From Thalassomonas viridans (lineage in GTDB: Bacteria; Pseudomonadota; Gammaproteobacteria; Enterobacterales; Alteromonadaceae), in contig NZ_CP059733.1 of assembly GCF_000948985.2 (NCBI RefSeq), forward strand, positions 6,572,001 through 6,636,000: a stretch of 64,000 nucleotides of DNA, in the 5' to 3' direction. Within the stretch, counting starts at the first letter, position 1, and each line of letters begins with the position of its first letter. Below the pieces are notes generated by a model, which was not told the DNA's origin, made no database searches, and saw only the letters and a program-made list of their open reading frames with translations. Shown one piece after another: positions 1-64,000 of this stretch. Position numbers and translations under genes: made by a program.

Positions 1-114
1 GACTATGGCGGAATGTCTTCCCAGGTAGTTAGTTCTATCTGTCACTGGCAGGGAGAACTAATTTCAACCTATTATAACAATGAGCTGATTTCTTCTTATG
101 ACGAAATAAAATAA
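1..114 (+). CDS. C-terminal fragment of an unknown protein cut by the left edge
   Basis: The frame is open from base 1 and ends at a TAA (112-114), giving 37 residues with no internal stop. The visible tail is polar and tyrosine-rich, ending in SSYDEIK. I do not recognise the family. It could be the true end of a gene that starts outside the window, or a chance open frame; the next 450 bases hold only broken reading frames. Confidence 0.35.
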   Translation, partial: DYGGMSSQVVSSICHWQGELISTYYNNELISSYDEIK

Positions 115-201
115 CCGTTAATGGCAATAACCGAGTATTTGAAGGGCAAAATATACCAGCCACATTCCCCAGAGCCGCCTCAAACTCAGCCTTAACTTCC
201 T

Positions 202-411
202 ATGAAATCATTTTCTTAATACATCCATAATAACTCAGGCACATACTTATTCTTTTCCCGCTGGTCGGGAGATTTACTGAACTGCGCTGCAATCAGGAAT
301 CACCTGAAAATAAAGGAAACTGCACAAGTCCCCCTGGATAAGTTCGAATATCAGGGAGATGACAACTATGAGATTTTGTGCGAGCAGCTGAATTTCGCTT
401 TCACCGTATAA
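202..411 (+). pseudogene. Possible decayed small gene with an in-frame stop
   Basis: An ATG at 202 gives MKSFS and then a TAA at 217-219. The same frame then stays open for 63 codons to a TAA at 409-411 and reads like real protein, for example GTYLFFSRWSGDLLN and later EYQGDDNYEILCEQLNFAFT. A single nonsense change in an otherwise plausible roughly 69-residue protein would explain this. I do not recognise a family. It may equally be the 3' part of a larger lost gene. Confidence 0.25.
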
Positions 412-447
412 CTTAAATAAAAGTCCGGCTAAGCGTGCCGGGCGAAA

Positions 448-555
448 TCAGTAACCAGCCTGCCCTACTCGGTTGGCGTATTTAAGCACTTGCTGAACGG
501 CTTCTTTATTGGGGTGTTTTTGCAGGCCGCTGTGTTCGGACAGTAAAAAGCAGAA
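448..555 (-). pseudogene. Possible 3' remnant of a lost gene
   Basis: On the minus strand a frame opens just after a TAA and runs about 35 codons to a TGA (450-448). It contains LSEHSGLQKHPNKEAVQQVL followed by KYANRVGQAGY. The composition looks protein-like and helical, but there is no start codon. It lies directly downstream of the solute-binding protein gene on the same strand and may be the tail of a neighbour lost by deletion. The family is not recognised. Confidence 0.2.
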
Positions 556-569
556 TTAGTTACTGTTAT

Positions 570-1337
570 CTAACCAGCTCGGCTGGCCTCGGAGTAAAAC
601 TTTTGCAGCAACTGCTGATATTCATCGGTGTGGAAGATTTTGGTCAGCGCCTGTTGAAACTGCTGCACCAGTGCCGGATCAACCCCTTTACTGAAGGCAA
701 AACAGGTAAAAGCGGTGGGAAAGACAAACACGGTTTCATAATCGTCGAGATCGCCTCCCCATTGAATAATCATGTTATTGGCCGCCTGCAGGTCGTAGGC
801 GATCATTTGAATCCGGCCTTTCGCCATCAATTCCAGGTTAGGTTTCATGGTGACATTGCTGAAAATATTAATGGTGGAAGACAGCTGCTCCATCAGCACC
901 TGCTCGGCAATATCGTAACGCACGGTCCCTATGGCATATTGGGACAATTCATCAAAGCTGTTGACTTTAATCTTGCTTGATTTCAGGGCGATCAGGGCAT
1001 TGGTATCGCTATTTTCTATCGGACACGCCCACTGGAACTTGTCCTTGCGCTGCTTGGTCTGGGCTATGGCAAACAAGACGACATTATCCTGCTGTTCCAG
1101 GTTGCGGTAGGCACGCGCCCAGGGCTGCACTATGATTCGCTGTGGCTTTACCTTGAGTTCCTGCCAGATTTTATTCAGCAGCACCACAGACAGGCCGGTG
1201 ACTTTATCGTTTTCCGTGTAGTTTAACGGCGGATATTCTTCGGTGAGGTAACTAAGCTGCTCAAAAGACGAAGCCAGGCAAGGTTTTGCCAGTAAAGGTA
1301 AGATAAACAATAAAAAAAGAATAACCGGTTGTCGCAT
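570..1337 (-). CDS. Periplasmic solute-binding protein, family 3 type
   Basis: The protein is about 255 aa with an N-terminal signal peptide (MRQPVILFLLFILPLLA, then cleavage near CLASS). The mature start, LSYLTEEYPPLNYTEND, and a later stretch of the form KVTGLSVVLLNKIWQEL are typical of bacterial extracellular solute-binding proteins of family 3 (amino-acid-binding-like). Many orphan members in marine Alteromonadales are not tied to an ABC transporter, and no permease or ATPase gene is adjacent. An upstream in-frame ATG at 1388 would add 17 residues before the signal peptide. I prefer 1337 because it places the signal at the N-terminus. It is transcribed away from the DUF350 gene. The ligand cannot be told. 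Confidence 0.8.
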   Translation of the reverse strand: MRQPVILFLLFILPLLAKPCLASSFEQLSYLTEEYPPLNYTENDKVTGLSVVLLNKIWQELKVKPQRIIVQPWARAYRNLEQQDNVVLFAIAQTKQRKDKFQWACPIENSDTNALIALKSSKIKVNSFDELSQYAIGTVRYDIAEQVLMEQLSSTINIFSNVTMKPNLELMAKGRIQMIAYDLQAANNMIIQWGGDLDDYETVFVFPTAFTCFAFSKGVDPALVQQFQQALTKIFHTDEYQQLLQKFYSEASRAG

Positions 1338-1530
1338 CTGGATATTTTTTCTTTTAAGCCTGGCATTAAGTATAATGAATCCAAGCATAAAAGTCCGCTT
1401 TTCCTTTTTTGCTCCAATTTGGCTTTTGCTCCTGTCTCCGGTGGCGTTTCATCTTAGCCCGGTCTTGCTCTGGAGCTTGCTTTAACCTTGTGCTAGTATC
1501 CTGCCCCTTTTAAAAACCAGAACAATAAAC

Positions 1531-2370
1531 ATGGATATTTCAATCTTAACCTATCTGTCTAATCTGGCCTTTGTCGGTGTATTTTTGATTGTAATATTTG
1601 CCTCCAAATGGCTTTACCATTTCACTACCCCCTACAGTACCTTTAGCGAGATTATCGACAAAAAGAACCTCGCCCTGGGAATTTCTGTTATGGGGTTTAT
1701 CGCCGCCAATACTATTATTTACAGCGCCGTGCTCACCGGCCCCAGCCCGGGTTTAAAGGCGGATTTACTCGATGTTGGCCAGTATACGCTTTTGGGCATG
1801 GCACTATTACTGGTATCACGCCTGATTAATGACAAGATTTTGTTGCATTCGTTTTGCAACCACAGGCAAATTATCACCAAACAAAGCATAGCCGTGGGCC
1901 TGGCGCAGGCAAGCTGTTATATCACCTCTGGCCTGGTGATTGGCGGCGCTCTGACCGGAGAGGGCGACTTTAGCTCGGCCCTGGTGTTTTACACCCTGGG
2001 GCAGGTATTGCTGGTGCTGTTCGCGAAAATTTATGACTTGTTTACCAAGTTCAGCCTGCAGCAGGAGCTGGAAAAAGGCAATATTGCCGCCGCCACCAGC
2101 TTTGCCGCCACCACCCTAGCCCTGGGCATTATTCTGTTGCATGCCCTCACGGGGGAATTTGTTTCCTGGCAGAACAGCATTGCTTTATTTATTCAGGATG
2201 CCTTGCTGGCCTTTGTTGTCTTGCCCGTGGTGCGTGTGCTGGTAGACAGGTTGTTAATTCCTTCGGTAAATATCGACTGCGCCATTAAAAAAGAACATAA
2301 CGTGGCCGTGGCCCTGCTTGAAGGTGCGGTCGCCGTCAGCGTCGCCCTGGTGATCTTTTTTGCCTTATAA
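1531..2370 (+). CDS. DUF350 (UPF0719) inner-membrane protein
   Basis: This 279-aa, strongly hydrophobic protein has about eight predicted membrane segments. It is built from two similar halves, as in the DUF350/YjfL family: each half has small-residue-rich helices (ISVMGFIAANTIIYSAVL; SFAATTLALGIILLHALTG) and a charged cytosolic link (YDLFTKFSLQQELEKGN, and IDCAIKKEHNVAVALLEGA near the end). The family's role is unknown. It is divergent from the solute-binding protein gene, with a 140-bp shared promoter region. A possible extended -10 (TGCTAGTAT) lies near 1490-1500. It is not obviously part of the sigma-factor block that follows 220 bp later. Confidence 0.85.
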   Translation: MDISILTYLSNLAFVGVFLIVIFASKWLYHFTTPYSTFSEIIDKKNLALGISVMGFIAANTIIYSAVLTGPSPGLKADLLDVGQYTLLGMALLLVSRLINDKILLHSFCNHRQIITKQSIAVGLAQASCYITSGLVIGGALTGEGDFSSALVFYTLGQVLLVLFAKIYDLFTKFSLQQELEKGNIAAATSFAATTLALGIILLHALTGEFVSWQNSIALFIQDALLAFVVLPVVRVLVDRLLIPSVNIDCAIKKEHNVAVALLEGAVAVSVALVIFFAL

Positions 2371-2589
2371 AAACAATTCACCTGCACATGCCGGCAAGCA
2401 ACACGGCCTAAAGCCGGTTCTTAAACAGCTACAGGGAAACGCCAGCCTTTACAAATTACACCTGCACCAGCCGGACCGGCAACCTCAGCAGCAAGCCTGC
2501 CTTGTTCGTTATTCTTGTCCGGTCCGGCCAAGCTTCGTCTATAATTTAGCTACTATTTCGCATGCATATGCCCGCATTAAAAGGTTTAT

Positions 2590-3312
2590 ATGGCGAGAAA
2601 AGAAAGCGAATCTGTAGAATTTTCTGCTGAAGCTATCCTAAAAAGAATTAAAGAAGGCGATCGCTCGGCAGAAAGGGCGCTGGTCAGACAGTACTGGCAG
2701 GGATTACACTTTATTTTATTACGCAAATGCCGGGATCCCGAACTCACCAAAGACATACTCCAGGACAGCTTCATTGTTATTATCAACAACGCCCGGGAAA
2801 ATTTAATCGAAAACCCCGCCACCCTCGCCAGTTATATCCGCAAGGTCGGCGTGCATCTGTTAATAGCCCACTTCCGCAAGGAAAAACGCCGCGCCACCAC
2901 CCCCGCCCAAGACATACAAATATACAGCGACGATAAGATCCCCGGTTTGTTCCAGCATTTAAGCGCGCAAGATATTTTACAGAAAGTTCAGCAACTGATA
3001 GATGAAATGCCGGTACAAAGAGACAAGGAACTGCTGAGGGATTTTTTTGTGTACGGCAAAGACAAAGAGCAGATATGCACCGCCATGGAGCTGTCTTGCG
3101 AGCATTTTGACAAGGTACTGTACCGCGCCAGACAACGCCTAAAACAGCTGGTCCAGTTTGAACTTGGCCCGGACAGCTACCTGCCCGACAGGCTCGAAGC
3201 CGTGCTCTATATAGCTATCGCTTTGGCTTTACTGAACAGCGCCCCCTTATCCCCGGAAACCGGCCAGGCGGCAATTATTTTAATTTTAATGAGAGAACTT
3301 CAAAACACATGA
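2590..3312 (+). CDS. ECF-type RNA polymerase sigma factor
   Basis: This 240-aa protein has a region-2 fold near residues 25-100 (LRKCRDPELTKDILQDSFIV, then SYIRKVGVHLLIAHFRKEKRR) and a region-4 helix-turn-helix near residues 150-190 (KEQICTAMELSCEHFDKVLY, RARQRLKQLV). It should direct RNA polymerase to a small regulon. Residues beyond about 200 form a hydrophobic tail (AVLYIAIALALLNSA, later IILILMREL), unusual for an ECF factor, which may anchor it to membrane or partner. Downstream on the same strand are a putative anti-sigma gene, a haem peroxidase, an unknown gene and a TPR-CHAT gene, which suggests these are its targets or partners. The start is the first ATG; the ribosome site is weak. 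Confidence 0.85.
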   Translation: MARKESESVEFSAEAILKRIKEGDRSAERALVRQYWQGLHFILLRKCRDPELTKDILQDSFIVIINNARENLIENPATLASYIRKVGVHLLIAHFRKEKRRATTPAQDIQIYSDDKIPGLFQHLSAQDILQKVQQLIDEMPVQRDKELLRDFFVYGKDKEQICTAMELSCEHFDKVLYRARQRLKQLVQFELGPDSYLPDRLEAVLYIAIALALLNSAPLSPETGQAAIILILMRELQNT

Positions 3313-3394
3313 CACTTAGTAAGTCAGATAACTTGGCCTTTTTAAGATTAATCACGGATTTGCCCGGGTCTGCTGTAAATGAGAAGTGAACATT

Positions 3395-4054
3395 ATGGAC
3401 TCACAATATATTAAAGACAAAAACATCATCAACAGATACTTGCACGGGTCGCTGACCCCGGAAGAATGTATTGAATTTGAAGAGTACCTGATTGATAAAC
3501 CGGAATTAATCGAGCAACTTGAAATAGACAGCCAGCTGATGAAAGCTTTACCCGAAGTGGACTACTCGACACCTGAAGCGGATAATACGCCGAAAAAAGG
3601 CTGGTCTTTCCCTTTAACAGACTGGTTGTCCCTGACCCCGTTGAAAGCCAGCATAACCACCGCCCTGCTATGTTTGCTGGGCTTCAATCTGGTCGACTCA
3701 TCCTGGCAGCAAGCTGACGGCCTGATTGTCGAAGAATCCCGCATGGTGTTTCTTGATACCTTACGAAGCGGCAATACAGGAGATGTCCCCCATAAAGTAG
3801 CCCTGCCGGGAAGCCAAAATCTCAGTCTCGGCATACCAGCGGATCCGGACTATCCCGCCGTCGAATACCGGATAAAAATCAGCCGCAACTCACAGGAATT
3901 CAGCAGCCGATGCCGCCTGGCAGATCCGTCGGGGCATTTTTTCATTACCCTTGACGGCCAGGCGCTGCAACCGGGTTTGTATTTAATTGACCTTATACCC
4001 TGCCATGAAAACCTGGCAACCAAACAGCTGGCAGTCCTATTTACCGATAAGTAA
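3395..4054 (+). CDS. Putative membrane anti-sigma factor
   Basis: This 219-aa protein follows the sigma gene by about 80 bp. The N-terminus (INRYLHGSLTPEECIEFEEY, then KPELIEQLEIDSQLMKAL) resembles the helical sigma-binding region of anti-sigma proteins, though no HxxxCxxC zinc motif is present. One membrane segment lies near residues 84-105 (ASITTALLCLLGFNLVDSS). The C-terminal part is extracytoplasmic and beta-rich, ending in a domain with LQPGLYLIDLIPC. ATG at 3395 has a GAGAAG ribosome site; a GTG at 3386 would add three residues. The assignment rests on position, size and topology, not on a diagnostic motif. It could also be a sensor lipoprotein-like partner. Confidence 0.6.
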   Translation: MDSQYIKDKNIINRYLHGSLTPEECIEFEEYLIDKPELIEQLEIDSQLMKALPEVDYSTPEADNTPKKGWSFPLTDWLSLTPLKASITTALLCLLGFNLVDSSWQQADGLIVEESRMVFLDTLRSGNTGDVPHKVALPGSQNLSLGIPADPDYPAVEYRIKISRNSQEFSSRCRLADPSGHFFITLDGQALQPGLYLIDLIPCHENLATKQLAVLFTDK

Positions 4055-4096
4055 CGTTAACCGACAAATAACCGTTTCACTACAAGGGGAATACAC

Positions 4097-5572
4097 ATGA
4101 ACCAACAGGTATCTGCAAGCAAAGGCAGCTTTTTTTCCTTATTTGACCTCCCGGTGACCCGGTTCAGGCCAGAAGCATTAAAAGACCTGGGCCAGGTGAT
4201 GGCAAAAGCCCGCTCATACGGCCCCAGTCCAATAGAGTCGGGCTATGCCTATCTGGCCCAGTTTATCGCCCACGATATGACAGAGCTTAAAATCGAAGAA
4301 AGCGATAAACACAAATCCCACATCCCCTTGCACGCCTTACAGCAATTGAGAACGCCGCCGTTAGAGCTGGACAGTGTTTACGGCAAGGGCTTTAACGACC
4401 CTGATATCAGGGTAGATAAAGCAACCGGTAAAATGCGGCTCGGCCCTACTTATGACGCTGACAATGTTCCACAGGAAGAAAACGACCTACCCAGGACAAA
4501 AGATTTAACCCCTAAAATCAAAGATAAACGTAATGATGGCCATCTTATTCTGGCACAACTTCATTTGCAGTTTTTAAAGCTGCACAATGTTTTTGTCGAT
4601 AAAATAAAGAAGCTGTATCCAAAAAGCCACTGGACTGCCGAAACCTTATTCAACAAAGCCAGGCACGAATGCATACTGCACTACCAGCAAGTGGTGCTAT
4701 ATGATTTTCTCTATGCCATATCTGACAGAAAATCTTGGGACTATATCATTGCCCGGGACAATAAAAGCCTATGGGATCCCGTCTATGCCGAGGAAGGCAG
4801 AATGCCGCTGGAGTTCTCCGGCGCCTGCTTCCGGTTCAGCCATTCTATGGTCAGAAGGCGTTATGCAGTAAACAATAAAATGGGCCATGTCGATCTCAAC
4901 ATCTTGGCCGGACTAACCGGTAGGGGCGGCATGAAAAAAAGCCAGGAACAGCCGAATGGCAAAGGCCTGCCGGATGATGCGGTTATCGACTGGTCCATGT
5001 ATTTTAAAATGCCGGGCATTAAACCCAGGGTGTTCAATTCAACAGAAAAAATCAACCTTTCCATTACCTTAAAGCCACCAGGAAGAAGGGCGCCCCATAT
5101 ATCCGAAACCGATCTGTTACGCGGCAATCAGTTATCCTTGCCGGACGGCCAAACCCTGGTCAAACATATCACCAGCCAACACCCCCACCTGAAAGACCTT
5201 ATCGGGCTGGAATTGCTGAGTCCGGACGAATTAAATCCTGAAATGGATATTTATGACAACGGCAACAGCCGAAAAAAGAAAGTATTGGACGCTGCCGGCA
5301 AGAAGTACGGTTTTGATCAAAAGACCCCCCTCTGGTATTACGTTTTGGCAGAGTCCCAATGTAGAAACCGCGGTCATACCCTTGGACCACTGGGCAGTAT
5401 AGTGATTGCCGAGGTCATCCGCTCCCTGATTTACCTGAGCCAACCTTCAGTGTTAAGCGTCTGCGACTGGCAATCGGAATATATTCAGGGTACGGGCAAC
5501 AACGGCGGTAAGAAGCACCTGAAATTTATTGACTTACTTATGGCAGTCAATCCGGGCATGTCCGAGCTTTAA
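4097..5572 (+). CDS. Animal-type haem peroxidase family protein
   Basis: The 491-aa protein matches the bacterial branch of the animal haem peroxidase (peroxinectin/cyclooxygenase) superfamily. The distal-side motif AYLAQFIAHDMTEL puts the catalytic His at residue 59. The proximal-side motif FRFSHSMVRRRY puts the haem-ligand His at residue 249, close to the usual spacing. LAQLHLQFLKLHNVFVD (about 150-170) is the family's helix with conserved N and V. No signal peptide is visible, so it may act in the cytosol or be exported with a partner. Known family members oxidise halides, phenols or lipids; the substrate here is unknown. It lies between the anti-sigma gene and the CHAT gene in one same-strand block. 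Confidence 0.85.
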   Translation: MNQQVSASKGSFFSLFDLPVTRFRPEALKDLGQVMAKARSYGPSPIESGYAYLAQFIAHDMTELKIEESDKHKSHIPLHALQQLRTPPLELDSVYGKGFNDPDIRVDKATGKMRLGPTYDADNVPQEENDLPRTKDLTPKIKDKRNDGHLILAQLHLQFLKLHNVFVDKIKKLYPKSHWTAETLFNKARHECILHYQQVVLYDFLYAISDRKSWDYIIARDNKSLWDPVYAEEGRMPLEFSGACFRFSHSMVRRRYAVNNKMGHVDLNILAGLTGRGGMKKSQEQPNGKGLPDDAVIDWSMYFKMPGIKPRVFNSTEKINLSITLKPPGRRAPHISETDLLRGNQLSLPDGQTLVKHITSQHPHLKDLIGLELLSPDELNPEMDIYDNGNSRKKKVLDAAGKKYGFDQKTPLWYYVLAESQCRNRGHTLGPLGSIVIAEVIRSLIYLSQPSVLSVCDWQSEYIQGTGNNGGKKHLKFIDLLMAVNPGMSEL

Positions 5573-5625
5573 CGCCGGTCCCCCCGGTTGCCGGTTTTCA
5601 CTTATACTATCGGAGGAAACAACTG

Positions 5626-6123
5626 ATGCTTGACGAAAACACTATAATCAAGGCCGCCATGAACGATGACAAGGACATAATAGAGCGCTTCACAGGTAAA
5701 AAATGGATCAGCAACGGCCAGGTAAACAACCCAGATCCTAGCAAAGATCTCTATTTTCCAGCTGCCGGTGTGGTGTTGGAGTATTTTCTACATGAACAAA
5801 TAGAAGGAGAAACTCTCAAAGTATTTGCCAAAGTCAAAGTCTCGGGAGACGAGCCCTTTGCCGCCAAAGATGCCATGGAAAGAGCCAGTTTCAGTGTCGA
5901 GGGAACCAGGCTGAAATCAAGCCCGATAATAATAGAATTAGGCCCTGGCGGGAAAAACGAGGATTTATATATTGTTGAAACGCTAGAGCTCGATAAAACC
6001 GAAGAGCAAATGACCCATCATGTAACCTTCACCACTCAGCCGGATAAATATCCTGCCGGAGCAGGCATCGGCATTATTAAACGGCCGGAAATTATGAAGG
6101 CTTCCTGGATTTGCGAAAATTGA
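5626..6123 (+). CDS. Unknown 165-aa protein in the peroxidase-CHAT block
   Basis: The reading frame has a clear GGAGG ribosome site before the ATG and normal codon use. It has no signal peptide or membrane segment. The sequence looks like an all-beta domain: KVFAKVKVSGDEPFAAKD in the middle, and a late MTHHVTFTTQPDKYPAG. I do not recognise a family. It sits 53 bp after the peroxidase stop and 21 bp before the CHAT gene, so it is probably co-transcribed and may be a cargo, effector or adaptor of the same system. Confidence 0.65.
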   Translation: MLDENTIIKAAMNDDKDIIERFTGKKWISNGQVNNPDPSKDLYFPAAGVVLEYFLHEQIEGETLKVFAKVKVSGDEPFAAKDAMERASFSVEGTRLKSSPIIIELGPGGKNEDLYIVETLELDKTEEQMTHHVTFTTQPDKYPAGAGIGIIKRPEIMKASWICEN

Positions 6124-6144
6124 GGAATGTGCTAATGCTAAAGC

Positions 6145-9100
6145 ATGGCTAATGCGTATACTTGTATTTTGTCTACCGTATGTGTCTTTTTATCATACGG
6201 CTATGAAACGGCCTTTGCCTGCCCCCGGCAAGGCACAGGCCAGTCCCTGTTAGGTGAATACAGCACGCACCTGCCGCCGAAAGAGCCCCTGGTGCTGGCC
6301 TTAAAGCAATATGATATCGATATAAAAATCATACGTAAGGTAAATAATCAGGAAACTACCAGCTTTGGCCCTTCCGGGCGTAACGGCATTGAATTTATCT
6401 ATATCAGACCCGGTAGCGGCGAACGCACCATCACCCTTTGTATCCTGACCAAATATAACCATGCCTCTCCCGGCAGTTACCAAATAACCCGGCTAAACAA
6501 TATAAGCCCCCAGGCCCTGCACGGCATAGAACTGATGGACAAGGCTGCCCAGGCCTGGTCAGAAAACAACGAAATGGCTCGCCGCCGGGCAACCGCTTAT
6601 TTCGATCAGGTATCCAGGCTTGCTATCACAGAATTAGCCTTATCGGAGCATGCTCGTCTTTATAGCCTCAATGCCAGGATCCAGGCTTACCGTTACCGGG
6701 AAGCTCTCTCCCTGGCAGAACAGATTCTCACCACCACATCGGCGGCCGGTTATTCAGGCTATTCAGGCTACTGGGGCAAAGGGCAAGTGCTGCTCAGGCA
6801 AGGCAAACACCAGGAGGCAATAAGCGTTCTCAGCTCGGCCATCATCCTGGCCAGGTCGCTACCGCCGGATAGTGTTTCGACAAAAGATATTGCCGATATC
6901 ACCAATTCCCTGGCCGAGGCTTATTTGCTGGACGGCAATCTGGCCAGAGGCAGACAACTGCTCACTGACGCCCTGTTCCTGGCTGGAAAAGATCACCGAT
7001 TATTGGCCGCCATCTATAACAACCTGGGGTTTGTTTCCTTATTGACCAGCCACCGCCAGTCCGGCAGTTCACGGGACCAGGCAATCAGTCAATCTATTGA
7101 TGAACACCAGAAAGCCCGCCAATATGCGGTTAAATCCGGCGATATGCTGGAATTAACTTATATCGACAACAACCTCGCCACCCTGTATCAGCGCGCGGGC
7201 CGCCTGCGCAAGGCCAGGCAATATTACTGGCAGGCCCTGAACCTGATAGATCCGGGCGATACCCCTTTAAGGTTTCAGGTGATATACAGCAACCTGGGGT
7301 TGATTTACCAGCACCTCGGCGACTACCAAAAATCGGAAAGCTTCTTAAAAAAAGCGCTGGAAATTGCCAGCCAAACCCGCTCATCCCAATTACGCCTAGC
7401 CCGGCTGCAATGCCGCCTGGGCAATACCCAGCGGCTGATGGGCAAGCCGAAAACCGCTTTGGTCCACCATAACCTTTGCATCCGTTACGCCCTGAATGAA
7501 AGTAACCGTGAACTGTTGTTGCAGGCCCGTTATGAGCTGACGGCCGATTACCTGATGTTGAACAACACCCGGGAAGCAAGGAAAAATGCCGACCTGATCA
7601 TAGATAAGTTATCGCCGGAAACCGACAGGGACAGCGGCCTGTACTCCCAGGTGCTCAAGCAATACGCCCGCCTGGAACGGCTCGAAGGCCGGCTCGGTCA
7701 TGCCCGGATAAAGATTAACCTGGCATTGCAATATTCCCTGTCGTCACGCAATCCCGGCCTGCATAGCGCAATATTGGCGGAAGCCATGCACATACACAGG
7801 GCCAGGGGAGATACTGCCCGGGCCCTGGCATATGGACAGGAAGCCCTGACAGAAGTGGAACGCCTGCATCAATACCTGGAAGCGGAACGCCTTGGCCCCG
7901 CCTGGAGCAAAACCAGCCATGAAATATATCTCAATGTGGCGGAAATTTTATTGAACCGGTACAGGGAGACGGGAAGCCGGCAGGCCTTAGAGCAAACCCT
8001 GGAAGTTCTGGAGCGCTCCCGTGGCACGACCTTGAGGCACAGCTTTAGCCGCAGGGAAAGTACCGGACAACTGACGCCGAAAGAACATTTGCAGGCCCTG
8101 AGCGAACTGGCAGATACCTATGCCGTCCAGCCGGACAAACGCGGGGCAAGATCCCTGCCTTTTAGCTATTACCAAAAACACGAGCAGATAGAATCAAGCC
8201 GCCTAAACAAAGCAGGCCCCCCTTCATCCCTTAATGCCATAAAACCGGCCCAGATACAGGAAAAACTGCAGCAGGGACAAACCGTGCTTTATTATCTGAA
8301 ACTGAGCCGGGCCTTATATGTGTTCACTATTACCCAAAGCAATACTGCCCTGCACTACCTGGGGGATCCCAAAACCCTGGATACTCTGCACCGCCAGGCA
8401 AGAAAGCAGTTAATAACAAGTGACTCTATTCCCTACCAGACACTGAACCTGTTATCCGAATTATTGCTGCTTCCGGCCGCAATTCCCGGGGACACCCAAG
8501 ATCTTATCCTGGTGCTGCACCGTAATTTACATTCATTGCCGTTTGCCGCCTTGCCGGTTTTAGCGGCTTTACCGGCCTATCAGCCCTTGAGTGCCAGATT
8601 TAATTTGCGGGTGGTTCCCTCCATGACAAGTTATTTTATGGCCAGGAAAAATACCGGCAAGGAAGGGCATACCTTAGATCTCGCCATTTTTGCCGACCCT
8701 GTGCTGTCTCCCCCCGGCGACTCGATCAGCCCGTCAACGGCAAATACCCGGGAGTTGCAAACCTGGTCCCGAAATTTGCCTCCCCTGCCCTGGACGGCCC
8801 GGGAAGCGGAAAAGCTCAAAACCCTGTTCCGGCAGGCAAAATACCAGATTTATACCGGCCCGGCAGCCAACCGGTCAAACTTAAGAACACGCCAGGTACG
8901 GCATGCCCGGATTCTGCATATAGCTTCACATGGTTATTTTCATTCCCTTAACCCAGACAACATAGGCTTTGCCTTGGCGGCACACGAAAAGCCCGGGGGA
9001 GTCGAATCCGGTTTTATTACCCTGACCGAGCTGTTTAGCTTCCGCTTTAACAATGAATTAGTGGTGATCAGCGGCTGCGATACCGGCATGGGGAAAAACA

Positions 9101-9429
9101 TGGACGGCGAAGGTATGTTGGGGCTGTCCAGAGGATTTATCGCCCAGGGAGCCAAACATGTTATTTCCACGCTGTGGCCGGTGGCCGACAAGGCTTCGGC
9201 AAAATTTATGCAGTTATTCTATCAGCACCTGAAGCAGCTTGGCGAAGTCGACCGCGCCCTGAGCAAGGCACAGGATGACATGAGATCCCTGCCGGCCTAC
9301 CGCCATCCTTTTTACTGGGCCACCTATGTACTCAATACTGTCAGTCCGGAGCAGACAATAACCTTTGATAACCTTAAAGGCATTGAAGCAATATCGACCC
9401 CCCGCCCGGATAACGGCGATAATCTTTAA
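6145..9429 (+). CDS. TPR-CHAT protein with caspase-like protease domain
   Basis: The 1094-aa protein starts with a probable signal peptide (CILSTVCVFLSYGYETAFA) and a short beta domain. A long tetratricopeptide array follows (about residues 130-620; for example YSNLGLIYQHLGDYQKSESF). The C-terminal third (about 790-1075) is a CHAT domain. The caspase-type dyad is visible: His929 in LHIASHGYF and Cys978 in VVISGCDTGMG. Both lie in the expected context, including the trailing GLSRGFIAQGAKHVISTLWP. TPR-CHAT proteins are known as proteases in some anti-phage systems, for example Craspase and bacterial gasdermin activation. Export would be unusual for those, so a periplasmic role is possible. It ends the sigma/peroxidase block. 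Substrate unknown. Confidence 0.9.
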   Translation: MANAYTCILSTVCVFLSYGYETAFACPRQGTGQSLLGEYSTHLPPKEPLVLALKQYDIDIKIIRKVNNQETTSFGPSGRNGIEFIYIRPGSGERTITLCILTKYNHASPGSYQITRLNNISPQALHGIELMDKAAQAWSENNEMARRRATAYFDQVSRLAITELALSEHARLYSLNARIQAYRYREALSLAEQILTTTSAAGYSGYSGYWGKGQVLLRQGKHQEAISVLSSAIILARSLPPDSVSTKDIADITNSLAEAYLLDGNLARGRQLLTDALFLAGKDHRLLAAIYNNLGFVSLLTSHRQSGSSRDQAISQSIDEHQKARQYAVKSGDMLELTYIDNNLATLYQRAGRLRKARQYYWQALNLIDPGDTPLRFQVIYSNLGLIYQHLGDYQKSESFLKKALEIASQTRSSQLRLARLQCRLGNTQRLMGKPKTALVHHNLCIRYALNESNRELLLQARYELTADYLMLNNTREARKNADLIIDKLSPETDRDSGLYSQVLKQYARLERLEGRLGHARIKINLALQYSLSSRNPGLHSAILAEAMHIHRARGDTARALAYGQEALTEVERLHQYLEAERLGPAWSKTSHEIYLNVAEILLNRYRETGSRQALEQTLEVLERSRGTTLRHSFSRRESTGQLTPKEHLQALSELADTYAVQPDKRGARSLPFSYYQKHEQIESSRLNKAGPPSSLNAIKPAQIQEKLQQGQTVLYYLKLSRALYVFTITQSNTALHYLGDPKTLDTLHRQARKQLITSDSIPYQTLNLLSELLLLPAAIPGDTQDLILVLHRNLHSLPFAALPVLAALPAYQPLSARFNLRVVPSMTSYFMARKNTGKEGHTLDLAIFADPVLSPPGDSISPSTANTRELQTWSRNLPPLPWTAREAEKLKTLFRQAKYQIYTGPAANRSNLRTRQVRHARILHIASHGYFHSLNPDNIGFALAAHEKPGGVESGFITLTELFSFRFNNELVVISGCDTGMGKNMDGEGMLGLSRGFIAQGAKHVISTLWPVADKASAKFMQLFYQHLKQLGEVDRALSKAQDDMRSLPAYRHPFYWATYVLNTVSPEQTITFDNLKGIEAISTPRPDNGDNL

Positions 9430-9497
9430 ACAGGACAGCACAGAAATGCCTTAAAACCCCGGCTTAATGGCTTGAATATCCCTTTACGGGCAGAAAC

Positions 9498-9635
9498 CTA
9501 GCTCATACACTTTAGGAGAACTAGCAAACATGTCATAGAGTACTTATTACCCACATCTTGCCTGCTTTTGTCTGCTACCTGTAAAACGATAATAACAGCG
9601 GCGGCAACAGCACAGGTTGCAATAAAACTTGCCAT
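9498..9635 (-). CDS. Possible small single-pass membrane peptide
   Basis: A 45-residue frame on the minus strand begins MASFIATCAVAAAVIIVLQV, a good single membrane helix, followed by a polar tail and a second hydrophobic patch. There is no convincing ribosome-binding site (upstream reads TGCTGTTTATT). It fills the gap between the CHAT gene and the DUF6933-like gene. It may be a chance frame; conservation in relatives would decide. Confidence 0.2.
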   Translation of the reverse strand: MASFIATCAVAAAVIIVLQVADKSRQDVGNKYSMTCLLVLLKCMS

Positions 9636-9694
9636 AATAAACAGCAACCCGGCTTTTTTTAATGAGCTGCCGCATTTAACAAGGATAACCAGAT

Positions 9695-10576
9695 ATGCTA
9701 GTGTTCAATTGCACCAGGGCAACTGCTGAATTTTTTACCCTGACCGACAAAGGCGACAAAATCCCCCCCCTGGCGCCGGCGCCGGAAAAAGCCATAGCCG
9801 AATCGCTGCAGGCAAGCTCCCGGCAAAACACAAGCACGGAAAAAGACATCGAAACGGCCATTCAACCCGATAGCCAATGGCACTGGCTGGTGCACACCAT
9901 CAAGATTAAACGCAAAAACGTTGTGATTTTAATGGATTATCACAGCCGTTTTGCCATGACCTTTACCGGTTTGAAAAAAGGCGATGACCACGGCTTTTTA
10001 AAAATGTTTGAACGGCACTTACGTTTTCATATTCGCGAGCTGTTGCCGCAGGTGATTTCAGACCCCTATATTATCAATACCAGCTTTGCACAATACGGTC
10101 ACTGTCATGCCGGGCATGTTTTTTACCGGCGGGGAGACCGCAGCGTACAAAGCCATATCAATGATGTCGGCTGGCATATCGAGATGACGGCGGATGAAAT
10201 GGGCGAGTTGCCCGCAGGCATAGATTTGATCGCCTTCGACTGTTATATCAACAACACGTTAAGGAGCCGCAAAGGAGAAAAAAATTACTTCGTACCGCTA
10301 CAGGCCTTTTTACATCAATGGCTGTGCCGGTACAGTGGACTTAACCGGGCACAGGCGGATAAGCGCATCAAAGAATTGCAGGAAAAAGAAAAAGCCCGTT
10401 ACCAGGCCATGCATAACAGCATGTTTGATGTTGTGGCAGACAGCATAGAAGCCGGGCAAATCACAAGCGAAGTTGAAGCCATGTTAACGGACCGGCTCAA
10501 TGACAAGCCAGCCACCGGGGACGCCAACAATGTCATTCAGGTGGACTTTGCCAAAAAAAACCTTAAGCCTTCTTAG
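9695..10576 (+). CDS. DUF6933-like protein
   Basis: This 293-aa cytosolic protein has an N-terminus of the form MLVFNCTRATAEFF. A later stretch, WHWLVHTIKIKRKNVVILMD, and the following F-rich strand resemble the DUF6933 domain, in which a short 'L.FRCT' start is followed by 'W.ANL...R...VL.V'. The middle (YFVPLQAFLHQWLCRYSGL) and the charged helical C-terminus (about residues 220-290) are extra. Function unknown. It has an AAGGA ribosome site. No operon partner is evident: the CHAT gene ends 265 bp upstream and a sigma-54 promoter lies downstream. Confidence 0.55.
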   Translation: MLVFNCTRATAEFFTLTDKGDKIPPLAPAPEKAIAESLQASSRQNTSTEKDIETAIQPDSQWHWLVHTIKIKRKNVVILMDYHSRFAMTFTGLKKGDDHGFLKMFERHLRFHIRELLPQVISDPYIINTSFAQYGHCHAGHVFYRRGDRSVQSHINDVGWHIEMTADEMGELPAGIDLIAFDCYINNTLRSRKGEKNYFVPLQAFLHQWLCRYSGLNRAQADKRIKELQEKEKARYQAMHNSMFDVVADSIEAGQITSEVEAMLTDRLNDKPATGDANNVIQVDFAKKNLKPS

Positions 10577-10653
10577 AACTTAGGGTCTGTTTGTTTTCCC
10601 TGATAACACCAGCCACCTGATAACAAAAAATTTGATACAAATTCAACTGCATA

Positions 10654-10709
10654 ATTATTTTACAACACCTGTCTGATTATTTTACACAGCCTGTCTGTTT
10701 ATTTTACAC
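10654..10709 (+). repeat. Two and a half 22-bp direct repeats upstream of a sigma-54 promoter
   Basis: Two full copies of ATTATTTTACA plus a three-base variable part plus a CCTGTCTG tail lie head to tail at 10654-10675 and 10676-10697. A third partial copy (TTTATTTTACAC) runs from 10698. They lie about 65-120 bp upstream of a sigma-54-type promoter, the usual place for enhancer-binding-protein sites. The 22-bp spacing is two helical turns, so all copies face the same side of the DNA. Confidence 0.7.
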
Positions 10710-10771
10710 CTCAATACTAAAGGTCGGACCAGACACGATTAACACCTTGTTTTACAAGAGATTTTAAAAAT

Positions 10772-10787
10772 AGGCACAGCGGTTGCT
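10772..10787 (+). promoter_or_regulatory. Sigma-54 (RpoN) promoter
   Basis: AGGCACAGCGGTTGCT carries the invariant GG (10773-10774) and GC (10785-10786) exactly ten bases apart. It matches the TGGCACR-N4-TTGCW consensus at all positions but the first. Transcription would start near 10798 and leave a leader of about 60 nt before the PEP-CTERM gene at 10860. Confidence 0.75.
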
Positions 10788-10859
10788 TACACCGGGCAAC
10801 AATTTAAGAACAATTAATTTACAAATCACCAATAACACCATTATATTAAGGATTTACTA

Positions 10860-11684
10860 ATGCGTTTTAAGTCTCTTCTGTGCTCTGCCCTGGTCTTTGC
10901 TTCTTCTTCGGTACTGGCTACCCCTATCGTATCCGGTTTAGGCGGTAGTGCCGGCTTCGGTGAAAACGTCCTGGCCGCAAACGATGATGAGTCTTCAAGT
11001 TTTATTGATATTACACCGGCCCTGTCCGGCGGACTGGATTTTTTCGGCACTAACTACAGCGGCCTTTATGTTAACAACAATGGTAATGTGACCTTTGCCA
11101 ACCGATTAGGCACTTTCACCCCATATGCCTTAACCGGCGCCACCGACAACCCGATAATAGCCCCTTTCTTTGCCGACGTGGATACCCGGGGCGGTGCATC
11201 AACGCCCTCGGCCGGCGGCAATTCCACCGGTAGCAACCTGGTATACTGGGATCTCGATGATGTTAACAATATCTTTACCGTCACCTGGGACGATGTCGGC
11301 TATTTCTCAAGACAAACCAACCTGGTTAACAGTTTCCAACTGGCCCTGATCGATAAAGGCAATGGCGATTTTAATATCGAGTTCCGCTACGAAAGCATCA
11401 ACTGGACCACAGGAAACTCCAGCGGCGGCAGCAACGGCCTTGGCGGCACAGTGGCTCGCGCCGGCTGGAACTCGGGCAACGGCACCGACTTTAATGAAAT
11501 CAACCACTCAGGAGATCAGGCCGGCATGCTGAACATGCCGTCAAACTCCAATGTCGGCGTAGCCGGTTTATACGTTTATGAAGTGCGCAACGGCGTTGTC
11601 AGCGAAGTGCCTGAGCCTTCCACCCTGGCGATCTTTGGCCTGGCTCTGTGCGGCTTGCTGGGACGCCGTAAATTTCAGGGATAA
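10860..11684 (+). CDS. PEP-CTERM-sorted protein with a nidogen-like domain
   Basis: This 274-aa exported protein has a signal peptide (CSALVFASSSVLA). A nidogen-like (NIDO) domain covers about residues 50-210: YSGLYVNNNGNVTFAN and then IIAPFFADVDTRG are typical. The C-terminal sorting signal is VPEPSTLAIFGLALCGLLG followed by a basic RRK tail. PEP-CTERM proteins are processed by exosortase and are linked to extracellular polysaccharide and floc or biofilm matrix; no exosortase gene lies in this window. A sigma-54 promoter with upstream repeats precedes it, in line with the RpoN/PrsK-PrsR control known for PEP-CTERM genes in Zoogloea. A hairpin terminator follows. Confidence 0.92.
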   Translation: MRFKSLLCSALVFASSSVLATPIVSGLGGSAGFGENVLAANDDESSSFIDITPALSGGLDFFGTNYSGLYVNNNGNVTFANRLGTFTPYALTGATDNPIIAPFFADVDTRGGASTPSAGGNSTGSNLVYWDLDDVNNIFTVTWDDVGYFSRQTNLVNSFQLALIDKGNGDFNIEFRYESINWTTGNSSGGSNGLGGTVARAGWNSGNGTDFNEINHSGDQAGMLNMPSNSNVGVAGLYVYEVRNGVVSEVPEPSTLAIFGLALCGLLGRRKFQG

Positions 11685-11717
11685 TGCCTTAAGGCGATAA
11701 CATTCGCCGCTGTTTTT

Positions 11718-11758
11718 ATGGCCCGGTTACGCCCCCACGCCTTCTTTAACCGGGCCAT
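11718..11758 (+). terminator. Hairpin after the PEP-CTERM gene
   Basis: A perfect 12-bp inverted repeat, ATGGCCCGGTTA (11718-11729) and TAACCGGGCCAT (11747-11758), encloses a 17-nt loop. It is 34 bp past the stop codon. There is no strong T tract on the plus strand, so it may work as a stabilising 3' hairpin or a weak terminator. Confidence 0.55.
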
Positions 11759-11891
11759 TCCCCTCTTTGGCTGAGAACTTTCCCGCCGGCCTTCAGCCAA
11801 TAGCGGCCTTGTCTTTCTCGCCGGCAAACAGGAAAAGCCGGTCAACGCGTGCTAACGTTTAACAACACACAGACAAATGCCGTGACCCCCT

Positions 11892-12767
11892 ATGCCAAAA
11901 GCTTTTTCTGTTTTATCCTGGAATATCGAACACCTTAAGGGCAAGCGCCCCGACCGCCTGTTCCGTATCGTCAACACCATAAAGTTCGAAAACCCGGACA
12001 TCTTTGCCTTATACGAAGTCGAGGGAAAAACCGTATACAACAGCCTGCTGAACGAACTGCCCGGCTATTCCTTCCATATCACCGAAGGGCCGCAAACCCA
12101 GGAAATTCTGGTGGCGGTCAAACATAAGTTTACCGCCTTCTTCAGCCAGCGGGTCGAGTTCAAATCCAGTTTCAGCCGCCTCAGGCCCGGCGCCATGCTC
12201 TCGGTCAGGATTGAAGGACAGGACTACAGCCTGATGTTCCTGCACCTGAAAAGCCAGAGCACCCCCATAGGCCTGGGGGTTAGGGACGTGCAGTTTGCCA
12301 GCATCTATAAGCTGAAAAGAAAGCTGGATAAACTTGCCGGCAACAAACAAAAGGCAAACTTTATCGTGCTCGGGGATTTTAATACCATGGGCATGAATTA
12401 CAGCGGCAAAAAATATGATATTCCCGCCTCAGCCGAGTTGGCCCGGATGGATAACTACATACGGCGCAGATCCGTTGCCATGCGCCGCTTATCGAAAACC
12501 TGCCCCAATACCTGGTCCAACGGTTCAGGCAGCAGCTATCCGCCGGCGGACTTAGATCAGGTGCTTGTTGCCAAACATTTAAAAACCCGGCTCTGGCACA
12601 ACAAGCTGCCGGTTAATGAAAAAGATCCCCGCTTTAACAGCGGACAAGCGGAAGTGGATATCCGCGGCTGGGTCGACCAGGCCACAATCGAAGAGCAGGA
12701 CAAATGGATTGAAAATTATTCCGACCACTGCTACCTGTATTTCGAAGTGACCAAACCTGCCACCTAA
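11892..12767 (+). CDS. Endonuclease/exonuclease/phosphatase family hydrolase
   Basis: This 291-aa protein carries the full EEP signature. LSWNIEH (Asn11) is at the N-terminus and ALYEVEGK holds the metal-binding Glu. FLHLKS is followed by VLGDFNTMG with the Asp/Asn pair near residue 160, LDQVL lies near 220, and the final SDHCYLY holds the catalytic His. The family includes DNases, sphingomyelinases and inositol phosphatases. No signal peptide is visible and the substrate cannot be told. It stands alone, with 207 bp upstream including the hairpin of the PEP-CTERM gene, and converges on the M13 peptidase gene. Confidence 0.85.
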   Translation: MPKAFSVLSWNIEHLKGKRPDRLFRIVNTIKFENPDIFALYEVEGKTVYNSLLNELPGYSFHITEGPQTQEILVAVKHKFTAFFSQRVEFKSSFSRLRPGAMLSVRIEGQDYSLMFLHLKSQSTPIGLGVRDVQFASIYKLKRKLDKLAGNKQKANFIVLGDFNTMGMNYSGKKYDIPASAELARMDNYIRRRSVAMRRLSKTCPNTWSNGSGSSYPPADLDQVLVAKHLKTRLWHNKLPVNEKDPRFNSGQAEVDIRGWVDQATIEEQDKWIENYSDHCYLYFEVTKPAT

Positions 12768-12884
12768 CCGGTAAAGCATTGATAGTTATTATTTATCATC
12801 CGCAATACCCGGGCATATCTCTATAATGTAAACCCTGCTCTTTTCACATCCATCTAAGCGCAGGATAAGTGCTTTCATGCACAA

Positions 12885-12904
12885 AAGAGCGCCGGAGCGC
12901 TCTT
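12885..12904 (-). terminator. Rho-independent terminator of the M13 peptidase gene
   Basis: AAGAGCGC (12885-12892) pairs perfectly with GCGCTCTT (12897-12904) around a CGGA loop. Read on the minus strand, the stem is followed by TTTTG. It lies 22 bp past the M13 stop codon. Confidence 0.7.
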
Positions 12905-12926
12905 AAATTTATGATAACCGTTGGGT

Positions 12927-15011
12927 TTACCAGATTTTCACTCGCTTCTCGGGGGCGAGATACATACCGTCGCCTTCTTTAACCTTATAAGTGCGGTAGA
13001 ATTCGGGCATATTGACAATAGCGCCTTTTGAGCGGAATTGTCCCGGCGCATGGGGATCGGTTGCCACCTGCTGGCGCGCCGCCTCTTCTTTCATTTTTAT
13101 CCGCCATACCTGGGTGTAGCCGATAAAGAAACGCTCGTCCCCGGTTAAGCCGTCGATCACGGGCGCTTCCTTGCCGTTAAGGGATTTTTTATAAGCCCGG
13201 TAGGCTATGGTAACGCCGGAAAGGTCGCCGATGTTTTCCCCTAAGGTCAGTTCGCCGTTAACATTGAGGTCGTCAAATACCGCATAGCCGTTATACTGCT
13301 CCACCAGGGCTTGTCCGCGCGCCTTGAATTCTTGCAGATCCTGCTCTGTCCACCAGTTGCGCATATTGCCGTCGCCGTCAAACTTGGCCCCCTGGTCGTC
13401 GAAACCGTGGCCCATTTCATGGCCGATCACCCCGCCGATGGCGCCATAATTGACGGCATCGTCTGCCGCCATATTAAAAAACGGCGGTTGCAGTATGGCT
13501 GCCGGGAAAACAATTTCATTTTTTAGCGGGTGATAATAGGCATTTACCGTTTGCGGCGTCATGGCCCACTCCCAGTCATGAATATCATCCCCTAATTTTT
13601 CCAGGTTTTGCTTAAAGTCTAACCGATGCGCTCTTTTCAGGTTACCCACCAGGTCGTCGCCTTTAATCGTCAGCTCATCATAATCATGCCATTTATCCGG
13701 GTAGCCGATTTTGGGGGTAAACTTGGCCAGTTTCGCTTTGGTGGCCGCTTTTGTCGCTTCGGTCATCCACTCCAGTTCATCGACACTGTCGCCGTAAGCG
13801 GCACGCAGGTTTTCAACCAGGGTCAACATGCGTTCCTTGGCTTCCGGCTTAAAGTGGCGTTTAACATACACTTTGCCTATCACTTCCCCCAGTATGCCGT
13901 TGATTATGCCTACCCCGAGTTTCCAGCGCGGCTCCTGCGCCTGTTGGCCGCTTAAGGTTTTATAGAAAAAATCAAAGTTTTGCCGATCCAAATCTTCACT
14001 CAGGAAAACAGAAAAGCGATCTAAGGTTTTCCATTGCAGATAGGTTTTCCAGCGGCTGAGATCATTACCGGCAATAACCCCGTTTAGCCCCTGAATATAG
14101 CTGGGTTGCTGCACAATAAGCTCGCCTTGTTTATCCAACCCCAAGGCCGCCAAATACGCCTGCCAGTCGATATCTGGGGCCAGTTCCGGCAAGTCACTGG
14201 TTTTATAGGGGTTGTAGGCCTGACTCAGATCCCGGTTCCTGACTATGCCCCATTGATGTTGGGCAAGCTCGGTTTCCAGCGCCAGGATGGTTTCGGCGCT
14301 TTGCTGCGGCTTATCAAACCCTGCCAGGCGGTACATCTTAGCTATATGTTCCACAAACCCCTTGCGGATCTCGACAAAACGTTCACTATCATTAAGGTAA
14401 TAGTCTTTTTCCGGTAAGCTCAACCCGGATTGCACCAGGTAAGCGCTGTAGCGGCTGGAGTCTTTTAAATCAATTTCCACCCCCAAAGCTAATGGCGAGC
14501 CAACCCCTATTTTCAGGCTGCGGGCAAAATACTGCACCAGCTCATTTTTTGTCTTGATGGCGGCGATCTGTGCCAACTCTTCCTGGATAGGACTCAGGCC
14601 CAGGGCATTTAACTTTTCGGTATCCATAAAGGAGCGGTAAAGATCTGCCACTTTTTGCTCGTCGCTGCCAAATGCCAAGCCCTCGGCCTGGCTTAATTCA
14701 TCAATAATGGCTTTTACATCATCCCGCGACTTGTTTCTCAGCTCGCGGGTGGCGCTGACATTGGTTTGATCCGCCGGGATCTCGGCTCTGGCCAGCCAGC
14801 CGCCGTTTACATAACGGTAAAAGTCATCCTGGGGCCGCACCGAAAAATCAAAGTTATTAAAATCAACCCCTGAGGTCAGGGCCTGGGATACCGCTGTTGC
14901 CGAAGCGGTTTTGCTCATGCCTTCGGATGTGGAAGAGATTTCATTATGACTGCAGGCGGCCAGGCCGAAAATTAATGAGGCGCATACCCCGGTAAGCATA
15001 GTTTTATTCAT
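12927..15011 (-). CDS. M13-family zinc metallopeptidase, lipoprotein
   Basis: This 694-aa protein belongs to the neprilysin/PepO (M13) family. The N-terminus has a lipoprotein signal (LIFGLAAC with Cys at about residue 20). The zinc motif HEMGH is at residues 531-535 in VIGHEMGHGFDDQG. The second family motif is GENIGDLSG, which supplies the third zinc ligand Glu. NAYYHPLKNEIVFPAAIL is the conserved substrate-binding region, and the C-terminus (QFRSKGAIVNMPEFYRTY) is also typical. It probably degrades peptides at the outer membrane or cell surface. The gene is 51 bp downstream of a small exported-protein gene, with an AAGGA ribosome site, and probably shares its promoter. Confidence 0.95.
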   Translation of the reverse strand: MNKTMLTGVCASLIFGLAACSHNEISSTSEGMSKTASATAVSQALTSGVDFNNFDFSVRPQDDFYRYVNGGWLARAEIPADQTNVSATRELRNKSRDDVKAIIDELSQAEGLAFGSDEQKVADLYRSFMDTEKLNALGLSPIQEELAQIAAIKTKNELVQYFARSLKIGVGSPLALGVEIDLKDSSRYSAYLVQSGLSLPEKDYYLNDSERFVEIRKGFVEHIAKMYRLAGFDKPQQSAETILALETELAQHQWGIVRNRDLSQAYNPYKTSDLPELAPDIDWQAYLAALGLDKQGELIVQQPSYIQGLNGVIAGNDLSRWKTYLQWKTLDRFSVFLSEDLDRQNFDFFYKTLSGQQAQEPRWKLGVGIINGILGEVIGKVYVKRHFKPEAKERMLTLVENLRAAYGDSVDELEWMTEATKAATKAKLAKFTPKIGYPDKWHDYDELTIKGDDLVGNLKRAHRLDFKQNLEKLGDDIHDWEWAMTPQTVNAYYHPLKNEIVFPAAILQPPFFNMAADDAVNYGAIGGVIGHEMGHGFDDQGAKFDGDGNMRNWWTEQDLQEFKARGQALVEQYNGYAVFDDLNVNGELTLGENIGDLSGVTIAYRAYKKSLNGKEAPVIDGLTGDERFFIGYTQVWRIKMKEEAARQQVATDPHAPGQFRSKGAIVNMPEFYRTYKVKEGDGMYLAPEKRVKIW

Positions 15012-15062
15012 GTTATTTTCCTTTATTCTTGTTTTAATTCGTATGTTTATAGCAAGTTCTGT

Positions 15063-15311
15063 TTATTTCCGGCCGTTACCCAACTTGGCAGCCGCCAAAC
15101 CGGTTAACTGCTTAATCAGTAACTTTTGCTCTGAAGCTATCGCCGCCGACAGCTCGCGGGTTAACTTAGATTCAAATCCCTGTAAATCCAGCGGTGCTTG
15201 TTGGTAATTCAGCTCCCCGCCTGCTTCCGCAGCCATAGTGGAAATATTTAATGTTAAAGCGGAGAAAAATAATCCTGCCTGAATAAATACCGACAATGTT
15301 TTTTGCTTCAT
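15063..15311 (-). CDS. Small exported helical protein, partner of the M13 peptidase
   Basis: This 82-aa protein has an AAAGGA ribosome site 8 bp before the ATG. The signal peptide (VFIQAGLFFSALTLNISTMA) gives a mature chain of about 55 residues, amphipathic and helical (FESKLTRELSAAIASEQKLL). No family is recognised. It is the first gene of a two-gene unit with the M13 peptidase. A second unit at 18136-21297 has the same design, a small exported protein then a metallopeptidase, and the same upstream control DNA. A chaperone, propeptide-like inhibitor or surface-retention role is possible but not shown. Confidence 0.65.
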   Translation of the reverse strand: MKQKTLSVFIQAGLFFSALTLNISTMAAEAGGELNYQQAPLDLQGFESKLTRELSAAIASEQKLLIKQLTGLAAAKLGNGRK

Positions 15312-15631
15312 GCTTATATCCTTTATCGTAAAGTGACCCTGATTAAGTCGTATTACCTGGTTAATTTGTATCCGGAAAACAGGCTTGATGACTGCACCCC
15401 AGTGTTGATGGAAAACAAGATTAAGGGTTCGACCTCCATAAGTCGCTTATCAAACCATGAGTTATAAAAAGCTAAGAAACAGTACAAACAAACACTTTAA
15501 TATCAACAGGATAAAACAAACTGAGTAAGAGATGGCAAACCTTATGGGAAGCTTACCCAATCCTGAGATCTGTAGTTAACTCCTTAATAAATAAGTTTTA
15601 ATTCACTCGCTGTTAATAATGTGTTACTTTC
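15312..15631. other. Intergenic region between divergent genes
   Basis: This 320-bp stretch lies between the small exported protein gene (minus) and the CadC-like regulator (plus). It contains the shared control element at 15417-15516 (listed separately). It also has two GTTA words 11 bp apart (15612, 15623) just before the regulator start, a possible weak wHTH site. No coding frame is credible here. Confidence 0.6.
15417..15516 (-). promoter_or_regulatory. Shared control element, copy A (M13 unit)
   Basis: These 100 bp align without gaps to 21412-21511 upstream of the M16 unit; by hand count 68 of 100 positions agree. The best-kept blocks are AAGATTAA, AAGTCGCTTA, ATAAAAAGCTAAG and the last 20 bp around ATCAA and GATAAAA. 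Each copy lies roughly 105-215 bp upstream of the small exported protein's start. The conservation in patches suggests protein-binding sites and a promoter rather than coding sequence. Confidence 0.7.
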
Positions 15632-17893
15632 ATGGCTGAATTGCTAATGTATTGGATGGACACGGTTGTGCAGTATCAAATCGGCCCCTGGTTATTTTCC
15701 CCCGCCCGTTGTTTACTAACTTCGAATGAAATAGAAAGAGAACTTGAGCCTTTAGTCTTTAAACTCCTCACCTATTTTATTGCCCAGCAGGAACGTATTA
15801 TTCCCAGGCAGGAGCTGGTGGAACAGGTATGGCAACAGAGTTTTGTCGACGACAATGCCATTAACCGGGCAATTTCCGAGCTGAGAAAGCAACTTAAACA
15901 TCCGGTTGAAAAAGCCCCGCTGATCAAAACCCATTACCGCAAAGGTTATAGCCTGACGGTAACTGTAACCGAGGTAACAGCGACCTCAGCAGCAACAATG
16001 GCCGGCACAGATAGCATCCAGCCGGAAGTGCAGGTAACAAATGGGGATAACGCACCGGCATCCCCGCCGGGCCCGGCGGTTCAAGCAGCAGAACCGGCCA
16101 GAGAAAACACAGAGCAAGCCGAGAAACCCCTTTCACCGGCAGAGGTAAAGACTCCCGCACAACCCCACTTTTTGATGAAAAAGCCATGGTGGCTGCTGAT
16201 TGCATTTTTACTGTTGCTGACGGCCTTGATCGCCACCCGGTCAACCCTGAGCATCTCCCTGGATAGCAACAGCGGCGAAAAAGCGACGCAGAGCAGCATA
16301 GCCGAAAATGTTGCCATTACCGCCGAAACCTGGAACCCGGGAGCCGAGTCCACCCCCCTGCTGTCTCCCGACGGAAAGCTCTTTGCTTACAGCAACCAGC
16401 TAGCGGACGACGTCACCAGCTTTATCAAACGCATCGACGATCAGCGGGAAATTAAACTGCAATACCAGGACATGGAAGTTGCGATAATCTCCTGGCAGCC
16501 ACAAAGCCGGATATTGCTGACGGAACTAACCAATGCCAGCCGCAAAGACTGCCATTACGCCCTTTTTGATATCGCAAATTTTCCGGAGGTTGCAGCGCCC
16601 AGGCTAGTGAAAACCTGTAATGTCACCACCCGGGGCGGCGCACAATTAAGCCGCGACGGCCAATGGATGTATTACAGCCAATACGATGAAAGCAAAGAAG
16701 GCATAGCCATTTACCGCTACGACCTTGCCAGCGGCAAAAGCACTATGGTGGTACCCTCGGGGGATAAAAAATACGGCGCCATCTATTTCGAGTTGTCGCC
16801 TGACGGCGAGTCTTTAGCTTATATCTGGCTGCAGGAAAGCAAACCGGCAAAAATTTATGCCCTGGGCCTGCAAACCCGGGAAACGCAAATGCTCTATCAA
16901 ATGCAGCATAACGGCTTCACCTATGCCATTGACTGGCAGGACAACCAACACCTGGTCATTGCCGACGGCAATACCCTGCATACCATCAACCTGGACACGG
17001 CGGCAATAAAATCAACCAGGATAGAGCAAGACTTTTTCCCTTATCATCTCTCGGTTGAAGGCAACAACAAGCTGTTATTTTCCACCCAGGGCGGCAGCCG
17101 CTATCAAATCGAACAGATAACCAATGCCTTTAGCGGCGAGCAGTCTGAGCCGGAAACCTTATATCCGTCCGATAAAAGCAATTATTATGTCTCATTCCGC
17201 TTTGATGCTTCCCCCGACAGGTTTTTTATTTCATACCGTTCAGGTTATGCCCAGATATGGCAGGCGGAGCAGGATAACCTGGTACAGCTCAGTGATTTTC
17301 CCAATGGCGAAGGCCAGCGCCTTAACCGGCTGATCCTGTCACACGACGGCCGTTTCCTGCTATTCAACCGTAACGAACAAATGGAATTTATTGAGCTTGC
17401 AACCAAAAAACTACACCAACTGAAAGATCTGTCGCCAACGCATATCAGCAGCTATGCCTGGTCGGCAGACGATCGCGCGATTTTATATTCAACCGCGGTT
17501 AACGGCGTCAGCCAGATATGGCGATATGATTTGCTCACCCGGGAGAATAAGCAGTTAACCCAGCGCGGCGGCAATAATTTACTGGATAACGGCGCCGGGG
17601 ATATCTACTACATCAATGATGAGCACCTCATCAGCCTGGACGGCAGCAGCAAAACCAAGATCACTACCCCAAAAGCACCTTGCTGGTGCTCAAATGCCCT
17701 AACGGAAAATTATCTGTACTCCTCGGACAGATTTTCCACCATCTACCGTATGGAATTATCCAGCGGCAAGATAGATCAGGTACCGACACCGTATAACCAT
17801 AGCGGCATTAATGTTTCGGCAGATGACAAGATTATCACCTATACCAAAATAACCCCGGTAGACACCCAGATCCAGCGTATCAGCTGGCAGTAA
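15632..17893 (+). CDS. CadC-like membrane regulator: wHTH plus beta-propeller
   Basis: This 753-aa protein has an OmpR/PhoB-type winged helix at about residues 15-105; LVFKLLTYFIAQQERIIPRQ and RAISELRKQLKH are family hallmarks. A Pro/Ala-rich linker follows, with one membrane helix near residues 188-208 (WLLIAFLLLLTALIATRS). The periplasmic part of about 540 residues is made of TolB/WD40-like propeller repeats, for example LSPDGESLAYIW and LSHDGRFLLFNR. It should sense something in the periplasm and bind DNA at the membrane. It is divergent from the M13 unit and convergent with the M16 unit, so control of one or both is likely. Starts at 15632, 15647 or 15656 are all possible. Confidence 0.85.
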   Translation: MAELLMYWMDTVVQYQIGPWLFSPARCLLTSNEIERELEPLVFKLLTYFIAQQERIIPRQELVEQVWQQSFVDDNAINRAISELRKQLKHPVEKAPLIKTHYRKGYSLTVTVTEVTATSAATMAGTDSIQPEVQVTNGDNAPASPPGPAVQAAEPARENTEQAEKPLSPAEVKTPAQPHFLMKKPWWLLIAFLLLLTALIATRSTLSISLDSNSGEKATQSSIAENVAITAETWNPGAESTPLLSPDGKLFAYSNQLADDVTSFIKRIDDQREIKLQYQDMEVAIISWQPQSRILLTELTNASRKDCHYALFDIANFPEVAAPRLVKTCNVTTRGGAQLSRDGQWMYYSQYDESKEGIAIYRYDLASGKSTMVVPSGDKKYGAIYFELSPDGESLAYIWLQESKPAKIYALGLQTRETQMLYQMQHNGFTYAIDWQDNQHLVIADGNTLHTINLDTAAIKSTRIEQDFFPYHLSVEGNNKLLFSTQGGSRYQIEQITNAFSGEQSEPETLYPSDKSNYYVSFRFDASPDRFFISYRSGYAQIWQAEQDNLVQLSDFPNGEGQRLNRLILSHDGRFLLFNRNEQMEFIELATKKLHQLKDLSPTHISSYAWSADDRAILYSTAVNGVSQIWRYDLLTRENKQLTQRGGNNLLDNGAGDIYYINDEHLISLDGSSKTKITTPKAPCWCSNALTENYLYSSDRFSTIYRMELSSGKIDQVPTPYNHSGINVSADDKIITYTKITPVDTQIQRISWQ

Positions 17894-17910
17894 CGGCTAT
17901 GCCAGCGCCC

Positions 17911-17937
17911 AGCCGGCGGCCAATTCGCCGGCTGAGT
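17911..17937 (+). terminator. Terminator of the CadC-like regulator gene
   Basis: AGCCGGCG (17911-17918) pairs perfectly with CGCCGGCT (17926-17933) around a 7-nt loop and is followed by GAGTTTT. It is 18 bp past the stop codon. Confidence 0.7.
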
Positions 17938-17955
17938 TTTAATGGTTACAGTCTA

Positions 17956-18159
17956 ATACCAAACGTAATAAAGAATTGGCCAAGATTCAATGAGGATAAA
18001 CATTCAAACTCACAGCTTTATGGTTCCAGACTAAAGCTAAGCACCTACATGCAGGCGAGGCGCGTGATTGAGCAATAGCAAGCTATTGGGATTGAGCGCA
18101 ACGAAGAGATTGAAAGTTTAGACCATTGAAGGTGGTTAATTCTTTATTTCGTTTGGTAT
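17956..18159. mobile_element. MITE-like element with about 55-bp terminal inverted repeats
   Basis: The ends mirror each other. The left end reads ATACCAAACG then TAATAAAGAATT. The right end, reverse-complemented, reads ATACCAAACG then AAATAAAGAATT. The similarity continues imperfectly for about 55 bp (TTCAATG and TAAAC are shared). The element is 204 bp, has no coding capacity, and its tips sit next to TA, which would fit a Tc1/IS630-type mobilising transposase. The right end overlaps the M16 peptidase gene and supplies its last codons and stop. Confidence 0.75.
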
Positions 18160-21000
18160 AACCTCCTCCACCCTGTATCCCAGGGCCTGCAATTGCGGCC
18201 TTAAGGTTTTTGCATCCCCCACCACCAGATAAAACATATCATCCGGGGTAATATGCTTTTTCGCCAGGGCATTCACTTCCTGCCGGCTAATATTGGCCAG
18301 GGTATGGGCCTGTTGTTTAACAAATTCAGGCGCCGGCCGGTAGGCCAGTATTTGTGCCAAAAAGGCCAGTTTATTTTCCGGCGTTTCATATTTTAAGGCG
18401 TTTTTCTGGCTGATGGCCCGGCGCATAAAGCTATGCTCTGCACCACTGATACCCTTGTCGGCATAATGTTTTAATTCCCGGTTAAATTCGAGAATTGCCT
18501 TACCGGTAACATCCGCTCTTACCGCCGCAGCAGCGGTAAAGTCTCCCGCATATTTATTGCCGTTAAAGGCCGTTTGGGCGCTATAGGCATAAGCTTTGTC
18601 TTCCCTGAGGTTCATCATAATACGGCTGTTGAAGTTGCCGCCTAGGACAAAATTCATCAGCCCGGCTTTAAAAAACTCCCCGTTGACATCGAAAGGCAGG
18701 CTGCGCTTGCCGATACGGATTTCTGACTGCGGCGCGCCTGCTTTATCCACCAGGTAAATGGTATTTTTCGCTATTTCAGGCATAGGCAAACTTAGCTCTA
18801 CCCGGGGCGCCTCTCCCTGCCAGCTGCCGAATAAACGGTCGATTTTTTCGGATAACTGCTGCTGCGGCAGATCGGAGACAAGTATTATCTGCGTGCCTTT
18901 AGCTTTAAAGTGTCGCTGGTAAAAGCCTATCACCTCCTGCAGGCCCATCCCGGGCAAGGTTGCCAAAGTGCCGCCTGCCGGCAGCGCGGCAACAGAATTA
19001 CCGTATAGCAACCCCCGATATGCGGAATCCGCCAGATAACCGGCATCTTTCATGTTATGCCTGAGCCCCTCAAGAGCCAGCTGTTTCACCCGGGAGAAAT
19101 CCTCAACTGTAAAGGCCGGCCGCAGCAGCTTTTCCTGTACCAGGGCCAGGGTTTGATCTAAATGTTTGCTCAGACTGGCAACCAATATTTGGGTGTAACC
19201 CGCCTGAAGGCTGATCTCTATGCGACTGCCCAGTTTATCCAGGGCATCCGCCATTTGTCCGGCACTGTAGTTCAGCGTCGCTTCATTGAGCATAGCCGCC
19301 GTTAAAGCGGCAACCCCTGCCTGTCCGGCCTGTTGATGGTATAGGCCGGCAGGTACTTTGATCAGCAGGGACGTGGTGGGGGTTTCCCTGCTTTGCGTGC
19401 CCAATATTTCCAGGCCGTTGTCGGTAGACGCACGCCACAAAGCGGGCAAGTTTACATGGGGTAAAACCCCGGCTGCCGGCATAACGCTGCGATCAAACGG
19501 CTCCTGCGGCGCTTTACGCGGCACAAAACCGAGTTGTGGCCGGCTTTTCTCTTCCTCCGCGGCCTGGAAACGTTCCGGGGTAAAGTTATCGGCTGCGGCG
19601 GCTTGAGCCGGCTCTCCTTCCGGTACGACACTCATGATCACCGCCGCCTGTCCCTTGATATAGGTATTGAATACCCGCATCACATCCTGCCGGGTTATTT
19701 CACTATACCGGGCAAGTTCCCGGTGAATATAATTGGCATCCCCGGTAAAGGTCTGGTATTCCGCCAATTTTGAGACCTTGCCTTTAACGCTTTGCAAGTC
19801 AAAAACCAGCCTGGCTGTCATTTTCGCCTTGATTTTATCCAGATCCGCCTGCATCACACCGCGGCGGGCAAATTCGCTAAAGGCGTCCCGGATCATGTGC
19901 TCCATATCTGCCAGCGACTTTCCCGAGGCGGGATGAGGCAAGGCATTGATATTGAAAGTACAGGCCAGCTCCCGGCAGGGCTGATAGGCATAGACCTGCA
20001 ACGCCAGCTTATTTGCAACCAGATTTTTATACAAGATTGAGCTTTTGCCGCCGGCAAGAATTTCCGCCAATACATCCAGCGCGGCTTCATCCGGGTGGCG
20101 GGCATACACTGTGGGCAGAACCATTTCCAGCATGGGAAACTGCACCTTGTCTTCCATGGAGATATAGCGATCCCCGGCTAACACCAACTGTTGCTTTTCC
20201 CGGCTGTTAACTTCCGGTCCCCGGGGAATGGCGGCAAAATATTTTTCCACCAAGGGCAGCACCTGTTCGGTGTCGACGGCTCCCCCTATAGTCAGGGTGG
20301 CGTTATTCGGGCCGTACCAGCGCCGGTAGAAGGCTTTGATGTCGTCCAGCTCCGCCCGGTCCAGGTCTTCCATATAGCCGATCACCGGCCAGGAATATGG
20401 GTGGCCGTAGGGATAAAGCGCCCGGGCAATTCGTTCATGCCGGCCGGCATAGGGCACATTATCGATATACTGGCGGCGTTCATTTTTAACCGTCTCCCTT
20501 TGCCTTTCGAATTTCTCCCCGGTAACGGCGCTCAACAGGAACCCCATACGGTCGGCCTCCAGCCACAGCATTTTTTCCAGATGGTTTACCGGCACCGTTT
20601 GGTAGTAGTTGGTGCGATCGGCATTGGTGGTGCCGTTAAGCTCGCCGCCGGCCTCGGTAACCAGCTTAAAATGCTCTTCATCACCGACATTTTCTGAGCC
20701 CTGGAACATCATATGCTCATAAAGGTGGGCAAAACCGGATTTGCCCACCTGCTCCCGGGCGGAACCCACATGGTAGGTCACATCAAGGTGTACCAGGGGA
20801 TCGGAATGATCCTCATGGATAATCACGGTCAGGCCGTTATCCATAAGGTATTTTTTATAAGGAATGCTGATATCGGCATTATCCGCCGATACGCTTTCAA
20901 CCAGGGCAATCCCCGGCGTCCGGGCTTCTATACCGATATAACTGCAGGCAACAACCGCTGCCGGGATCAACATAGCCAGGGCAAGTCTTATCTGTTTCAT
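18136..21000 (-). CDS. M16-family zinc metallopeptidase, lipoprotein
   Basis: The 954-aa protein has two tandem pitrilysin-like halves. The inverted zinc motif is HLYEH at residues 92-96 in GFAHLYEHMMFQ. The distal Glu lies about 75 residues on, in ETVKNERRQYIDN. The second half (about 520-940) keeps the fold but lacks the zinc motif (LLIKVPAGLYHQ start), as usual. The signal is lipoprotein-like (IPAAVVACSYIG). The last seven residues, IPNEIKN, and the stop are encoded by the end of the MITE, so the original C-terminus was probably replaced. It lies 18 bp downstream of a small exported-protein gene. It is likely a surface or periplasmic peptide-degrading enzyme. Confidence 0.95.
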   Translation of the reverse strand: MKQIRLALAMLIPAAVVACSYIGIEARTPGIALVESVSADNADISIPYKKYLMDNGLTVIIHEDHSDPLVHLDVTYHVGSAREQVGKSGFAHLYEHMMFQGSENVGDEEHFKLVTEAGGELNGTTNADRTNYYQTVPVNHLEKMLWLEADRMGFLLSAVTGEKFERQRETVKNERRQYIDNVPYAGRHERIARALYPYGHPYSWPVIGYMEDLDRAELDDIKAFYRRWYGPNNATLTIGGAVDTEQVLPLVEKYFAAIPRGPEVNSREKQQLVLAGDRYISMEDKVQFPMLEMVLPTVYARHPDEAALDVLAEILAGGKSSILYKNLVANKLALQVYAYQPCRELACTFNINALPHPASGKSLADMEHMIRDAFSEFARRGVMQADLDKIKAKMTARLVFDLQSVKGKVSKLAEYQTFTGDANYIHRELARYSEITRQDVMRVFNTYIKGQAAVIMSVVPEGEPAQAAAADNFTPERFQAAEEEKSRPQLGFVPRKAPQEPFDRSVMPAAGVLPHVNLPALWRASTDNGLEILGTQSRETPTTSLLIKVPAGLYHQQAGQAGVAALTAAMLNEATLNYSAGQMADALDKLGSRIEISLQAGYTQILVASLSKHLDQTLALVQEKLLRPAFTVEDFSRVKQLALEGLRHNMKDAGYLADSAYRGLLYGNSVAALPAGGTLATLPGMGLQEVIGFYQRHFKAKGTQIILVSDLPQQQLSEKIDRLFGSWQGEAPRVELSLPMPEIAKNTIYLVDKAGAPQSEIRIGKRSLPFDVNGEFFKAGLMNFVLGGNFNSRIMMNLREDKAYAYSAQTAFNGNKYAGDFTAAAAVRADVTGKAILEFNRELKHYADKGISGAEHSFMRRAISQKNALKYETPENKLAFLAQILAYRPAPEFVKQQAHTLANISRQEVNALAKKHITPDDMFYLVVGDAKTLRPQLQALGYRVEEVIPNEIKN

Positions 21001-21018
21001 CCTAGTGGCCTTTTCTTG

Positions 21019-21297
21019 TTAGCGGTTTCCTGACGAGAGTTTGTCATTAAGCATGCCTGTGACCTTTTTGCCTAAAGACTGGAGAGACAACGTCAGGCTC
21101 TCGGTAAGCGCGGCATTAATTGACGAAGAGAAGGAATCGATAAGTTCCTGAACCTGCTGCCCGGGAGCCGTAACTTGTTCAGTAACGTCATTGGCTGTAT
21201 CGGCAGCTTGTCCGGTAGCGGAAAAACTCAGGCTTATTGTTAATACCGTTGCCTTAATCAGTTGTTGCATGTGCTTTACGGTTTGTTTGTGGTCCAT
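21019..21297 (-). CDS. Small exported helical protein, partner of the M16 peptidase
   Basis: This 92-aa protein has an AAGGA ribosome site before the ATG. The signal peptide (LIKATVLTISLSFSATGQAA) is followed by about 60 residues of amphipathic helix (VQELIDSFSSSINAALTESL, then LGKKVTGMLNDKL). No family is recognised. Size, layout and control DNA match the small protein gene at 15063-15311, although the sequences themselves are only weakly alike (C-terminal KL...G-R). It is probably co-transcribed with the M16 peptidase gene. Confidence 0.65.
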   Translation of the reverse strand: MDHKQTVKHMQQLIKATVLTISLSFSATGQAADTANDVTEQVTAPGQQVQELIDSFSSSINAALTESLTLSLQSLGKKVTGMLNDKLSSGNR

Positions 21298-21411
21298 CTT
21301 GTTATCCTTTGTCTTGTTTCAATGAATCGGGCTTCAGGCTCTTGTTACCCTCACCCGAACTCCCCAAAAAAGTTCTGTGTGTGACACCTGAAGTTTTGTC
21401 TTGATGGCGAC

Positions 21412-21511
21412 AAGATTAAAAAAACCGGCACGTGAAGTCGCTTACCAAAGCCTTAGCGATAAAAAGCTAAGATAAAGACCATTTAAAACCATTAAAATCA
21501 AAGAGATAAAA
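21412..21511 (-). promoter_or_regulatory. Shared control element, copy B (M16 unit)
   Basis: This is the partner of 15417-15516, aligning without gaps over 100 bp. Identical blocks include AAGTCGCTTA (21435-21444) and ATAAAAAGCTAAG (21459-21471). It lies 115-214 bp upstream of the small exported protein gene of the M16 unit. Confidence 0.7.
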
Positions 21512-21670
21512 AAGATATGCAAACAAAGAGGAAAAGCTTATTCAATGCTTATAAAAACGATAAGATTTAAACCTATCAATATGAAAATAAAGAGAAAAAC
21601 AAAAGCGGCTTAATAAAGGCCTTCCTTATTTACCTATGACCCGGCACCATGCCTTTCGTCCTGAAGATGA

Positions 21671-21850
21671 GCATTTTTCTTTCGAAGCAAAGAAGCTTCA
21701 TACGACTTTGCGCTAGCCGATAACATCATAAATTTAAGCCGCGCAGCAGGCTGTACGGCACTTTCATCAGTTGAATATACCGGCTTGCCGACAAAAAAGC
21801 GGTTTGAAGAAATATTAACAAGTACCATTAGTCGGGTTAACAAAGCATAA
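21671..21850 (+). pseudogene. Protein-like frame without a start, possible gene remnant
   Basis: A plus-strand frame of 59 codons ends at TAA 21848-21850. It reads like real protein (SYDFALADNIINLSRAAGC, later GLPTKKRFEEILTSTISRV) but has no ATG. An overlapping frame begins at an upstream ATG, MTRHHAFRPEDEHF, and stops at a TAG inside it. A single frameshift could join the two into a protein of about 70 residues. No family is recognised. Confidence 0.25.
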
Positions 21851-22157
21851 AGCAGGAGTTACTTTTCTCCGTCATAACAGGCAAGAAAAACTTTTTTCAT
21901 ACTTATTTAACATAATTAAAAGCAAATTAAACTAAGACAGAAAGACCAGGCAAGCACCTGTTTATTAAGAACAAAACAATAACCACAACAACACTGTGGA
22001 GATAAAACAAACCACAAGCGAACACATTTCAAACATTTTTTTACATGTTTACCTTTGAAAATAGACAGAATTTATAGTTATTATTCATCTTGTTTTTCAT
22101 GATACAAGTCATTATCCCAGCCAAGTCCGCTGACCAGTAAAGTCACTATTCGTAAAC

Positions 22158-22171
22158 TTGATCAAGATCAA
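22158..22171. promoter_or_regulatory. FNR/Etr-type binding site
   Basis: TTGATCAAGATCAA is a perfect match to the FNR consensus TTGAT-N4-ATCAA. A class II promoter would start near 22206 and read toward the wHTH regulator. The site could also act on the minus strand, but the nearest minus gene is 860 bp away. Confidence 0.55.
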
Positions 22172-22290
22172 CATCTGTTAACCTGATACAGGCAATACTA
22201 CATACTGCCGTAAATATTTCCTTTTACCTGTCACTGACCCGGTATCAGCAAATTTACTTATCCTCATCATCATTTAATAAGGAGTGTTCA

Positions 22291-22305
22291 ATGATGAAAA
22301 CTTAA
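22291..22305 (+). other. Strong ribosome site with a four-residue open frame
   Basis: TAAGGAGTGTTCA precedes ATG ATG AAA ACT TAA. The Shine-Dalgarno match and spacing are excellent, but the frame encodes only MMKT. It may be a leader peptide ahead of the regulator gene at 22472, or the stub of a lost gene. Confidence 0.3.
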
Positions 22306-22373
22306 CAATCCGTTTCACCTGTATTTTTATAAATAAACATTAATAAAATTAGTTGTTTTTTTAAACACAAATA

Positions 22374-22417
22374 CGTTACACATTGATTACAATTGCGTTA
22401 CAATTAAGTTATAAAAA
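22374..22417 (+). promoter_or_regulatory. Four 11-bp direct repeats, likely wHTH regulator site
   Basis: CGTTACACATT, GATTACAATTG, CGTTACAATTA and AGTTATAAAAA follow each other exactly 11 bp apart. The TTACA/TTATA cores start at 22376, 22387, 22398 and 22409. OmpR/PhoB-type winged-helix proteins bind direct repeats of this spacing, and the next gene (22472) encodes such a protein. Autoregulation is likely. Confidence 0.65.
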
Positions 22418-22471
22418 AGCAATACCTATCGATTTTATGTTATTTCAAATATAAGAAAACCAAAGAAACAT

Positions 22472-22861
22472 ATGAAGGATTATGACGTAGTTATGGACAA
22501 TTCAATCAATTCCGAAATTAGCATTAAATTTCAAAGAAAAAGCCTGTTTTTTACCAACGAAGACTATATTCAGTTAAACGAACAAGATTCAATTAAACTC
22601 GAACCCCTGGTCTCCCAAACCCTGTTATACCTGATCAATAACTCGGAACGGCCTATTTCCACAGACGAATTACTCAATAAAGTCTGGGGCTGCCGCTACA
22701 AAAGCCAAAAGGTCGTCAACCGCTCCATTTGCCTGGTCAGGAAGGCCCTGCTCGACAACACCAGTGAGCCGACTTTTATTAAAACCATTCCCAAAAGAGG
22801 TTACCGCTTTATCGGTAAGTTTATTAATAAAGACGATCATATTGAATTATTGAGAAATTAA
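22472..22861 (+). CDS. Stand-alone OmpR/CadC-type winged-helix regulator
   Basis: This 129-aa protein is almost entirely a Trans_reg_C winged helix: KLEPLVSQTLLYLINNSERP, then STDELLNKVWG, VNRSICLVRKAL (recognition helix) and KTIPKRGYRFIGKF (wing). It has no receiver domain, membrane helix or sensor part, unlike full CadC or OmpR proteins, so it may act as a constitutive or partner-dependent DNA-binding protein. It is 40 bp upstream of the mbtH-like gene and divergent from the NRPS operon, which makes it the likely pathway regulator. The 11-bp repeats just upstream are its probable site. A second start at Met8 is possible. Confidence 0.85.
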   Translation: MKDYDVVMDNSINSEISIKFQRKSLFFTNEDYIQLNEQDSIKLEPLVSQTLLYLINNSERPISTDELLNKVWGCRYKSQKVVNRSICLVRKALLDNTSEPTFIKTIPKRGYRFIGKFINKDDHIELLRN

Positions 22862-22901
22862 TTCTCCCACCAGCATTTACAGATAAAAGGACAAGAATAA
22901 T

Positions 22902-23111
22902 ATGGATACAAATATCACAGCAGACAACCAGGTATTAATCAATGAAGAAGAGCAATACAGCCTCTGGCCACTGGGCAAAGAAATTCCGGCGGGATGGCAA
23001 AAGGCCGGTTTTGAGGGCACAAAAGAAGCCTGTAAAGCCTATGTAGACGCCCACTGGCAGGATATGCGCCCAAAAAGCCAGAGAGCCTTCTTTGAAAATA
23101 GCGCCAGCTAG
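22902..23111 (+). CDS. mbtH: MbtH-family NRPS accessory protein
   Basis: This 69-aa protein has the full family signature: NEEEQYSLWPLGKEIPAGW, then GFEGTKEACKAYVDAHW and DMRPKS. MbtH proteins bind and activate or stabilise adenylation domains. The AAGGA ribosome site is well placed. The gene follows the wHTH regulator at 40 bp and lies on the strand opposite the NRPS operon, an unusual split that places the accessory protein under separate control. The usual third tryptophan region is present as HWQDMRP. Confidence 0.95.
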   Translation: MDTNITADNQVLINEEEQYSLWPLGKEIPAGWQKAGFEGTKEACKAYVDAHWQDMRPKSQRAFFENSAS

Positions 23112-23125
23112 CGCCTGTTGTTATG

Positions 23126-23153
23126 CTGAGCTCTGCCACACGGCAGAACTCAG
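23126..23153 (+). terminator. Hairpin between convergent mbtH and CPBP genes
   Basis: CTGAGCTCTGCC (23126-23137) pairs with GGCAGAACTCAG (23142-23153), one mismatch, around a 4-nt loop. It lies 15 bp after the mbtH stop and 14 bp before the CPBP stop. There is no clear T tract, so it could serve both directions weakly. Confidence 0.55.
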
Positions 23154-23166
23154 CCGGATATAACCC

Positions 23167-24117
23167 TTAAAACTCAACGCTATACTGAAAAATCGGTACC
23201 TGACCGCCATGATGCAGCTCAGCCAGACCGGCGATCACATTAAACCAGTAATGTAACGCTACTCCCTGGGACAGGTTATAGTTATTTTTCTGGTGCAGCC
23301 AGCCCAGATAGCCGCCGATCACCGCCGCTTCCCCGAAAGAAGCCTGATTGCCGTCGCCGCTGTGCATGGCGCCAAAAAGCACGGAAGAAGCAGCCAAACC
23401 CAGGTTTTCTCCCAGCTGATGGCTTAATTCGGTATTTACATAACCGCGGAAAAAAGCCTCTTCGCCGACCCCGGTAAAGAGATTACCGGCAAAATTACCC
23501 GCATACAGGGTGCCAGAGCTGATATCACCGGAACGCCTGATGGCGTAGACATTATCCCGGGATGAAACATAAGCCGCAAAAAGCAGTAAAGGCACATAGG
23601 TGGAAGGCTTGCTCAGCTGCTCGAACTTAAAAGGAGCCTGCCATAAATCCTTGATGTCCTCGCCCGGGGCAATCACCCCGTGGTTGAACTGGCGGTGGCG
23701 GCTTTTCCGCTTATAGGCATCGTAAGAAGAGGCAAACATGGTATTAAGGAAAACCGTTTGCGCCATATCGGCATTAAAGGTGGTTTTATTGATATAGCTT
23801 TCTTTTAGCGCATCGCTGAATAGCTCATCATCGTCTTCAAAATAATCGTCTTTATCCGAATAATGACCGTACAAGGCCATACCGGCAAGCGCCGTGCCCC
23901 CGTAGGACAAACCGGTAAGAAAATTCCCGTCGAAAAACTGTACCGAGCCGGGCAGCAGTAAACCTGACATGGCGGCCACATTGGCATTGTCCGTGGTAAA
24001 CAAATCTGCTGCAGGAGTTTGAAAATAGCCGGTTTGGCCCGAACTTAATTCACTGCCACCGCCCCAGGCGCAGGAAAGGCCGCAAAACATCAGGCCAAAA
24101 AACAACTTCAACTTCAT
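23167..24117 (-). CDS. CPBP-family intramembrane protease
   Basis: The protein is about 316 aa and starts with a signal-like hydrophobic stretch (LFFGLMFCGLSCAWG). The C-terminal half carries the CPBP (Abi) motifs: EEAFFRGY (Glu223-Glu224 and Arg228 in the longer numbering from 24129), FGAMHSGDG with the second-motif His, and HYWFNVIAG with the third-motif His and Asn. These are the catalytic residues of the Rce1-like glutamate proteases. Start: ATG at 24117 has a GGATG ribosome site; ATG at 24129 adds four residues. Family members can confer self-immunity to peptides or process membrane proteins. It follows a terminator, so it is probably expressed on its own. Confidence 0.8.
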   Translation of the reverse strand: MKLKLFFGLMFCGLSCAWGGGSELSSGQTGYFQTPAADLFTTDNANVAAMSGLLLPGSVQFFDGNFLTGLSYGGTALAGMALYGHYSDKDDYFEDDDELFSDALKESYINKTTFNADMAQTVFLNTMFASSYDAYKRKSRHRQFNHGVIAPGEDIKDLWQAPFKFEQLSKPSTYVPLLLFAAYVSSRDNVYAIRRSGDISSGTLYAGNFAGNLFTGVGEEAFFRGYVNTELSHQLGENLGLAASSVLFGAMHSGDGNQASFGEAAVIGGYLGWLHQKNNYNLSQGVALHYWFNVIAGLAELHHGGQVPIFQYSVEF

Positions 24118-24134
24118 AATATCATCCATAATAC

Positions 24135-24168
24135 TAAAAAAGTCATGATATCAATTAGATACCATGAC
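24135..24168 (-). terminator. Terminator at the end of the NRPS operon
   Basis: Read on the minus strand, GTCATGGTATC (24168-24158), a 5-nt loop, and GATATCATGAC (24152-24142, one mismatch) are followed directly by TTTTTTA. It lies 77 bp past the stop of the JmjC-like gene and just before the CPBP start, so it probably ends the 37-kb operon. The dyad could also be an operator of the CPBP gene. Confidence 0.65.
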
Positions 24169-24244
24169 ATCTGTAAAAAAGTGTCGTCAAAAAAGTTACA
24201 CTTAATAACACTTATCCGTTTAGCGATAAAAACTTCAACATCGC

Positions 24245-25117
24245 CTAAGAAACATAATTCAGGTAACTTTTATAGTATTTGAAAAATACCGACTCCGGGG
24301 CCCGGTTTAATAAACGCATCAGGGTCAGACTGTTGTAATAAAAGTTTTCTTCCGGTATGCCTTTATTAACCGCTTCCACCCCCTGCCAGGCACTGCTGAT
24401 ATCATGGAAATCGATATTAAAGGAAATGCAGGTATCCAAAGAGCGTACATGATGCAAGGTACCGCCGGGCATAAACAGGATATCACCGGCTTCCACATCC
24501 ACCACCTGGGTATTGGCCCGGTTATAATCGCTGAAGGCCCGTTCGTCTATCTGCTCTGGATCCAGCTTAAACCAGCGCCAGTTATGCTGTCCGCAATTTT
24601 CCGCTTCGCTGTAGGGCATCAGGGTAAAGCGTTTGGTGCCCCGGATCTGGAAAAACAGGTTATGGGTGAGCAGACAGTCAAAATGCAGCGGGGTAACGCT
24701 GCCGGCAGGTCCCAGGAAAAACTGGCAGTACTGCCACCAGTTCTTATAAATCTCAGGCAGGAACTCAACCGGAAAGTCGCAAATATCGTCTTTTAATGCC
24801 GGTTCGCTGTTAAAAATAGGAATGTCATGACAATAGGAAGGAAACTGCCCACCGGGATTTTCTTCGTAAGCCCTCAGCTGCTGGCAATATTCGCCAAGCA
24901 GCTCCTGCTCCTTGATGATCTCATCGTTTTCAAAGCGTTTCACCGGCACCTGGGTTTTGGCAAAATGCTCCTGAAAATAATCCAGCCCCCATTTTTTGGT
25001 TGCCTGCCAGTTTTTGCAGCCGCCTTTTAATAACATGGGCTTCTGCTGTTCCAGATATTTCTCTTTAAAAGCTTCCGCGGTGATATTTTCCAATATATCG
25101 ACTTGATAAGTTTTCAT
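24245..25117 (-). CDS. JmjC/cupin-8-like Fe(II)/2-oxoglutarate dioxygenase
   Basis: This 290-aa protein is of the cupin_8/FIH type. The iron site is visible as His145-x-Asp147 in VTPLHFDC and a distal His at 222/223 in GGTLHHVRS. KRFTLMP is the usual 2-oxoglutarate-binding Lys/Arg region. The N-terminal PMLLKGGCKNWQATKKWGL is the standard start of the family ('P.ll.g...W.a...w'). Homologues hydroxylate amino-acid side chains in proteins or NRPS intermediates. It is the last gene of the NRPS operon, 68 bp after the RND pump gene, which suggests it tailors the peptide (for example beta-hydroxylation). Substrate unproven. Confidence 0.8.
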   Translation of the reverse strand: MKTYQVDILENITAEAFKEKYLEQQKPMLLKGGCKNWQATKKWGLDYFQEHFAKTQVPVKRFENDEIIKEQELLGEYCQQLRAYEENPGGQFPSYCHDIPIFNSEPALKDDICDFPVEFLPEIYKNWWQYCQFFLGPAGSVTPLHFDCLLTHNLFFQIRGTKRFTLMPYSEAENCGQHNWRWFKLDPEQIDERAFSDYNRANTQVVDVEAGDILFMPGGTLHHVRSLDTCISFNIDFHDISSAWQGVEAVNKGIPEENFYYNSLTLMRLLNRAPESVFFKYYKSYLNYVS

Positions 25118-25185
25118 AGCTTTCCTTAATACTTAATAGTTTCAATTAATTGCTTTTATTATTTTTATATACGCCGGCATAGTGC

Positions 25186-28100
25186 CTATGCCGGACTTTG
25201 CATTATTGCTGGATCTGTGACCTCTGCCGGCCGGGATAAGATCACCGGGATCATCACCAGGGTGACAAAGGTGCAAAAAAGTACGCCGAAGGCCAGGGAT
25301 ACCGCCATGGGAATGATCATGTGCGCCTGGAGATCGGTTTCAAACATCAGCGGCAACAGGCCGACAAAGGTGGTTAAAGAAGTCAGGACCACGGCCCTGA
25401 ACCTGGAACAGGCGGCATCGGCGACATCGCCGAGCTCAAGCCCGCCTCTTGCATCCCGCCTGTGATTCACGGCCGCCAACAACAACAGGGAGTCATTAAC
25501 CACAACCCCTATGGTGGCGACTATGCCGAAAACAGACATCAGGCTCATGCCCATACCCAGGAATAAATGTCCCCAGATGGCGCCCACCAGGCTAAAGGGG
25601 ATCACCGACATCACGATCAACGGTTGCTTATAGGATTTCAGCGGGATCGCCAGCAGGGCAAAAATGGCAAACAGGGATAACAGGGCATTGACCATTTGTC
25701 TCGACAAACGTCCCCGCTGCTCCTTAATGTCCCCTTCCAGGCGGAATTCTATGCCGGGATAACGCCGTGCAAATTCAGGGAAGATTTCCTCTTCAATTTG
25801 CTCGCCGTAACTTTCCGGATCTATCTGGTTGCTGTCTATGCTGGCCATTACCACCACATTGCTGCGGCCGTTGTCGCTTCTTAGTTCCGTCGGCGCATAT
25901 TCGAAATCAATCCGGGCGACGTCCGCAAACAGGGCTTCGGCCCCGTCCGGCAGCCTGATGCGCAGGCTGTGGATTTCGTTGATATCGTGACGGTAAGCCT
26001 GCGGATAGCGCAGCATAACTTTTACCTCAAAGTTATCCCGCAATATTCTTTGCACTTCCAGGCCGTAGATGGCATGGGAGATCTGCGCCACCAGCATTTC
26101 CGGGGTCAGCCCCAGCGAGCGCCCGAGTTCGGTGACCGCCAGCCGGATTTCTTCCTCGCCATGGCTTAAACTGCTGGTGACATCGTACACCGCCGCCTGC
26201 TGCGCCAGCTCCCGGGTCAGGGCAGTACTGGCCGCCGTCAGCAGTTCCCCCTGTTCGCCGATAACATGCAGCCTGAGATCCCTGTCTTCATCGTCTTCCA
26301 GGGTTTCCTTGATCAGGTATTCTTTCAGCCCCGGCATTTGCGGCAGCACCTTGCGCCACATGGCGGCAATTTCAAAGGTATTGATCGGCCTGAGTTCATC
26401 GTCCACCAGTTTGACAAACAGCTCGCCTGAATAGGCGTCTTCCAGCACAATAGCGGTATGCTCTATCACCCCGGCGCCATAAAGCTGCTCAATTTCCTTG
26501 TCCACCTCTTTCACCGCCTGCTCGAAGGTTTTCAGGGTCTCCACCGTCATCTCTTCGCTGGCGCTTTTTTCCATATAGACATAGATCGAAGGGAAATCAT
26601 GGGGCACCCTGGGCTCGCCGATCCAGTTAACATGCCCGCCTGTGGTCAAGCCGATGGTCACCAGGAAGAACATCACAAAGCCGGTTAACACCGAACCCCG
26701 GTAGGGCTGCAGCCTTAAGATAAAATTGCGGTAGCGCTTGTGGATAAAAGCATCCAGCTTTTGCTGTATGCCCCGTTGAAAACGCGCGAACAGGCCATGG
26801 GGATTTTTTTCCGGGCCTATGCCCCCCAGGTGGGCAGGCAAGATCAGTTTCGACTCCACCAGAGAGAAAAACATGGTAAAGACCACCACATAACCTATGG
26901 TTTGAAAAAGCCCGCTGGATTCGCCGCTGATAAACAGCAGGGGCACAAATGCCGCTACCGTGGTCAGCACCCCGAATATCGACGGCACGGCGACATCCTT
27001 CACCCCCGCCAGGACATTGTCATGGTGATAGCCCTGCTTGTTGCAGCGCTGGTACACGCTGTCGGAGATCACTATGGCATCGTCCACCACTATGCCCAGC
27101 ACCAGGATAAAGGCAAACATGCTGATGATATTGATGGTGACATTTACCGAATCCAGCGGCAGCAACATCATAGTACCGAGATAACTGACCGGCACCCCCA
27201 CCATCACCCAGAAGGCCACCACGGGGCGCAGGAACAGCGACAGCACCAGCAACACCAGCAAGGCGCCGCTGAACATGTTGTCCAGCATCATATCGATGCG
27301 GCCGTCGACGTAATAGGTAAAGTCTATCCAGGCACTCAGGTGCGTGCCCTCCGGCAGCTTGTCCTGTTTTTCGGCTATATACTCACGCACTGCGGCAGAC
27401 ACCGAAGAGATATCCTGCTGCGGCGTGGCGCTGATCATCATGATCCTCGACGGCCGGCCGTCAAAGGTGGAGAAAAACACCAGCTCTTCAAAGCCGTCTT
27501 TGACCCTGCTGATATCCCCCAGGGTCACGTTCACCCCTTCGCGGGTATTGATGATGGGAATGGCGGCATAATCCGAGGCGGCATAGGCCTGGCCTTCTAT
27601 CCTTAAACTGGTATTGCCCTGGCTGTTCTTCAAAAAACCCGCCGACTGGTTCAACGAATGCTCATTGATGCGCCCGGCGACATATTCCATGCTGATGCCG
27701 TACTGGCTCAGGGCATCCCGGTCCACCTCAATGCTGACTTCAAAATCCTGTCCGGTTTCCGCCGCCACATATTGCACTTCCGGCAACTGCAACAGCTCCA
27801 GATAAACATCCTGGGCCAGCTTTTTCAGCTGGGTCTGGGTCAGATCGCCATACAGGGCCAGGTACATCACCGGATGAGTCGGCTCATGGTGCGAAATCAC
27901 CGGCCGGTCGATATCCCCGGGCAAAGTCTGGATGGCATCCACCTGCAGCTTGACCCGGTTCAATACCGTATCGACATCAAAGTCGCTGTTGACGATCACC
28001 GTCACTTCGCTATGCTCACGGCGGCTGATGCCGATCACCTGCTCCGCCCCCGCCAGCCCCTGGATCGCCAGCTCTATCTTGTCCGTCACCCCGAGTTTAA

Positions 28101-28281
28101 CATCCGCCGGACTTGCCCCGGGATATTCGACATTAATGGTGATCTTCTGGTTAAATTCATCCGGCATCAGCTGCTTATTGATGGAAAGCGCCGACAGGCC
28201 GCCGCCGATAATCAAAAACAACATCAGCAGATTAACGGCGATGGGATTGCGGATAAACCAACTAATAACTGCCGACAACAT
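25186..28281 (-). CDS. RND-family efflux pump permease
   Basis: This 1031-aa inner-membrane transporter has the standard RND plan: N-terminal helix (ISWFIRNPIAVNLLMLFLII), two large periplasmic loops, and twelve helices. The proton-relay Asp pair is in VLGIVVDDAIVIS of helix 4, and the matching second-half region is GIVATIGVVVNDSLLLLAAV. It belongs to the HAE1/AcrB-like or Oar-like group used for amphiphilic small molecules. The start codon shares one base with the adaptor gene's stop (TGATG), so the two are translationally coupled. In this cluster it probably exports the peptide product. No outer-membrane channel gene is linked. Confidence 0.95.
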   Translation of the reverse strand: MLSAVISWFIRNPIAVNLLMLFLIIGGGLSALSINKQLMPDEFNQKITINVEYPGASPADVKLGVTDKIELAIQGLAGAEQVIGISRREHSEVTVIVNSDFDVDTVLNRVKLQVDAIQTLPGDIDRPVISHHEPTHPVMYLALYGDLTQTQLKKLAQDVYLELLQLPEVQYVAAETGQDFEVSIEVDRDALSQYGISMEYVAGRINEHSLNQSAGFLKNSQGNTSLRIEGQAYAASDYAAIPIINTREGVNVTLGDISRVKDGFEELVFFSTFDGRPSRIMMISATPQQDISSVSAAVREYIAEKQDKLPEGTHLSAWIDFTYYVDGRIDMMLDNMFSGALLVLLVLSLFLRPVVAFWVMVGVPVSYLGTMMLLPLDSVNVTINIISMFAFILVLGIVVDDAIVISDSVYQRCNKQGYHHDNVLAGVKDVAVPSIFGVLTTVAAFVPLLFISGESSGLFQTIGYVVVFTMFFSLVESKLILPAHLGGIGPEKNPHGLFARFQRGIQQKLDAFIHKRYRNFILRLQPYRGSVLTGFVMFFLVTIGLTTGGHVNWIGEPRVPHDFPSIYVYMEKSASEEMTVETLKTFEQAVKEVDKEIEQLYGAGVIEHTAIVLEDAYSGELFVKLVDDELRPINTFEIAAMWRKVLPQMPGLKEYLIKETLEDDEDRDLRLHVIGEQGELLTAASTALTRELAQQAAVYDVTSSLSHGEEEIRLAVTELGRSLGLTPEMLVAQISHAIYGLEVQRILRDNFEVKVMLRYPQAYRHDINEIHSLRIRLPDGAEALFADVARIDFEYAPTELRSDNGRSNVVVMASIDSNQIDPESYGEQIEEEIFPEFARRYPGIEFRLEGDIKEQRGRLSRQMVNALLSLFAIFALLAIPLKSYKQPLIVMSVIPFSLVGAIWGHLFLGMGMSLMSVFGIVATIGVVVNDSLLLLAAVNHRRDARGGLELGDVADAACSRFRAVVLTSLTTFVGLLPLMFETDLQAHMIIPMAVSLAFGVLFCTFVTLVMIPVILSRPAEVTDPAIMQSPA

Positions 28282-29435
28282 CAGGAATCACCTTTGGCCG
28301 GGGCCACCCGGGTTACCAGGGCCTGCTCGGCCATTTCCTCAACCAGCATGCCTTCAACCGGCGCCGCCATACGGGTCATCAAGACCTTGTCCCCTTCCCT
28401 GAGGCCGTCCTCAATAATGGCCCAACCATCTATGTTCTGGGTCACCGCCACTTTTTTCTGGCGCAGTTTGGAAGAGGCATCCATCAGCCAGACATGCTCG
28501 TTTCTCACCAGATCGCTGGGCAGGCGGATATGCTCGGCCCTGCCCCGGCTCTCGACCCAGGCATTAACGAATTCGCCGAACTTCAGCGGGCGTTCCCGGC
28601 TTTCCAACGCCAGCGGATCGCTGATTTCCGCCACCAGATAGTTAATGGCGGTATTGGTGGCAATTATGGCCTCATTGCGGCGGATCACCCCGGTTCTCTG
28701 TCCCGTAATGCCCTTGCCTTTGAGGGTGACATTTTTTCCCAGCACGTCCCCCAGACGGGCCATGTCGGCATTGCTCACCGCCAGGCGCAGTTCGGCGACA
28801 TCCGTGCCCATAATAGAGCCGATCACGTCACCATAAGAGACATGTTGTCCGGTGCCGACATCCCGCCTTTCCACCACGGCATTATAAGGAGCATAAATCC
28901 GGGTCCGATCCAGATTGCGTTTCGCCTGCTCCAGCTCGGCTTTAGCCGCCTTAATGCTGGCCAGTTCACGCTGCAGTTGCGGCTGGTACAGGGCAAGCGC
29001 CGGCGCTTCGCCCTTGATATGCTGCCATTCCTTTTTCGCCACCTGGGACTGGGCCAGGACAATTTCATATTCGGCTTTAGCCTGCACCACCTGGGCTTCT
29101 GCCCGCAGCACGGCTACCTTGTAATCGACATCGTCTATCTTGATCAGCAAATCGCCTTTTTTAACTATGGCGCCGGCATTAAAGGCATCGCTGACATAGA
29201 TGATTTTGCCCTGCACTTCCCCCACTAAACTGGTATGTTCCTTGGCGCTGATGCGGCCGTAAGACTCTATGCCCAAAGCCATCACGGCTTTTTCCACCTT
29301 ATGGGTTTTCACCAGCGGCACCTTCGCCGGTTTAGGCGCTGCCGCCGGCTCTTCATCGCCGTTTAACACCATAAAAAGCGCCAGCCCCACGACAACAATC
29401 AGCGACGGCAGCAAATAGGTTTTCAGCTTTTTCAT
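28281..29435 (-). CDS. RND periplasmic adaptor (membrane fusion protein)
   Basis: The protein is about 384 aa. It has an N-terminal membrane anchor (LLPSLIVVVGLALFMVLNG), a lipoyl-like domain (VGEVQGKIIYVSDAFNAGAI, VKKGDLLIKIDDVDY), a helical hairpin (AEYEIVLAQSQVAKKEW region), and the second lipoyl half (RIYAPYNAVVERRDVGTGQH). It links the RND permease to an outer-membrane channel. ATG at 29435 is preferred; a GTG at 29441 would overlap the kinase stop. It is coupled to both neighbours. Confidence 0.92.
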   Translation of the reverse strand: MKKLKTYLLPSLIVVVGLALFMVLNGDEEPAAAPKPAKVPLVKTHKVEKAVMALGIESYGRISAKEHTSLVGEVQGKIIYVSDAFNAGAIVKKGDLLIKIDDVDYKVAVLRAEAQVVQAKAEYEIVLAQSQVAKKEWQHIKGEAPALALYQPQLQRELASIKAAKAELEQAKRNLDRTRIYAPYNAVVERRDVGTGQHVSYGDVIGSIMGTDVAELRLAVSNADMARLGDVLGKNVTLKGKGITGQRTGVIRRNEAIIATNTAINYLVAEISDPLALESRERPLKFGEFVNAWVESRGRAEHIRLPSDLVRNEHVWLMDASSKLRQKKVAVTQNIDGWAIIEDGLREGDKVLMTRMAAPVEGMLVEEMAEQALVTRVAPAKGDS

Positions 29436-29437
29436 AA

Positions 29438-30526
29438 TCACGCCTGTACTTGAGTATCCAATGTAAAATCAACTAATTGCTGCAACAGCAAAGCTAAACG
29501 CTGCTGCGCCTGCGCCACGGTACCGAGTACGGCATCCGATCCCTGGCCGGAGACGCCGTCAATATGCTGCTGATGCCGCCACACCAGATAACACAAACGC
29601 AGCAACTGCTCGGCCCGGTAAAGATCTTCCGGCAAGCCGGATGCAAGCACGCTTTCCCTGAAACCCGAAGCCAACGGCGCCAGGTTCTCCACCCAAAGCG
29701 CCTGCGCCTTATCCAGGCTGCCGCTAAACAATAACGGCCAGAAGACCTCGCAATTGACGGTAAAATGCGCCAGGAAACGGGCGCCCGAAGCCACCGAAGG
29801 TTTGGGGTCTATCACGGCGAAATCGCCGCCGGCCAGCCGGACAATATTCTCCGGGTGCAGGTCTTCGTTAACTAAAGTCAGGGGCCAGTTATGGCGCCGG
29901 ATAATGTCATAGGCCAGCTCCAATTTATCCGTAAGCAGCGCTGCCTCATTTTCTGGCACAAGTCCCCCCAGCAATTTTTTAAAGCGGGCAAGTTCAAACG
30001 TTAATGCCTGCTGCTGTGACTGCCCACTCCGGGTTGTCAATTCCCCCTGTTCATCAAGCAGGATTTCTCCCTGGCCGCTGCAGGGGGGCGTCTGACGGTA
30101 AATCTTATAAAAAGCCTGTCCCAGCTCGCTGCCGGCCTGATAGGCCTGCTCTAGGGTAAACTCTTCAAAGGCAAGCGCCGCCGACATCTGGCTTTCGCAT
30201 ACCCAATGCTGGCCATCCAGCACCCCGGTATGATAAAAGCCCGGCACCGCCACCCGGGTTTGCCTTAGCCTGTTGTAAAAATGTTTTACCGCCATATACT
30301 CACCGGCAATTTCCGCTGCCGTGGCGCTGTCTTTTTTACCGTAGGGAAATAACTTCCTGAATTTCAGCACTTTCGGCTCGCTGCCGGGCTTGGTTGCAGC
30401 TAAGTTGTAAACTTGGTGCATATCGCCGCTGCTTAGATAACTGACCTTAGCGGCATCCGCCTCGGGTACCAGGCCGGGCAATAACTGCTGAATTTGTTCC
30501 CGGCGGCGCATTGAAATATTCTCCAT
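29438..30526 (-). CDS. Aminoglycoside-phosphotransferase-like kinase
   Basis: This 362-aa protein has an APH/choline-kinase-type fold. The nucleotide-binding start is LSSGDMHQVYNL with Lys in VLKFRK. The catalytic loop is NEDLHPENIV with Asp222 and Asn227, and the metal-binding DFG-like Asp240 is in AVIDPKPSV. The first His of the usual HGD loop is replaced (N-E-D). Such kinases in biosynthetic clusters often phosphorylate the product for self-protection, or a hydroxyl or amine on a precursor. It sits between the MFS and RND genes, each overlapping it or within a few bases, which supports a resistance/export role. Substrate unknown. Confidence 0.8.
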   Translation of the reverse strand: MENISMRRREQIQQLLPGLVPEADAAKVSYLSSGDMHQVYNLAATKPGSEPKVLKFRKLFPYGKKDSATAAEIAGEYMAVKHFYNRLRQTRVAVPGFYHTGVLDGQHWVCESQMSAALAFEEFTLEQAYQAGSELGQAFYKIYRQTPPCSGQGEILLDEQGELTTRSGQSQQQALTFELARFKKLLGGLVPENEAALLTDKLELAYDIIRRHNWPLTLVNEDLHPENIVRLAGGDFAVIDPKPSVASGARFLAHFTVNCEVFWPLLFSGSLDKAQALWVENLAPLASGFRESVLASGLPEDLYRAEQLLRLCYLVWRHQQHIDGVSGQGSDAVLGTVAQAQQRLALLLQQLVDFTLDTQVQA

Positions 30527-31923
30527 CAGGCTTCTCCCGGTTTGGCATTTGACTCCAGCCCGGGATAATCCTTATCCCCGCTGCTTTTCTCTTGGTTTTC
30601 GGCCGATTTCGGCTTATTTTTCGCCGCCAGGGCCTTATGCTTTTCCACCGCCCGGGCCAGTACCGGGTATTCTTCCAGCAGGAAATCCGAAGACGCCTGT
30701 CCCTTGAGGCGCATAAAGCGTTTAAAATGCGGCAATAAATACAGGGTTGGCGCCACTACCAGGGCTATGATGCCCAGCGTCATTAAGGACTGGCTAAAGC
30801 CCCAATAATCAACGCTCACGCCCACCGCCGACAGGCTCACCGGCTCTATGCCTTTACCCATAAAGCCCAGGGTGGCACCGATGCGGGAGCGGAACACGTC
30901 CGGTACCGAGGCCATCACCTGGGAAGACAACACCACATTGGCCCAGACGACGGCGATGCCGATAAAGAGCACAGCGACCAGCACCAGGTAAATATGCAGA
31001 TCCAGCGACATTAGCCCGATCGCGCTGCCCAGGACAAAAAACGCCAGCAGCAGGATACGGTCCAGGGGAACTTTCTTCGCCATCAGGCCGAAAATCACCA
31101 CACCCACTATGCTGCCCACCGCCAGGCCGGACTCCAGCACACCCACATACCAGGCGGGCAGCTGCTCCACTTCTTTCACCAGGTAGGGAATAAGTACGCT
31201 CAGCGGAGCGACGGTAAAGTTGATCATCATCACCACCAGCGCCAGGCCGAACAGGATGCGCACCTTAAACACCACCTTGAAGCCTTCTTTCACCGAAGAC
31301 CACCACTGCCCCAGGGTCATCACACCGCCGGATTCGGTGGCCCGGGTATTGGCCCGGATCAGCAGGGCGGTCAGGGCAGACACCAGGAAAGTGACGATAT
31401 TGACACCGAATGCCGCAGCCACTCCCAGGGTAGAGACCAGCACCCCGCCGGCCAGGCCGCCGAGGATGCCCGCCATGGCATTGATGCCTTCGGTTTTATT
31501 GATGGCATCTTTAAGCCTTTCCTTGGTCACCAGCTGGGGCACGATGGAGCGGGATGAACTGGAAAATAGGGCGGTAGAGGCGGTATTCAGGGTGAACAAA
31601 GTCATCAGCAACCAGGGCTGGTAATAGTCCAGCCAGACAACCGCCAGCAAGCCGCCGAATACCAAAGCCCGCAAGAAATCGCTGACGGCGATGATATGTT
31701 TGCGGCTGTAACGGTCCCCCAGGGGACCAAACATGGGAGTCAGGATAACACCTATTGCCATAGGCACCGCCAGCAGGCTGCCCATGACCGCCGCCGAGCC
31801 GGTTTTCTCCAGGATCCACCAACCCAGCGCCAGCAAACCTATGGAATCCCCCATCAGGGAAAAACACTGTCCCAGGCGGTAAATCCAGAAATCCCGCCCT
31901 AAGCCGGTTTTATTGTTGTCCAT
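30526..31923 (-). CDS. MFS exporter (EntS-like)
   Basis: This 465-aa protein has about twelve membrane helices. The N-terminus (FWIYRLGQCFSLMGDSIGLL) and the loop 2-3 motif GPLGDRYSRKHIIAVSD are typical of the MFS_3/EntS-type exporters found in siderophore and peptide clusters. The C-terminal 65 residues are a polar, lysine-rich tail. The ATG has a GGAG site within the end of the PKS gene, 3 bp away, and the stop overlaps the kinase start by one base. It probably carries the product or an intermediate across the inner membrane. Confidence 0.92.
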   Translation of the reverse strand: MDNNKTGLGRDFWIYRLGQCFSLMGDSIGLLALGWWILEKTGSAAVMGSLLAVPMAIGVILTPMFGPLGDRYSRKHIIAVSDFLRALVFGGLLAVVWLDYYQPWLLMTLFTLNTASTALFSSSSRSIVPQLVTKERLKDAINKTEGINAMAGILGGLAGGVLVSTLGVAAAFGVNIVTFLVSALTALLIRANTRATESGGVMTLGQWWSSVKEGFKVVFKVRILFGLALVVMMINFTVAPLSVLIPYLVKEVEQLPAWYVGVLESGLAVGSIVGVVIFGLMAKKVPLDRILLLAFFVLGSAIGLMSLDLHIYLVLVAVLFIGIAVVWANVVLSSQVMASVPDVFRSRIGATLGFMGKGIEPVSLSAVGVSVDYWGFSQSLMTLGIIALVVAPTLYLLPHFKRFMRLKGQASSDFLLEEYPVLARAVEKHKALAAKNKPKSAENQEKSSGDKDYPGLESNAKPGEA

Positions 31924-31926
31924 GTC

Positions 31927-34900
31927 CTACTCCTTTTCTGTCAGCTCAGCGACCGGGCCTGAGACATCTTTTGCCCCCTGCACTACCGCGCCGGGAAAAA
32001 ATCCTCCCCGGATAAATTGATTGATATAGTTGGTTAAAATGCCCCGGGTCAGTTGCGGCGCATCCAGGCCAAGCCTGTCCAGTTCCGCCACCAGGCTACG
32101 GTTGTCAAAAGCCAGCTCTTTATTGACTTCGGCTTCGTCTTCTTCTTTTTCTAAAATCCGGTAGAGGGGCCGTGCCTGCTCGCTTGTCAGCTCACTCCTG
32201 GCACGCTCACCCCAGCTGGCTATGTCGAGGCGCTGCAACGGATAGCCCAGATCTTTTAATACGACAATCAGGTCATCAAAGGTAAAGTGCTTTTCGGGCA
32301 CCAGATGGAAAATCCCCTGCCCGGTCCCACTTTCCGCCAATACCCGGGTGGCCCGGCAAACCAGATCCACCGGCAGCATATCCACCCGCATATGACCCGC
32401 TTCCTGCGGATAGGCATTTAGCAGCAAACAGGCCTTAACCAGGGCCCACAGGGCGTCTTTTTCGCTACATAAGCCGATACGGCTATGGCCGGTAATATTG
32501 CCCGCCCTGAGCACCAGCACGTCAAAGCCCCGGGCCTCGGCCTGCCAGATAAGCTGCTCCGCAGCCCACTTGCTTTGTCCGTAACCGGAACTGAATTCAC
32601 CGTTTTTCAGTTGCGCCTGCTCGCTCACCCGGCTCTCTGCCAGATACGCCGAGTTGGAATAAACGGCGATAGACGAAGCAAACACCAGCTGCTTGCGCCT
32701 GCCGCATCCCGCCAGCTTCAGACAGGTAAGCACACTGTCGACATTGGCGGCCTTAAGGGCCTGGTAACCGTATAAATGGTTGACGCTGGCTCCCAGGTGA
32801 TAGATACGCCCGACACTGCGGGCTAATGCGGCAAATGCTTCCGCGTCCAGGCCAAAATCTGGCAGGGCAATATCCCCCAGTACCACCTGCAACCTGGGAT
32901 GATGGGCGACAAGTTCCAGCCGGTATTGCTGCGATTTTTGTTGCAGTTTATACCTGGCCTGGTTCAGATCTTCGGCGCGGATCAGGCACACCACCTGTTG
33001 CTCGGTCTCCGCCAGCAATTCGTGGATAAGGTGAATGCCCCAGAACCCGGTGGCCCCGGTTACCAGCACGGCATCCACAGCCTGGTTGCCGGTTGCAGAT
33101 ACGGGCTGGAGTTCGGCAGGCAGATTCAAGCTAGCCAGAGAATCCTGTCCGCCAGAGTCGGTTTCCGGCGCTTCCCTCTCCAACAGCCGGGCAATAGCCT
33201 CTGGCTCGGGAGAGGCCAGAAACTGCTCCATGGTAATTTTCACCTCGGCCAGGTGGTTGATATCGTGCAAAACACTGATGCTCAGCAGGGAATCGCCGCC
33301 TAAATCAAAGAAATTATCCGACTCCTGGATATCCCGGCGGGCAAAGTGCTTGTTAAAGACATCCACCACAGATAAAAGCAAAGTATCAGCTGACGATTGG
33401 ACTTCCCGGCTTTTAGGACTTTCCAGTTCGGCTTTAGGTACGGATAGCTTTTTCTGCTTACGCTCCCCCCACCAGTATTCCTGGCGCTGGAACGGATATG
33501 TGGGCAAGGAAATCCGGTTAAACTCAAGGGCGCTGAACCAGGTGCTCCAGTCCGGCTCGACTCCCATGACCCATAATTCTGCCATGCCGCGGGTAAACTG
33601 CTGGTTATCGTCCAGTGCGGATTTTGCCGGGCGCATAAAGGCTGCCGTGTGGGGATAGCCGCCGGAGCTGAGTAAACGGCTAAAACTTTGTCCCGGTCCC
33701 AGCTCCAGACAAATGTAATTTTCATCCTGCAAACGCTGCAGGCCGTCGGCAAACAAGACGGTATTGCGGATATGACGGCACCAGTAATCCGCGGTTGCGA
33801 CCTGATCGGCATCCATCCAGTCACCGGTCACATTGGATAACCAGGGAGTCGTCGCCGGATGGAAAGTGATGCCGGCCAAAAACTCGGCAAAAGGCGCCAG
33901 TACCGGCGTCATCATGCGGCTATGGTAGGCATGGGAAGTGCGCAGCAGCTTAGGGGTTAAGCCCTCCTCCGCCAATATTGCCCTGGCCTCTTCGATCGCG
34001 GCGTTCTCGCCGGAAAGCACACAGCTGGTCTTGGTATTTTCCACCGCCAGATCTAAAGTATCCGGCAACAAGTCAGCGATATCCTGCCAGGATGCCGGCA
34101 CAGATAACATCTGGCCCCTGGCCATGGAAGCCATCAGTTTGCCCCGCCGGATCACGGCATAAACCGCATCCCGCAGGCTGAAAACGCCGGACAGGGTGGC
34201 CGCCACCCATTCCCCCAGGCTATGTCCCAGGTAGGCATCGGCTTTAATGCCGTAATGCTCCAGCAGTTTCGCCAGGCTGTATTCCACCGCGAACAGCGCC
34301 GGTTGGGTATTCTCGGTTTGCGCCAACAGCAGGTCGTCGCTGCCGTGAAAAACCAGCTCGGCCAGATCCAGCTGATTTTCACCGGCATAGCCGGCAATTT
34401 CATCGAAATAACGGCGGAATACGGCTTCCTCGCGGTACAGGCCATAGGCCATCTGCCGGTACTGACTTCCCTGACCGGGGAAGATAAAGGCAATTTTCCC
34501 GCCCTTGTTTTCCCTGGCATCGTCGATGGCGCCCAGGTTTTGTCCGTCTCCCACTAAGGCGCTGCGGCATTCGTATTTGTCCCGGCCGAACACTAAAGTT
34601 TTACTGATATCCGCAGGTTCTGCCCCTGTTTCCACCAGTGCTGTTTTCAGCTGGCTTTTCTGCTCCGCCAACGCCGCTTCATTTTTCGCGCTTACCGGGA
34701 AAAACTGCCACTTTCTGGTTTCCCGGCTCTCAAGTCCGTGCTTTGGCGCCTGCTGCAAAATCACATGGGCATTAGTGCCGCCTATGCCGAAAGAACTGAC
34801 CGCCGCCAATAACGGCTCTTCGCTGCTCTCCAGCTCCTGCAAGCTGTTGTTGACCTTAAACGGGCTGGCATCGAGATCAAATTCCCGGTTGGCCTGCCTG

Positions 34901-36033
34901 AACAGCGGCATAGGCGGCACCAGTTGATGCTTAAGCACCAGCGCCGTTTTGATCAGCCCGGTAATGCCCGCCGCCGCATCCAGGTGACCCAGGTTGGTTT
35001 TCAGCGACCCCAGGTAGGTCTGGCCGTCACCGGCATCCAGATCCCGGTAGGCCTGGGTCAAGGCCCTGAGCTCTATCGGGTCCCCGAGCCGGGTGGCGGT
35101 GCCGTGGGCTTCGACATATTTGATCTGCTGTGCCGACAATTCGGCTGCGGTCAGCGCTTCTGCAATCACGTCGCTTTGCGCCTGCTCGCTCGGCGCCGAA
35201 TAACCGATTTTTTCATTGCCGTCGTTATTCAGGGCGGTGCTGCGGATCACGGCAATGATATTATCGCCGTCTTCCAGCGCTTCGGCAGTGCGTTTCAGCA
35301 ATACCGCCGCCACACCGCTGCCGGAAACCGTGCCGGAGGCGTCATCGTCAAACGGGCGGCACTTGCCGTCCTGTGAAAAGATGCCCCCTTCCACATGCTG
35401 GTAGCCGTCCTCTTCGTCCAGCTGCAAACAGCTGCCCCCCACCAGGGCCATGTCGCAGTGGTAGCCTTCCAGCTGCTGTACTGCCACCGACAGCGCCACC
35501 AGAGAGGTGGAACAGGCGGTGGCCAGCGTCATCGCCGGGCCTTTAAGGTTCAGATGCCAGGCCACCCGGGTCGCCATCTGGTCCGGCAGCGAGCCGTTCA
35601 GCAGGGTCAGGGCGTTATGGTTGTTGACGTCCTCCAGCACGGAGCCAAACAGATACTGGCTCGGGCTGACCCCGGCATAAACCCCGACCTTACCTTGGGT
35701 TTGCCGGGGGGCATAACCAGCATTTTCCAGCGCCTGGTGGCAAACCTCTAAAAAACATCTTTGCTGGGGGTCGATCACCGCCGCATCCCGGGGGGATAAC
35801 TTAAAGAAATCCGCATCGAAATGGCCCGGATTTTCCAGGTTGGCGGTGGCGGGCACCCAGCCTTCGGGGTCTGTTTCCCTGGCTTCGATACTGATCCCCG
35901 ACTCCCCGGCGCACAACATCTGCCAGAGGGCCGCTATCGATTCCGCCTTGGGAAAACGCCCCGCCAGGCCGATAATGGCTATGCTGTCGGCAATATCCTC
36001 GTCTATGTTCTGCGCTGTGTTTAATTCTGTCAT
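31927..36033 (-). CDS. Type I PKS module with terminal thioester reductase (KS-AT-ACP-TD)
   Basis: This 1368-aa protein has four domains. KS spans about 17-425 with Cys174 in TACSTSLVA and EAHGTATRLGDP. AT spans about 510-800 with Ser605 in GHSLGEW; the HAYHS motif points to malonyl-CoA. ACP lies at about 880-950 with phosphopantetheine Ser915 in LGGDSLLS. The C-terminal thioester reductase spans about 985-1350, with the NAD(P)-binding VLVTGATGFWG and Tyr1151/Lys1155 of the YxxxK motif in GYGQSKWAA. There is no KR, DH or TE. It should add one acetate unit to the peptide and release it by reduction to an aldehyde or alcohol. Its start overlaps the NRPS stop by 4 bp (ATGA). Confidence 0.93.
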   Translation of the reverse strand: MTELNTAQNIDEDIADSIAIIGLAGRFPKAESIAALWQMLCAGESGISIEARETDPEGWVPATANLENPGHFDADFFKLSPRDAAVIDPQQRCFLEVCHQALENAGYAPRQTQGKVGVYAGVSPSQYLFGSVLEDVNNHNALTLLNGSLPDQMATRVAWHLNLKGPAMTLATACSTSLVALSVAVQQLEGYHCDMALVGGSCLQLDEEDGYQHVEGGIFSQDGKCRPFDDDASGTVSGSGVAAVLLKRTAEALEDGDNIIAVIRSTALNNDGNEKIGYSAPSEQAQSDVIAEALTAAELSAQQIKYVEAHGTATRLGDPIELRALTQAYRDLDAGDGQTYLGSLKTNLGHLDAAAGITGLIKTALVLKHQLVPPMPLFRQANREFDLDASPFKVNNSLQELESSEEPLLAAVSSFGIGGTNAHVILQQAPKHGLESRETRKWQFFPVSAKNEAALAEQKSQLKTALVETGAEPADISKTLVFGRDKYECRSALVGDGQNLGAIDDARENKGGKIAFIFPGQGSQYRQMAYGLYREEAVFRRYFDEIAGYAGENQLDLAELVFHGSDDLLLAQTENTQPALFAVEYSLAKLLEHYGIKADAYLGHSLGEWVAATLSGVFSLRDAVYAVIRRGKLMASMARGQMLSVPASWQDIADLLPDTLDLAVENTKTSCVLSGENAAIEEARAILAEEGLTPKLLRTSHAYHSRMMTPVLAPFAEFLAGITFHPATTPWLSNVTGDWMDADQVATADYWCRHIRNTVLFADGLQRLQDENYICLELGPGQSFSRLLSSGGYPHTAAFMRPAKSALDDNQQFTRGMAELWVMGVEPDWSTWFSALEFNRISLPTYPFQRQEYWWGERKQKKLSVPKAELESPKSREVQSSADTLLLSVVDVFNKHFARRDIQESDNFFDLGGDSLLSISVLHDINHLAEVKITMEQFLASPEPEAIARLLEREAPETDSGGQDSLASLNLPAELQPVSATGNQAVDAVLVTGATGFWGIHLIHELLAETEQQVVCLIRAEDLNQARYKLQQKSQQYRLELVAHHPRLQVVLGDIALPDFGLDAEAFAALARSVGRIYHLGASVNHLYGYQALKAANVDSVLTCLKLAGCGRRKQLVFASSIAVYSNSAYLAESRVSEQAQLKNGEFSSGYGQSKWAAEQLIWQAEARGFDVLVLRAGNITGHSRIGLCSEKDALWALVKACLLLNAYPQEAGHMRVDMLPVDLVCRATRVLAESGTGQGIFHLVPEKHFTFDDLIVVLKDLGYPLQRLDIASWGERARSELTSEQARPLYRILEKEEDEAEVNKELAFDNRSLVAELDRLGLDAPQLTRGILTNYINQFIRGGFFPGAVVQGAKDVSGPVAELTEKE

Positions 36034-39000
36034 ACTCTTTCCCTTCTCTGGCGCTTCTTCGCCGCCAAACGTTTATTTCCTGCGCGACTTCCCACACTTT
36101 GCTGTTGTTTGCTTTCCCCGTCCGTCAGCCATCTGGCCTGCTGTGCTATGGTGGTATGCTTAAACAGCAACATAAGATCCACCGGCCGGTTAAGGGCTTC
36201 CTTGAGCAAAAGCTGTAATTTTGTTGCCAGGATCGACTGGCCGCCGACATCGAAAAAATTATCCTCGACACCGAAGTTGTCGTGTCCCAGTACCTGCTGC
36301 CACAGCCCGGCCAGCCGCCGCTGCAAGTCCGTGCTGGCCTGCTTTTGCTTGCCGGCGGCAATGGGCTTGGCCTCCGGCAGGGCATTGCGTTTCACCTTGC
36401 CGTTGACATCGGTCGGCAAGGCCGGCAGCACACACCAGTAGTCAGGCACCATGTAATGGGGCAAGCGGCTGCGCAAGCCGTCGCGGATCTCCGTGAGCTC
36501 CGCCTGCTGCGCCGTGACAACATAAGCCGACAAGCCCACCACCTGCTCGTTCACCACTTTGGGCAATACCGCCGCCTGCTGCACACCGGCTTCGCGGCAT
36601 AGGCTGGCTTCAACCTCTTCCAGCTCCACCCGGTAGCCCCTGACTTTCACCTGGTTATCCACCCGGCCGATAAAGAGCAGGTTGCCCTGCATGTCGTAGC
36701 GCACCAGATCCCCCGTGTTATAAAGCACGCCGGACGATAAGGGACTATGAATAAACTTCTGCGCCGTCAGCTCAGGCTTGTCGAAATAGCCGAGGCCGAC
36801 ACATTCACCGCCGATATGCAGCACCCCGGGGGCCCCGGGCGGCAACTGCTGCCCCTGTTCGTCGAGCACAAACAGGCTGGATCCGGGTCTGGGCGTGCCC
36901 ATATGGGGTTTGCCGGCATCCGCCAGGGAAAAGTCCCCCATACAGACCCCTACCCCGGCTTCGCTGGGGCCATAGGCATTGATGATACGCCGGCCCGGCG
37001 CCGACCAGGCCTGCAGCAGCTTGGCTGTGGGCGCTTCACCCGCCGTCAATATAGTGGTTAATGCCGGATAATCCCCCACCGGCGTATTGGCCAGCACCGA
37101 AGGGAACAAGATGGCAAAGTTCACCCGGCTTTGTTTCAGGGTATCCGCCAGCGCCGCCCCCGGCATCAGGGCATATTTATCCGCCATCACCAAAGTAGCG
37201 CCGTTCATCAGGCTGGCCCAAATCTCCAGCACAGCAGAGTCGAACGCCACGGAGGCAAACTGCAACACCCGGCTTTGCGCCGTGATCCCCAGCAGGTTGT
37301 CGTCGTTGCGGGCGAAGCCCATCACGGCGCCGTGATGCAGCATAGTGCCCTTAGGTTTTCCGGTGGTACCCGAGGTATAAATGATATAGGCGAGATCCTG
37401 GTGGGATACCGCCAGGTTAAGACGCTGCTTGCTCTCACCGGCGATCTGTTGCTCTAGGGCAGAAAGGTCGAGACCCGTACCGGCCAGGTTTTCATTGCCC
37501 TGGTGCAGCACCAGATCCGCCCTGCTGTCCGCCAGGATATACTCCAGGCGCTGTGCCGGCAGTTCGGGATCTAAGCCGATAAAGGCTGCCCCGGTTTTCA
37601 GCACCGCCAGCTGGGCGATCACTATATCGACGGATTTCGGCAGGCACAGCACCACACGGGAACCGGCGCTAATGCCGCGCTTGCTCAGCAGCCGGGCTAG
37701 CTGGTTGGCTTTGGCTTCCAACACGGCAAAGCTCAGGCTTTCTCCGCCGAGGAAGCTTACCGCCTCCGCTTCCGGCTGTTCGTCCGCCCGGCGCTCGAAT
37801 TCCTGATGCAGGGTGGACAGCTCAGGCCAGCCCCCTGGATTATGGGACCAGGAGTCGAGTAAAGCTTTCATTTCCCCGCTGACCAGTTCCAGCTGCTTCA
37901 CCGGCCGGTTTAACACTTGCGGCAATTGCACCAGCAAATGCCTGAATGCCTGGGTCAGGCTGCGCACATAAAGGGAAGAAAAGAGATCTTTGTCGTACTC
38001 CAGCTGGAACACCAGTCCCTGCTCGCTTTCCTGCACAAACCAGCACAGGTCCAGCTTAACGCTGGCCAGCTGACTATTGACCGGCGTAACCTTAAGCCCT
38101 GCCAGCTCTATGCTGTCGGAAGGCAGGTTTTGCAATGAGAAGGAAATCTGGAATAAAGGATTCACCCCAAGCTGGCGCACCGGGTTCACGGCTTCGACAA
38201 TCTGGCTGACCGGAATCGACTGGTAATCCAGGGCGGAGAAGGCAAAGTCCCGGATTTGCCCGAAAAAATCCGCCACTTGCTGCCCGGGATCTATCTGCCC
38301 CCTTAACGGCAGGGTATTGACGAACAGGCCGACGGTTCTTTCCCAGTCGGCATTGTCCCGTCCGGATACCGGGAAACCGGTAATAATATCGGTTTCGCCG
38401 CTGAATTTATGCTGCACCAGTTGCCAGGCGGCCACCAGGGTCATAAATAACGACATGCCCTGTTGCTGGGATAAGGCAACCAGCTGTTCGGCGATCCCCT
38501 GTTCCAGCACAAACTCTTCCGTCGCCGCCTGATGGCGGCTGAGCTCACGGTCGATATTCACCGGCAAGGCATGCTGTTGCGGCGCCTGTGCCAGGCTTTG
38601 CTGCCACCAGCCCAAACCTTGCTCTAAGGTCTGTTGCGCCATCGGCTGATAACCGGCGTAGTCAGAGCCCTCCAGTTCGGCACTGAGTCCCTGCCCGTAT
38701 ATGGCGGTCAGATCTTCCGCCATTACCGACAGAGACCAGCCGTCGGCGATCAGGTGGCACACCACCATCACCAGACAGGCCCTGTCCCCTTGCCGGAATA
38801 AACCGGCCCGGAACAGAGGCCCCTGCCCCAGATCGAATTCCTGCTCTGCATAGTCCTGGCACATTTGTGAGAAATCTTCCGCCGCCGTCAGGGAGAAAAT
38901 TTCAAAGGGCACGGCATGGCTTTTATCCAGGTGCTGCTGCCACAAGCCCTCGGAGTCGTTAACCAGATACTGGCGCAGGGCGCTGTGCCCCTGCCATAAC

Positions 39001-42000
39001 TGCCCTATGGCATGTTGCAGGCGGGCGGTATCCAGCTCGCCTTCAAGCTCCATCAGCAGCGGCATATTATAGGCGCTCTTATCCGCCAGCAATTCCTGCG
39101 CTATATACAGGCTCTGCTGCATCATGGTCGCCGGCATTTTGCCGCCCTGCTGTTCACCATCAGCAACTGTTTCCCCGCCGCCGGGAGGCGTATCGTCGCC
39201 GAACAGTTTCGCCAGCTCGCGGACGGTGGCGCAGCGGAAGAATTCCCGCATCGGGATCTTCTGCCCCAGCTGTTTTTCCAGGCGGGAAATCACCTGGGTC
39301 GCCAGCAGAGAGTGGCCGCCGATCTCAAAGAAATTATCGTCGAGATATACCTGTTCCAGCGCCAGCAGATCCTGAAATACATGGGCAATAATCTTCTGCA
39401 CCTGACTGTGGGGCAATTCACCGCCGGCCTCCTGGCTACTTTGCTGTTGCGGCTCTGGCAGCGCCCTGCGGTCGATTTTACCGTTGCTGGTAAGCGGGAA
39501 TTCCGGCATCACCACAAAATATGCCGGCACCATATAATCCGGCAACAGCTGCTTAAGATACTGACGTAGCCTGCTCACCAGGGTCTGGTCTTCACCGGCC
39601 AGCACATAGGCCACCAGGTATTGATGGCCGTGCTTGTCTTTGCCTGCCATCACCAGGGCTTCGCTGACCTCGGGCGCCTGCACCAGCAGGGTTTCTATCT
39701 CACCCAGTTCGATGCGGAAACCGCGGATCTTCACCTGGTTGTCACAACGGCCCAGGTATTCGAGATCGCCGTCCGGGGTAAAGCGGGCCAGATCCCCCGA
39801 GCGGTACATTTTGTCCTGCCGCTTTTCCTGCTGCAGAGGTGAAAACGGGTTATCGATAAAGCGCTCTGCGGTAAGCTCCGGCAGGTTCAGGTAACCCCGC
39901 GCCAGTCCGGCACCGGCCACATAAATCTCCCCGGTAACCCCCACAGGCACAGGATTCTGGCAGCTGTCCAGCACCAGGATATCCAGATCGGAAATACCGT
40001 CGCCGATCAAGCTGGCCTTGCCGTCACCTTCCAGCACTTCCTGCGGTCGGATCAGGCGGTGGGTGGCATGGACCGTGATTTCGGTGATGCCGTACATATT
40101 GATGATATCTATGCTGTCCCGGTATTTTTCATACCAGGGTTTGAGGGCGCCGAAATCTATTTCATCCCCGCCAAGCACCACGCGCTTCACCGGCAGTTGG
40201 CTGCTGTGTTTCATGTCTTCGCGTACCAGCTGCAGGAAGGCCGCCGGCGTCTGGCTCAGCTGGGTCACCCCCTGCGCGCAGATCAGCTGGCGGAAGTCTT
40301 CCGGGCTTTTTGCCACCAAGGACGGCACCACCACCAGCTTGCCACCGTGGAACAGGGCGCCCCAGATTTCCCATACCGAGAAATCAAAGGTACAGGCGGA
40401 GAACAGGCTCCAGACATCCTGCTCGTTAATGGGGATACGCTTGGCGGTGGCGTCAAACAAACGGATCACGCTGCGCTGTTCAATCAACACCCCTTTAGGC
40501 AAACCTGTGGAGCCCGAGGTATAAATCACATAAGCCAGGTTATCCGGGCCGCTGACCCGGGGAGGATTTTCCTCCGGCATATCCGGCTGAGTTTCGTTAT
40601 CCAGCGCCAGGCAGCTGAGTTCATGGCCGTCGAACAACTGATGCAAACCGGCTTCGGCAAGCACCAGGCCCAGTCCCGAATCTTTCACCACATAATCGAT
40701 ACGTTCCTGCGGATGCTCGGGATCGATCGGCGCATAAGCGCCGCCGGCTTTAAGCACCGCTAGAATCGCCACCAGCATCTCGGCACTGCGGTTGACACAG
40801 ACCCCCACCAAGGTTTCAGCTGTCACGCCCAGCCCCTTAAGTTGCCAGGCCAGGCGGTTGGCTTGTTCATTTAACTGCCGATAATTCAGAACGGTATCCC
40901 CGCTCACCAGGGCGGTCCTGTCGGCATACGTAGCGGCAACGGCCTCGAACCGCGCCTGTATGCTGTCGGTTACCGTCAGGTCGACACGCTCGCGCATATG
41001 GCTTTGCCATAACGCCGCTACTCCCTGGCGGTCAAGCAGAGGCAAGGCATAAATATCCTGCTGCGGTTGCTCAAGTAAGGCCGTCAGCAGACTGACAAAA
41101 TTCTGCATCATGCCGGCAATACTGGCCTCAGTAAACAGGCCAGTACTGTATTCCATGGTGAGATCCAGACTCTGCTGATGCGGCGTAACCGTTAACAATA
41201 AATCGTATTTGGCCACGTCCAGTTGCGGATCTATGGCTTCCACCTCCAGCCCCTGCATGCTGATGCCCTGGTAAGGCAGATCCTGGTATGACAATACCGC
41301 CTGGAACAACGGCGTCCGGCTGGTATCCCGCTTGGATACCAGCTGCTGCACTATCTGTTCGAACGGCACTTGCTGGTTTTCCAGTCCGGCAACCAGGGTT
41401 TCACGCACATGCGAGAGCAAGGTATCAAAATCCATGCCCTGCTCGCTGCGCACCCTCAGCGGCAGCATATTGACAAAGAAACCCACCAGGCTTTCCAGCT
41501 CTTTGGTTTGCCGTCCCGCCACCGGGGTGCCAATGACCACATCGTCCTGACCGGCATAACGCATCAGCAACAGGGCATAAGCCGCCAACATAACGTTAAA
41601 GCCGGAATAACCTTTTTGCTCCAGCTGCTGCAGTGCCTGATAGGCAGGCACCGGCAGCATCAGGCTGTAGGTGGCTCCCGCTTCGCTCCTGACGGCGGCA
41701 CGCGGGAAGTCGGTATAAAGCTGCAGATCCGGGGAATCCTTAAGCTGCTGCTGCCAGTAATCCAGCTGCTGCCGGTAGCTGTCCGAACTGAAATGATGCA
41801 GCTGCCAGCTGGCAAAGTCGCCGTACTGGAAGGCCAGCTCAGGCAATGCCGGGGTTTCCCTGCGCACATAGGCGCCGTATAGCTCCGCCAGCTCGTCGGC
41901 GATCACCCCAAGGGACCAGCCGTCCGCCATGGCATGATGGACATTAAGCAATAATACCGACTCGTCATCCAGCAAAAAGACGTCCGCCCTGAACAGCGGC

Positions 42001-45000
42001 CCTTTACTCAGATCAAAAGGTTGTGCCGAAGCACACGCCAGCTCCTGCTCCAACTCTTCCGGTTCGCAATAATGCAGCTTAAAGGGCACCTTGGCATCAA
42101 GCAGCACCTGCTGGCCGGTTTCTTCTTCCCGGGTCACAAACACCGACTTGAGCACCTGATGGCGGTTGGCCAGTTCGTTAAGGGCCTTTTTCAGGGCATT
42201 TAGCTGTAACTCCCCTTTGAGGCGGTAGGCCAGCGGCAAATGATAGGCCAGGCTGTCCGGCTCCAGCTGGGCCAGGAACCACAGCCTTTCCTGGGCATAA
42301 GACAGGGGGAAATGCTCACGGTTTTCACACAGGCTTATCTGCGGCATGTCGCTGATCCTGCTGCCTTGCTGTTGCTGCAGCTGGCTTTCCACCAGCTCCG
42401 CCATCTTCACCAGCTCGTGGCTGGCAAAAACATTCACCACCGCCAGTTCAACCGCAAACACTTCCCGTACCCGGTTGATCAGCTGCATCACCAGCAGGGA
42501 GTTGCCGCCCAGGCGGAAGAAGTCGTCACCGGCAAGGGGTTCTGTGCCCAGCAATTCCTGCCAGATGGACGCCAGCTGCTGCGCCGTTGCCGTCAGCTCC
42601 TGATCTGAGCTGACAACCTTGCCCCAGTCTTCCTGTACCGGCTCTGCCAGGCTGCGGCCATCGATCTTACCGTTAACCGTTAACTTAAAACCATCAACAA
42701 AACTTATGGTGGACGGCAGCAAATAGCTGCTGACTTTTTCTTTAAGCCAGGCCAGCAAGTCTTCCCGTTTAAGTTCGCCAACGCCGGCTTTCGGCTGGAC
42801 ATAGGCCGCCAGGTACATTTGCCCGTTTTGCTTTCTCACCTGGACATAGCTAAGTTCCACATCCGGATACTGGTTGAGCTGCACCTGCAGCTCTTCCGGC
42901 TCAATGCGGTGGCCGCGGATTTTCACCTGGTTGTCTACCCGTCCCAAGAACCTGAGCACGCCGTCGTCCGTCATCACCACGACATCGCCGGATTTATACA
43001 TGATGCCTTCCCGGTAAGGATCGGTAACAAAAGCCGCCGAAGTCAGGTCGTCCCGTCCCAGATAACCTAAGGCAACCCCTTCACCCGCCAGGTAAAGTTC
43101 ACCCGGTACGCCGGCAGGCAACAGCTTACCGTGGCCGTCCAGCACATAATGGTATGAACCGGCACAGGCGCGCCCCAGGGCAACGTCATCGGCTGAGAGC
43201 CTGTGCTGATCCAGTGCATAGGTGGTTGAGAAAATAGAATTTTCCGTAGGACCATAAGCACTGCATAATTGCCCGCCATAACCGCTGTCCAGCAGCTGGC
43301 GACAATATTGTACCGGTATCACCTCGCCCCCGGTCCATAACCTGGCATAAGGGTGCAACAGGGACGGATCCCTCTGCACATACTGGTTAAACAGGGCTAT
43401 GGTCATAAAGCCGTAATTGACGCCGTAAGCGGCAATCGCCTGGCCGAACCGGGCAGGTTCCAGCACATCATCCTGGTGTATCACCGCCAGGGCGGCGCCG
43501 GACAATAACGCCGACCAGATCTCAAAACTGGCGCCGTCAAAGGCCAGGTTATTCATAAAACTCACCACCCGGGTTTCATCCAGGCCCCCCTGCTCGGGGT
43601 TAAGCACCAGGCGGGAAATCCCGCGGTGCGGGGTCATCACCCCTTTCGGCTGGCCGGTGGAACCTGAGGTATAAATGACATGGGCAATGGCATCCGCAGA
43701 AATGGCAGTCAAAGGCGAGCTGATGCCGTATTGCGCCAGCGGCAATGCCGCCAGTTGCAGCTGCTCAAATGTCCGGCACGGCAGCTGTTGTTCACCGGTA
43801 AAGACATAAGCCAAATCACATTGCTGCTGTAGATATTCCAGGCGCGCCTCAGGTGAATCCATGGCAATCGGCACATAGGCAGCACCGGTTTTAATGATAC
43901 CCAGGGCAATCACGACCCAGTCGATGGATCTTGCCATAGCAATACCGACAAAATGCCCGTTTTTAACTCCCTGTGCCGCCAGGTAATTGGCCACCCGGCT
44001 TGAACGGCGATCCAGTTCGCTATAGCTGATGCTAAGATTATCTTCCAGCACAGCTGGACGATCACCATATTTGCCTGCTGTTGTTAAGAAACCGGAAATC
44101 AGATCAGGCGTGGCATGTTTTGGCTCAAATGCCGGTTCTCCCAGGGTTATCAGGGCACTGGCACGATTTTCATCCACTAGGGAGGCTGTTTTCAGGGCTT
44201 GGCCTGCATGTTTCGCCAGCTGCCCGACAAAATGGCAGAAACCGTCCACCAGGGCTTGGGCCTGCTGCCGGTCGAACAGATCGGCGGCAAACTCAAACTC
44301 GCCGTACAGGCACTTATCCTGTAAGGCCATCGCCAGCAGGTAGTCGAATTTGGCGGTATCATGGCTGGTCATTATCTCTTCAAAGCCCAGTTCCTGCTCC
44401 CGGCTTTGATCTTCATTCTGATCAAAGGTAAACATCATCTGGATCAGCGGGTTCACACCCGGAGTACGCTCAACCTGCATACGATCGACGATTTGCTCGA
44501 ACGGGGTATCCTGGTAGGCCAGCACCGTCAGCCAGTGTTTTTTCACCTGCTGGACATAATCGGCAAAACTGCTGTCATGCTCGCATAAGGTCCTGAACGG
44601 CAAGCTGTTGACGAACAGGCCGGTAATGTTTTCCACATCCTGCTGGCTGCGCCCGGAAACCGGCACCCCGACAATCAAATCCCTTTGCCCGGTCAGGCGG
44701 GAGATGTAAGCATTAAATGCCGACAGCAAGACCATAAACAGACTGGCATCCCAGCTTTTCGCCTGCTGCGCCAGTAGCTCACTGGTTTCCTCACTCAGGG
44801 TAAAATTCAAAGTGAAACCGGCAAAATCCCTTTGCTGTGGCCGGGTTTTATAACTGGGCAAGGTCGCCACCAAAGGCGCATCCGCTAACTGCTGCTGCCA
44901 CCAGTCCAGCTGTTTTTGCTGCTGTTTGCGGTAATCGTCACTTTGCTGATACGCCACCACATCGGAAAATTCAATACCGGAAGTTCTATCTTCATGGTCC

Positions 45001-48000
45001 GCCAGCCTGTCGTGATAAAAGGCCTGCAGGTCCGCCAATAATACCTGGCTCGACCAGGCATCGGTGATCAGGTGATGCATATTCAACAGCAAGACCAGCT
45101 CCCCGTCAGGAAAGTGTGCCAGGTAAGGCTGGAATAACGGGCCATCCAGTGCCAGAGGCCGAGTTGCCATTGACTTGACCCAGTCCTCCGCAGATAACCC
45201 GGCTTCCGGCTCAACTAAACTCAATTCCTGAAAACTTTCGCTGATATATTGGCGGTAACCGTCGTTTAAATCCAAGCGCGCCCTGAGCATGGCATGGCGC
45301 TGCTGCAACCAGTGGACGCCCGCCGCCAGCTTATCGCTGTCCACATCACTTTTCAGGCGCCAAGCCACCGGCATGTTATACAACGGCGTGCCCGGTTGTA
45401 ATTGCTCGAACCATACCAGCTGCTGCTGACTGAACGACAGGCCGAAGCGTTGCTCCGGCGCCAGTACCTGATGTTCGATAGCCGCATCCGTTGCCGGTTG
45501 CAGGCTTTCCAGGCAAGCCGCCAGACCGCTGATGCTCGGGTGTTCGAACACGGCTTTCACCGTCAGGGCGCTGCCGAGTCCATAACGCTGGCGCAAACGG
45601 GAAATCAGGCGCATTGCCAGCATGGAATGGCCGCCAAGGCGGAAGAAATGGCCGTCGCGCCCTATCTGGCTCAGCGGCCGGTCCAGCATTTCGGCGTAAT
45701 CCTGCGCCAATTCGCTTTCCAGTCCCGGCAACGGCGCTTCGCCGCCCGCCACTAACTCGCTCTCACTTAAAGATGGCAGCGATTTACGATCAACTTTGCC
45801 GTTGGCGGTGACCGGGATTTGCTCCAGCACCAGGTAATGGGTCGGAGTCATAAAGTCCGGCAACCAGGCTTCGGCATGGGCCTGCAGTTCGGGCACCGTC
45901 AACTCACTTTCCAGATAGGCCACCAGCACGCCTTTTTCCAGGCTGACTACGCAACGTTTGGTTTTCGGTGCTTGTTCCAGCACAGATTCTACTTCACCGA
46001 TTTCCAGACGCATACCGCGAATCTTCACCTGGAAGTCGCACCGTCCTAAAAATTCCAACTCGCCTTTATTGTTGTAACGTCCAAGATCGCCGGTGCGGTA
46101 TAAACGGCTGCCCGCCTCGCCGAATGGGTTGGCAACAAAAGCCGCCGCCGTCAGGCCCGGTGCATGCAAATAGCCACGACCAAGCACGGTTTCACCTCCG
46201 ATACAGATCTCGCCCACCGCACCTTGCGGTACGGGAGCCAAGCTGTCATCGAGCAGATAGACGCTACAGCGGGGCACCGGCTTGCCAATAGGCAGCTGGG
46301 CATAACTTTGCGCCGGTGTCTGGTGCATCAGGTGCAAGGTCACGTCGTCACTACATTCCGCCGGACCATAGGCATTTAACATGGGAATATCAGGATAACG
46401 GCGGAACCAGCGGCGCGCCATTTCCGGCGGCAGGGCTTCTCCCGTCGGGATCAGGTGGCGTAAGTCGCCTAAACTGTCATAGGCACCGGCGGCTACTTCA
46501 TCCAGCAGCTGTTGCAGCTGTACCGGTACGGTTTGTAAAACCGAAACCTGACAGCTTTGCAGTTTGTTCAGGAACAGCAAGGGATCGAGCACAGTATCGT
46601 CATCCAGAATCGCTACCCTGGCCCCTTTCATCAATGCCGCCAGATATTGCCAAACACTGATATCAAAAGACAAACCAGCCGTTTGAGCGAAACAATCTTC
46701 ATCTGTGAAATACAGGGCATCCAGCGCCGCCCAGTTATGGTTGACCATGCCCTTATGACTGGTCATAGCACCTTTGGGCTTACCTGTGGTACCCGAAGTA
46801 AAGAGTACATAGGCCAGCTGATGCGGCGAACGCGGAATATCAGTTAAGTCCATCGCCTGCGCCGCTTGGGTATCCGGGGCCACCTTAATAACACTGTCAA
46901 ATGGCCCTTCACCGGCACTGATCACTACCTTGATATGATGCTCGTCCAGCAGGCTGGCAATACGTTGCGGCGGCAAGCGGGTATCAAGCGGCAGGTAGCA
47001 ACCGCCGGCCTTGAAGATTGCCAGCATAGCCACCATGACCGGGATACCGCGTTTTAAATGCACGCCGACCGGGTCTTCAAGCTTCACACCGCTGTTAACC
47101 AGCACCATGGCCAGCTGATTTGCCTTATCATCCAGCTCTTTGTAGGTCAGAGAGCCGGAATCGTCTACTACGGCGGTTTTGTCACCGTAGTTCTGCACAG
47201 CACGGTCGAAGACATCGAGATAATGCTCGATTTCATGTTCCGAACCTTTTTGTTCGGCAAAGGCATCAAACAGCAGCTGATCTGCCTGGTCCAGTTGCAG
47301 CAAACGGCCCACTTTACCCTCAGGATGCTGACAAACCCGCTGCAATAGAGCGGCATATTTGCCGGCAAACCTGACAATACTGCTTTCCTGGTATAAAGAC
47401 AGATCGAATTCAAAATTCACTGCCATACCGTGACCTGTCTGCTCCAGGGTGACAGTCAGGTCGAACTGGGCATCCAGGGCCGGCTGGGGACAAACGGTCG
47501 CCTGCAGATCTCCCAGGCTAATGCCTTGCTGATCAAAGCTGTTTTGCAGGTCAAACATCACATTAAACAGAGGGGACGGCTCGCCGCTGCCCTGCTGTCT
47601 CATGACTTCATCGTAAGGTAATTCCTGGTTTGCCAGCACCTTATGGTAGCTCTCCGCCGACTGCGCCAGGAAATCCTCCAGGGACAGATCGAAATTAACT
47701 TGCTGGCGGAACACCAGAGTATTAATGAACAGCCCCAAGGTTTCGGAGAAATCTCCCCACTGGCGGCCGGAGGTTACCGTGCCCAGCAGCACATCCTGCT
47801 CCCCGGTCGTCTGCGCCATCAGGGCAGAAAACAGGCTCAGGTACAGGGTAAACGGCGTGATCCCCTGCTGTTTTGCCAGGCCGTCAAGGGTCGCAACCTG
47901 CTCTGCGGTCAAGGTCTGGCGGTAAAAACCGGCTTTGCCCTGTTTATCCGCCCTTTTGGCCTGATCCGTCGGCAGGGTCATGCCGGTAACGGCATCGGTT

Positions 48001-51000
48001 AAATACTCCTGCCAGAAAGCCTGCTGGTCGGCGGCGGCATCACTTGCCAACCACAGGGACTGCTGGTAGCAGTAATCCCTGTATTGGCGGCTATCCGTGG
48101 CGAGTTCACCGCTGCGATAAGCCATGTCTAGATCCCGGAACAGGGTATTCAGGGACCAGCCGTCCAGCACTATATGGTGGACACTCAGGGCCAGGAGCAC
48201 ATCTGCTTTGCCCTGGATTAACGTCAGCCTCAACAACGGGCCGCAAGTCAGATCAAATGCCCGGTTATTCAGCTCGTTGGCATAGGCAAGCGCCTGTTCG
48301 CTGTCGGCAAAATCTTTTTGCTCTACGGTTAATTGCGGTGCAGCACCAGCGACCCGGACCACAGCCTGTTCCGTTTCCTTAAACTGCTCTTTTAAAGCCG
48401 GATGTGCTTCGGTTAATAACTCCAATGCCCGGCCCAGTTTTTCCCGATCCGGTAAAGCGGACAAACGTAATACCAGATTGATGTTATAGGCGGTATTTTC
48501 CGACTCCATTTGCTGCATAAAGAACATACGACTTTGCGCCGGTGACGCCAGCTCAAAGTCTTGCGGGGCACGGGCCGAGAAAATATCATTTGCCGTATCA
48601 CTGACGATCGCCAGCTCGTCTATTACGGCGGCGATTGCCGTTAGCTCCTGATGAACAAAGACGCTGGCGGCGGGAAGTTCCACTGAAAAGTGTTCACGCA
48701 CTTTTTTGAGCAGCTGCATCACCAACAGGGAGTTGCCTCCCAGACGGAAGAAATCGTCACCGGCAAGCGGTGCTACACCTAGCAACTCCTGCCAGATAGC
48801 CGCCAGCTGCCGGGCCGTTGCCGTCAGCTCTTGATCTGAGCTGACAACCTTGCCCCAGTCTTCCTGCGTCGGCTCCGCCAGGCTGCGGCCGTCGATCTTA
48901 CCGTTCACCGTCAACTTGAAACTATCGACAAAACTGATGGTGGACGGCAACAGATAACTGCTGACTTTCTCTTTAAGCCAAACTAGCAGGTCTTCACGGT
49001 TAAGCTCACTTCCCCCGGCTTTCGGCTGGACATAAGCCGCCAGGTATTTCTGTTGATTCTGCTCCCGAACCTTAACGTAACTGGCTTCAACCTCAGGGTA
49101 TTGGTTCAGCTGCACCTGCAACTCTTCCGGCTCGATGCGGTGACCGCGGATTTTCACCTGGTTGTCTACCCGTCCCAGGAACCTGAGTACGCCGTCGTCC
49201 GTCATCACCACCAGATCGCCGGATTTATACATGGTGCCGCCACGGTAGGGATCGGCGACAAAGGCGGCCGCAGTTAAATCCTCACGGCCATTGTATCCCT
49301 GTGTCAGGCGCTCGCCTGCCAGATAAAGCTCTCCCGGAGTCCCGGCAGGCAACAGCTTGCCGTGGCTATCGAGCACATAATGGTAAGAACCGGCACAAGC
49401 ACGCCCTATGGGCGCATCCCCCTCAGCCAGCTCCTGCTCGGTAAAGGCATAAGTTGCCGAGAAGATGGTATTTTCCGTCGGGCCATAACCGTTGGCCAGC
49501 ACCCCGTTAAAGCCGCTGGTCATCAGGCGGTGACACAGGTGGGTTGGAACGGCCTCGCCCCCTACCCATAACCTGGCATAACCGTGCAGCATTTTTGGAT
49601 CATGCTGTACATACTGGCCGAATAATCCCGCAGTGATAAAGCCGTAACTGATGCCGTATTTGGCGGCGCTTAGTGCAAAACGGGCAGGTTCAAGCACATC
49701 ATCCTGATGCACCACCGCCAGGGCGGCGCCGGACAATAACGCCGACCAGATTTCAAAGGTGGCGGCGTCAAATGCCGGATTGTTCATAAAGCTCACCACC
49801 TGGGTTTCATCCAGCCCCCCCTGCTCCGGGTTAAGCACCAGGCGACTGATGGCCCTGTGGGGCATCACCACACCTTTGGGCTGACCGGTAGAGCCCGAGG
49901 TATAAATGATCTGTGCCACGCTATCGACCGGCACTGACTCCTGCGGTGAAATTTCACTGTATTGCGCCAGCGGTAATTTAGCCAGTTGCAACTGCTCGAA
50001 TGCCTGGCACGGCAAAGTACCTTCGCCGGTAAAGACATAAGCCAGCTGACATTGCTGCTGCAGATATTCCAGACGTGCCGCCGGCGAGTCCGGGGCAATA
50101 GGCACATAGGCAGCGCCGGTTTTAATGATACCCAGGGCAATCACGACCCAGTCTATGGATCTTGCCATGGCAATACCGACGTAATGCCCGGCCTCAACTC
50201 CCTGTGCCGCCAGGTAGTTGGCCAGCTGGCTTGAACGGCGATCCAGCTCACGGTAGCTGATGCTGTGATTGTCTTCCAATACCGCAGCACTATCGCCATG
50301 TTTGCCTGCAGCGGTTAAGAAACCGGAAATCAAATCAACAGTGTCACATTTAGGCTCAAATGCCGGTTGGCCCAGGGCAATCAAACTCTGAGCACGGCTT
50401 TCATCCACCAGGGAGGCTGCTTTCAGAGAGCGGCTTGCATGCTGCGCCAGCTGCCCGACAAAGTGACAGAAACCGTCCACCAGGGCTTCGGCCTGCTGCC
50501 GGTCAAACAGATCGGCAGCAAATTCAAATTCGCCGTGCAAACGTTGCTCCCGCAGGGCCATAGCCAGCAGGTAATCGAACTTGGCGGTATCATGGTTGGT
50601 AATGATTTCTTTGAATTCGAGAGCATCACCACAAACCTCGGTCTCATCATGTTCGAAGTTGAACATCATCTGGATCAATGGGTTGGTACCGGCGGTACGC
50701 TCTATCTGCATACGATCGACGATTTGCTCAAACGGGGTATCCTGATAGGCCAGCACCGTCAGCCAGTGGTTTTTCACCTGCTGGACATAATCGGCAAAGC
50801 TGCTGTCATGCTCGCATAAAGTCCTGAACGGCAAGCTGTTAACGAACATGCCGGTAATATTTTCCACCCCTTGCTGGTTGCGCCCGGCAACCGGCACCCC
50901 GACGATCAAGTCTCTTTGCCCGGTCAGGCGGGAGATATAGGCTTTAAAGGCCGACAGCAAGACCATAAACAAACTGGCATCCCAGCTTTTTGCTTGTTGC

Positions 51001-54000
51001 GCCAATAACTCGCTGGTTTCTTCACTCAGGGAGAAGCTTAAGGTGAAGCCGTTAAAATCCCTTTGTTGCGGCCGGGTTTTGTAGGTCGGCAAAGTTGCCA
51101 CCAAAGGGGCATCCGCTAATTGCTGTTGCCACCAATCCAGCTGTTTTTGTTGCTGCTTTTGATAGCTCTCGCTTTGCTGATAGGCCACCACGTCGGCAAA
51201 TTCGATACCGGAAACCGCATCTTCACGCTCGGCCAGCCTGTCATGGTAAAAGGCCTGTAAATCCGCCAGTAACACCTGACTTGACCAGGCATCGGTGATC
51301 AAATGGTGCATGCCCAGCACCAACACTGAGCTGCCATCCGGAAATTGTGCCAACAACGGATTAAATAAAGCTCCACCAAGCTCATAAGGTTTCACCGCCA
51401 CGGATTTCACCCAGGCTTCGGCAGAGATCACGGGACCGGGCTGGACCAGGCTCAACTCCTGAAAACTTTCGCTGATGTATTGGCGATAGCCGTCAGTTAA
51501 ATCCAAACGCGCCCTGAGCATGGCATGGCGCTGCTGCAACCAGTGGATGCCCGCCGCCAGCTTATCGCTGTCGACATCCCCTTTCAGACGCCAGGCCACC
51601 GGCATGTTATACAGCGGCGTACCCGGTTGTAATTGCTCGAACCATACCAGCTGCTGCTGGCTGAACGACAGGCCGAAGCGTTGCTCCGGCGCCAGTACCT
51701 GATGTTCGATAGCCGCATCCGTTGCCGGTTGCAGGCTTTCCAGGCAGGCCGCCAAATCGCTGATGCTCGGATGTTCGAACACGGCTTTAACCGTCAGGGC
51801 GCTGCCGAGCCCGTAGCGCTGACGTAGACGGGAAATCAAGCGCATTGCCAGCATGGAATGGCCGCCCAAACGGAAGAAATGGCCGTCGCGTCCTATCTGG
51901 CTCAGCGGCCGGTCCAGCATCTCGGCGTAATCTTGCGCCAGTTCGCTTTCCAGCCCCGGTAGCGGTGCTTCGCCGCCCGCCACTAACTCACTTTCGCTCA
52001 AGGACGGCAGCGATTTACGGTCGACTTTGCCGTTAGCGGTGACCGGGATCTGCTCCAGCACCAGGTAATGAGTCGGGGTCATAAAGTCCGGCAGCCAGGC
52101 TTCGGCGTGGGCCTGCAATTCGGCTACCGTCAATTCGCTTTCCAGGTAAGCCACCAATACGCCTTTTTCCAGGCTGACCACACAGCGCTTGGTTTTCGGT
52201 GCTTGTTCCAGCACAGATTCTACTTCACCTATTTCCAGGCGCATACCGCGGATCTTCACCTGGAAGTCGCGCCGTCCCAGAAACTCCAGCTCACCTTTAT
52301 TGTTGTAACGTCCCAGGTCGCCAGTGCGGTATAAACGGCTGCCCGCCTTACCGAACGGATTGGCGACAAAAGCGGCCGCCGTCAGACCGGGCGCATGCAG
52401 ATAACCACGACCAAGCACGGTTTCACCGCCGATACAGATCTCACCCACCGCCCCTTGCGGCACGGGAGCCAAGCTGTCGTCAAGCAGGTAAACACTACTG
52501 CGGGGCACCGGCTTACCGATAGGCAGCTGGGCATAACTTTGCGCCGGTGTCTGGTGCATCAGGTGCAGGGTGACGTCATCGCTGCACTCCGCCGGGCCAT
52601 AGGCATTTAACATGGGAATGTCGGGATAACGGCGGAACCAGCGGCGCGCCATTTCCGGCGGCAGGGCTTCTCCCGTCGGGATCAGGTGACGCAAGTCGCC
52701 TAAGCTGTCGTAGGCGCCGGCAGCCACTTCATCCAGCAGCTGCTGCAATTGTACTGGTACGGTTTGTAAAACCGACACTTGCCAGGTTTGCAGTTTGTTC
52801 AGGAACAATAGGGGATCGAGTACGGTATCGTCATCGAGAATCGCTACCCTGGCCCCTTTCATCAATGCCGCCAGGTATTGCCAGACGCTGATATCAAACG
52901 ACAAACCAGCGGTTTGGGCGAAGCAATCTTCGTCTGTGAAATGCAGGGCATCCAGTGCCGCCCAGTTATGGTTAACCATGCCCTTATGACTGGTCATGGC
53001 TCCTTTAGGTTTACCTGTGGTCCCCGAAGTAAAGAGCACATAGGCCAGTTGATGCGGCGAACGCAGAATAGCGGTTAAATCCACCGCCTGCGCCGCTTGG
53101 GCATCCGGGGCCACCTTAATCACATTTTCAAAAGGCCCTTCACCGGCACTGATCACTACTTTGATATTGTGCTCATCCAGCAGATTAGCGATACGTTGTG
53201 GCGGAAAGCGAGTATCAAGCGGCAGGTAGCAGCCGCCGGCCTTAAAGATCGCCAGCATGGCCACCATGACCGGGATACCGCGTTTTAAATGTACGCCGAC
53301 CGGGTCTTCAAGTTTCACGCCGCTGTTAACCAATACCATAGCCAGTTGATTCGCCTTATCATCCAGCGCTTTGTAGGTAAGAGAGCCGGAATCGTCTACC
53401 ACGGCGGTTTTGTCGCCATAGTTCTGTACCGCACGCTCGAAGACATCGAGATAATGCTCGATTTCATGTTCCGAACCTTTTTGTTCGGCAAAGGCATCAA
53501 ACAGCAGCTGATCTGCCTGGTTCAATTGCAGTAGGCCGCTTACTTTATCCCCGGGCTGAGCACAGATACCGGTTAATAACGCCAGGTATTTATCCGCCAG
53601 CGCCGAGATCCGGCTGTCGAGGTAAAGGGATTTATCATATTGCAGTACCAGTTCAATCCCCTGATTGCTGCAATCTAAAGTCACGCTGAGATCAAACTGG
53701 GCATGTCCGGCTTCGAGCTTAGTGACAGCAAGCGAAGCTTGCTCCATAGCCACCTGGTCCAGCAGAAAGCTGTTTTGCATATCGAACATCACGTTAAACA
53801 AGCCGGACTGCGGCGCGTCTACCTGCTGCACTATCTCGTCGTAAGGCAGATCCTGGTGGGCAAAGGCCCGGCGGGTATTTTCACTGACCGAATCCAGCAG
53901 CTGCAAAAAGCTTAATTCCGGATCCAGGTGATAATTCAGCGCCAGGGTATTCACGAACAAACCTAAAGTCCGGTCGATACCCGGCCAGTGACGGCCCGAA

Positions 54001-57000
54001 GTCACTGTGCCCAACACCAGATCCCGCTCGCCACAGCTGTGGCCGAGCAAGGCATAAAAAGCGCTGAGATAAACATTAAAAGCCGTGGTACCCTGCAGCG
54101 TTGCCAGCCTGGAAAGATCTGAGGCCAGCGCCTGCGGCAGCATCACCCTGTGATGTCCGGCAGGAGCATCAGTCCCGGAGGTTTTAGCAAAATCCCTCGG
54201 CAAACCGACACCCAAATTGGCATCCGCCAGATATTGCTGCCAGAAAGTCTTCTGGCGCCCGGCCTCCTGGCTATCAAGCCATAACTGCTGCTGCCTGCTA
54301 TAAGTGGCATAAGACACGGCACACGGCTCCAGGGTATCTTGCTGATAGGCCAGCTGCAGGTCTTCAAGCAAGATTTTCAGCGACCAGCCGTCGATCACTA
54401 TATGGTGGGCAACCACCAGCAAAGTCTGCTGTTCCTCAGGCCCGATCAAATAAATCCTGACCGGGCAGTCCTTATCCAGGGCAAAAGGGGTATTTTTTAA
54501 TTTCAGCAGCAGGGGTTCCAGCTCATCCTGGGAGGCCAACGGCAAGCAGGTCAATTCAAGATTATTAGCCGGCTTACGCAGCAACTTATCCCCCTGTTGA
54601 TAAAAAATATCGGTCAGGCCGCCATGGCGGGCCATCAACCGGCTAACCGCCTGCGACAGGCGCTCCGGATTCAGGCTGCCGCTGACGCTGGCGCTGAAAC
54701 CGACATTGTAGGCGACACTGTCCGGCTCCAGATCCTGCATCAGGTACATGCGCTTTTGCGCATTGGTGGCCTGGGCAAAATCATCCGAGTTGTCATCCGC
54801 CCCGGCAACCAGGGTCAGTTTCTGCGCCATATTCGCCAGCCCAGGCGATGAAAAGATATCTGCCGAAGTCAGTTGCCAGCCGCTCTGGTACAGTTGATGG
54901 ATAAGGGCGATGGCTTTAAGGGAGTCGCCGCCGCGCTGGAAGAAATGGTCACTCCTGCCCGCCTTGCATGCCAGCACCTGCTGCCAGGCATCCGCCAGCA
55001 CTTGCTCCGCTTCGCTTTCGGGCGTCAGGTATTCATGGTGCTCGCCGCGGTCTTCGTCTGTCGGCGCCGGCAGGGCGGCAGAAGAAATCTTACCGTTGGC
55101 GGTTAAGGTAAACTGTTCGACAAAAACTATCGCCGACGGCAACAGATAATGGGCCACCCGCTTTTCCAGCCAGGCCAGCAACGCCTGCCGGGTCAGCAAT
55201 GCCGGATCGGCATCTGCCTCAAGCGATACATAGGCGCAGAGATATTGCTGTCCGAGATCTTTGCGTACCTGGACATAACTTAATTTGATTTCCGGATGGC
55301 GGTTCAGCTGCACCTGCAACTCTTCCGGCTCTATCCTGTGACCGTTGATTTTAACCTGGTTGTCCACACGCCCGAGGAAATGCAGCATCCCGGTTTCGTC
55401 CTGCACCACACGGTCACCAGATTTATAGATAATGCCGCTGCGATAGTTATCTCCGACAAATACCTGCCGGGTCAGGTCTTCCTGCTGCTGGTAGCCATGA
55501 GCGACCCCCTGGCCCCCCAGGTATAATTCGCCGGGCACACCCAGCGGCAACAGGCTGGCGTAATTGTCCAGCACATAATGATAGGACCAGGCACAGGCCC
55601 GCCCCAGGGGTACGTGATCTGCGGCCAGGATACCCTGATCTAACTTGCAGGTGGTTGAGAAAATACTGTTTTCCGTCGGTCCGTAGGCACTGCACAGCAC
55701 CCCGGGGAAACCGCTGTCCAGCAGCTGGCGGCAATACTGCACCGGAATCACTTCACCGCCGGTCCAGAGTACGGAATAGCCGTGTAAAATTTTGGCATCC
55801 GTCTGCACATACTGGTTGAACAGGGCCACTGTCATAAAGCCATAACTGACCTGATATTTTGCCAGGGCCAGGCCAAAACGCCTGGCGTCCAGTACTTCTT
55901 CCTGACGGATCACCGCCAGGCAAGCGCCGCTTAATAACGCCGACCAGATTTCAAAGCTGGCGCCGTCAAAAGCGGTATTGTTCATAAAGCTCACCACCTG
56001 GTTTTCGTCCAGGCCGCCCTGCTCAGGATTGAGCACCAGGCGGCTGATGCCGCGATGCGGGGTTGCCACGCCTTTAGGACGGCCGGTGGAGCCCGAGGTA
56101 TAGATAACATGAGCCAGGGTATCCGGCGAAACTCGCTCCAGCGGCGCCTGGGTGGAATAATGTTCCAGTTCAAGTTCCGCCAGGTTAACCTGCCGGCATC
56201 CAGGGATCAGGGTCTGCAGTTGCTCAGACACCAACACCAGCGGCAAGTTACATTGCTGCTGCTGGTATTCCAGGCGGCTGGCGGGAGAATTAACATCCAG
56301 GGGCACATAAGCGGCCCCGAGCTTAATCACTGCCAGGGCGGCAAGCACCCAGTCGATTGAGCGCGGCATGGCAACACCCACCAGGGTACCGGCGCCGACT
56401 CCCTGCTCCATCAGGTAGTGGGCCAGCCGGCTGGATTTCTGATCCAGCTCCCGGTAACTCAGCCTGCTGTCCCCTTCCGCCAGGGCGGTATGTTCGGGAA
56501 AATGGGCGGCAGCCTGCAAAAAGCCGCTAACCAGATCTGTCACCTGACAGGGTTCGCTGAAATTCGGCAGGCCCATTGCCAGCAGCTCCTGCTGTTGCGT
56601 GCTGTCCACCAGGACCAGGCGGTAAAGCGGCATGTCCGGATTTTGCGCCAGTTGCTGTAGAAAGTGCACAAAGCCCGCCTGGATGGACGCTACCGATGCC
56701 GGGTTAAACATATCCAAAGCATAAACAAAACGGCCGGATGGCTTATCGCCTTCATGCTGCATCACCAGGCCCCAGTCGGCTGAACTTTTGTCTTCAACAG
56801 CTCCGTCATAAAAAGCCACCTGGCTGAGGGTGCTGATTTCAAAAGCCTGCCCGGGGTAAACTTCCTCTGCCAGGGAAACCAGCAGCCGGTGTTGCTGTTC
56901 CCTGTCCTGCCATGCCTGATAGATGCCGCCGGCACATGCCGTAAACGAAAGCTGATGGTCACACAAGACCCGCAGTACTGTCATCCGCTGCCCGGATAAA

Positions 57001-57317
57001 GGAACGGCAATAAGCTGTTCCCCCTCACCGGTTAAACGCGAGTTATAGGCGACAAATGCCGACAAATAAAGCACAAAAGCGGGCATTTCCAGCTTAAGGG
57101 CCAGTTCCGTCAACATAGCAGCAAGGGCCGGCTCAAGTACAAAATCCAGGCTGCCGCTCTGCCCGCTTCTTTCGGCGGGCACGGCAAGCGAGGTTGGCAA
57201 ACTGGCCGCGGGAGAGGTTTGCGAAAGTTTCTGACGCCAAAAATCGGCATCCGGGTTAGCAACAGGAGATTCAGAAGAGGTATTTGTTTTTTTTATACTA
57301 GGCATTACGTGTTCCAT
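36030..57317 (-). CDS. Seven-module nonribosomal peptide synthetase, 7095 aa
   Basis: Domain order read from motifs: a C-domain C-terminal half only (about 20-240, no HHxxxDG), A1 (core about 407), T1 (799), then C2 (973), A2 (1432), T2 (1819), C3 (2007), A3 (2476), T3 (2861), C4 (3050), A4 (3507), T4 (3901), C5 (4085), A5 (4551), T5 (4937), C6 (5130), A6 (5601), T6 (6002), C7 (6188), A7 (6651), T7 (7028). There are no E, TE or methylation domains. The C-terminus is basic (AAKKRQRRERV) and may dock to the PKS. Hand-read pocket codes (positions 235-331 plus Lys): A1 and A5 DGFFWGAIFK, A3 DAFFWGGIFK (aliphatic type), A2 and A4 DIWQITADDK (Dab suspected), A6 DFWSVGMVHK (threonine), A7 DSLILAAVGK (unassigned). 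C7 has CHLIADG instead of HHxxxDG but keeps the catalytic His. The start has GAGAA upstream. Confidence 0.95.
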   Translation of the reverse strand: MEHVMPSIKKTNTSSESPVANPDADFWRQKLSQTSPAASLPTSLAVPAERSGQSGSLDFVLEPALAAMLTELALKLEMPAFVLYLSAFVAYNSRLTGEGEQLIAVPLSGQRMTVLRVLCDHQLSFTACAGGIYQAWQDREQQHRLLVSLAEEVYPGQAFEISTLSQVAFYDGAVEDKSSADWGLVMQHEGDKPSGRFVYALDMFNPASVASIQAGFVHFLQQLAQNPDMPLYRLVLVDSTQQQELLAMGLPNFSEPCQVTDLVSGFLQAAAHFPEHTALAEGDSRLSYRELDQKSSRLAHYLMEQGVGAGTLVGVAMPRSIDWVLAALAVIKLGAAYVPLDVNSPASRLEYQQQQCNLPLVLVSEQLQTLIPGCRQVNLAELELEHYSTQAPLERVSPDTLAHVIYTSGSTGRPKGVATPHRGISRLVLNPEQGGLDENQVVSFMNNTAFDGASFEIWSALLSGACLAVIRQEEVLDARRFGLALAKYQVSYGFMTVALFNQYVQTDAKILHGYSVLWTGGEVIPVQYCRQLLDSGFPGVLCSAYGPTENSIFSTTCKLDQGILAADHVPLGRACAWSYHYVLDNYASLLPLGVPGELYLGGQGVAHGYQQQEDLTRQVFVGDNYRSGIIYKSGDRVVQDETGMLHFLGRVDNQVKINGHRIEPEELQVQLNRHPEIKLSYVQVRKDLGQQYLCAYVSLEADADPALLTRQALLAWLEKRVAHYLLPSAIVFVEQFTLTANGKISSAALPAPTDEDRGEHHEYLTPESEAEQVLADAWQQVLACKAGRSDHFFQRGGDSLKAIALIHQLYQSGWQLTSADIFSSPGLANMAQKLTLVAGADDNSDDFAQATNAQKRMYLMQDLEPDSVAYNVGFSASVSGSLNPERLSQAVSRLMARHGGLTDIFYQQGDKLLRKPANNLELTCLPLASQDELEPLLLKLKNTPFALDKDCPVRIYLIGPEEQQTLLVVAHHIVIDGWSLKILLEDLQLAYQQDTLEPCAVSYATYSRQQQLWLDSQEAGRQKTFWQQYLADANLGVGLPRDFAKTSGTDAPAGHHRVMLPQALASDLSRLATLQGTTAFNVYLSAFYALLGHSCGERDLVLGTVTSGRHWPGIDRTLGLFVNTLALNYHLDPELSFLQLLDSVSENTRRAFAHQDLPYDEIVQQVDAPQSGLFNVMFDMQNSFLLDQVAMEQASLAVTKLEAGHAQFDLSVTLDCSNQGIELVLQYDKSLYLDSRISALADKYLALLTGICAQPGDKVSGLLQLNQADQLLFDAFAEQKGSEHEIEHYLDVFERAVQNYGDKTAVVDDSGSLTYKALDDKANQLAMVLVNSGVKLEDPVGVHLKRGIPVMVAMLAIFKAGGCYLPLDTRFPPQRIANLLDEHNIKVVISAGEGPFENVIKVAPDAQAAQAVDLTAILRSPHQLAYVLFTSGTTGKPKGAMTSHKGMVNHNWAALDALHFTDEDCFAQTAGLSFDISVWQYLAALMKGARVAILDDDTVLDPLLFLNKLQTWQVSVLQTVPVQLQQLLDEVAAGAYDSLGDLRHLIPTGEALPPEMARRWFRRYPDIPMLNAYGPAECSDDVTLHLMHQTPAQSYAQLPIGKPVPRSSVYLLDDSLAPVPQGAVGEICIGGETVLGRGYLHAPGLTAAAFVANPFGKAGSRLYRTGDLGRYNNKGELEFLGRRDFQVKIRGMRLEIGEVESVLEQAPKTKRCVVSLEKGVLVAYLESELTVAELQAHAEAWLPDFMTPTHYLVLEQIPVTANGKVDRKSLPSLSESELVAGGEAPLPGLESELAQDYAEMLDRPLSQIGRDGHFFRLGGHSMLAMRLISRLRQRYGLGSALTVKAVFEHPSISDLAACLESLQPATDAAIEHQVLAPEQRFGLSFSQQQLVWFEQLQPGTPLYNMPVAWRLKGDVDSDKLAAGIHWLQQRHAMLRARLDLTDGYRQYISESFQELSLVQPGPVISAEAWVKSVAVKPYELGGALFNPLLAQFPDGSSVLVLGMHHLITDAWSSQVLLADLQAFYHDRLAEREDAVSGIEFADVVAYQQSESYQKQQQKQLDWWQQQLADAPLVATLPTYKTRPQQRDFNGFTLSFSLSEETSELLAQQAKSWDASLFMVLLSAFKAYISRLTGQRDLIVGVPVAGRNQQGVENITGMFVNSLPFRTLCEHDSSFADYVQQVKNHWLTVLAYQDTPFEQIVDRMQIERTAGTNPLIQMMFNFEHDETEVCGDALEFKEIITNHDTAKFDYLLAMALREQRLHGEFEFAADLFDRQQAEALVDGFCHFVGQLAQHASRSLKAASLVDESRAQSLIALGQPAFEPKCDTVDLISGFLTAAGKHGDSAAVLEDNHSISYRELDRRSSQLANYLAAQGVEAGHYVGIAMARSIDWVVIALGIIKTGAAYVPIAPDSPAARLEYLQQQCQLAYVFTGEGTLPCQAFEQLQLAKLPLAQYSEISPQESVPVDSVAQIIYTSGSTGQPKGVVMPHRAISRLVLNPEQGGLDETQVVSFMNNPAFDAATFEIWSALLSGAALAVVHQDDVLEPARFALSAAKYGISYGFITAGLFGQYVQHDPKMLHGYARLWVGGEAVPTHLCHRLMTSGFNGVLANGYGPTENTIFSATYAFTEQELAEGDAPIGRACAGSYHYVLDSHGKLLPAGTPGELYLAGERLTQGYNGREDLTAAAFVADPYRGGTMYKSGDLVVMTDDGVLRFLGRVDNQVKIRGHRIEPEELQVQLNQYPEVEASYVKVREQNQQKYLAAYVQPKAGGSELNREDLLVWLKEKVSSYLLPSTISFVDSFKLTVNGKIDGRSLAEPTQEDWGKVVSSDQELTATARQLAAIWQELLGVAPLAGDDFFRLGGNSLLVMQLLKKVREHFSVELPAASVFVHQELTAIAAVIDELAIVSDTANDIFSARAPQDFELASPAQSRMFFMQQMESENTAYNINLVLRLSALPDREKLGRALELLTEAHPALKEQFKETEQAVVRVAGAAPQLTVEQKDFADSEQALAYANELNNRAFDLTCGPLLRLTLIQGKADVLLALSVHHIVLDGWSLNTLFRDLDMAYRSGELATDSRQYRDYCYQQSLWLASDAAADQQAFWQEYLTDAVTGMTLPTDQAKRADKQGKAGFYRQTLTAEQVATLDGLAKQQGITPFTLYLSLFSALMAQTTGEQDVLLGTVTSGRQWGDFSETLGLFINTLVFRQQVNFDLSLEDFLAQSAESYHKVLANQELPYDEVMRQQGSGEPSPLFNVMFDLQNSFDQQGISLGDLQATVCPQPALDAQFDLTVTLEQTGHGMAVNFEFDLSLYQESSIVRFAGKYAALLQRVCQHPEGKVGRLLQLDQADQLLFDAFAEQKGSEHEIEHYLDVFDRAVQNYGDKTAVVDDSGSLTYKELDDKANQLAMVLVNSGVKLEDPVGVHLKRGIPVMVAMLAIFKAGGCYLPLDTRLPPQRIASLLDEHHIKVVISAGEGPFDSVIKVAPDTQAAQAMDLTDIPRSPHQLAYVLFTSGTTGKPKGAMTSHKGMVNHNWAALDALYFTDEDCFAQTAGLSFDISVWQYLAALMKGARVAILDDDTVLDPLLFLNKLQSCQVSVLQTVPVQLQQLLDEVAAGAYDSLGDLRHLIPTGEALPPEMARRWFRRYPDIPMLNAYGPAECSDDVTLHLMHQTPAQSYAQLPIGKPVPRCSVYLLDDSLAPVPQGAVGEICIGGETVLGRGYLHAPGLTAAAFVANPFGEAGSRLYRTGDLGRYNNKGELEFLGRCDFQVKIRGMRLEIGEVESVLEQAPKTKRCVVSLEKGVLVAYLESELTVPELQAHAEAWLPDFMTPTHYLVLEQIPVTANGKVDRKSLPSLSESELVAGGEAPLPGLESELAQDYAEMLDRPLSQIGRDGHFFRLGGHSMLAMRLISRLRQRYGLGSALTVKAVFEHPSISGLAACLESLQPATDAAIEHQVLAPEQRFGLSFSQQQLVWFEQLQPGTPLYNMPVAWRLKSDVDSDKLAAGVHWLQQRHAMLRARLDLNDGYRQYISESFQELSLVEPEAGLSAEDWVKSMATRPLALDGPLFQPYLAHFPDGELVLLLNMHHLITDAWSSQVLLADLQAFYHDRLADHEDRTSGIEFSDVVAYQQSDDYRKQQQKQLDWWQQQLADAPLVATLPSYKTRPQQRDFAGFTLNFTLSEETSELLAQQAKSWDASLFMVLLSAFNAYISRLTGQRDLIVGVPVSGRSQQDVENITGLFVNSLPFRTLCEHDSSFADYVQQVKKHWLTVLAYQDTPFEQIVDRMQVERTPGVNPLIQMMFTFDQNEDQSREQELGFEEIMTSHDTAKFDYLLAMALQDKCLYGEFEFAADLFDRQQAQALVDGFCHFVGQLAKHAGQALKTASLVDENRASALITLGEPAFEPKHATPDLISGFLTTAGKYGDRPAVLEDNLSISYSELDRRSSRVANYLAAQGVKNGHFVGIAMARSIDWVVIALGIIKTGAAYVPIAMDSPEARLEYLQQQCDLAYVFTGEQQLPCRTFEQLQLAALPLAQYGISSPLTAISADAIAHVIYTSGSTGQPKGVMTPHRGISRLVLNPEQGGLDETRVVSFMNNLAFDGASFEIWSALLSGAALAVIHQDDVLEPARFGQAIAAYGVNYGFMTIALFNQYVQRDPSLLHPYARLWTGGEVIPVQYCRQLLDSGYGGQLCSAYGPTENSIFSTTYALDQHRLSADDVALGRACAGSYHYVLDGHGKLLPAGVPGELYLAGEGVALGYLGRDDLTSAAFVTDPYREGIMYKSGDVVVMTDDGVLRFLGRVDNQVKIRGHRIEPEELQVQLNQYPDVELSYVQVRKQNGQMYLAAYVQPKAGVGELKREDLLAWLKEKVSSYLLPSTISFVDGFKLTVNGKIDGRSLAEPVQEDWGKVVSSDQELTATAQQLASIWQELLGTEPLAGDDFFRLGGNSLLVMQLINRVREVFAVELAVVNVFASHELVKMAELVESQLQQQQGSRISDMPQISLCENREHFPLSYAQERLWFLAQLEPDSLAYHLPLAYRLKGELQLNALKKALNELANRHQVLKSVFVTREEETGQQVLLDAKVPFKLHYCEPEELEQELACASAQPFDLSKGPLFRADVFLLDDESVLLLNVHHAMADGWSLGVIADELAELYGAYVRRETPALPELAFQYGDFASWQLHHFSSDSYRQQLDYWQQQLKDSPDLQLYTDFPRAAVRSEAGATYSLMLPVPAYQALQQLEQKGYSGFNVMLAAYALLLMRYAGQDDVVIGTPVAGRQTKELESLVGFFVNMLPLRVRSEQGMDFDTLLSHVRETLVAGLENQQVPFEQIVQQLVSKRDTSRTPLFQAVLSYQDLPYQGISMQGLEVEAIDPQLDVAKYDLLLTVTPHQQSLDLTMEYSTGLFTEASIAGMMQNFVSLLTALLEQPQQDIYALPLLDRQGVAALWQSHMRERVDLTVTDSIQARFEAVAATYADRTALVSGDTVLNYRQLNEQANRLAWQLKGLGVTAETLVGVCVNRSAEMLVAILAVLKAGGAYAPIDPEHPQERIDYVVKDSGLGLVLAEAGLHQLFDGHELSCLALDNETQPDMPEENPPRVSGPDNLAYVIYTSGSTGLPKGVLIEQRSVIRLFDATAKRIPINEQDVWSLFSACTFDFSVWEIWGALFHGGKLVVVPSLVAKSPEDFRQLICAQGVTQLSQTPAAFLQLVREDMKHSSQLPVKRVVLGGDEIDFGALKPWYEKYRDSIDIINMYGITEITVHATHRLIRPQEVLEGDGKASLIGDGISDLDILVLDSCQNPVPVGVTGEIYVAGAGLARGYLNLPELTAERFIDNPFSPLQQEKRQDKMYRSGDLARFTPDGDLEYLGRCDNQVKIRGFRIELGEIETLLVQAPEVSEALVMAGKDKHGHQYLVAYVLAGEDQTLVSRLRQYLKQLLPDYMVPAYFVVMPEFPLTSNGKIDRRALPEPQQQSSQEAGGELPHSQVQKIIAHVFQDLLALEQVYLDDNFFEIGGHSLLATQVISRLEKQLGQKIPMREFFRCATVRELAKLFGDDTPPGGGETVADGEQQGGKMPATMMQQSLYIAQELLADKSAYNMPLLMELEGELDTARLQHAIGQLWQGHSALRQYLVNDSEGLWQQHLDKSHAVPFEIFSLTAAEDFSQMCQDYAEQEFDLGQGPLFRAGLFRQGDRACLVMVVCHLIADGWSLSVMAEDLTAIYGQGLSAELEGSDYAGYQPMAQQTLEQGLGWWQQSLAQAPQQHALPVNIDRELSRHQAATEEFVLEQGIAEQLVALSQQQGMSLFMTLVAAWQLVQHKFSGETDIITGFPVSGRDNADWERTVGLFVNTLPLRGQIDPGQQVADFFGQIRDFAFSALDYQSIPVSQIVEAVNPVRQLGVNPLFQISFSLQNLPSDSIELAGLKVTPVNSQLASVKLDLCWFVQESEQGLVFQLEYDKDLFSSLYVRSLTQAFRHLLVQLPQVLNRPVKQLELVSGEMKALLDSWSHNPGGWPELSTLHQEFERRADEQPEAEAVSFLGGESLSFAVLEAKANQLARLLSKRGISAGSRVVLCLPKSVDIVIAQLAVLKTGAAFIGLDPELPAQRLEYILADSRADLVLHQGNENLAGTGLDLSALEQQIAGESKQRLNLAVSHQDLAYIIYTSGTTGKPKGTMLHHGAVMGFARNDDNLLGITAQSRVLQFASVAFDSAVLEIWASLMNGATLVMADKYALMPGAALADTLKQSRVNFAILFPSVLANTPVGDYPALTTILTAGEAPTAKLLQAWSAPGRRIINAYGPSEAGVGVCMGDFSLADAGKPHMGTPRPGSSLFVLDEQGQQLPPGAPGVLHIGGECVGLGYFDKPELTAQKFIHSPLSSGVLYNTGDLVRYDMQGNLLFIGRVDNQVKVRGYRVELEEVEASLCREAGVQQAAVLPKVVNEQVVGLSAYVVTAQQAELTEIRDGLRSRLPHYMVPDYWCVLPALPTDVNGKVKRNALPEAKPIAAGKQKQASTDLQRRLAGLWQQVLGHDNFGVEDNFFDVGGQSILATKLQLLLKEALNRPVDLMLLFKHTTIAQQARWLTDGESKQQQSVGSRAGNKRLAAKKRQRRERV
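42480..47309 (-). repeat. Intragenic duplication, copy 2 (A4-T4-C5-A5-T5)
   Basis: This 4.8-kb part of the NRPS gene is nearly identical to 48711-53540 at a constant offset of 6231 bp (2077 codons), checked by eye at three points across the block. The match breaks in the substrate-binding core of the A5/A3 pair. Confidence 0.85.
48711..53540 (-). repeat. Intragenic duplication, copy 1 (A2-T2-C3-A3-T3)
   Basis: This is the upstream-module copy of the 4.8-kb duplication. The C4 domain (about 47309-48711) lies between the copies and is not part of the close repeat. The adenylation core around 49440-49790 is diverged from its partner. Confidence 0.85.
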
Positions 57318-57347
57318 ACGTTTCTCGGCAAGGGCCCTAAAGCAGCT

Positions 57348-58571
57348 TTAAGGCTTTACATCAAAAATAGCGTTGGCAAAATCAATATACATGACGCGGT
57401 TTTCACTGGTGTCTACACCTATGCGTCCGTCACATTGGGTATGCTTGCAGTCGATATGATCCATTCTTAGATCGATTTTTTTTAAGTGGGTCTTTTGCGA
57501 AGGAAAGGAAAAATAGACGTCCGGGATCACCGCAAATTTTTCGGTTTGTCCCTTGCCGCCTATGCCGTTAAAGCGCTTTTCTTTCCAGTCCGCCACGGTA
57601 AGGTTATTTTTCGCCAGATACTGGGGAGTGACCTGGCTGTTCATGGCCCCGGTGTCGAGAAACAGCATCAGCTGCTTGTCCCGGCTGTCGGAAGTGATGA
57701 CCAGGGGGTCATCAAACAGCCATACCAGATTTTTTTCCTTAGCCGCGGACGGCACAGGCCGGGCAAGCGTCAGCCGGTCACGGTTGAAATCTAGGGTTAA
57801 GGCCAGCTGTTTCAGTACCGGCCAGCCGATAATGCCGTCCAGCCGGTACCAGTTAAAGCCGAGAAAAGTCTGCTGAAGATCGTCACCGTCCACTACTACG
57901 GCCGGTTGCCGGTAAAAACTGGCAGGCCCGAGCTGAAACTCAGGCATGATCACGGCAAAGGCCGCGGCGGCTTCACTGTTGGCGGTATCTATATTGACCT
58001 TCTGGCCGCCAGGCAAATCGAGTTTTAACTTTTTCGCCAACTTATGGGAAAGCACATTCACCGACGCCCCGGTATCCAGCACAAAATAATAACTTTTTCC
58101 CGCCAGCCTGATCTTCACCCTGGGCAGGGACACCAGGAAATGGCTCTCTAACGGCATAGTTGCCGAGTCCTGCAGAAACTCAGTCACAGGTTTTCCCTGT
58201 CCCTGATACAGGCCCGCCAGTACGGCATTAACATCATCCGGGGCAACAATCCCCTGTTTGACCAGCTGGCCGATTTTGTCAAACGCCTGCAGTTCGGTAA
58301 GCAGCAACAGCCAGCGGGATAACAGGAAACTTTTCTCCTGCTCCGTCTGGCTGTTGCGGTACATCTTTTCCAACTCTGCCTGCGCCTGTTCAAAGTCGGC
58401 ATCCAGCATCAGGCGATAGACCTGCCTGAGCTTATGCTCAAAGGGTTGCCGGTCAGCGCCGTCAGCCTTTATCCAGGATAAGTCAGGTATTTCCAGTTTA
58501 TCCTCTGCTGTTATTGCCATAACGCTCCCTGAAAAATAGATGAAAAAAAAGATCAGTAACCAGCCCCGCAT
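57348..58571 (-). CDS. Exported two-lobed retropepsin-like aspartic protease
   Basis: This 407-aa protein has a signal peptide (LLIFFFIYFSGSVMA), a helical N-terminal part (about 20-130), and two aspartic protease lobes. Each lobe has its own catalytic triplet, Asp166-Thr-Gly-Ala-Ser in VLDTGASVNVLS and Asp306-Thr-Gly-Ala in LFLDTGAMNS. Single-domain retropepsin-like enzymes normally dimerise; here both halves are in one chain, as in pepsins. ATG at 58571 shares a base with the aspartokinase stop. The NRPS follows after 30 bp. Its place in the biosynthetic operon suggests maturation, resistance or product release in the periplasm. Role not shown. Confidence 0.8.
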   Translation of the reverse strand: MRGWLLIFFFIYFSGSVMAITAEDKLEIPDLSWIKADGADRQPFEHKLRQVYRLMLDADFEQAQAELEKMYRNSQTEQEKSFLLSRWLLLLTELQAFDKIGQLVKQGIVAPDDVNAVLAGLYQGQGKPVTEFLQDSATMPLESHFLVSLPRVKIRLAGKSYYFVLDTGASVNVLSHKLAKKLKLDLPGGQKVNIDTANSEAAAAFAVIMPEFQLGPASFYRQPAVVVDGDDLQQTFLGFNWYRLDGIIGWPVLKQLALTLDFNRDRLTLARPVPSAAKEKNLVWLFDDPLVITSDSRDKQLMLFLDTGAMNSQVTPQYLAKNNLTVADWKEKRFNGIGGKGQTEKFAVIPDVYFSFPSQKTHLKKIDLRMDHIDCKHTQCDGRIGVDTSENRVMYIDFANAIFDVKP

Positions 58572-59854
58572 CAAGCCTGCTCCTCAAGGATGTGAAAACC
58601 GGCCTGCTGCATCACCAGCTTGGTATGCAGCAAGCGCAGGGCCTCCACTACCTGGTCCCTGGCCACGATCAGGCAGCGGCTATGGGGGAATTTATCCACC
58701 GACAGACACTGGCAGGCGATACCCTGGTCGAACAGGGTCTGCCGGATCTGCTCCGGCGCCGGCAAACGGCTGTTGTCAAACACGGAAATCAGCGAGGTTT
58801 CTATGCCCTGGTAATAAAAGCAATGTTCGGGTTGAGCCTCGGTCAGGCGGGCTTCGCTGGAAATCAGCCTTAATTCCGTGCTTGCCTTGTCCCGGCAATA
58901 AATGTCGAGCCGATTGTCGTGTTGCTCCAGGTGCACCCCGTTAAGGGAAGTGATCACAGTCACTGCCGGGCGCATGCCGCAAAAATGTATCCGGGTGCCG
59001 TCATGTGCGGGATCCAGGGTACATTTAAGCTCCAGGGTCAGGCGGTGATCCGACAAGGCCGCCAGGGCCGGGGCATGGATAACCGCGGCACCAATTTGCG
59101 CCAGGATACATAAATCGCTGAAAGCGATATGGGGAATAAGCTCGGGCGCTTCCACCACACGGGGATCGGCGGAATACAAACCGTGCACTTCCTTCCAGAT
59201 TTCCAGGCGCACGGCATTGCAGGCGATGGCAAACAGGGCCGCCGACCAGTCCGATCCGTTGCGGCCGAGATTTACCAGCTGCCTGCCTTCATCCAGGCCG
59301 ATAAAACCTTCGGTCACCCGGAGATCATGGCAGTCGCTGCAGATTTCCCGGCACAGTTGCTGCATCTGCTGGTAGTCGGGCACCAGTTCTCCCTGCTCCC
59401 GGTAAACCCGGATCCCTTGAGTGGCATCGAAATAACCCGGCCCGAGGGAGCAGGCCTTGAAAACCCCCAGCATCAGCTGGGCGGACAACCGCTCTCCCAG
59501 GGTAATGATCTGCTGATAATAGCTTTCGACATCCGTTAAAAAATGCTCCAGCTGTTCAAACCAGTATCTGATCGCCGACAGCACGGGAATGAACTCGGCT
59601 TCGGCGTGTAATGTCCGGGCAAGCTGCAAGCTTAAGCTGATATGCTGCTGGTGCAGAGCCTCCACTGCCTGCGCCTGCGCTTCACCCGGCGACAGGCTCA
59701 ACAGCCGGGTCAGCTGGTCGGTCACCCCGCCGCAGCCGGATACCACCACCAGCACCTTAGATTTCTGCTGCTGACGCCTGACTATTTCCACCACCCTTAA
59801 AATAGAGTCGATACAACCCAGACTGGCGCCGCCAAACTTCATTACGACTAACAT
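58571..59854 (-). CDS. Aspartokinase dedicated to the cluster
   Basis: This 427-aa protein has the aspartokinase signature VMKFGGASLG at residues 4-13, SGCGGVTDQLTRL, and the sugar-nucleotide region GRNGSDWSAALFA followed by WKEVHGLYSADPR. Two ACT-like regulatory segments lie in the C-terminal 130 residues. It makes aspartyl phosphate, the first step toward aspartate semialdehyde. It directly follows the aminotransferase gene, one base separating stop and ATG. A pathway-specific aspartokinase beside a diaminobutyrate aminotransferase recalls the ectoine-type Ask and suggests extra flux to Dab. Dehydrogenase function must come from the housekeeping enzyme. Confidence 0.9.
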   Translation of the reverse strand: MLVVMKFGGASLGCIDSILRVVEIVRRQQQKSKVLVVVSGCGGVTDQLTRLLSLSPGEAQAQAVEALHQQHISLSLQLARTLHAEAEFIPVLSAIRYWFEQLEHFLTDVESYYQQIITLGERLSAQLMLGVFKACSLGPGYFDATQGIRVYREQGELVPDYQQMQQLCREICSDCHDLRVTEGFIGLDEGRQLVNLGRNGSDWSAALFAIACNAVRLEIWKEVHGLYSADPRVVEAPELIPHIAFSDLCILAQIGAAVIHAPALAALSDHRLTLELKCTLDPAHDGTRIHFCGMRPAVTVITSLNGVHLEQHDNRLDIYCRDKASTELRLISSEARLTEAQPEHCFYYQGIETSLISVFDNSRLPAPEQIRQTLFDQGIACQCLSVDKFPHSRCLIVARDQVVEALRLLHTKLVMQQAGFHILEEQA

Positions 59855-59855
59855 A

Positions 59856-61214
59856 TCAATGTTTCAACGCAAGTTTGATGCTGTATTCCAGGATCCTGAC
59901 CGCCTTGTTGATCTCATCATAATCTATGGTGAGCACCGGCAGCAGGCGGATCACCGCCCCGTGGCGGCCGCCGGTTTCAACAATCAGACCTTCGAGGAAA
60001 CAGGTTTTCTTGATCTCTTTCGCCAGCTCGCCGTCGGCGGCGGCATTGTCTGAATCCGGCTTGATCATTTCGATCCCCAGCATAAGCCCGCGACCGCGGA
60101 CATCGCCGATCTCCGGGTATTTTTGCTGCAGCCTGAGCAGCTTGTCTTTCAAGTATTTACCCTTTTCCGCCGCGGCCTGGCATAAGTTGTCCCGCTTGAT
60201 GATTTCCATGGTTTTGCAGCCGGAAACCATGGCCATCTGGTTGCCGCGGAAAGTACCGGCATGGGAGCCCGGCTGCCATTTATCATATTTTTCCTTGTAA
60301 ACCACCACAGACATAGGCAAGCCGCCCCCTATGGCTTTCGACATCAGGATGGCATCGGGAATAATGCCGGCCTCTTCAAAGGCAAACATCTGGCCGGTAC
60401 GCCCGAATCCGGACTGCACCTCATCCAGCACCAGGGGAATATCGTAACGGGTACAGATATCCCTTAATCCCTGCAGCCATTCTTTCGGTGCCGGGATACA
60501 ACCCCCTTCCCCCTGCAGGGCTTCAAGGATAATGGCCGCCGGTTTGGTAATGCCGCTTTCCGGATCCGCTAACACGGACTCGATATGGCACAGGGATACC
60601 GAAGTCAGCGCTTCTCCCCTGACTCCATACGGGCTGCGGTATTCGTAGGGAAAAGGAAAATAATGCACGTCCGGCATCAAAGAGGCGACATGCTGCTTGG
60701 CGGTTAAATTGCCGGTCAGCGCCAGGGCTCCCGCCGTCATGCCGTGATAGCCGCCGTGGAAGGCGAATACGGTTCTTCTTCCGGTGGCAGTTTTTAACAG
60801 CTTAATAGCCGCTTCTGCGGCATCGGCGCCGGTGGGGCCGCAAAACTGGATTTTTGCCTGCTCCCTTAATGCTTGCGGCAGCACCGAAAGCAGTTGCTGG
60901 GTGAAGTCATATTTGGCGGGGGTTAAGATATCCAGGCCCTGCATAATATGATCCGAGTCCAGGTAATCTTTGAGCACCTGGGTAATTTCACCGTGCCTGT
61001 GTCCCAGGGCAAGGGTACCGGCACAGGACAGGAGATCCAGGTACTCCAGGCCTTCGGCATCCGTGACCACAGAACCTTTACCGGAAACGATCAGTTTGTT
61101 TATCGTTCTCGAATAGGTTCTGGCATTTGATTCTATGTTGTTTTGTTGCCTGCTGTGCTTTTCACTGTCGGTTAACGGCTCAAGCTCTACACGCCCGACG
61201 TCTATCTGTTCCAT
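59856..61214 (-). CDS. dat: L-2,4-diaminobutyrate:2-oxoglutarate aminotransferase
   Basis: This 452-aa class III PLP aminotransferase has its PLP lysine at Lys293 (MSKAIGGGLPMS). VLDEVQSGFGRTG holds the cofactor-binding Asp. The N-terminal ESNARTYSRTINKL and LLSCAGTLALGH match the Dat/PvdH group that turns aspartate semialdehyde into Dab, more than ornithine or GABA aminotransferases. EctB is the alternative, but no ectA or ectC is nearby. It is the first gene of the long minus-strand operon, so Dab supply is induced together with the NRPS. Dyad sequences lie in its leader. Confidence 0.88.
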   Translation of the reverse strand: MEQIDVGRVELEPLTDSEKHSRQQNNIESNARTYSRTINKLIVSGKGSVVTDAEGLEYLDLLSCAGTLALGHRHGEITQVLKDYLDSDHIMQGLDILTPAKYDFTQQLLSVLPQALREQAKIQFCGPTGADAAEAAIKLLKTATGRRTVFAFHGGYHGMTAGALALTGNLTAKQHVASLMPDVHYFPFPYEYRSPYGVRGEALTSVSLCHIESVLADPESGITKPAAIILEALQGEGGCIPAPKEWLQGLRDICTRYDIPLVLDEVQSGFGRTGQMFAFEEAGIIPDAILMSKAIGGGLPMSVVVYKEKYDKWQPGSHAGTFRGNQMAMVSGCKTMEIIKRDNLCQAAAEKGKYLKDKLLRLQQKYPEIGDVRGRGLMLGIEMIKPDSDNAAADGELAKEIKKTCFLEGLIVETGGRHGAVIRLLPVLTIDYDEINKAVRILEYSIKLALKH

Positions 61215-61246
61215 GATTTCACCTTGACCATACAGGTTGTTTGAAA

Positions 61247-61268
61247 GTTAAGTATTTAACTGCTTAAC
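61247..61268. promoter_or_regulatory. Dyad in the leader of the NRPS operon
   Basis: GTTAAG (61247-61252) and CTTAAC (61263-61268) flank ten bases that themselves contain TTAAC. The site is 33-54 bp upstream of the aminotransferase ATG and could be an operator near the transcription start. Confidence 0.4.
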
Positions 61269-61313
61269 ACTGAAGTGGGTATTAACGGGCGCTAAAATTA
61301 AAGCAAACTTTTA

Positions 61314-61331
61314 CAACTGGCAAACCAGTTG
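61314..61331. promoter_or_regulatory. Perfect 7-bp dyad upstream of the NRPS operon
   Basis: CAACTGGCAAACCAGTTG is a perfect inverted repeat with a 4-bp spacer, about 100 bp upstream of the aminotransferase start. It is a good candidate for a dimeric regulator site. Confidence 0.45.
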
Positions 61332-61344
61332 GGGCAATTCAATA

Positions 61345-61410
61345 CAAAACCTAAACTTTTGGTAAACATTAACAAACCTTTCACAAAACATTCATAAAAC
61401 TTAAGGGGAA
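61345..61410 (-). promoter_or_regulatory. Array of 11-bp phased repeats upstream of the NRPS operon
   Basis: Successive 11-bp units read CAAAACCTAAA, CTTTTGGTAAA, CATTAACAAAC, CTTTCACAAAA, CATTCATAAAA and CTTAAGGGGAA. Units three to five are closest to each other. The A-runs recur once per helical turn, which would bend the DNA. The spacing equals that of the repeats before the wHTH regulator at 22374-22417, so the same protein may bind both. Confidence 0.5.
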
Positions 61411-61603
61411 ACGGGCTGAAATTTCAGTGAATATTTGAAGTGCTTTAAGGCAGGAAAGCCAGTGAAAATAAGGGCTTCAGACAGATAAGTTAGGAAACGT
61501 AACTGAAACATACCGCCGGGTGGCGTTTGTAGCCGGGTTAACCGGCCCCATAGAAGCCGGTGCAAACAGAATAAAGAATGAAATTCTTCTTGCGGTAAAT
61601 CCC

Positions 61604-64000
61604 TTAGAATTTACCTATGTAGTCGAACGAAAAGGTACGGCCCATTACCCCAATCATGGTCGGGTAAGTGCTGCGGTAAAACCAGGGATCGGTACCGTCG
61701 AAGCTCTTGTCGTTACGGGGGCGGCTATCGCGCAGGTTATTGATACCCAGACGCACACTATGCTGGTCGGTAATATCATAGTTTACGCCGAGATTATAAA
61801 TCAGCCAGGGAGCCAGACGTCCCGCCAGGGCGCGGCGTTCTTCGCTGGAGTTACGCGCGGGATCCGGGTCTTCCCAGTTCCAGCTGGAGCCGTAACGCAT
61901 CTGCGTCAGGGTAATGCGCACATCGTCTTTTTTCCAGGCGAAGGTGCTGTCGACTTTAGAGCGCAGGGCGCGGTTCAAATAATCGTCCCGGTAGTCCTTA
62001 TCGATTTCTTCACCGGCAAATTCCTGGTTCACCGTCTCCAGCACATGGGTATATTTGACTTCCGCACTGAATTCCCCCCAGCTGCCGGCATCATAGAGAT
62101 AGTCCAGCTGCATATCGAAACCGGTTTGCTCGTTCAGCGCCTGGTTGACATACGTGCTGTTCCAGGACTCCACCGTTAACCCTGAGTTGGGCATAGAGCC
62201 GTCAAAACGGGTGCTGCGGCTTAAAATAAAGTCGCAGTCCACTCCCTGGGTATTGATGCCTTCGCGGCAATCCCTTTCCTTACGGAAGTAGTTGTCGCTG
62301 TTCCAGGACTCAACCTGGTCCTTGATCTTGACCTTATAGAGATCAAAGGTCCAGTTAAGGTTCTCAGTCACATCCCAGGAAAAGCCGATGGAAGCGGAAT
62401 AACCGGTTTCTTCATGCAACTTGGTGTTACCGGTTTGCGTCACCTTAACCGTTTGTCCTTCCTTGAGCTCCCCCGGCAGATCCGGATCACACTGTACCTG
62501 CAGGGCCGCCAGATCCACCTCATTAAAGCCGGTGTCCTGCCCCTGGCTCAGCTGTAAACACTTAGTTTCCAGGTAATAGTCGGTGATGCCCAGATAAGAG
62601 CCGGAAGGTCCGGAATTAATCTGGTGAATATCCGGCGCCCGGAAAGAAGTGGCATAACTGGTGCGCAGCAATAAGTCTTCCGTCGGCCGGTACTGCAGTC
62701 CAAATTGATAGGTAAAGGCGCCGTCCACATCGGTATCGTCATTGTAATAGTCGTAACGGCCGGCGACATTGGCAATAATCTGCTCGGTAATGGGAACCTC
62801 GAATTCCAGGGCGATGCCGTAGCGGTCTCGCTCTCCTCCTCCTTCGGTACCGGTAAGGCCGTTGCCCCAGCCGGTATTGGGATCTAAGGTGCGGGGATCG
62901 ACATTGATTTCATATTCTTCCGTCGAATATTCCAGCGCCACGGAAAAGCCCAGTTCACCGGCGGGCAGCTCATAAAGGGAGCCGCTGACAAAGCCATTCA
63001 GGGTGGTGACGCTGGCATCGGCGGTGGAGTCGTTTTTCTCCACTATGGCAGCGCGTCCGGCTTCATCCAGCGGGCTCCAGAAGCGGTCGTAATTGGGGTT
63101 ATAATCCATGCCCGGCTCACCGGGTTCGACCCCCAGCGGGGAGCCGAGAAAATACTCCCGCGCCTTATCCGAGGCGATCAGCCATTCATATTCCTTGTTG
63201 TCGGTAGCACTGTGGGACAAAGTGATCTGATAGTCGTAATCTTCAAAGATAGTACCGTTAAGTCCCAGGGAGACATATAACATATCGTCTTCAAAATAAG
63301 ATTTGTTGTCGCCGACTTCTTCCTTGCTGAAGGTACGCTGCAGATACAGATCCCGCCCGTTTTCGGCATCCCAGACAAAACCGCCGCCGTCATGGTAACC
63401 CGAGGTCATGGTATCGGTTCTCCAGGAAGTGCCGTAGCCCCCCTGCTGCGCGGCATCGCTGGTCCAGTACAGCACATCCGCCGTTAACTGGTGATGTTCG
63501 GCAAAGTCCCACTGGAAGTTGCTGTACACGGAAATATTTTCCCGCGCGTTGATATAGGAAGAGTCTCCCGTGGTATCCCGGCCGCAATAAAAACCCCGGC
63601 TAGGACGCTCGGACAATTCCAGGTCCGGATACTGATCACAGATGTTTTCGCCGAACTCATCCGGATGCAGATAAACAAAACCCCCATCCCAGCCGCCGGC
63701 CATTATAGTGCGGGAGTTGACCCTGTAGTATTCCGGCTGGGTTTCCGTGGCCGGGCCGTCGTTGAAGTCGTCGAGCCAGTCCCTTTCGCTGCCGAGCAGC
63801 ATATCCTGATCCGAATAATCCACGGCGTAACTCCAGGAAAAGCTCTCATTGCTATAGCCGCCGGTAATGGTTAATTTACTGTTATCGCCGCCACCGGCGT
63901 CTGAAGTGTTATGGTGTACGGTAACTGTCGTGTCTTCGATGTTTTTCTTGGTGATGATATTCATCACCCCCGCCACCGCATCCGAGCCGTAAATCGCCGA
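61604..64000 (-). CDS. TonB-dependent receptor, 5' part beyond the right edge
   Basis: About 799 residues are visible, open to the window edge. The visible start, SAIYGSDAVAGVMNIITKK, is the end of the plug domain. The rest is a 22-strand-type barrel with periodic aromatic strands (LLRTSYATSFRAPDIHQI is the conserved TonB receptor block) and a terminal strand ending FSFDYIGKF with the C-terminal Phe. It takes up a large substrate across the outer membrane. Paired cysteines occur in loops (CLQLSQGQ, QVQCDPDL, KERDCREG). Its position upstream of the NRPS operon on the same strand could be chance or could mean uptake of the product; no Fur-type site was seen. Confidence 0.92.
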   Translation of the reverse strand, partial: SAIYGSDAVAGVMNIITKKNIEDTTVTVHHNTSDAGGGDNSKLTITGGYSNESFSWSYAVDYSDQDMLLGSERDWLDDFNDGPATETQPEYYRVNSRTIMAGGWDGGFVYLHPDEFGENICDQYPDLELSERPSRGFYCGRDTTGDSSYINARENISVYSNFQWDFAEHHQLTADVLYWTSDAAQQGGYGTSWRTDTMTSGYHDGGGFVWDAENGRDLYLQRTFSKEEVGDNKSYFEDDMLYVSLGLNGTIFEDYDYQITLSHSATDNKEYEWLIASDKAREYFLGSPLGVEPGEPGMDYNPNYDRFWSPLDEAGRAAIVEKNDSTADASVTTLNGFVSGSLYELPAGELGFSVALEYSTEEYEINVDPRTLDPNTGWGNGLTGTEGGGERDRYGIALEFEVPITEQIIANVAGRYDYYNDDTDVDGAFTYQFGLQYRPTEDLLLRTSYATSFRAPDIHQINSGPSGSYLGITDYYLETKCLQLSQGQDTGFNEVDLAALQVQCDPDLPGELKEGQTVKVTQTGNTKLHEETGYSASIGFSWDVTENLNWTFDLYKVKIKDQVESWNSDNYFRKERDCREGINTQGVDCDFILSRSTRFDGSMPNSGLTVESWNSTYVNQALNEQTGFDMQLDYLYDAGSWGEFSAEVKYTHVLETVNQEFAGEEIDKDYRDDYLNRALRSKVDSTFAWKKDDVRITLTQMRYGSSWNWEDPDPARNSSEERRALAGRLAPWLIYNLGVNYDITDQHSVRLGINNLRDSRPRNDKSFDGTDPWFYRSTYPTMIGVMGRTFSFDYIGKF

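Follow-up and report, generated by a model that had tools for sequence, protein, structure and literature searches.

In lipopeptides of the pelgipeptin and polymyxin type, 2,4-diaminobutyrate (Dab) alternates with aliphatic residues, as predicted for the Thalassomonas viridans peptide described here, but the lipid starter, epimerised residues and thioesterase cyclisation that mark these compounds were not found in the T. viridans cluster. The pyoverdine synthetase PvdL has a Dab module whose pocket differs from the one considered here at 2 of 10 positions; pyoverdine itself is a siderophore, and the remainder of its pathway is unrelated to this cluster. The pepstatin pathway shares an amino acid–malonate unit whose ketone the assembly line leaves unreduced and differs by its discrete trans-acting enzymes and F420H2-dependent reductase (PMC12081711). 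Promoter replacement has activated a silent cluster in Pseudoalteromonas, and the flavipulchrins of this genus resemble the T. viridans product in being seven-residue NRPS-PKS compounds, but they are Cs-initiated lipopeptides of Gly, Asp, two Asn, Thr, Leu and Arg with TE release (PMC12819058).

The window analysed here is a stretch of 64,000 nucleotides from T. viridans contig NZ_CP059733.1, in which positions 22472–61214 include an operon encoding a seven-module NRPS, a KS-AT-ACP-reductase protein, Dab supply, exporters and an oxygenase. Both assembly-line ORFs are intact (NRPS 36030–57317 and KS-AT-ACP-reductase 31927–36033, minus strand), confirming the complete NRPS-PKS cluster, with its module order, reported in a preliminary description of this DNA. 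The same block was found again in two genomes that appear to be Pseudoalteromonas (G659 and G660), where every gene from the small regulator through the Dab transaminase is present in unchanged order, and in part in a third relative (G653), where it is interrupted by a contig end. Neither the M16 peptidase nor the TonB receptor next to the block had a match in the stretches of G659 and G660 searched, and the boundaries originally proposed coincide with those of the conserved block in both genomes. In an end-to-end comparison with these two relatives, the NRPS was 54.1% identical over about 7,000 columns.

This recurrence with nearly the same predicted order shows that the cluster is a real, orphan and conserved NRPS-PKS natural-product family, one that is probably unexplored so far. 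The cluster had been expected to match no known family from end to end; such a match does exist, in Pseudoalteromonas, but to an uncharacterised family for which no described product was found in the literature searched. What was a guess from a single window thus becomes a testable conserved family, with near-identical peptide order at ~54% synthetase identity and boundaries fixed by synteny. Elsewhere, a PKS orthologue was absent from three congeners, two of which gave 41% and 40% and the third no match, and among 72,556 plasmid records the NRPS start had no DNA-level match and the cluster protease no tblastn match. The A2 domain matched 2,383 of these records, all below 60% identity (best 42.8%), which are ordinary NRPSs. 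Rfam gave no matches in the window.

We consider it reasonably probable that this conserved orphan operon makes a (Val/Ile)-Dab-(Val/Ile)-Dab-(Val/Ile)-Thr-X7-malonate peptide released as a beta-keto aldehyde. The genes present, their domain order, the intact motifs, the conservation of the codes and the synteny are observed directly, whereas substrates, stereochemistry and release chemistry are predictions. The NRPS (7,095 aa) contains seven A domains, and the codes that a script read off A-domain alignments, with A2 as anchor, agree at every module with the order read earlier: aliphatic, Dab, aliphatic, Dab, aliphatic, threonine, unknown. The presumptively aliphatic-type domains are A1 (DGFFWGAIFK, approximately 55086–56516, minus strand, as are all NRPS domains below), A3 (DAFFWGGIFK, approximately 48888–50330) and A5 (DGFFWGAIFK, approximately 42663–44105). 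A7 (DSLILAAVGK, approximately 36372–37814) is unassigned: none of the 587 control codes comes close to it, the best agreeing at 7 of 10 positions, and its nearest controls include several xxAAV-type codes. As the control set is not annotated with substrates, the aliphatic calls for A1, A3 and A5 and the aromatic call for X7 are tentative and follow substrate assignments customary for such codes. The chain would begin with an aliphatic residue bearing a free N terminus, and its seventh residue may be hydrophobic or aromatic.

The Dab-type domains A2 (approximately 52008–53441) and A4 (approximately 45777–47210) share the code DIWQITADDK. Their suggested closeness to a pyoverdine Dab code was borne out by solved PvdL chains, which rank first of the 64 PDB sequences that the A2 core matched and whose code (DIWELTADDK) agrees at 8 of 10 positions. 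Only 8 of 587 usable control codes matched PvdL at 8 or 9 positions, and all others matched at five or fewer. These controls came from 709 A domains, 122 of which were excluded for gaps or missing D235/K517, in 118 other large NRPSs; the latter were taken from the best 120 of 722, less two family members, and were selected by similarity to the module of A7 rather than at random. In A2 and A4, E278 of PvdL is replaced by Q, which also occupies this position in the published Dab code DVWQMIGDDK; the source that gives this code lists the code of A6 (DFWSVGMVHK, approximately 39453–40949) in its Thr/Dhb section (PMC12283262).

Five of the seven codes (A2, A4, A5, A6 and A7) are identical across five NRPSs, with the A1 and A3 codes slightly different in the Pseudoalteromonas relatives. 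Self-BLAST paired the tract A2-T2-C3-A3-T3 (48706–53531) with A4-T4-C5-A5-T5 (42475–47300) at 84% DNA identity, and A2 and A4 are 95% identical in T. viridans versus 58–61% in the relatives. On this sequence evidence, the X-Dab repeat arose by duplication of a bimodule and was recently homogenised in T. viridans.

The NRPS ORF contains six full C domains plus two fragments of a single partial one. The partial domain is an N-terminal remnant (approximately 56523–57260) recognised from partial PF00668 stretches and alignment with the relatives; it retains the C-terminal part only, without HHxxxDG, so that the first module, and the NRPS as a whole, was found to have no starter C domain. No C domain adjoins another, and thus the seven-module ORF has no E domain. 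Among the 13 cluster proteins, no dedicated fatty-acid or acyl ligase was recognised, which together with the remnant first C domain means that no lipid tail is predicted. A lipopeptide, including the cationic polymyxin/alterin type, was rejected for want of any recognised starter domain, and a beta-keto aldehyde peptide with a free N terminus, its residues probably all L, is likelier.

Phylogeny was consistent with this stereochemistry while leaving some room for epimerisation. All six C domains fell in one clade (support 0.98) together with 117 of the 120 mid-line C domains of ordinary type and 4 of the 14 after-E domains, but E domains (3 of 14) and first-position domains (16 of 30) also fall within it, and C2 and C4 lie at its edge. 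Furthermore, the tree was rooted at its midpoint, and the model used in the domain search derived from the T. viridans NRPS itself. The sample comprised every E and after-E domain found (14 of each), 120 of 633 mid-line and 30 of 84 first-position domains, with 16 'other' domains excluded.

The PKS (31927–36033) was identified by Pfam and NCBIfam models and is 53% identical to its counterparts in G659 and G660. It ends in a thioester reductase domain (32005–33069; TIGR01746, 279 bits, above the curated cut-off), which follows KS-AT-ACP and upholds the earlier proposal of one malonate unit and then reductive release. Terminal domains of this kind release aldehydes (PMC7586950). No KR, DH or ER domain was found in the PKS and no ketone reductase was recognised within the operon, so a statine-type hydroxyl is not indicated; the single malonate-derived C2 unit would remain a ketone, and the reductase would free a beta-keto aldehyde that probably cyclises onto an amine or ends up trapped in some other form.

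The claim that the cluster has its own Dab supply is supported. A diaminobutyrate–2-oxoglutarate transaminase (59856–61214, minus; TIGR00709, 534 bits, above cut-off) and an aspartokinase-like protein in which no ACT domain was found (58571–59854, minus) are present in all three relatives, at 66–67% and 39% identity, respectively. As a query against the genome contigs, the aspartokinase-like protein returned 14 loci with aspartokinase-like matches (24–31%). Dab would be made from aspartate by these two proteins and a housekeeping semialdehyde dehydrogenase. The remaining genes, with identities to G659 and G660, include a small DNA-binding regulator with Trans_reg_C only (22472–22861, plus; PF00486, syntenic, 52%) and a 69-aa MbtH-like protein (22902–23111, plus; PF03621, 64.7 bits, 51%). 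The oxygenase noted earlier is a Cupin_8/JmjC Fe(II)/2-oxoglutarate hydroxylase (24245–25117, minus; PF13621, best PDB matches JMJD5, 63%), which probably hydroxylates one residue. RND and MFS export genes are likewise present: an RND permease (25186–28281; PF00873, 475 bits, 54%), a periplasmic adaptor (28281–29441; TIGR01730 above cut-off, 38%) and an MFS exporter (30526–31923; PF07690, 70–71%), all on the minus strand, through which the product would leave the cell.

Three accessory proteins, all encoded on the minus strand, may serve in self-protection or maturation. The first is a CPBP/Rce1-like (CAAX-type) intramembrane protease (23167–24129; PF02517, 59% in G659 and G660) with EExxxR, FxxxH and HxxxN motifs read by eye, a candidate for self-immunity. 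An APH/choline-kinase-like phosphotransferase (29438–30526; 42–44% in the same genomes) accounts for a second kinase: one kinase had been named, and the cluster holds both this protein, which had gone unnamed, and the aspartokinase-like one. It has no Pfam match itself, although APH was found in 2 of 5 aligned proteins scanned, and its catalytic HPEN and IDP motifs, read by eye, are conserved; among 247 order genomes it turned up in one, that of T. viridans. The fold search gave E about 1e-5 with TM-scores of 0.46 or less for a model of pLDDT 66, with some protein kinases among the matches, and its profile had no meaningful match in the PDB (best E 0.67). The third is a two-lobed pepsin-like aspartic protease (57348–58574; PF13650, 45% in G653, G659 and G660), with a signal peptide by eye, two catalytic D-T/S-G motifs (both DTG) and the bilobal beta fold of clan AA; its model (pLDDT 82) matches 9iy9, tethered HIV protease and pepsins. 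We know of no other cluster combining Dab alternation, reductive beta-keto release, a secreted pepsin-like protease, a CPBP protease and an APH-like kinase. The product, once found, would reveal what these proteins process or protect against.

All post-release roles and any bioactivity we infer from these genes. The preliminary description envisaged a membrane-active cationic peptide; in this reading, the X-Dab-X-Dab-X strand would disrupt membranes or bind outer-membrane targets. Consistent with this, Dab alternation is kept in five NRPSs, and both complete relatives retain the efflux pumps and the CPBP protein, whose family includes bacteriocin immunity proteins. However, with a remnant first C domain and neither a starter domain nor a dedicated acyl ligase found, no lipid is expected, the seven-residue chain would carry just two Dab charges plus its N terminus, and a reductive warhead is atypical of membrane lysis; the claim is not supported, and we regard this role as possible but tentative. 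A prodrug or maturation scheme, in which the peptide is phosphorylated by the kinase on Thr or a hydroxylated residue while still in the cytosol and, once exported, is trimmed by the periplasmic protease, fits the kinase-like motifs and fold, the signal peptide, and the presence of the kinase in both complete relatives and of the protease in all three. It is nevertheless doubtful, given the weak kinase model and the lack of a recognised phosphatase in the cluster. A siderophore, taken up by the adjoining TonB-dependent receptor upstream (61604–63976), was rejected because the receptor lies outside the conserved block; with no receptor match in the relatives' stretches searched and no enzyme for hydroxamate or catechol groups recognised among the operon's genes, it is highly improbable.

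The aspartic protease also suggests an inhibitor, in which a hydrophobic X7 and malonate would form a statone or beta-keto aldehyde warhead and the protease would be an insensitive target copy or a product sink. The protease falls within a compact group of 20 (all at 304 bits or more, with the next match at 94) in which both catalytic Asp residues are invariant, and it occurs in 3 of 3 relatives. In pepstatin, reduction of the statine ketone follows assembly-line synthesis and does not involve a PKS ketoreductase (PMC12081711). Against this stand the failure to find a ketone reductase in the operon, the absence of a second protease copy in the T. viridans genome at E 1e-15, leaving no sensitive target homologue evident, and the equal possibility that the protease is a maturation enzyme; we therefore consider an inhibitor unlikely. 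Its fuller form, a Dab peptide that blocks a pepsin-like protease through its C-terminal warhead while an insensitive two-lobed bacterial aspartic protease in each cluster confers target-based self-resistance, is very unlikely; such an arrangement is to our knowledge without precedent in any described cluster. Among described products, ureido compounds usually require a full first C domain, which the T. viridans NRPS lacks. It is quite unlikely that the family is the source of the ureido-containing alteropeptilides of Pseudoalteromonas flavipulchra S16, although these are reported as linear peptides of this genus encoded by a silent cluster (PMC12819058).

A defence role for the aspartic protease was rejected because PADLOC gave weak matches only. 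Scans of order or family genomes recovered the protease in 1 of 247 and 1 of 395, and a Photobacterium protease query recovered it in 1 of 394 (overlapping samples), each time in T. viridans itself; by contrast, 3 of 108 genomes in the genus of G020 carry it, so the family sample missed real carriers. Holders include Photobacterium, among others. This protease, the MbtH gene and the remnant first C domain had been overlooked in the preliminary description.

The cluster is of the NRPS-PKS type ending in reductive release, a new and conserved variant that is probably an orphan. The genome (7.95 Mb) has two contigs, and the cluster is on the larger one. Most of it is a close-packed, minus-strand operon with a Dab transaminase gene at one end (61214) and a CPBP protease gene at the other (23167). 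In order, the operon encodes the transaminase, an aspartokinase-like protein, an aspartic protease, a seven-module NRPS (36030-57317), a KS-AT-ACP-reductase protein, an MFS protein, an APH-like kinase, an RND adaptor, an RND pump, a JmjC-type oxygenase and the CPBP protease. Beyond the CPBP protease end, the plus strand carries genes for a small regulator and an MbtH-like protein, and a TonB-dependent receptor (61604-64000, minus strand, continuing in locus L037) lies upstream of the operon.

The aspartic protease had 19 relatives scoring at least 304 bits before scores fell to 94, and those named came from Photobacterium, Pseudoalteromonas and others (best 120 of 253 matches); the kinase had four relatives by protein search, one from P. 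piscicida. Among 108 genomes of the genus of genome G020, presumably Pseudoalteromonas, the protease occurs in three (G653, G659 and G660); no match to it turned up in the other genomes sampled at genus, family and order level. This patchy spread fits horizontal transfer, with loss as the alternative. Both G659 and G660 carry all operon genes, the regulator and the MbtH gene in unchanged relative order, with NRPSs each 54% identical to that of the window, while in G653 the transaminase, aspartokinase-like protein and protease are seen and the contig ends inside the NRPS. Because the M16 peptidase and the TonB receptor on either side had no match in the stretches compared from these relatives, we place the cluster at 22472-61214, exactly the limits drawn in the preliminary description. 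Two-DTG aspartic proteases of the 57348-58574 type form a cluster-specific group of 20, also named from Chitinibacteraceae, which may mark further clusters.

The NRPS contains seven A domains, seven carrier motifs (GG(H/D/N/Q)S) and six full Condensation domains, plus the C-terminal remnant of another at its N terminus. No two Condensation domains adjoin, so the protein lacks an E domain. All six full domains fall into one clade of the C-domain tree (support 0.98), with C2 and C4 branching at its edge; this clade also holds 117 of 120 mid-line, 16 of 30 first, 4 of 14 after-E and 3 of 14 E domains, so an all-L product is likely, short of proof. In the KS-AT-ACP-reductase protein, inspection by eye shows the cysteine and histidine motifs of the KS, the serine of the ACP and the YxxxK of the reductase, and domain searches found no KR, DH or ER. 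Aldehyde release by reductase domains is described in the literature (PMC7586950).

The specificity codes of A2 and A4 are identical (DIWQITADDK). When the A2 core was compared with the PDB, 64 sequences matched, the best being PvdL chains, which we take to be PvdL's Dab module; read by hand from the alignment, their code is DIWELTADDK, the D-I-W-E-L-T type named in the preliminary description. A figure legend names L-Dab among pyoverdine units (PMC11267755), and another paper lists DVWQMIGDDK among Dab codes, linking it to beta-hydroxylation (PMC12283262). Among 587 usable control codes from 118 other large NRPSs picked by similarity, eight agree with PvdL at 8 or 9 positions and all others at 5 or fewer. 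As code-based calls go, the predicted Dab for A2 and A4 is strong. The code itself is not new, since one control carries it exactly. Codes of the form DIWQ(I/L/V)TADDK also occur, by script count, in four control NRPSs, P0236 (A domain 4), P0206 (3 and 5), P0238 (4) and P0239 (4), and Q at position 278 recurs within this Dab-type island.

For A1 and A5 (both DGFFWGAIFK) the best control agreed at 7 positions, and for A3 (DAFFWGGIFK) at 8; these are DxFFxG-type codes, presumably specifying Val/Ile. The A6 code, DFWSVGMVHK, appears in a section on Thr/Dhb domains (PMC12283262). A7 (DSLILAAVGK) agrees with any control at no more than 7 of 10 positions. Several of its nearest neighbours have xxAAV codes, which we assume to be aromatic-type, and an aromatic-type residue (X7) is a guess. 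All five NRPSs compared (the window, G659, G660 and the protein relatives P0128 and P0130) share the same codes at A2, A4, A5, A6 and A7, and the four relatives have DAFFWGCVFK at A1 and DGFFWGGIFK at A3, presumably still aliphatic-type. These sequences represent about three independent lineages, not five, because G659 and G660 are 96% identical and the A-domain identities of P0128 equal theirs. The residue order and Dab prediction of the preliminary description are thus well supported by codes and conservation.

The alternation of residues is mirrored in the DNA, where a 4.85-kb tract spanning A2-T2-C3-A3-T3 (48706-53531) is 84% identical to A4-T4-C5-A5-T5 (42475-47300); no comparable long duplicated tract was found in G659. 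At the protein level, A2 and A4 are 95% identical in the window versus 58-61% within relatives. The simplest explanation would be that a bimodule was duplicated long ago, in an event common to the family, and that the copies were recently homogenised in the window's lineage. Window A4 is 66-69% identical to the relatives' A4, and window A2 58-59% identical to their A2; probably A2 was overwritten by the A4 copy.

The most likely product would be a free-N-terminal, all-L (Val/Ile)-Dab-(Val/Ile)-Dab-(Val/Ile)-Thr-X7 peptide, its X7 end extended by an unreduced C2 unit before release as an aldehyde. Since beta-keto aldehydes should react with amines, a macrocycle or enaminone is plausible. Membrane activity, earlier proposed from the alternating hydrophobic and cationic residues, is a guess that finds no support in a predicted peptide without a lipid. 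The product is unlikely to be a protease inhibitor: the analogy is pepstatin, whose statine is reduced at a stage following the assembly line (PMC12081711), but the operon has no recognised ketone reductase and no second protease copy was found in the genome at E 1e-15. We found no product with this residue order in the open literature. Flavipulchrins are made by another cluster (PMC12819058); the same paper cites alteropeptilides as ureido peptides of P. flavipulchra S16, and these could be a product of this cluster family.

In the aspartic protease a signal peptide can be read by eye, and each of the two catalytic motifs has an Asp that is invariant in 20 sequences. The nearest match to its model (pLDDT 82) is the Bacteroides endopeptidase 9iy9 (TM 0.63), ahead of tethered HIV protease and pepsins (TM to query 0.33-0.44). 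The APH-like kinase model is weak (pLDDT 66) and matches YihE, sugar, APH and choline kinases and a few protein kinases at low TM-scores; its sequence profile had no match in the PDB. For the oxygenase, JMJD5 is nearest. The alignment of the aspartokinase-like protein with solved aspartokinases falls mostly within residues 1 to ~290, and no ACT domain was matched; this would fit an escape from feedback control without proving it. Elsewhere in the genome, 314094-583866 on the smaller contig holds 43 of the 62 Condensation-domain matches, an unusually dense NRPS region.
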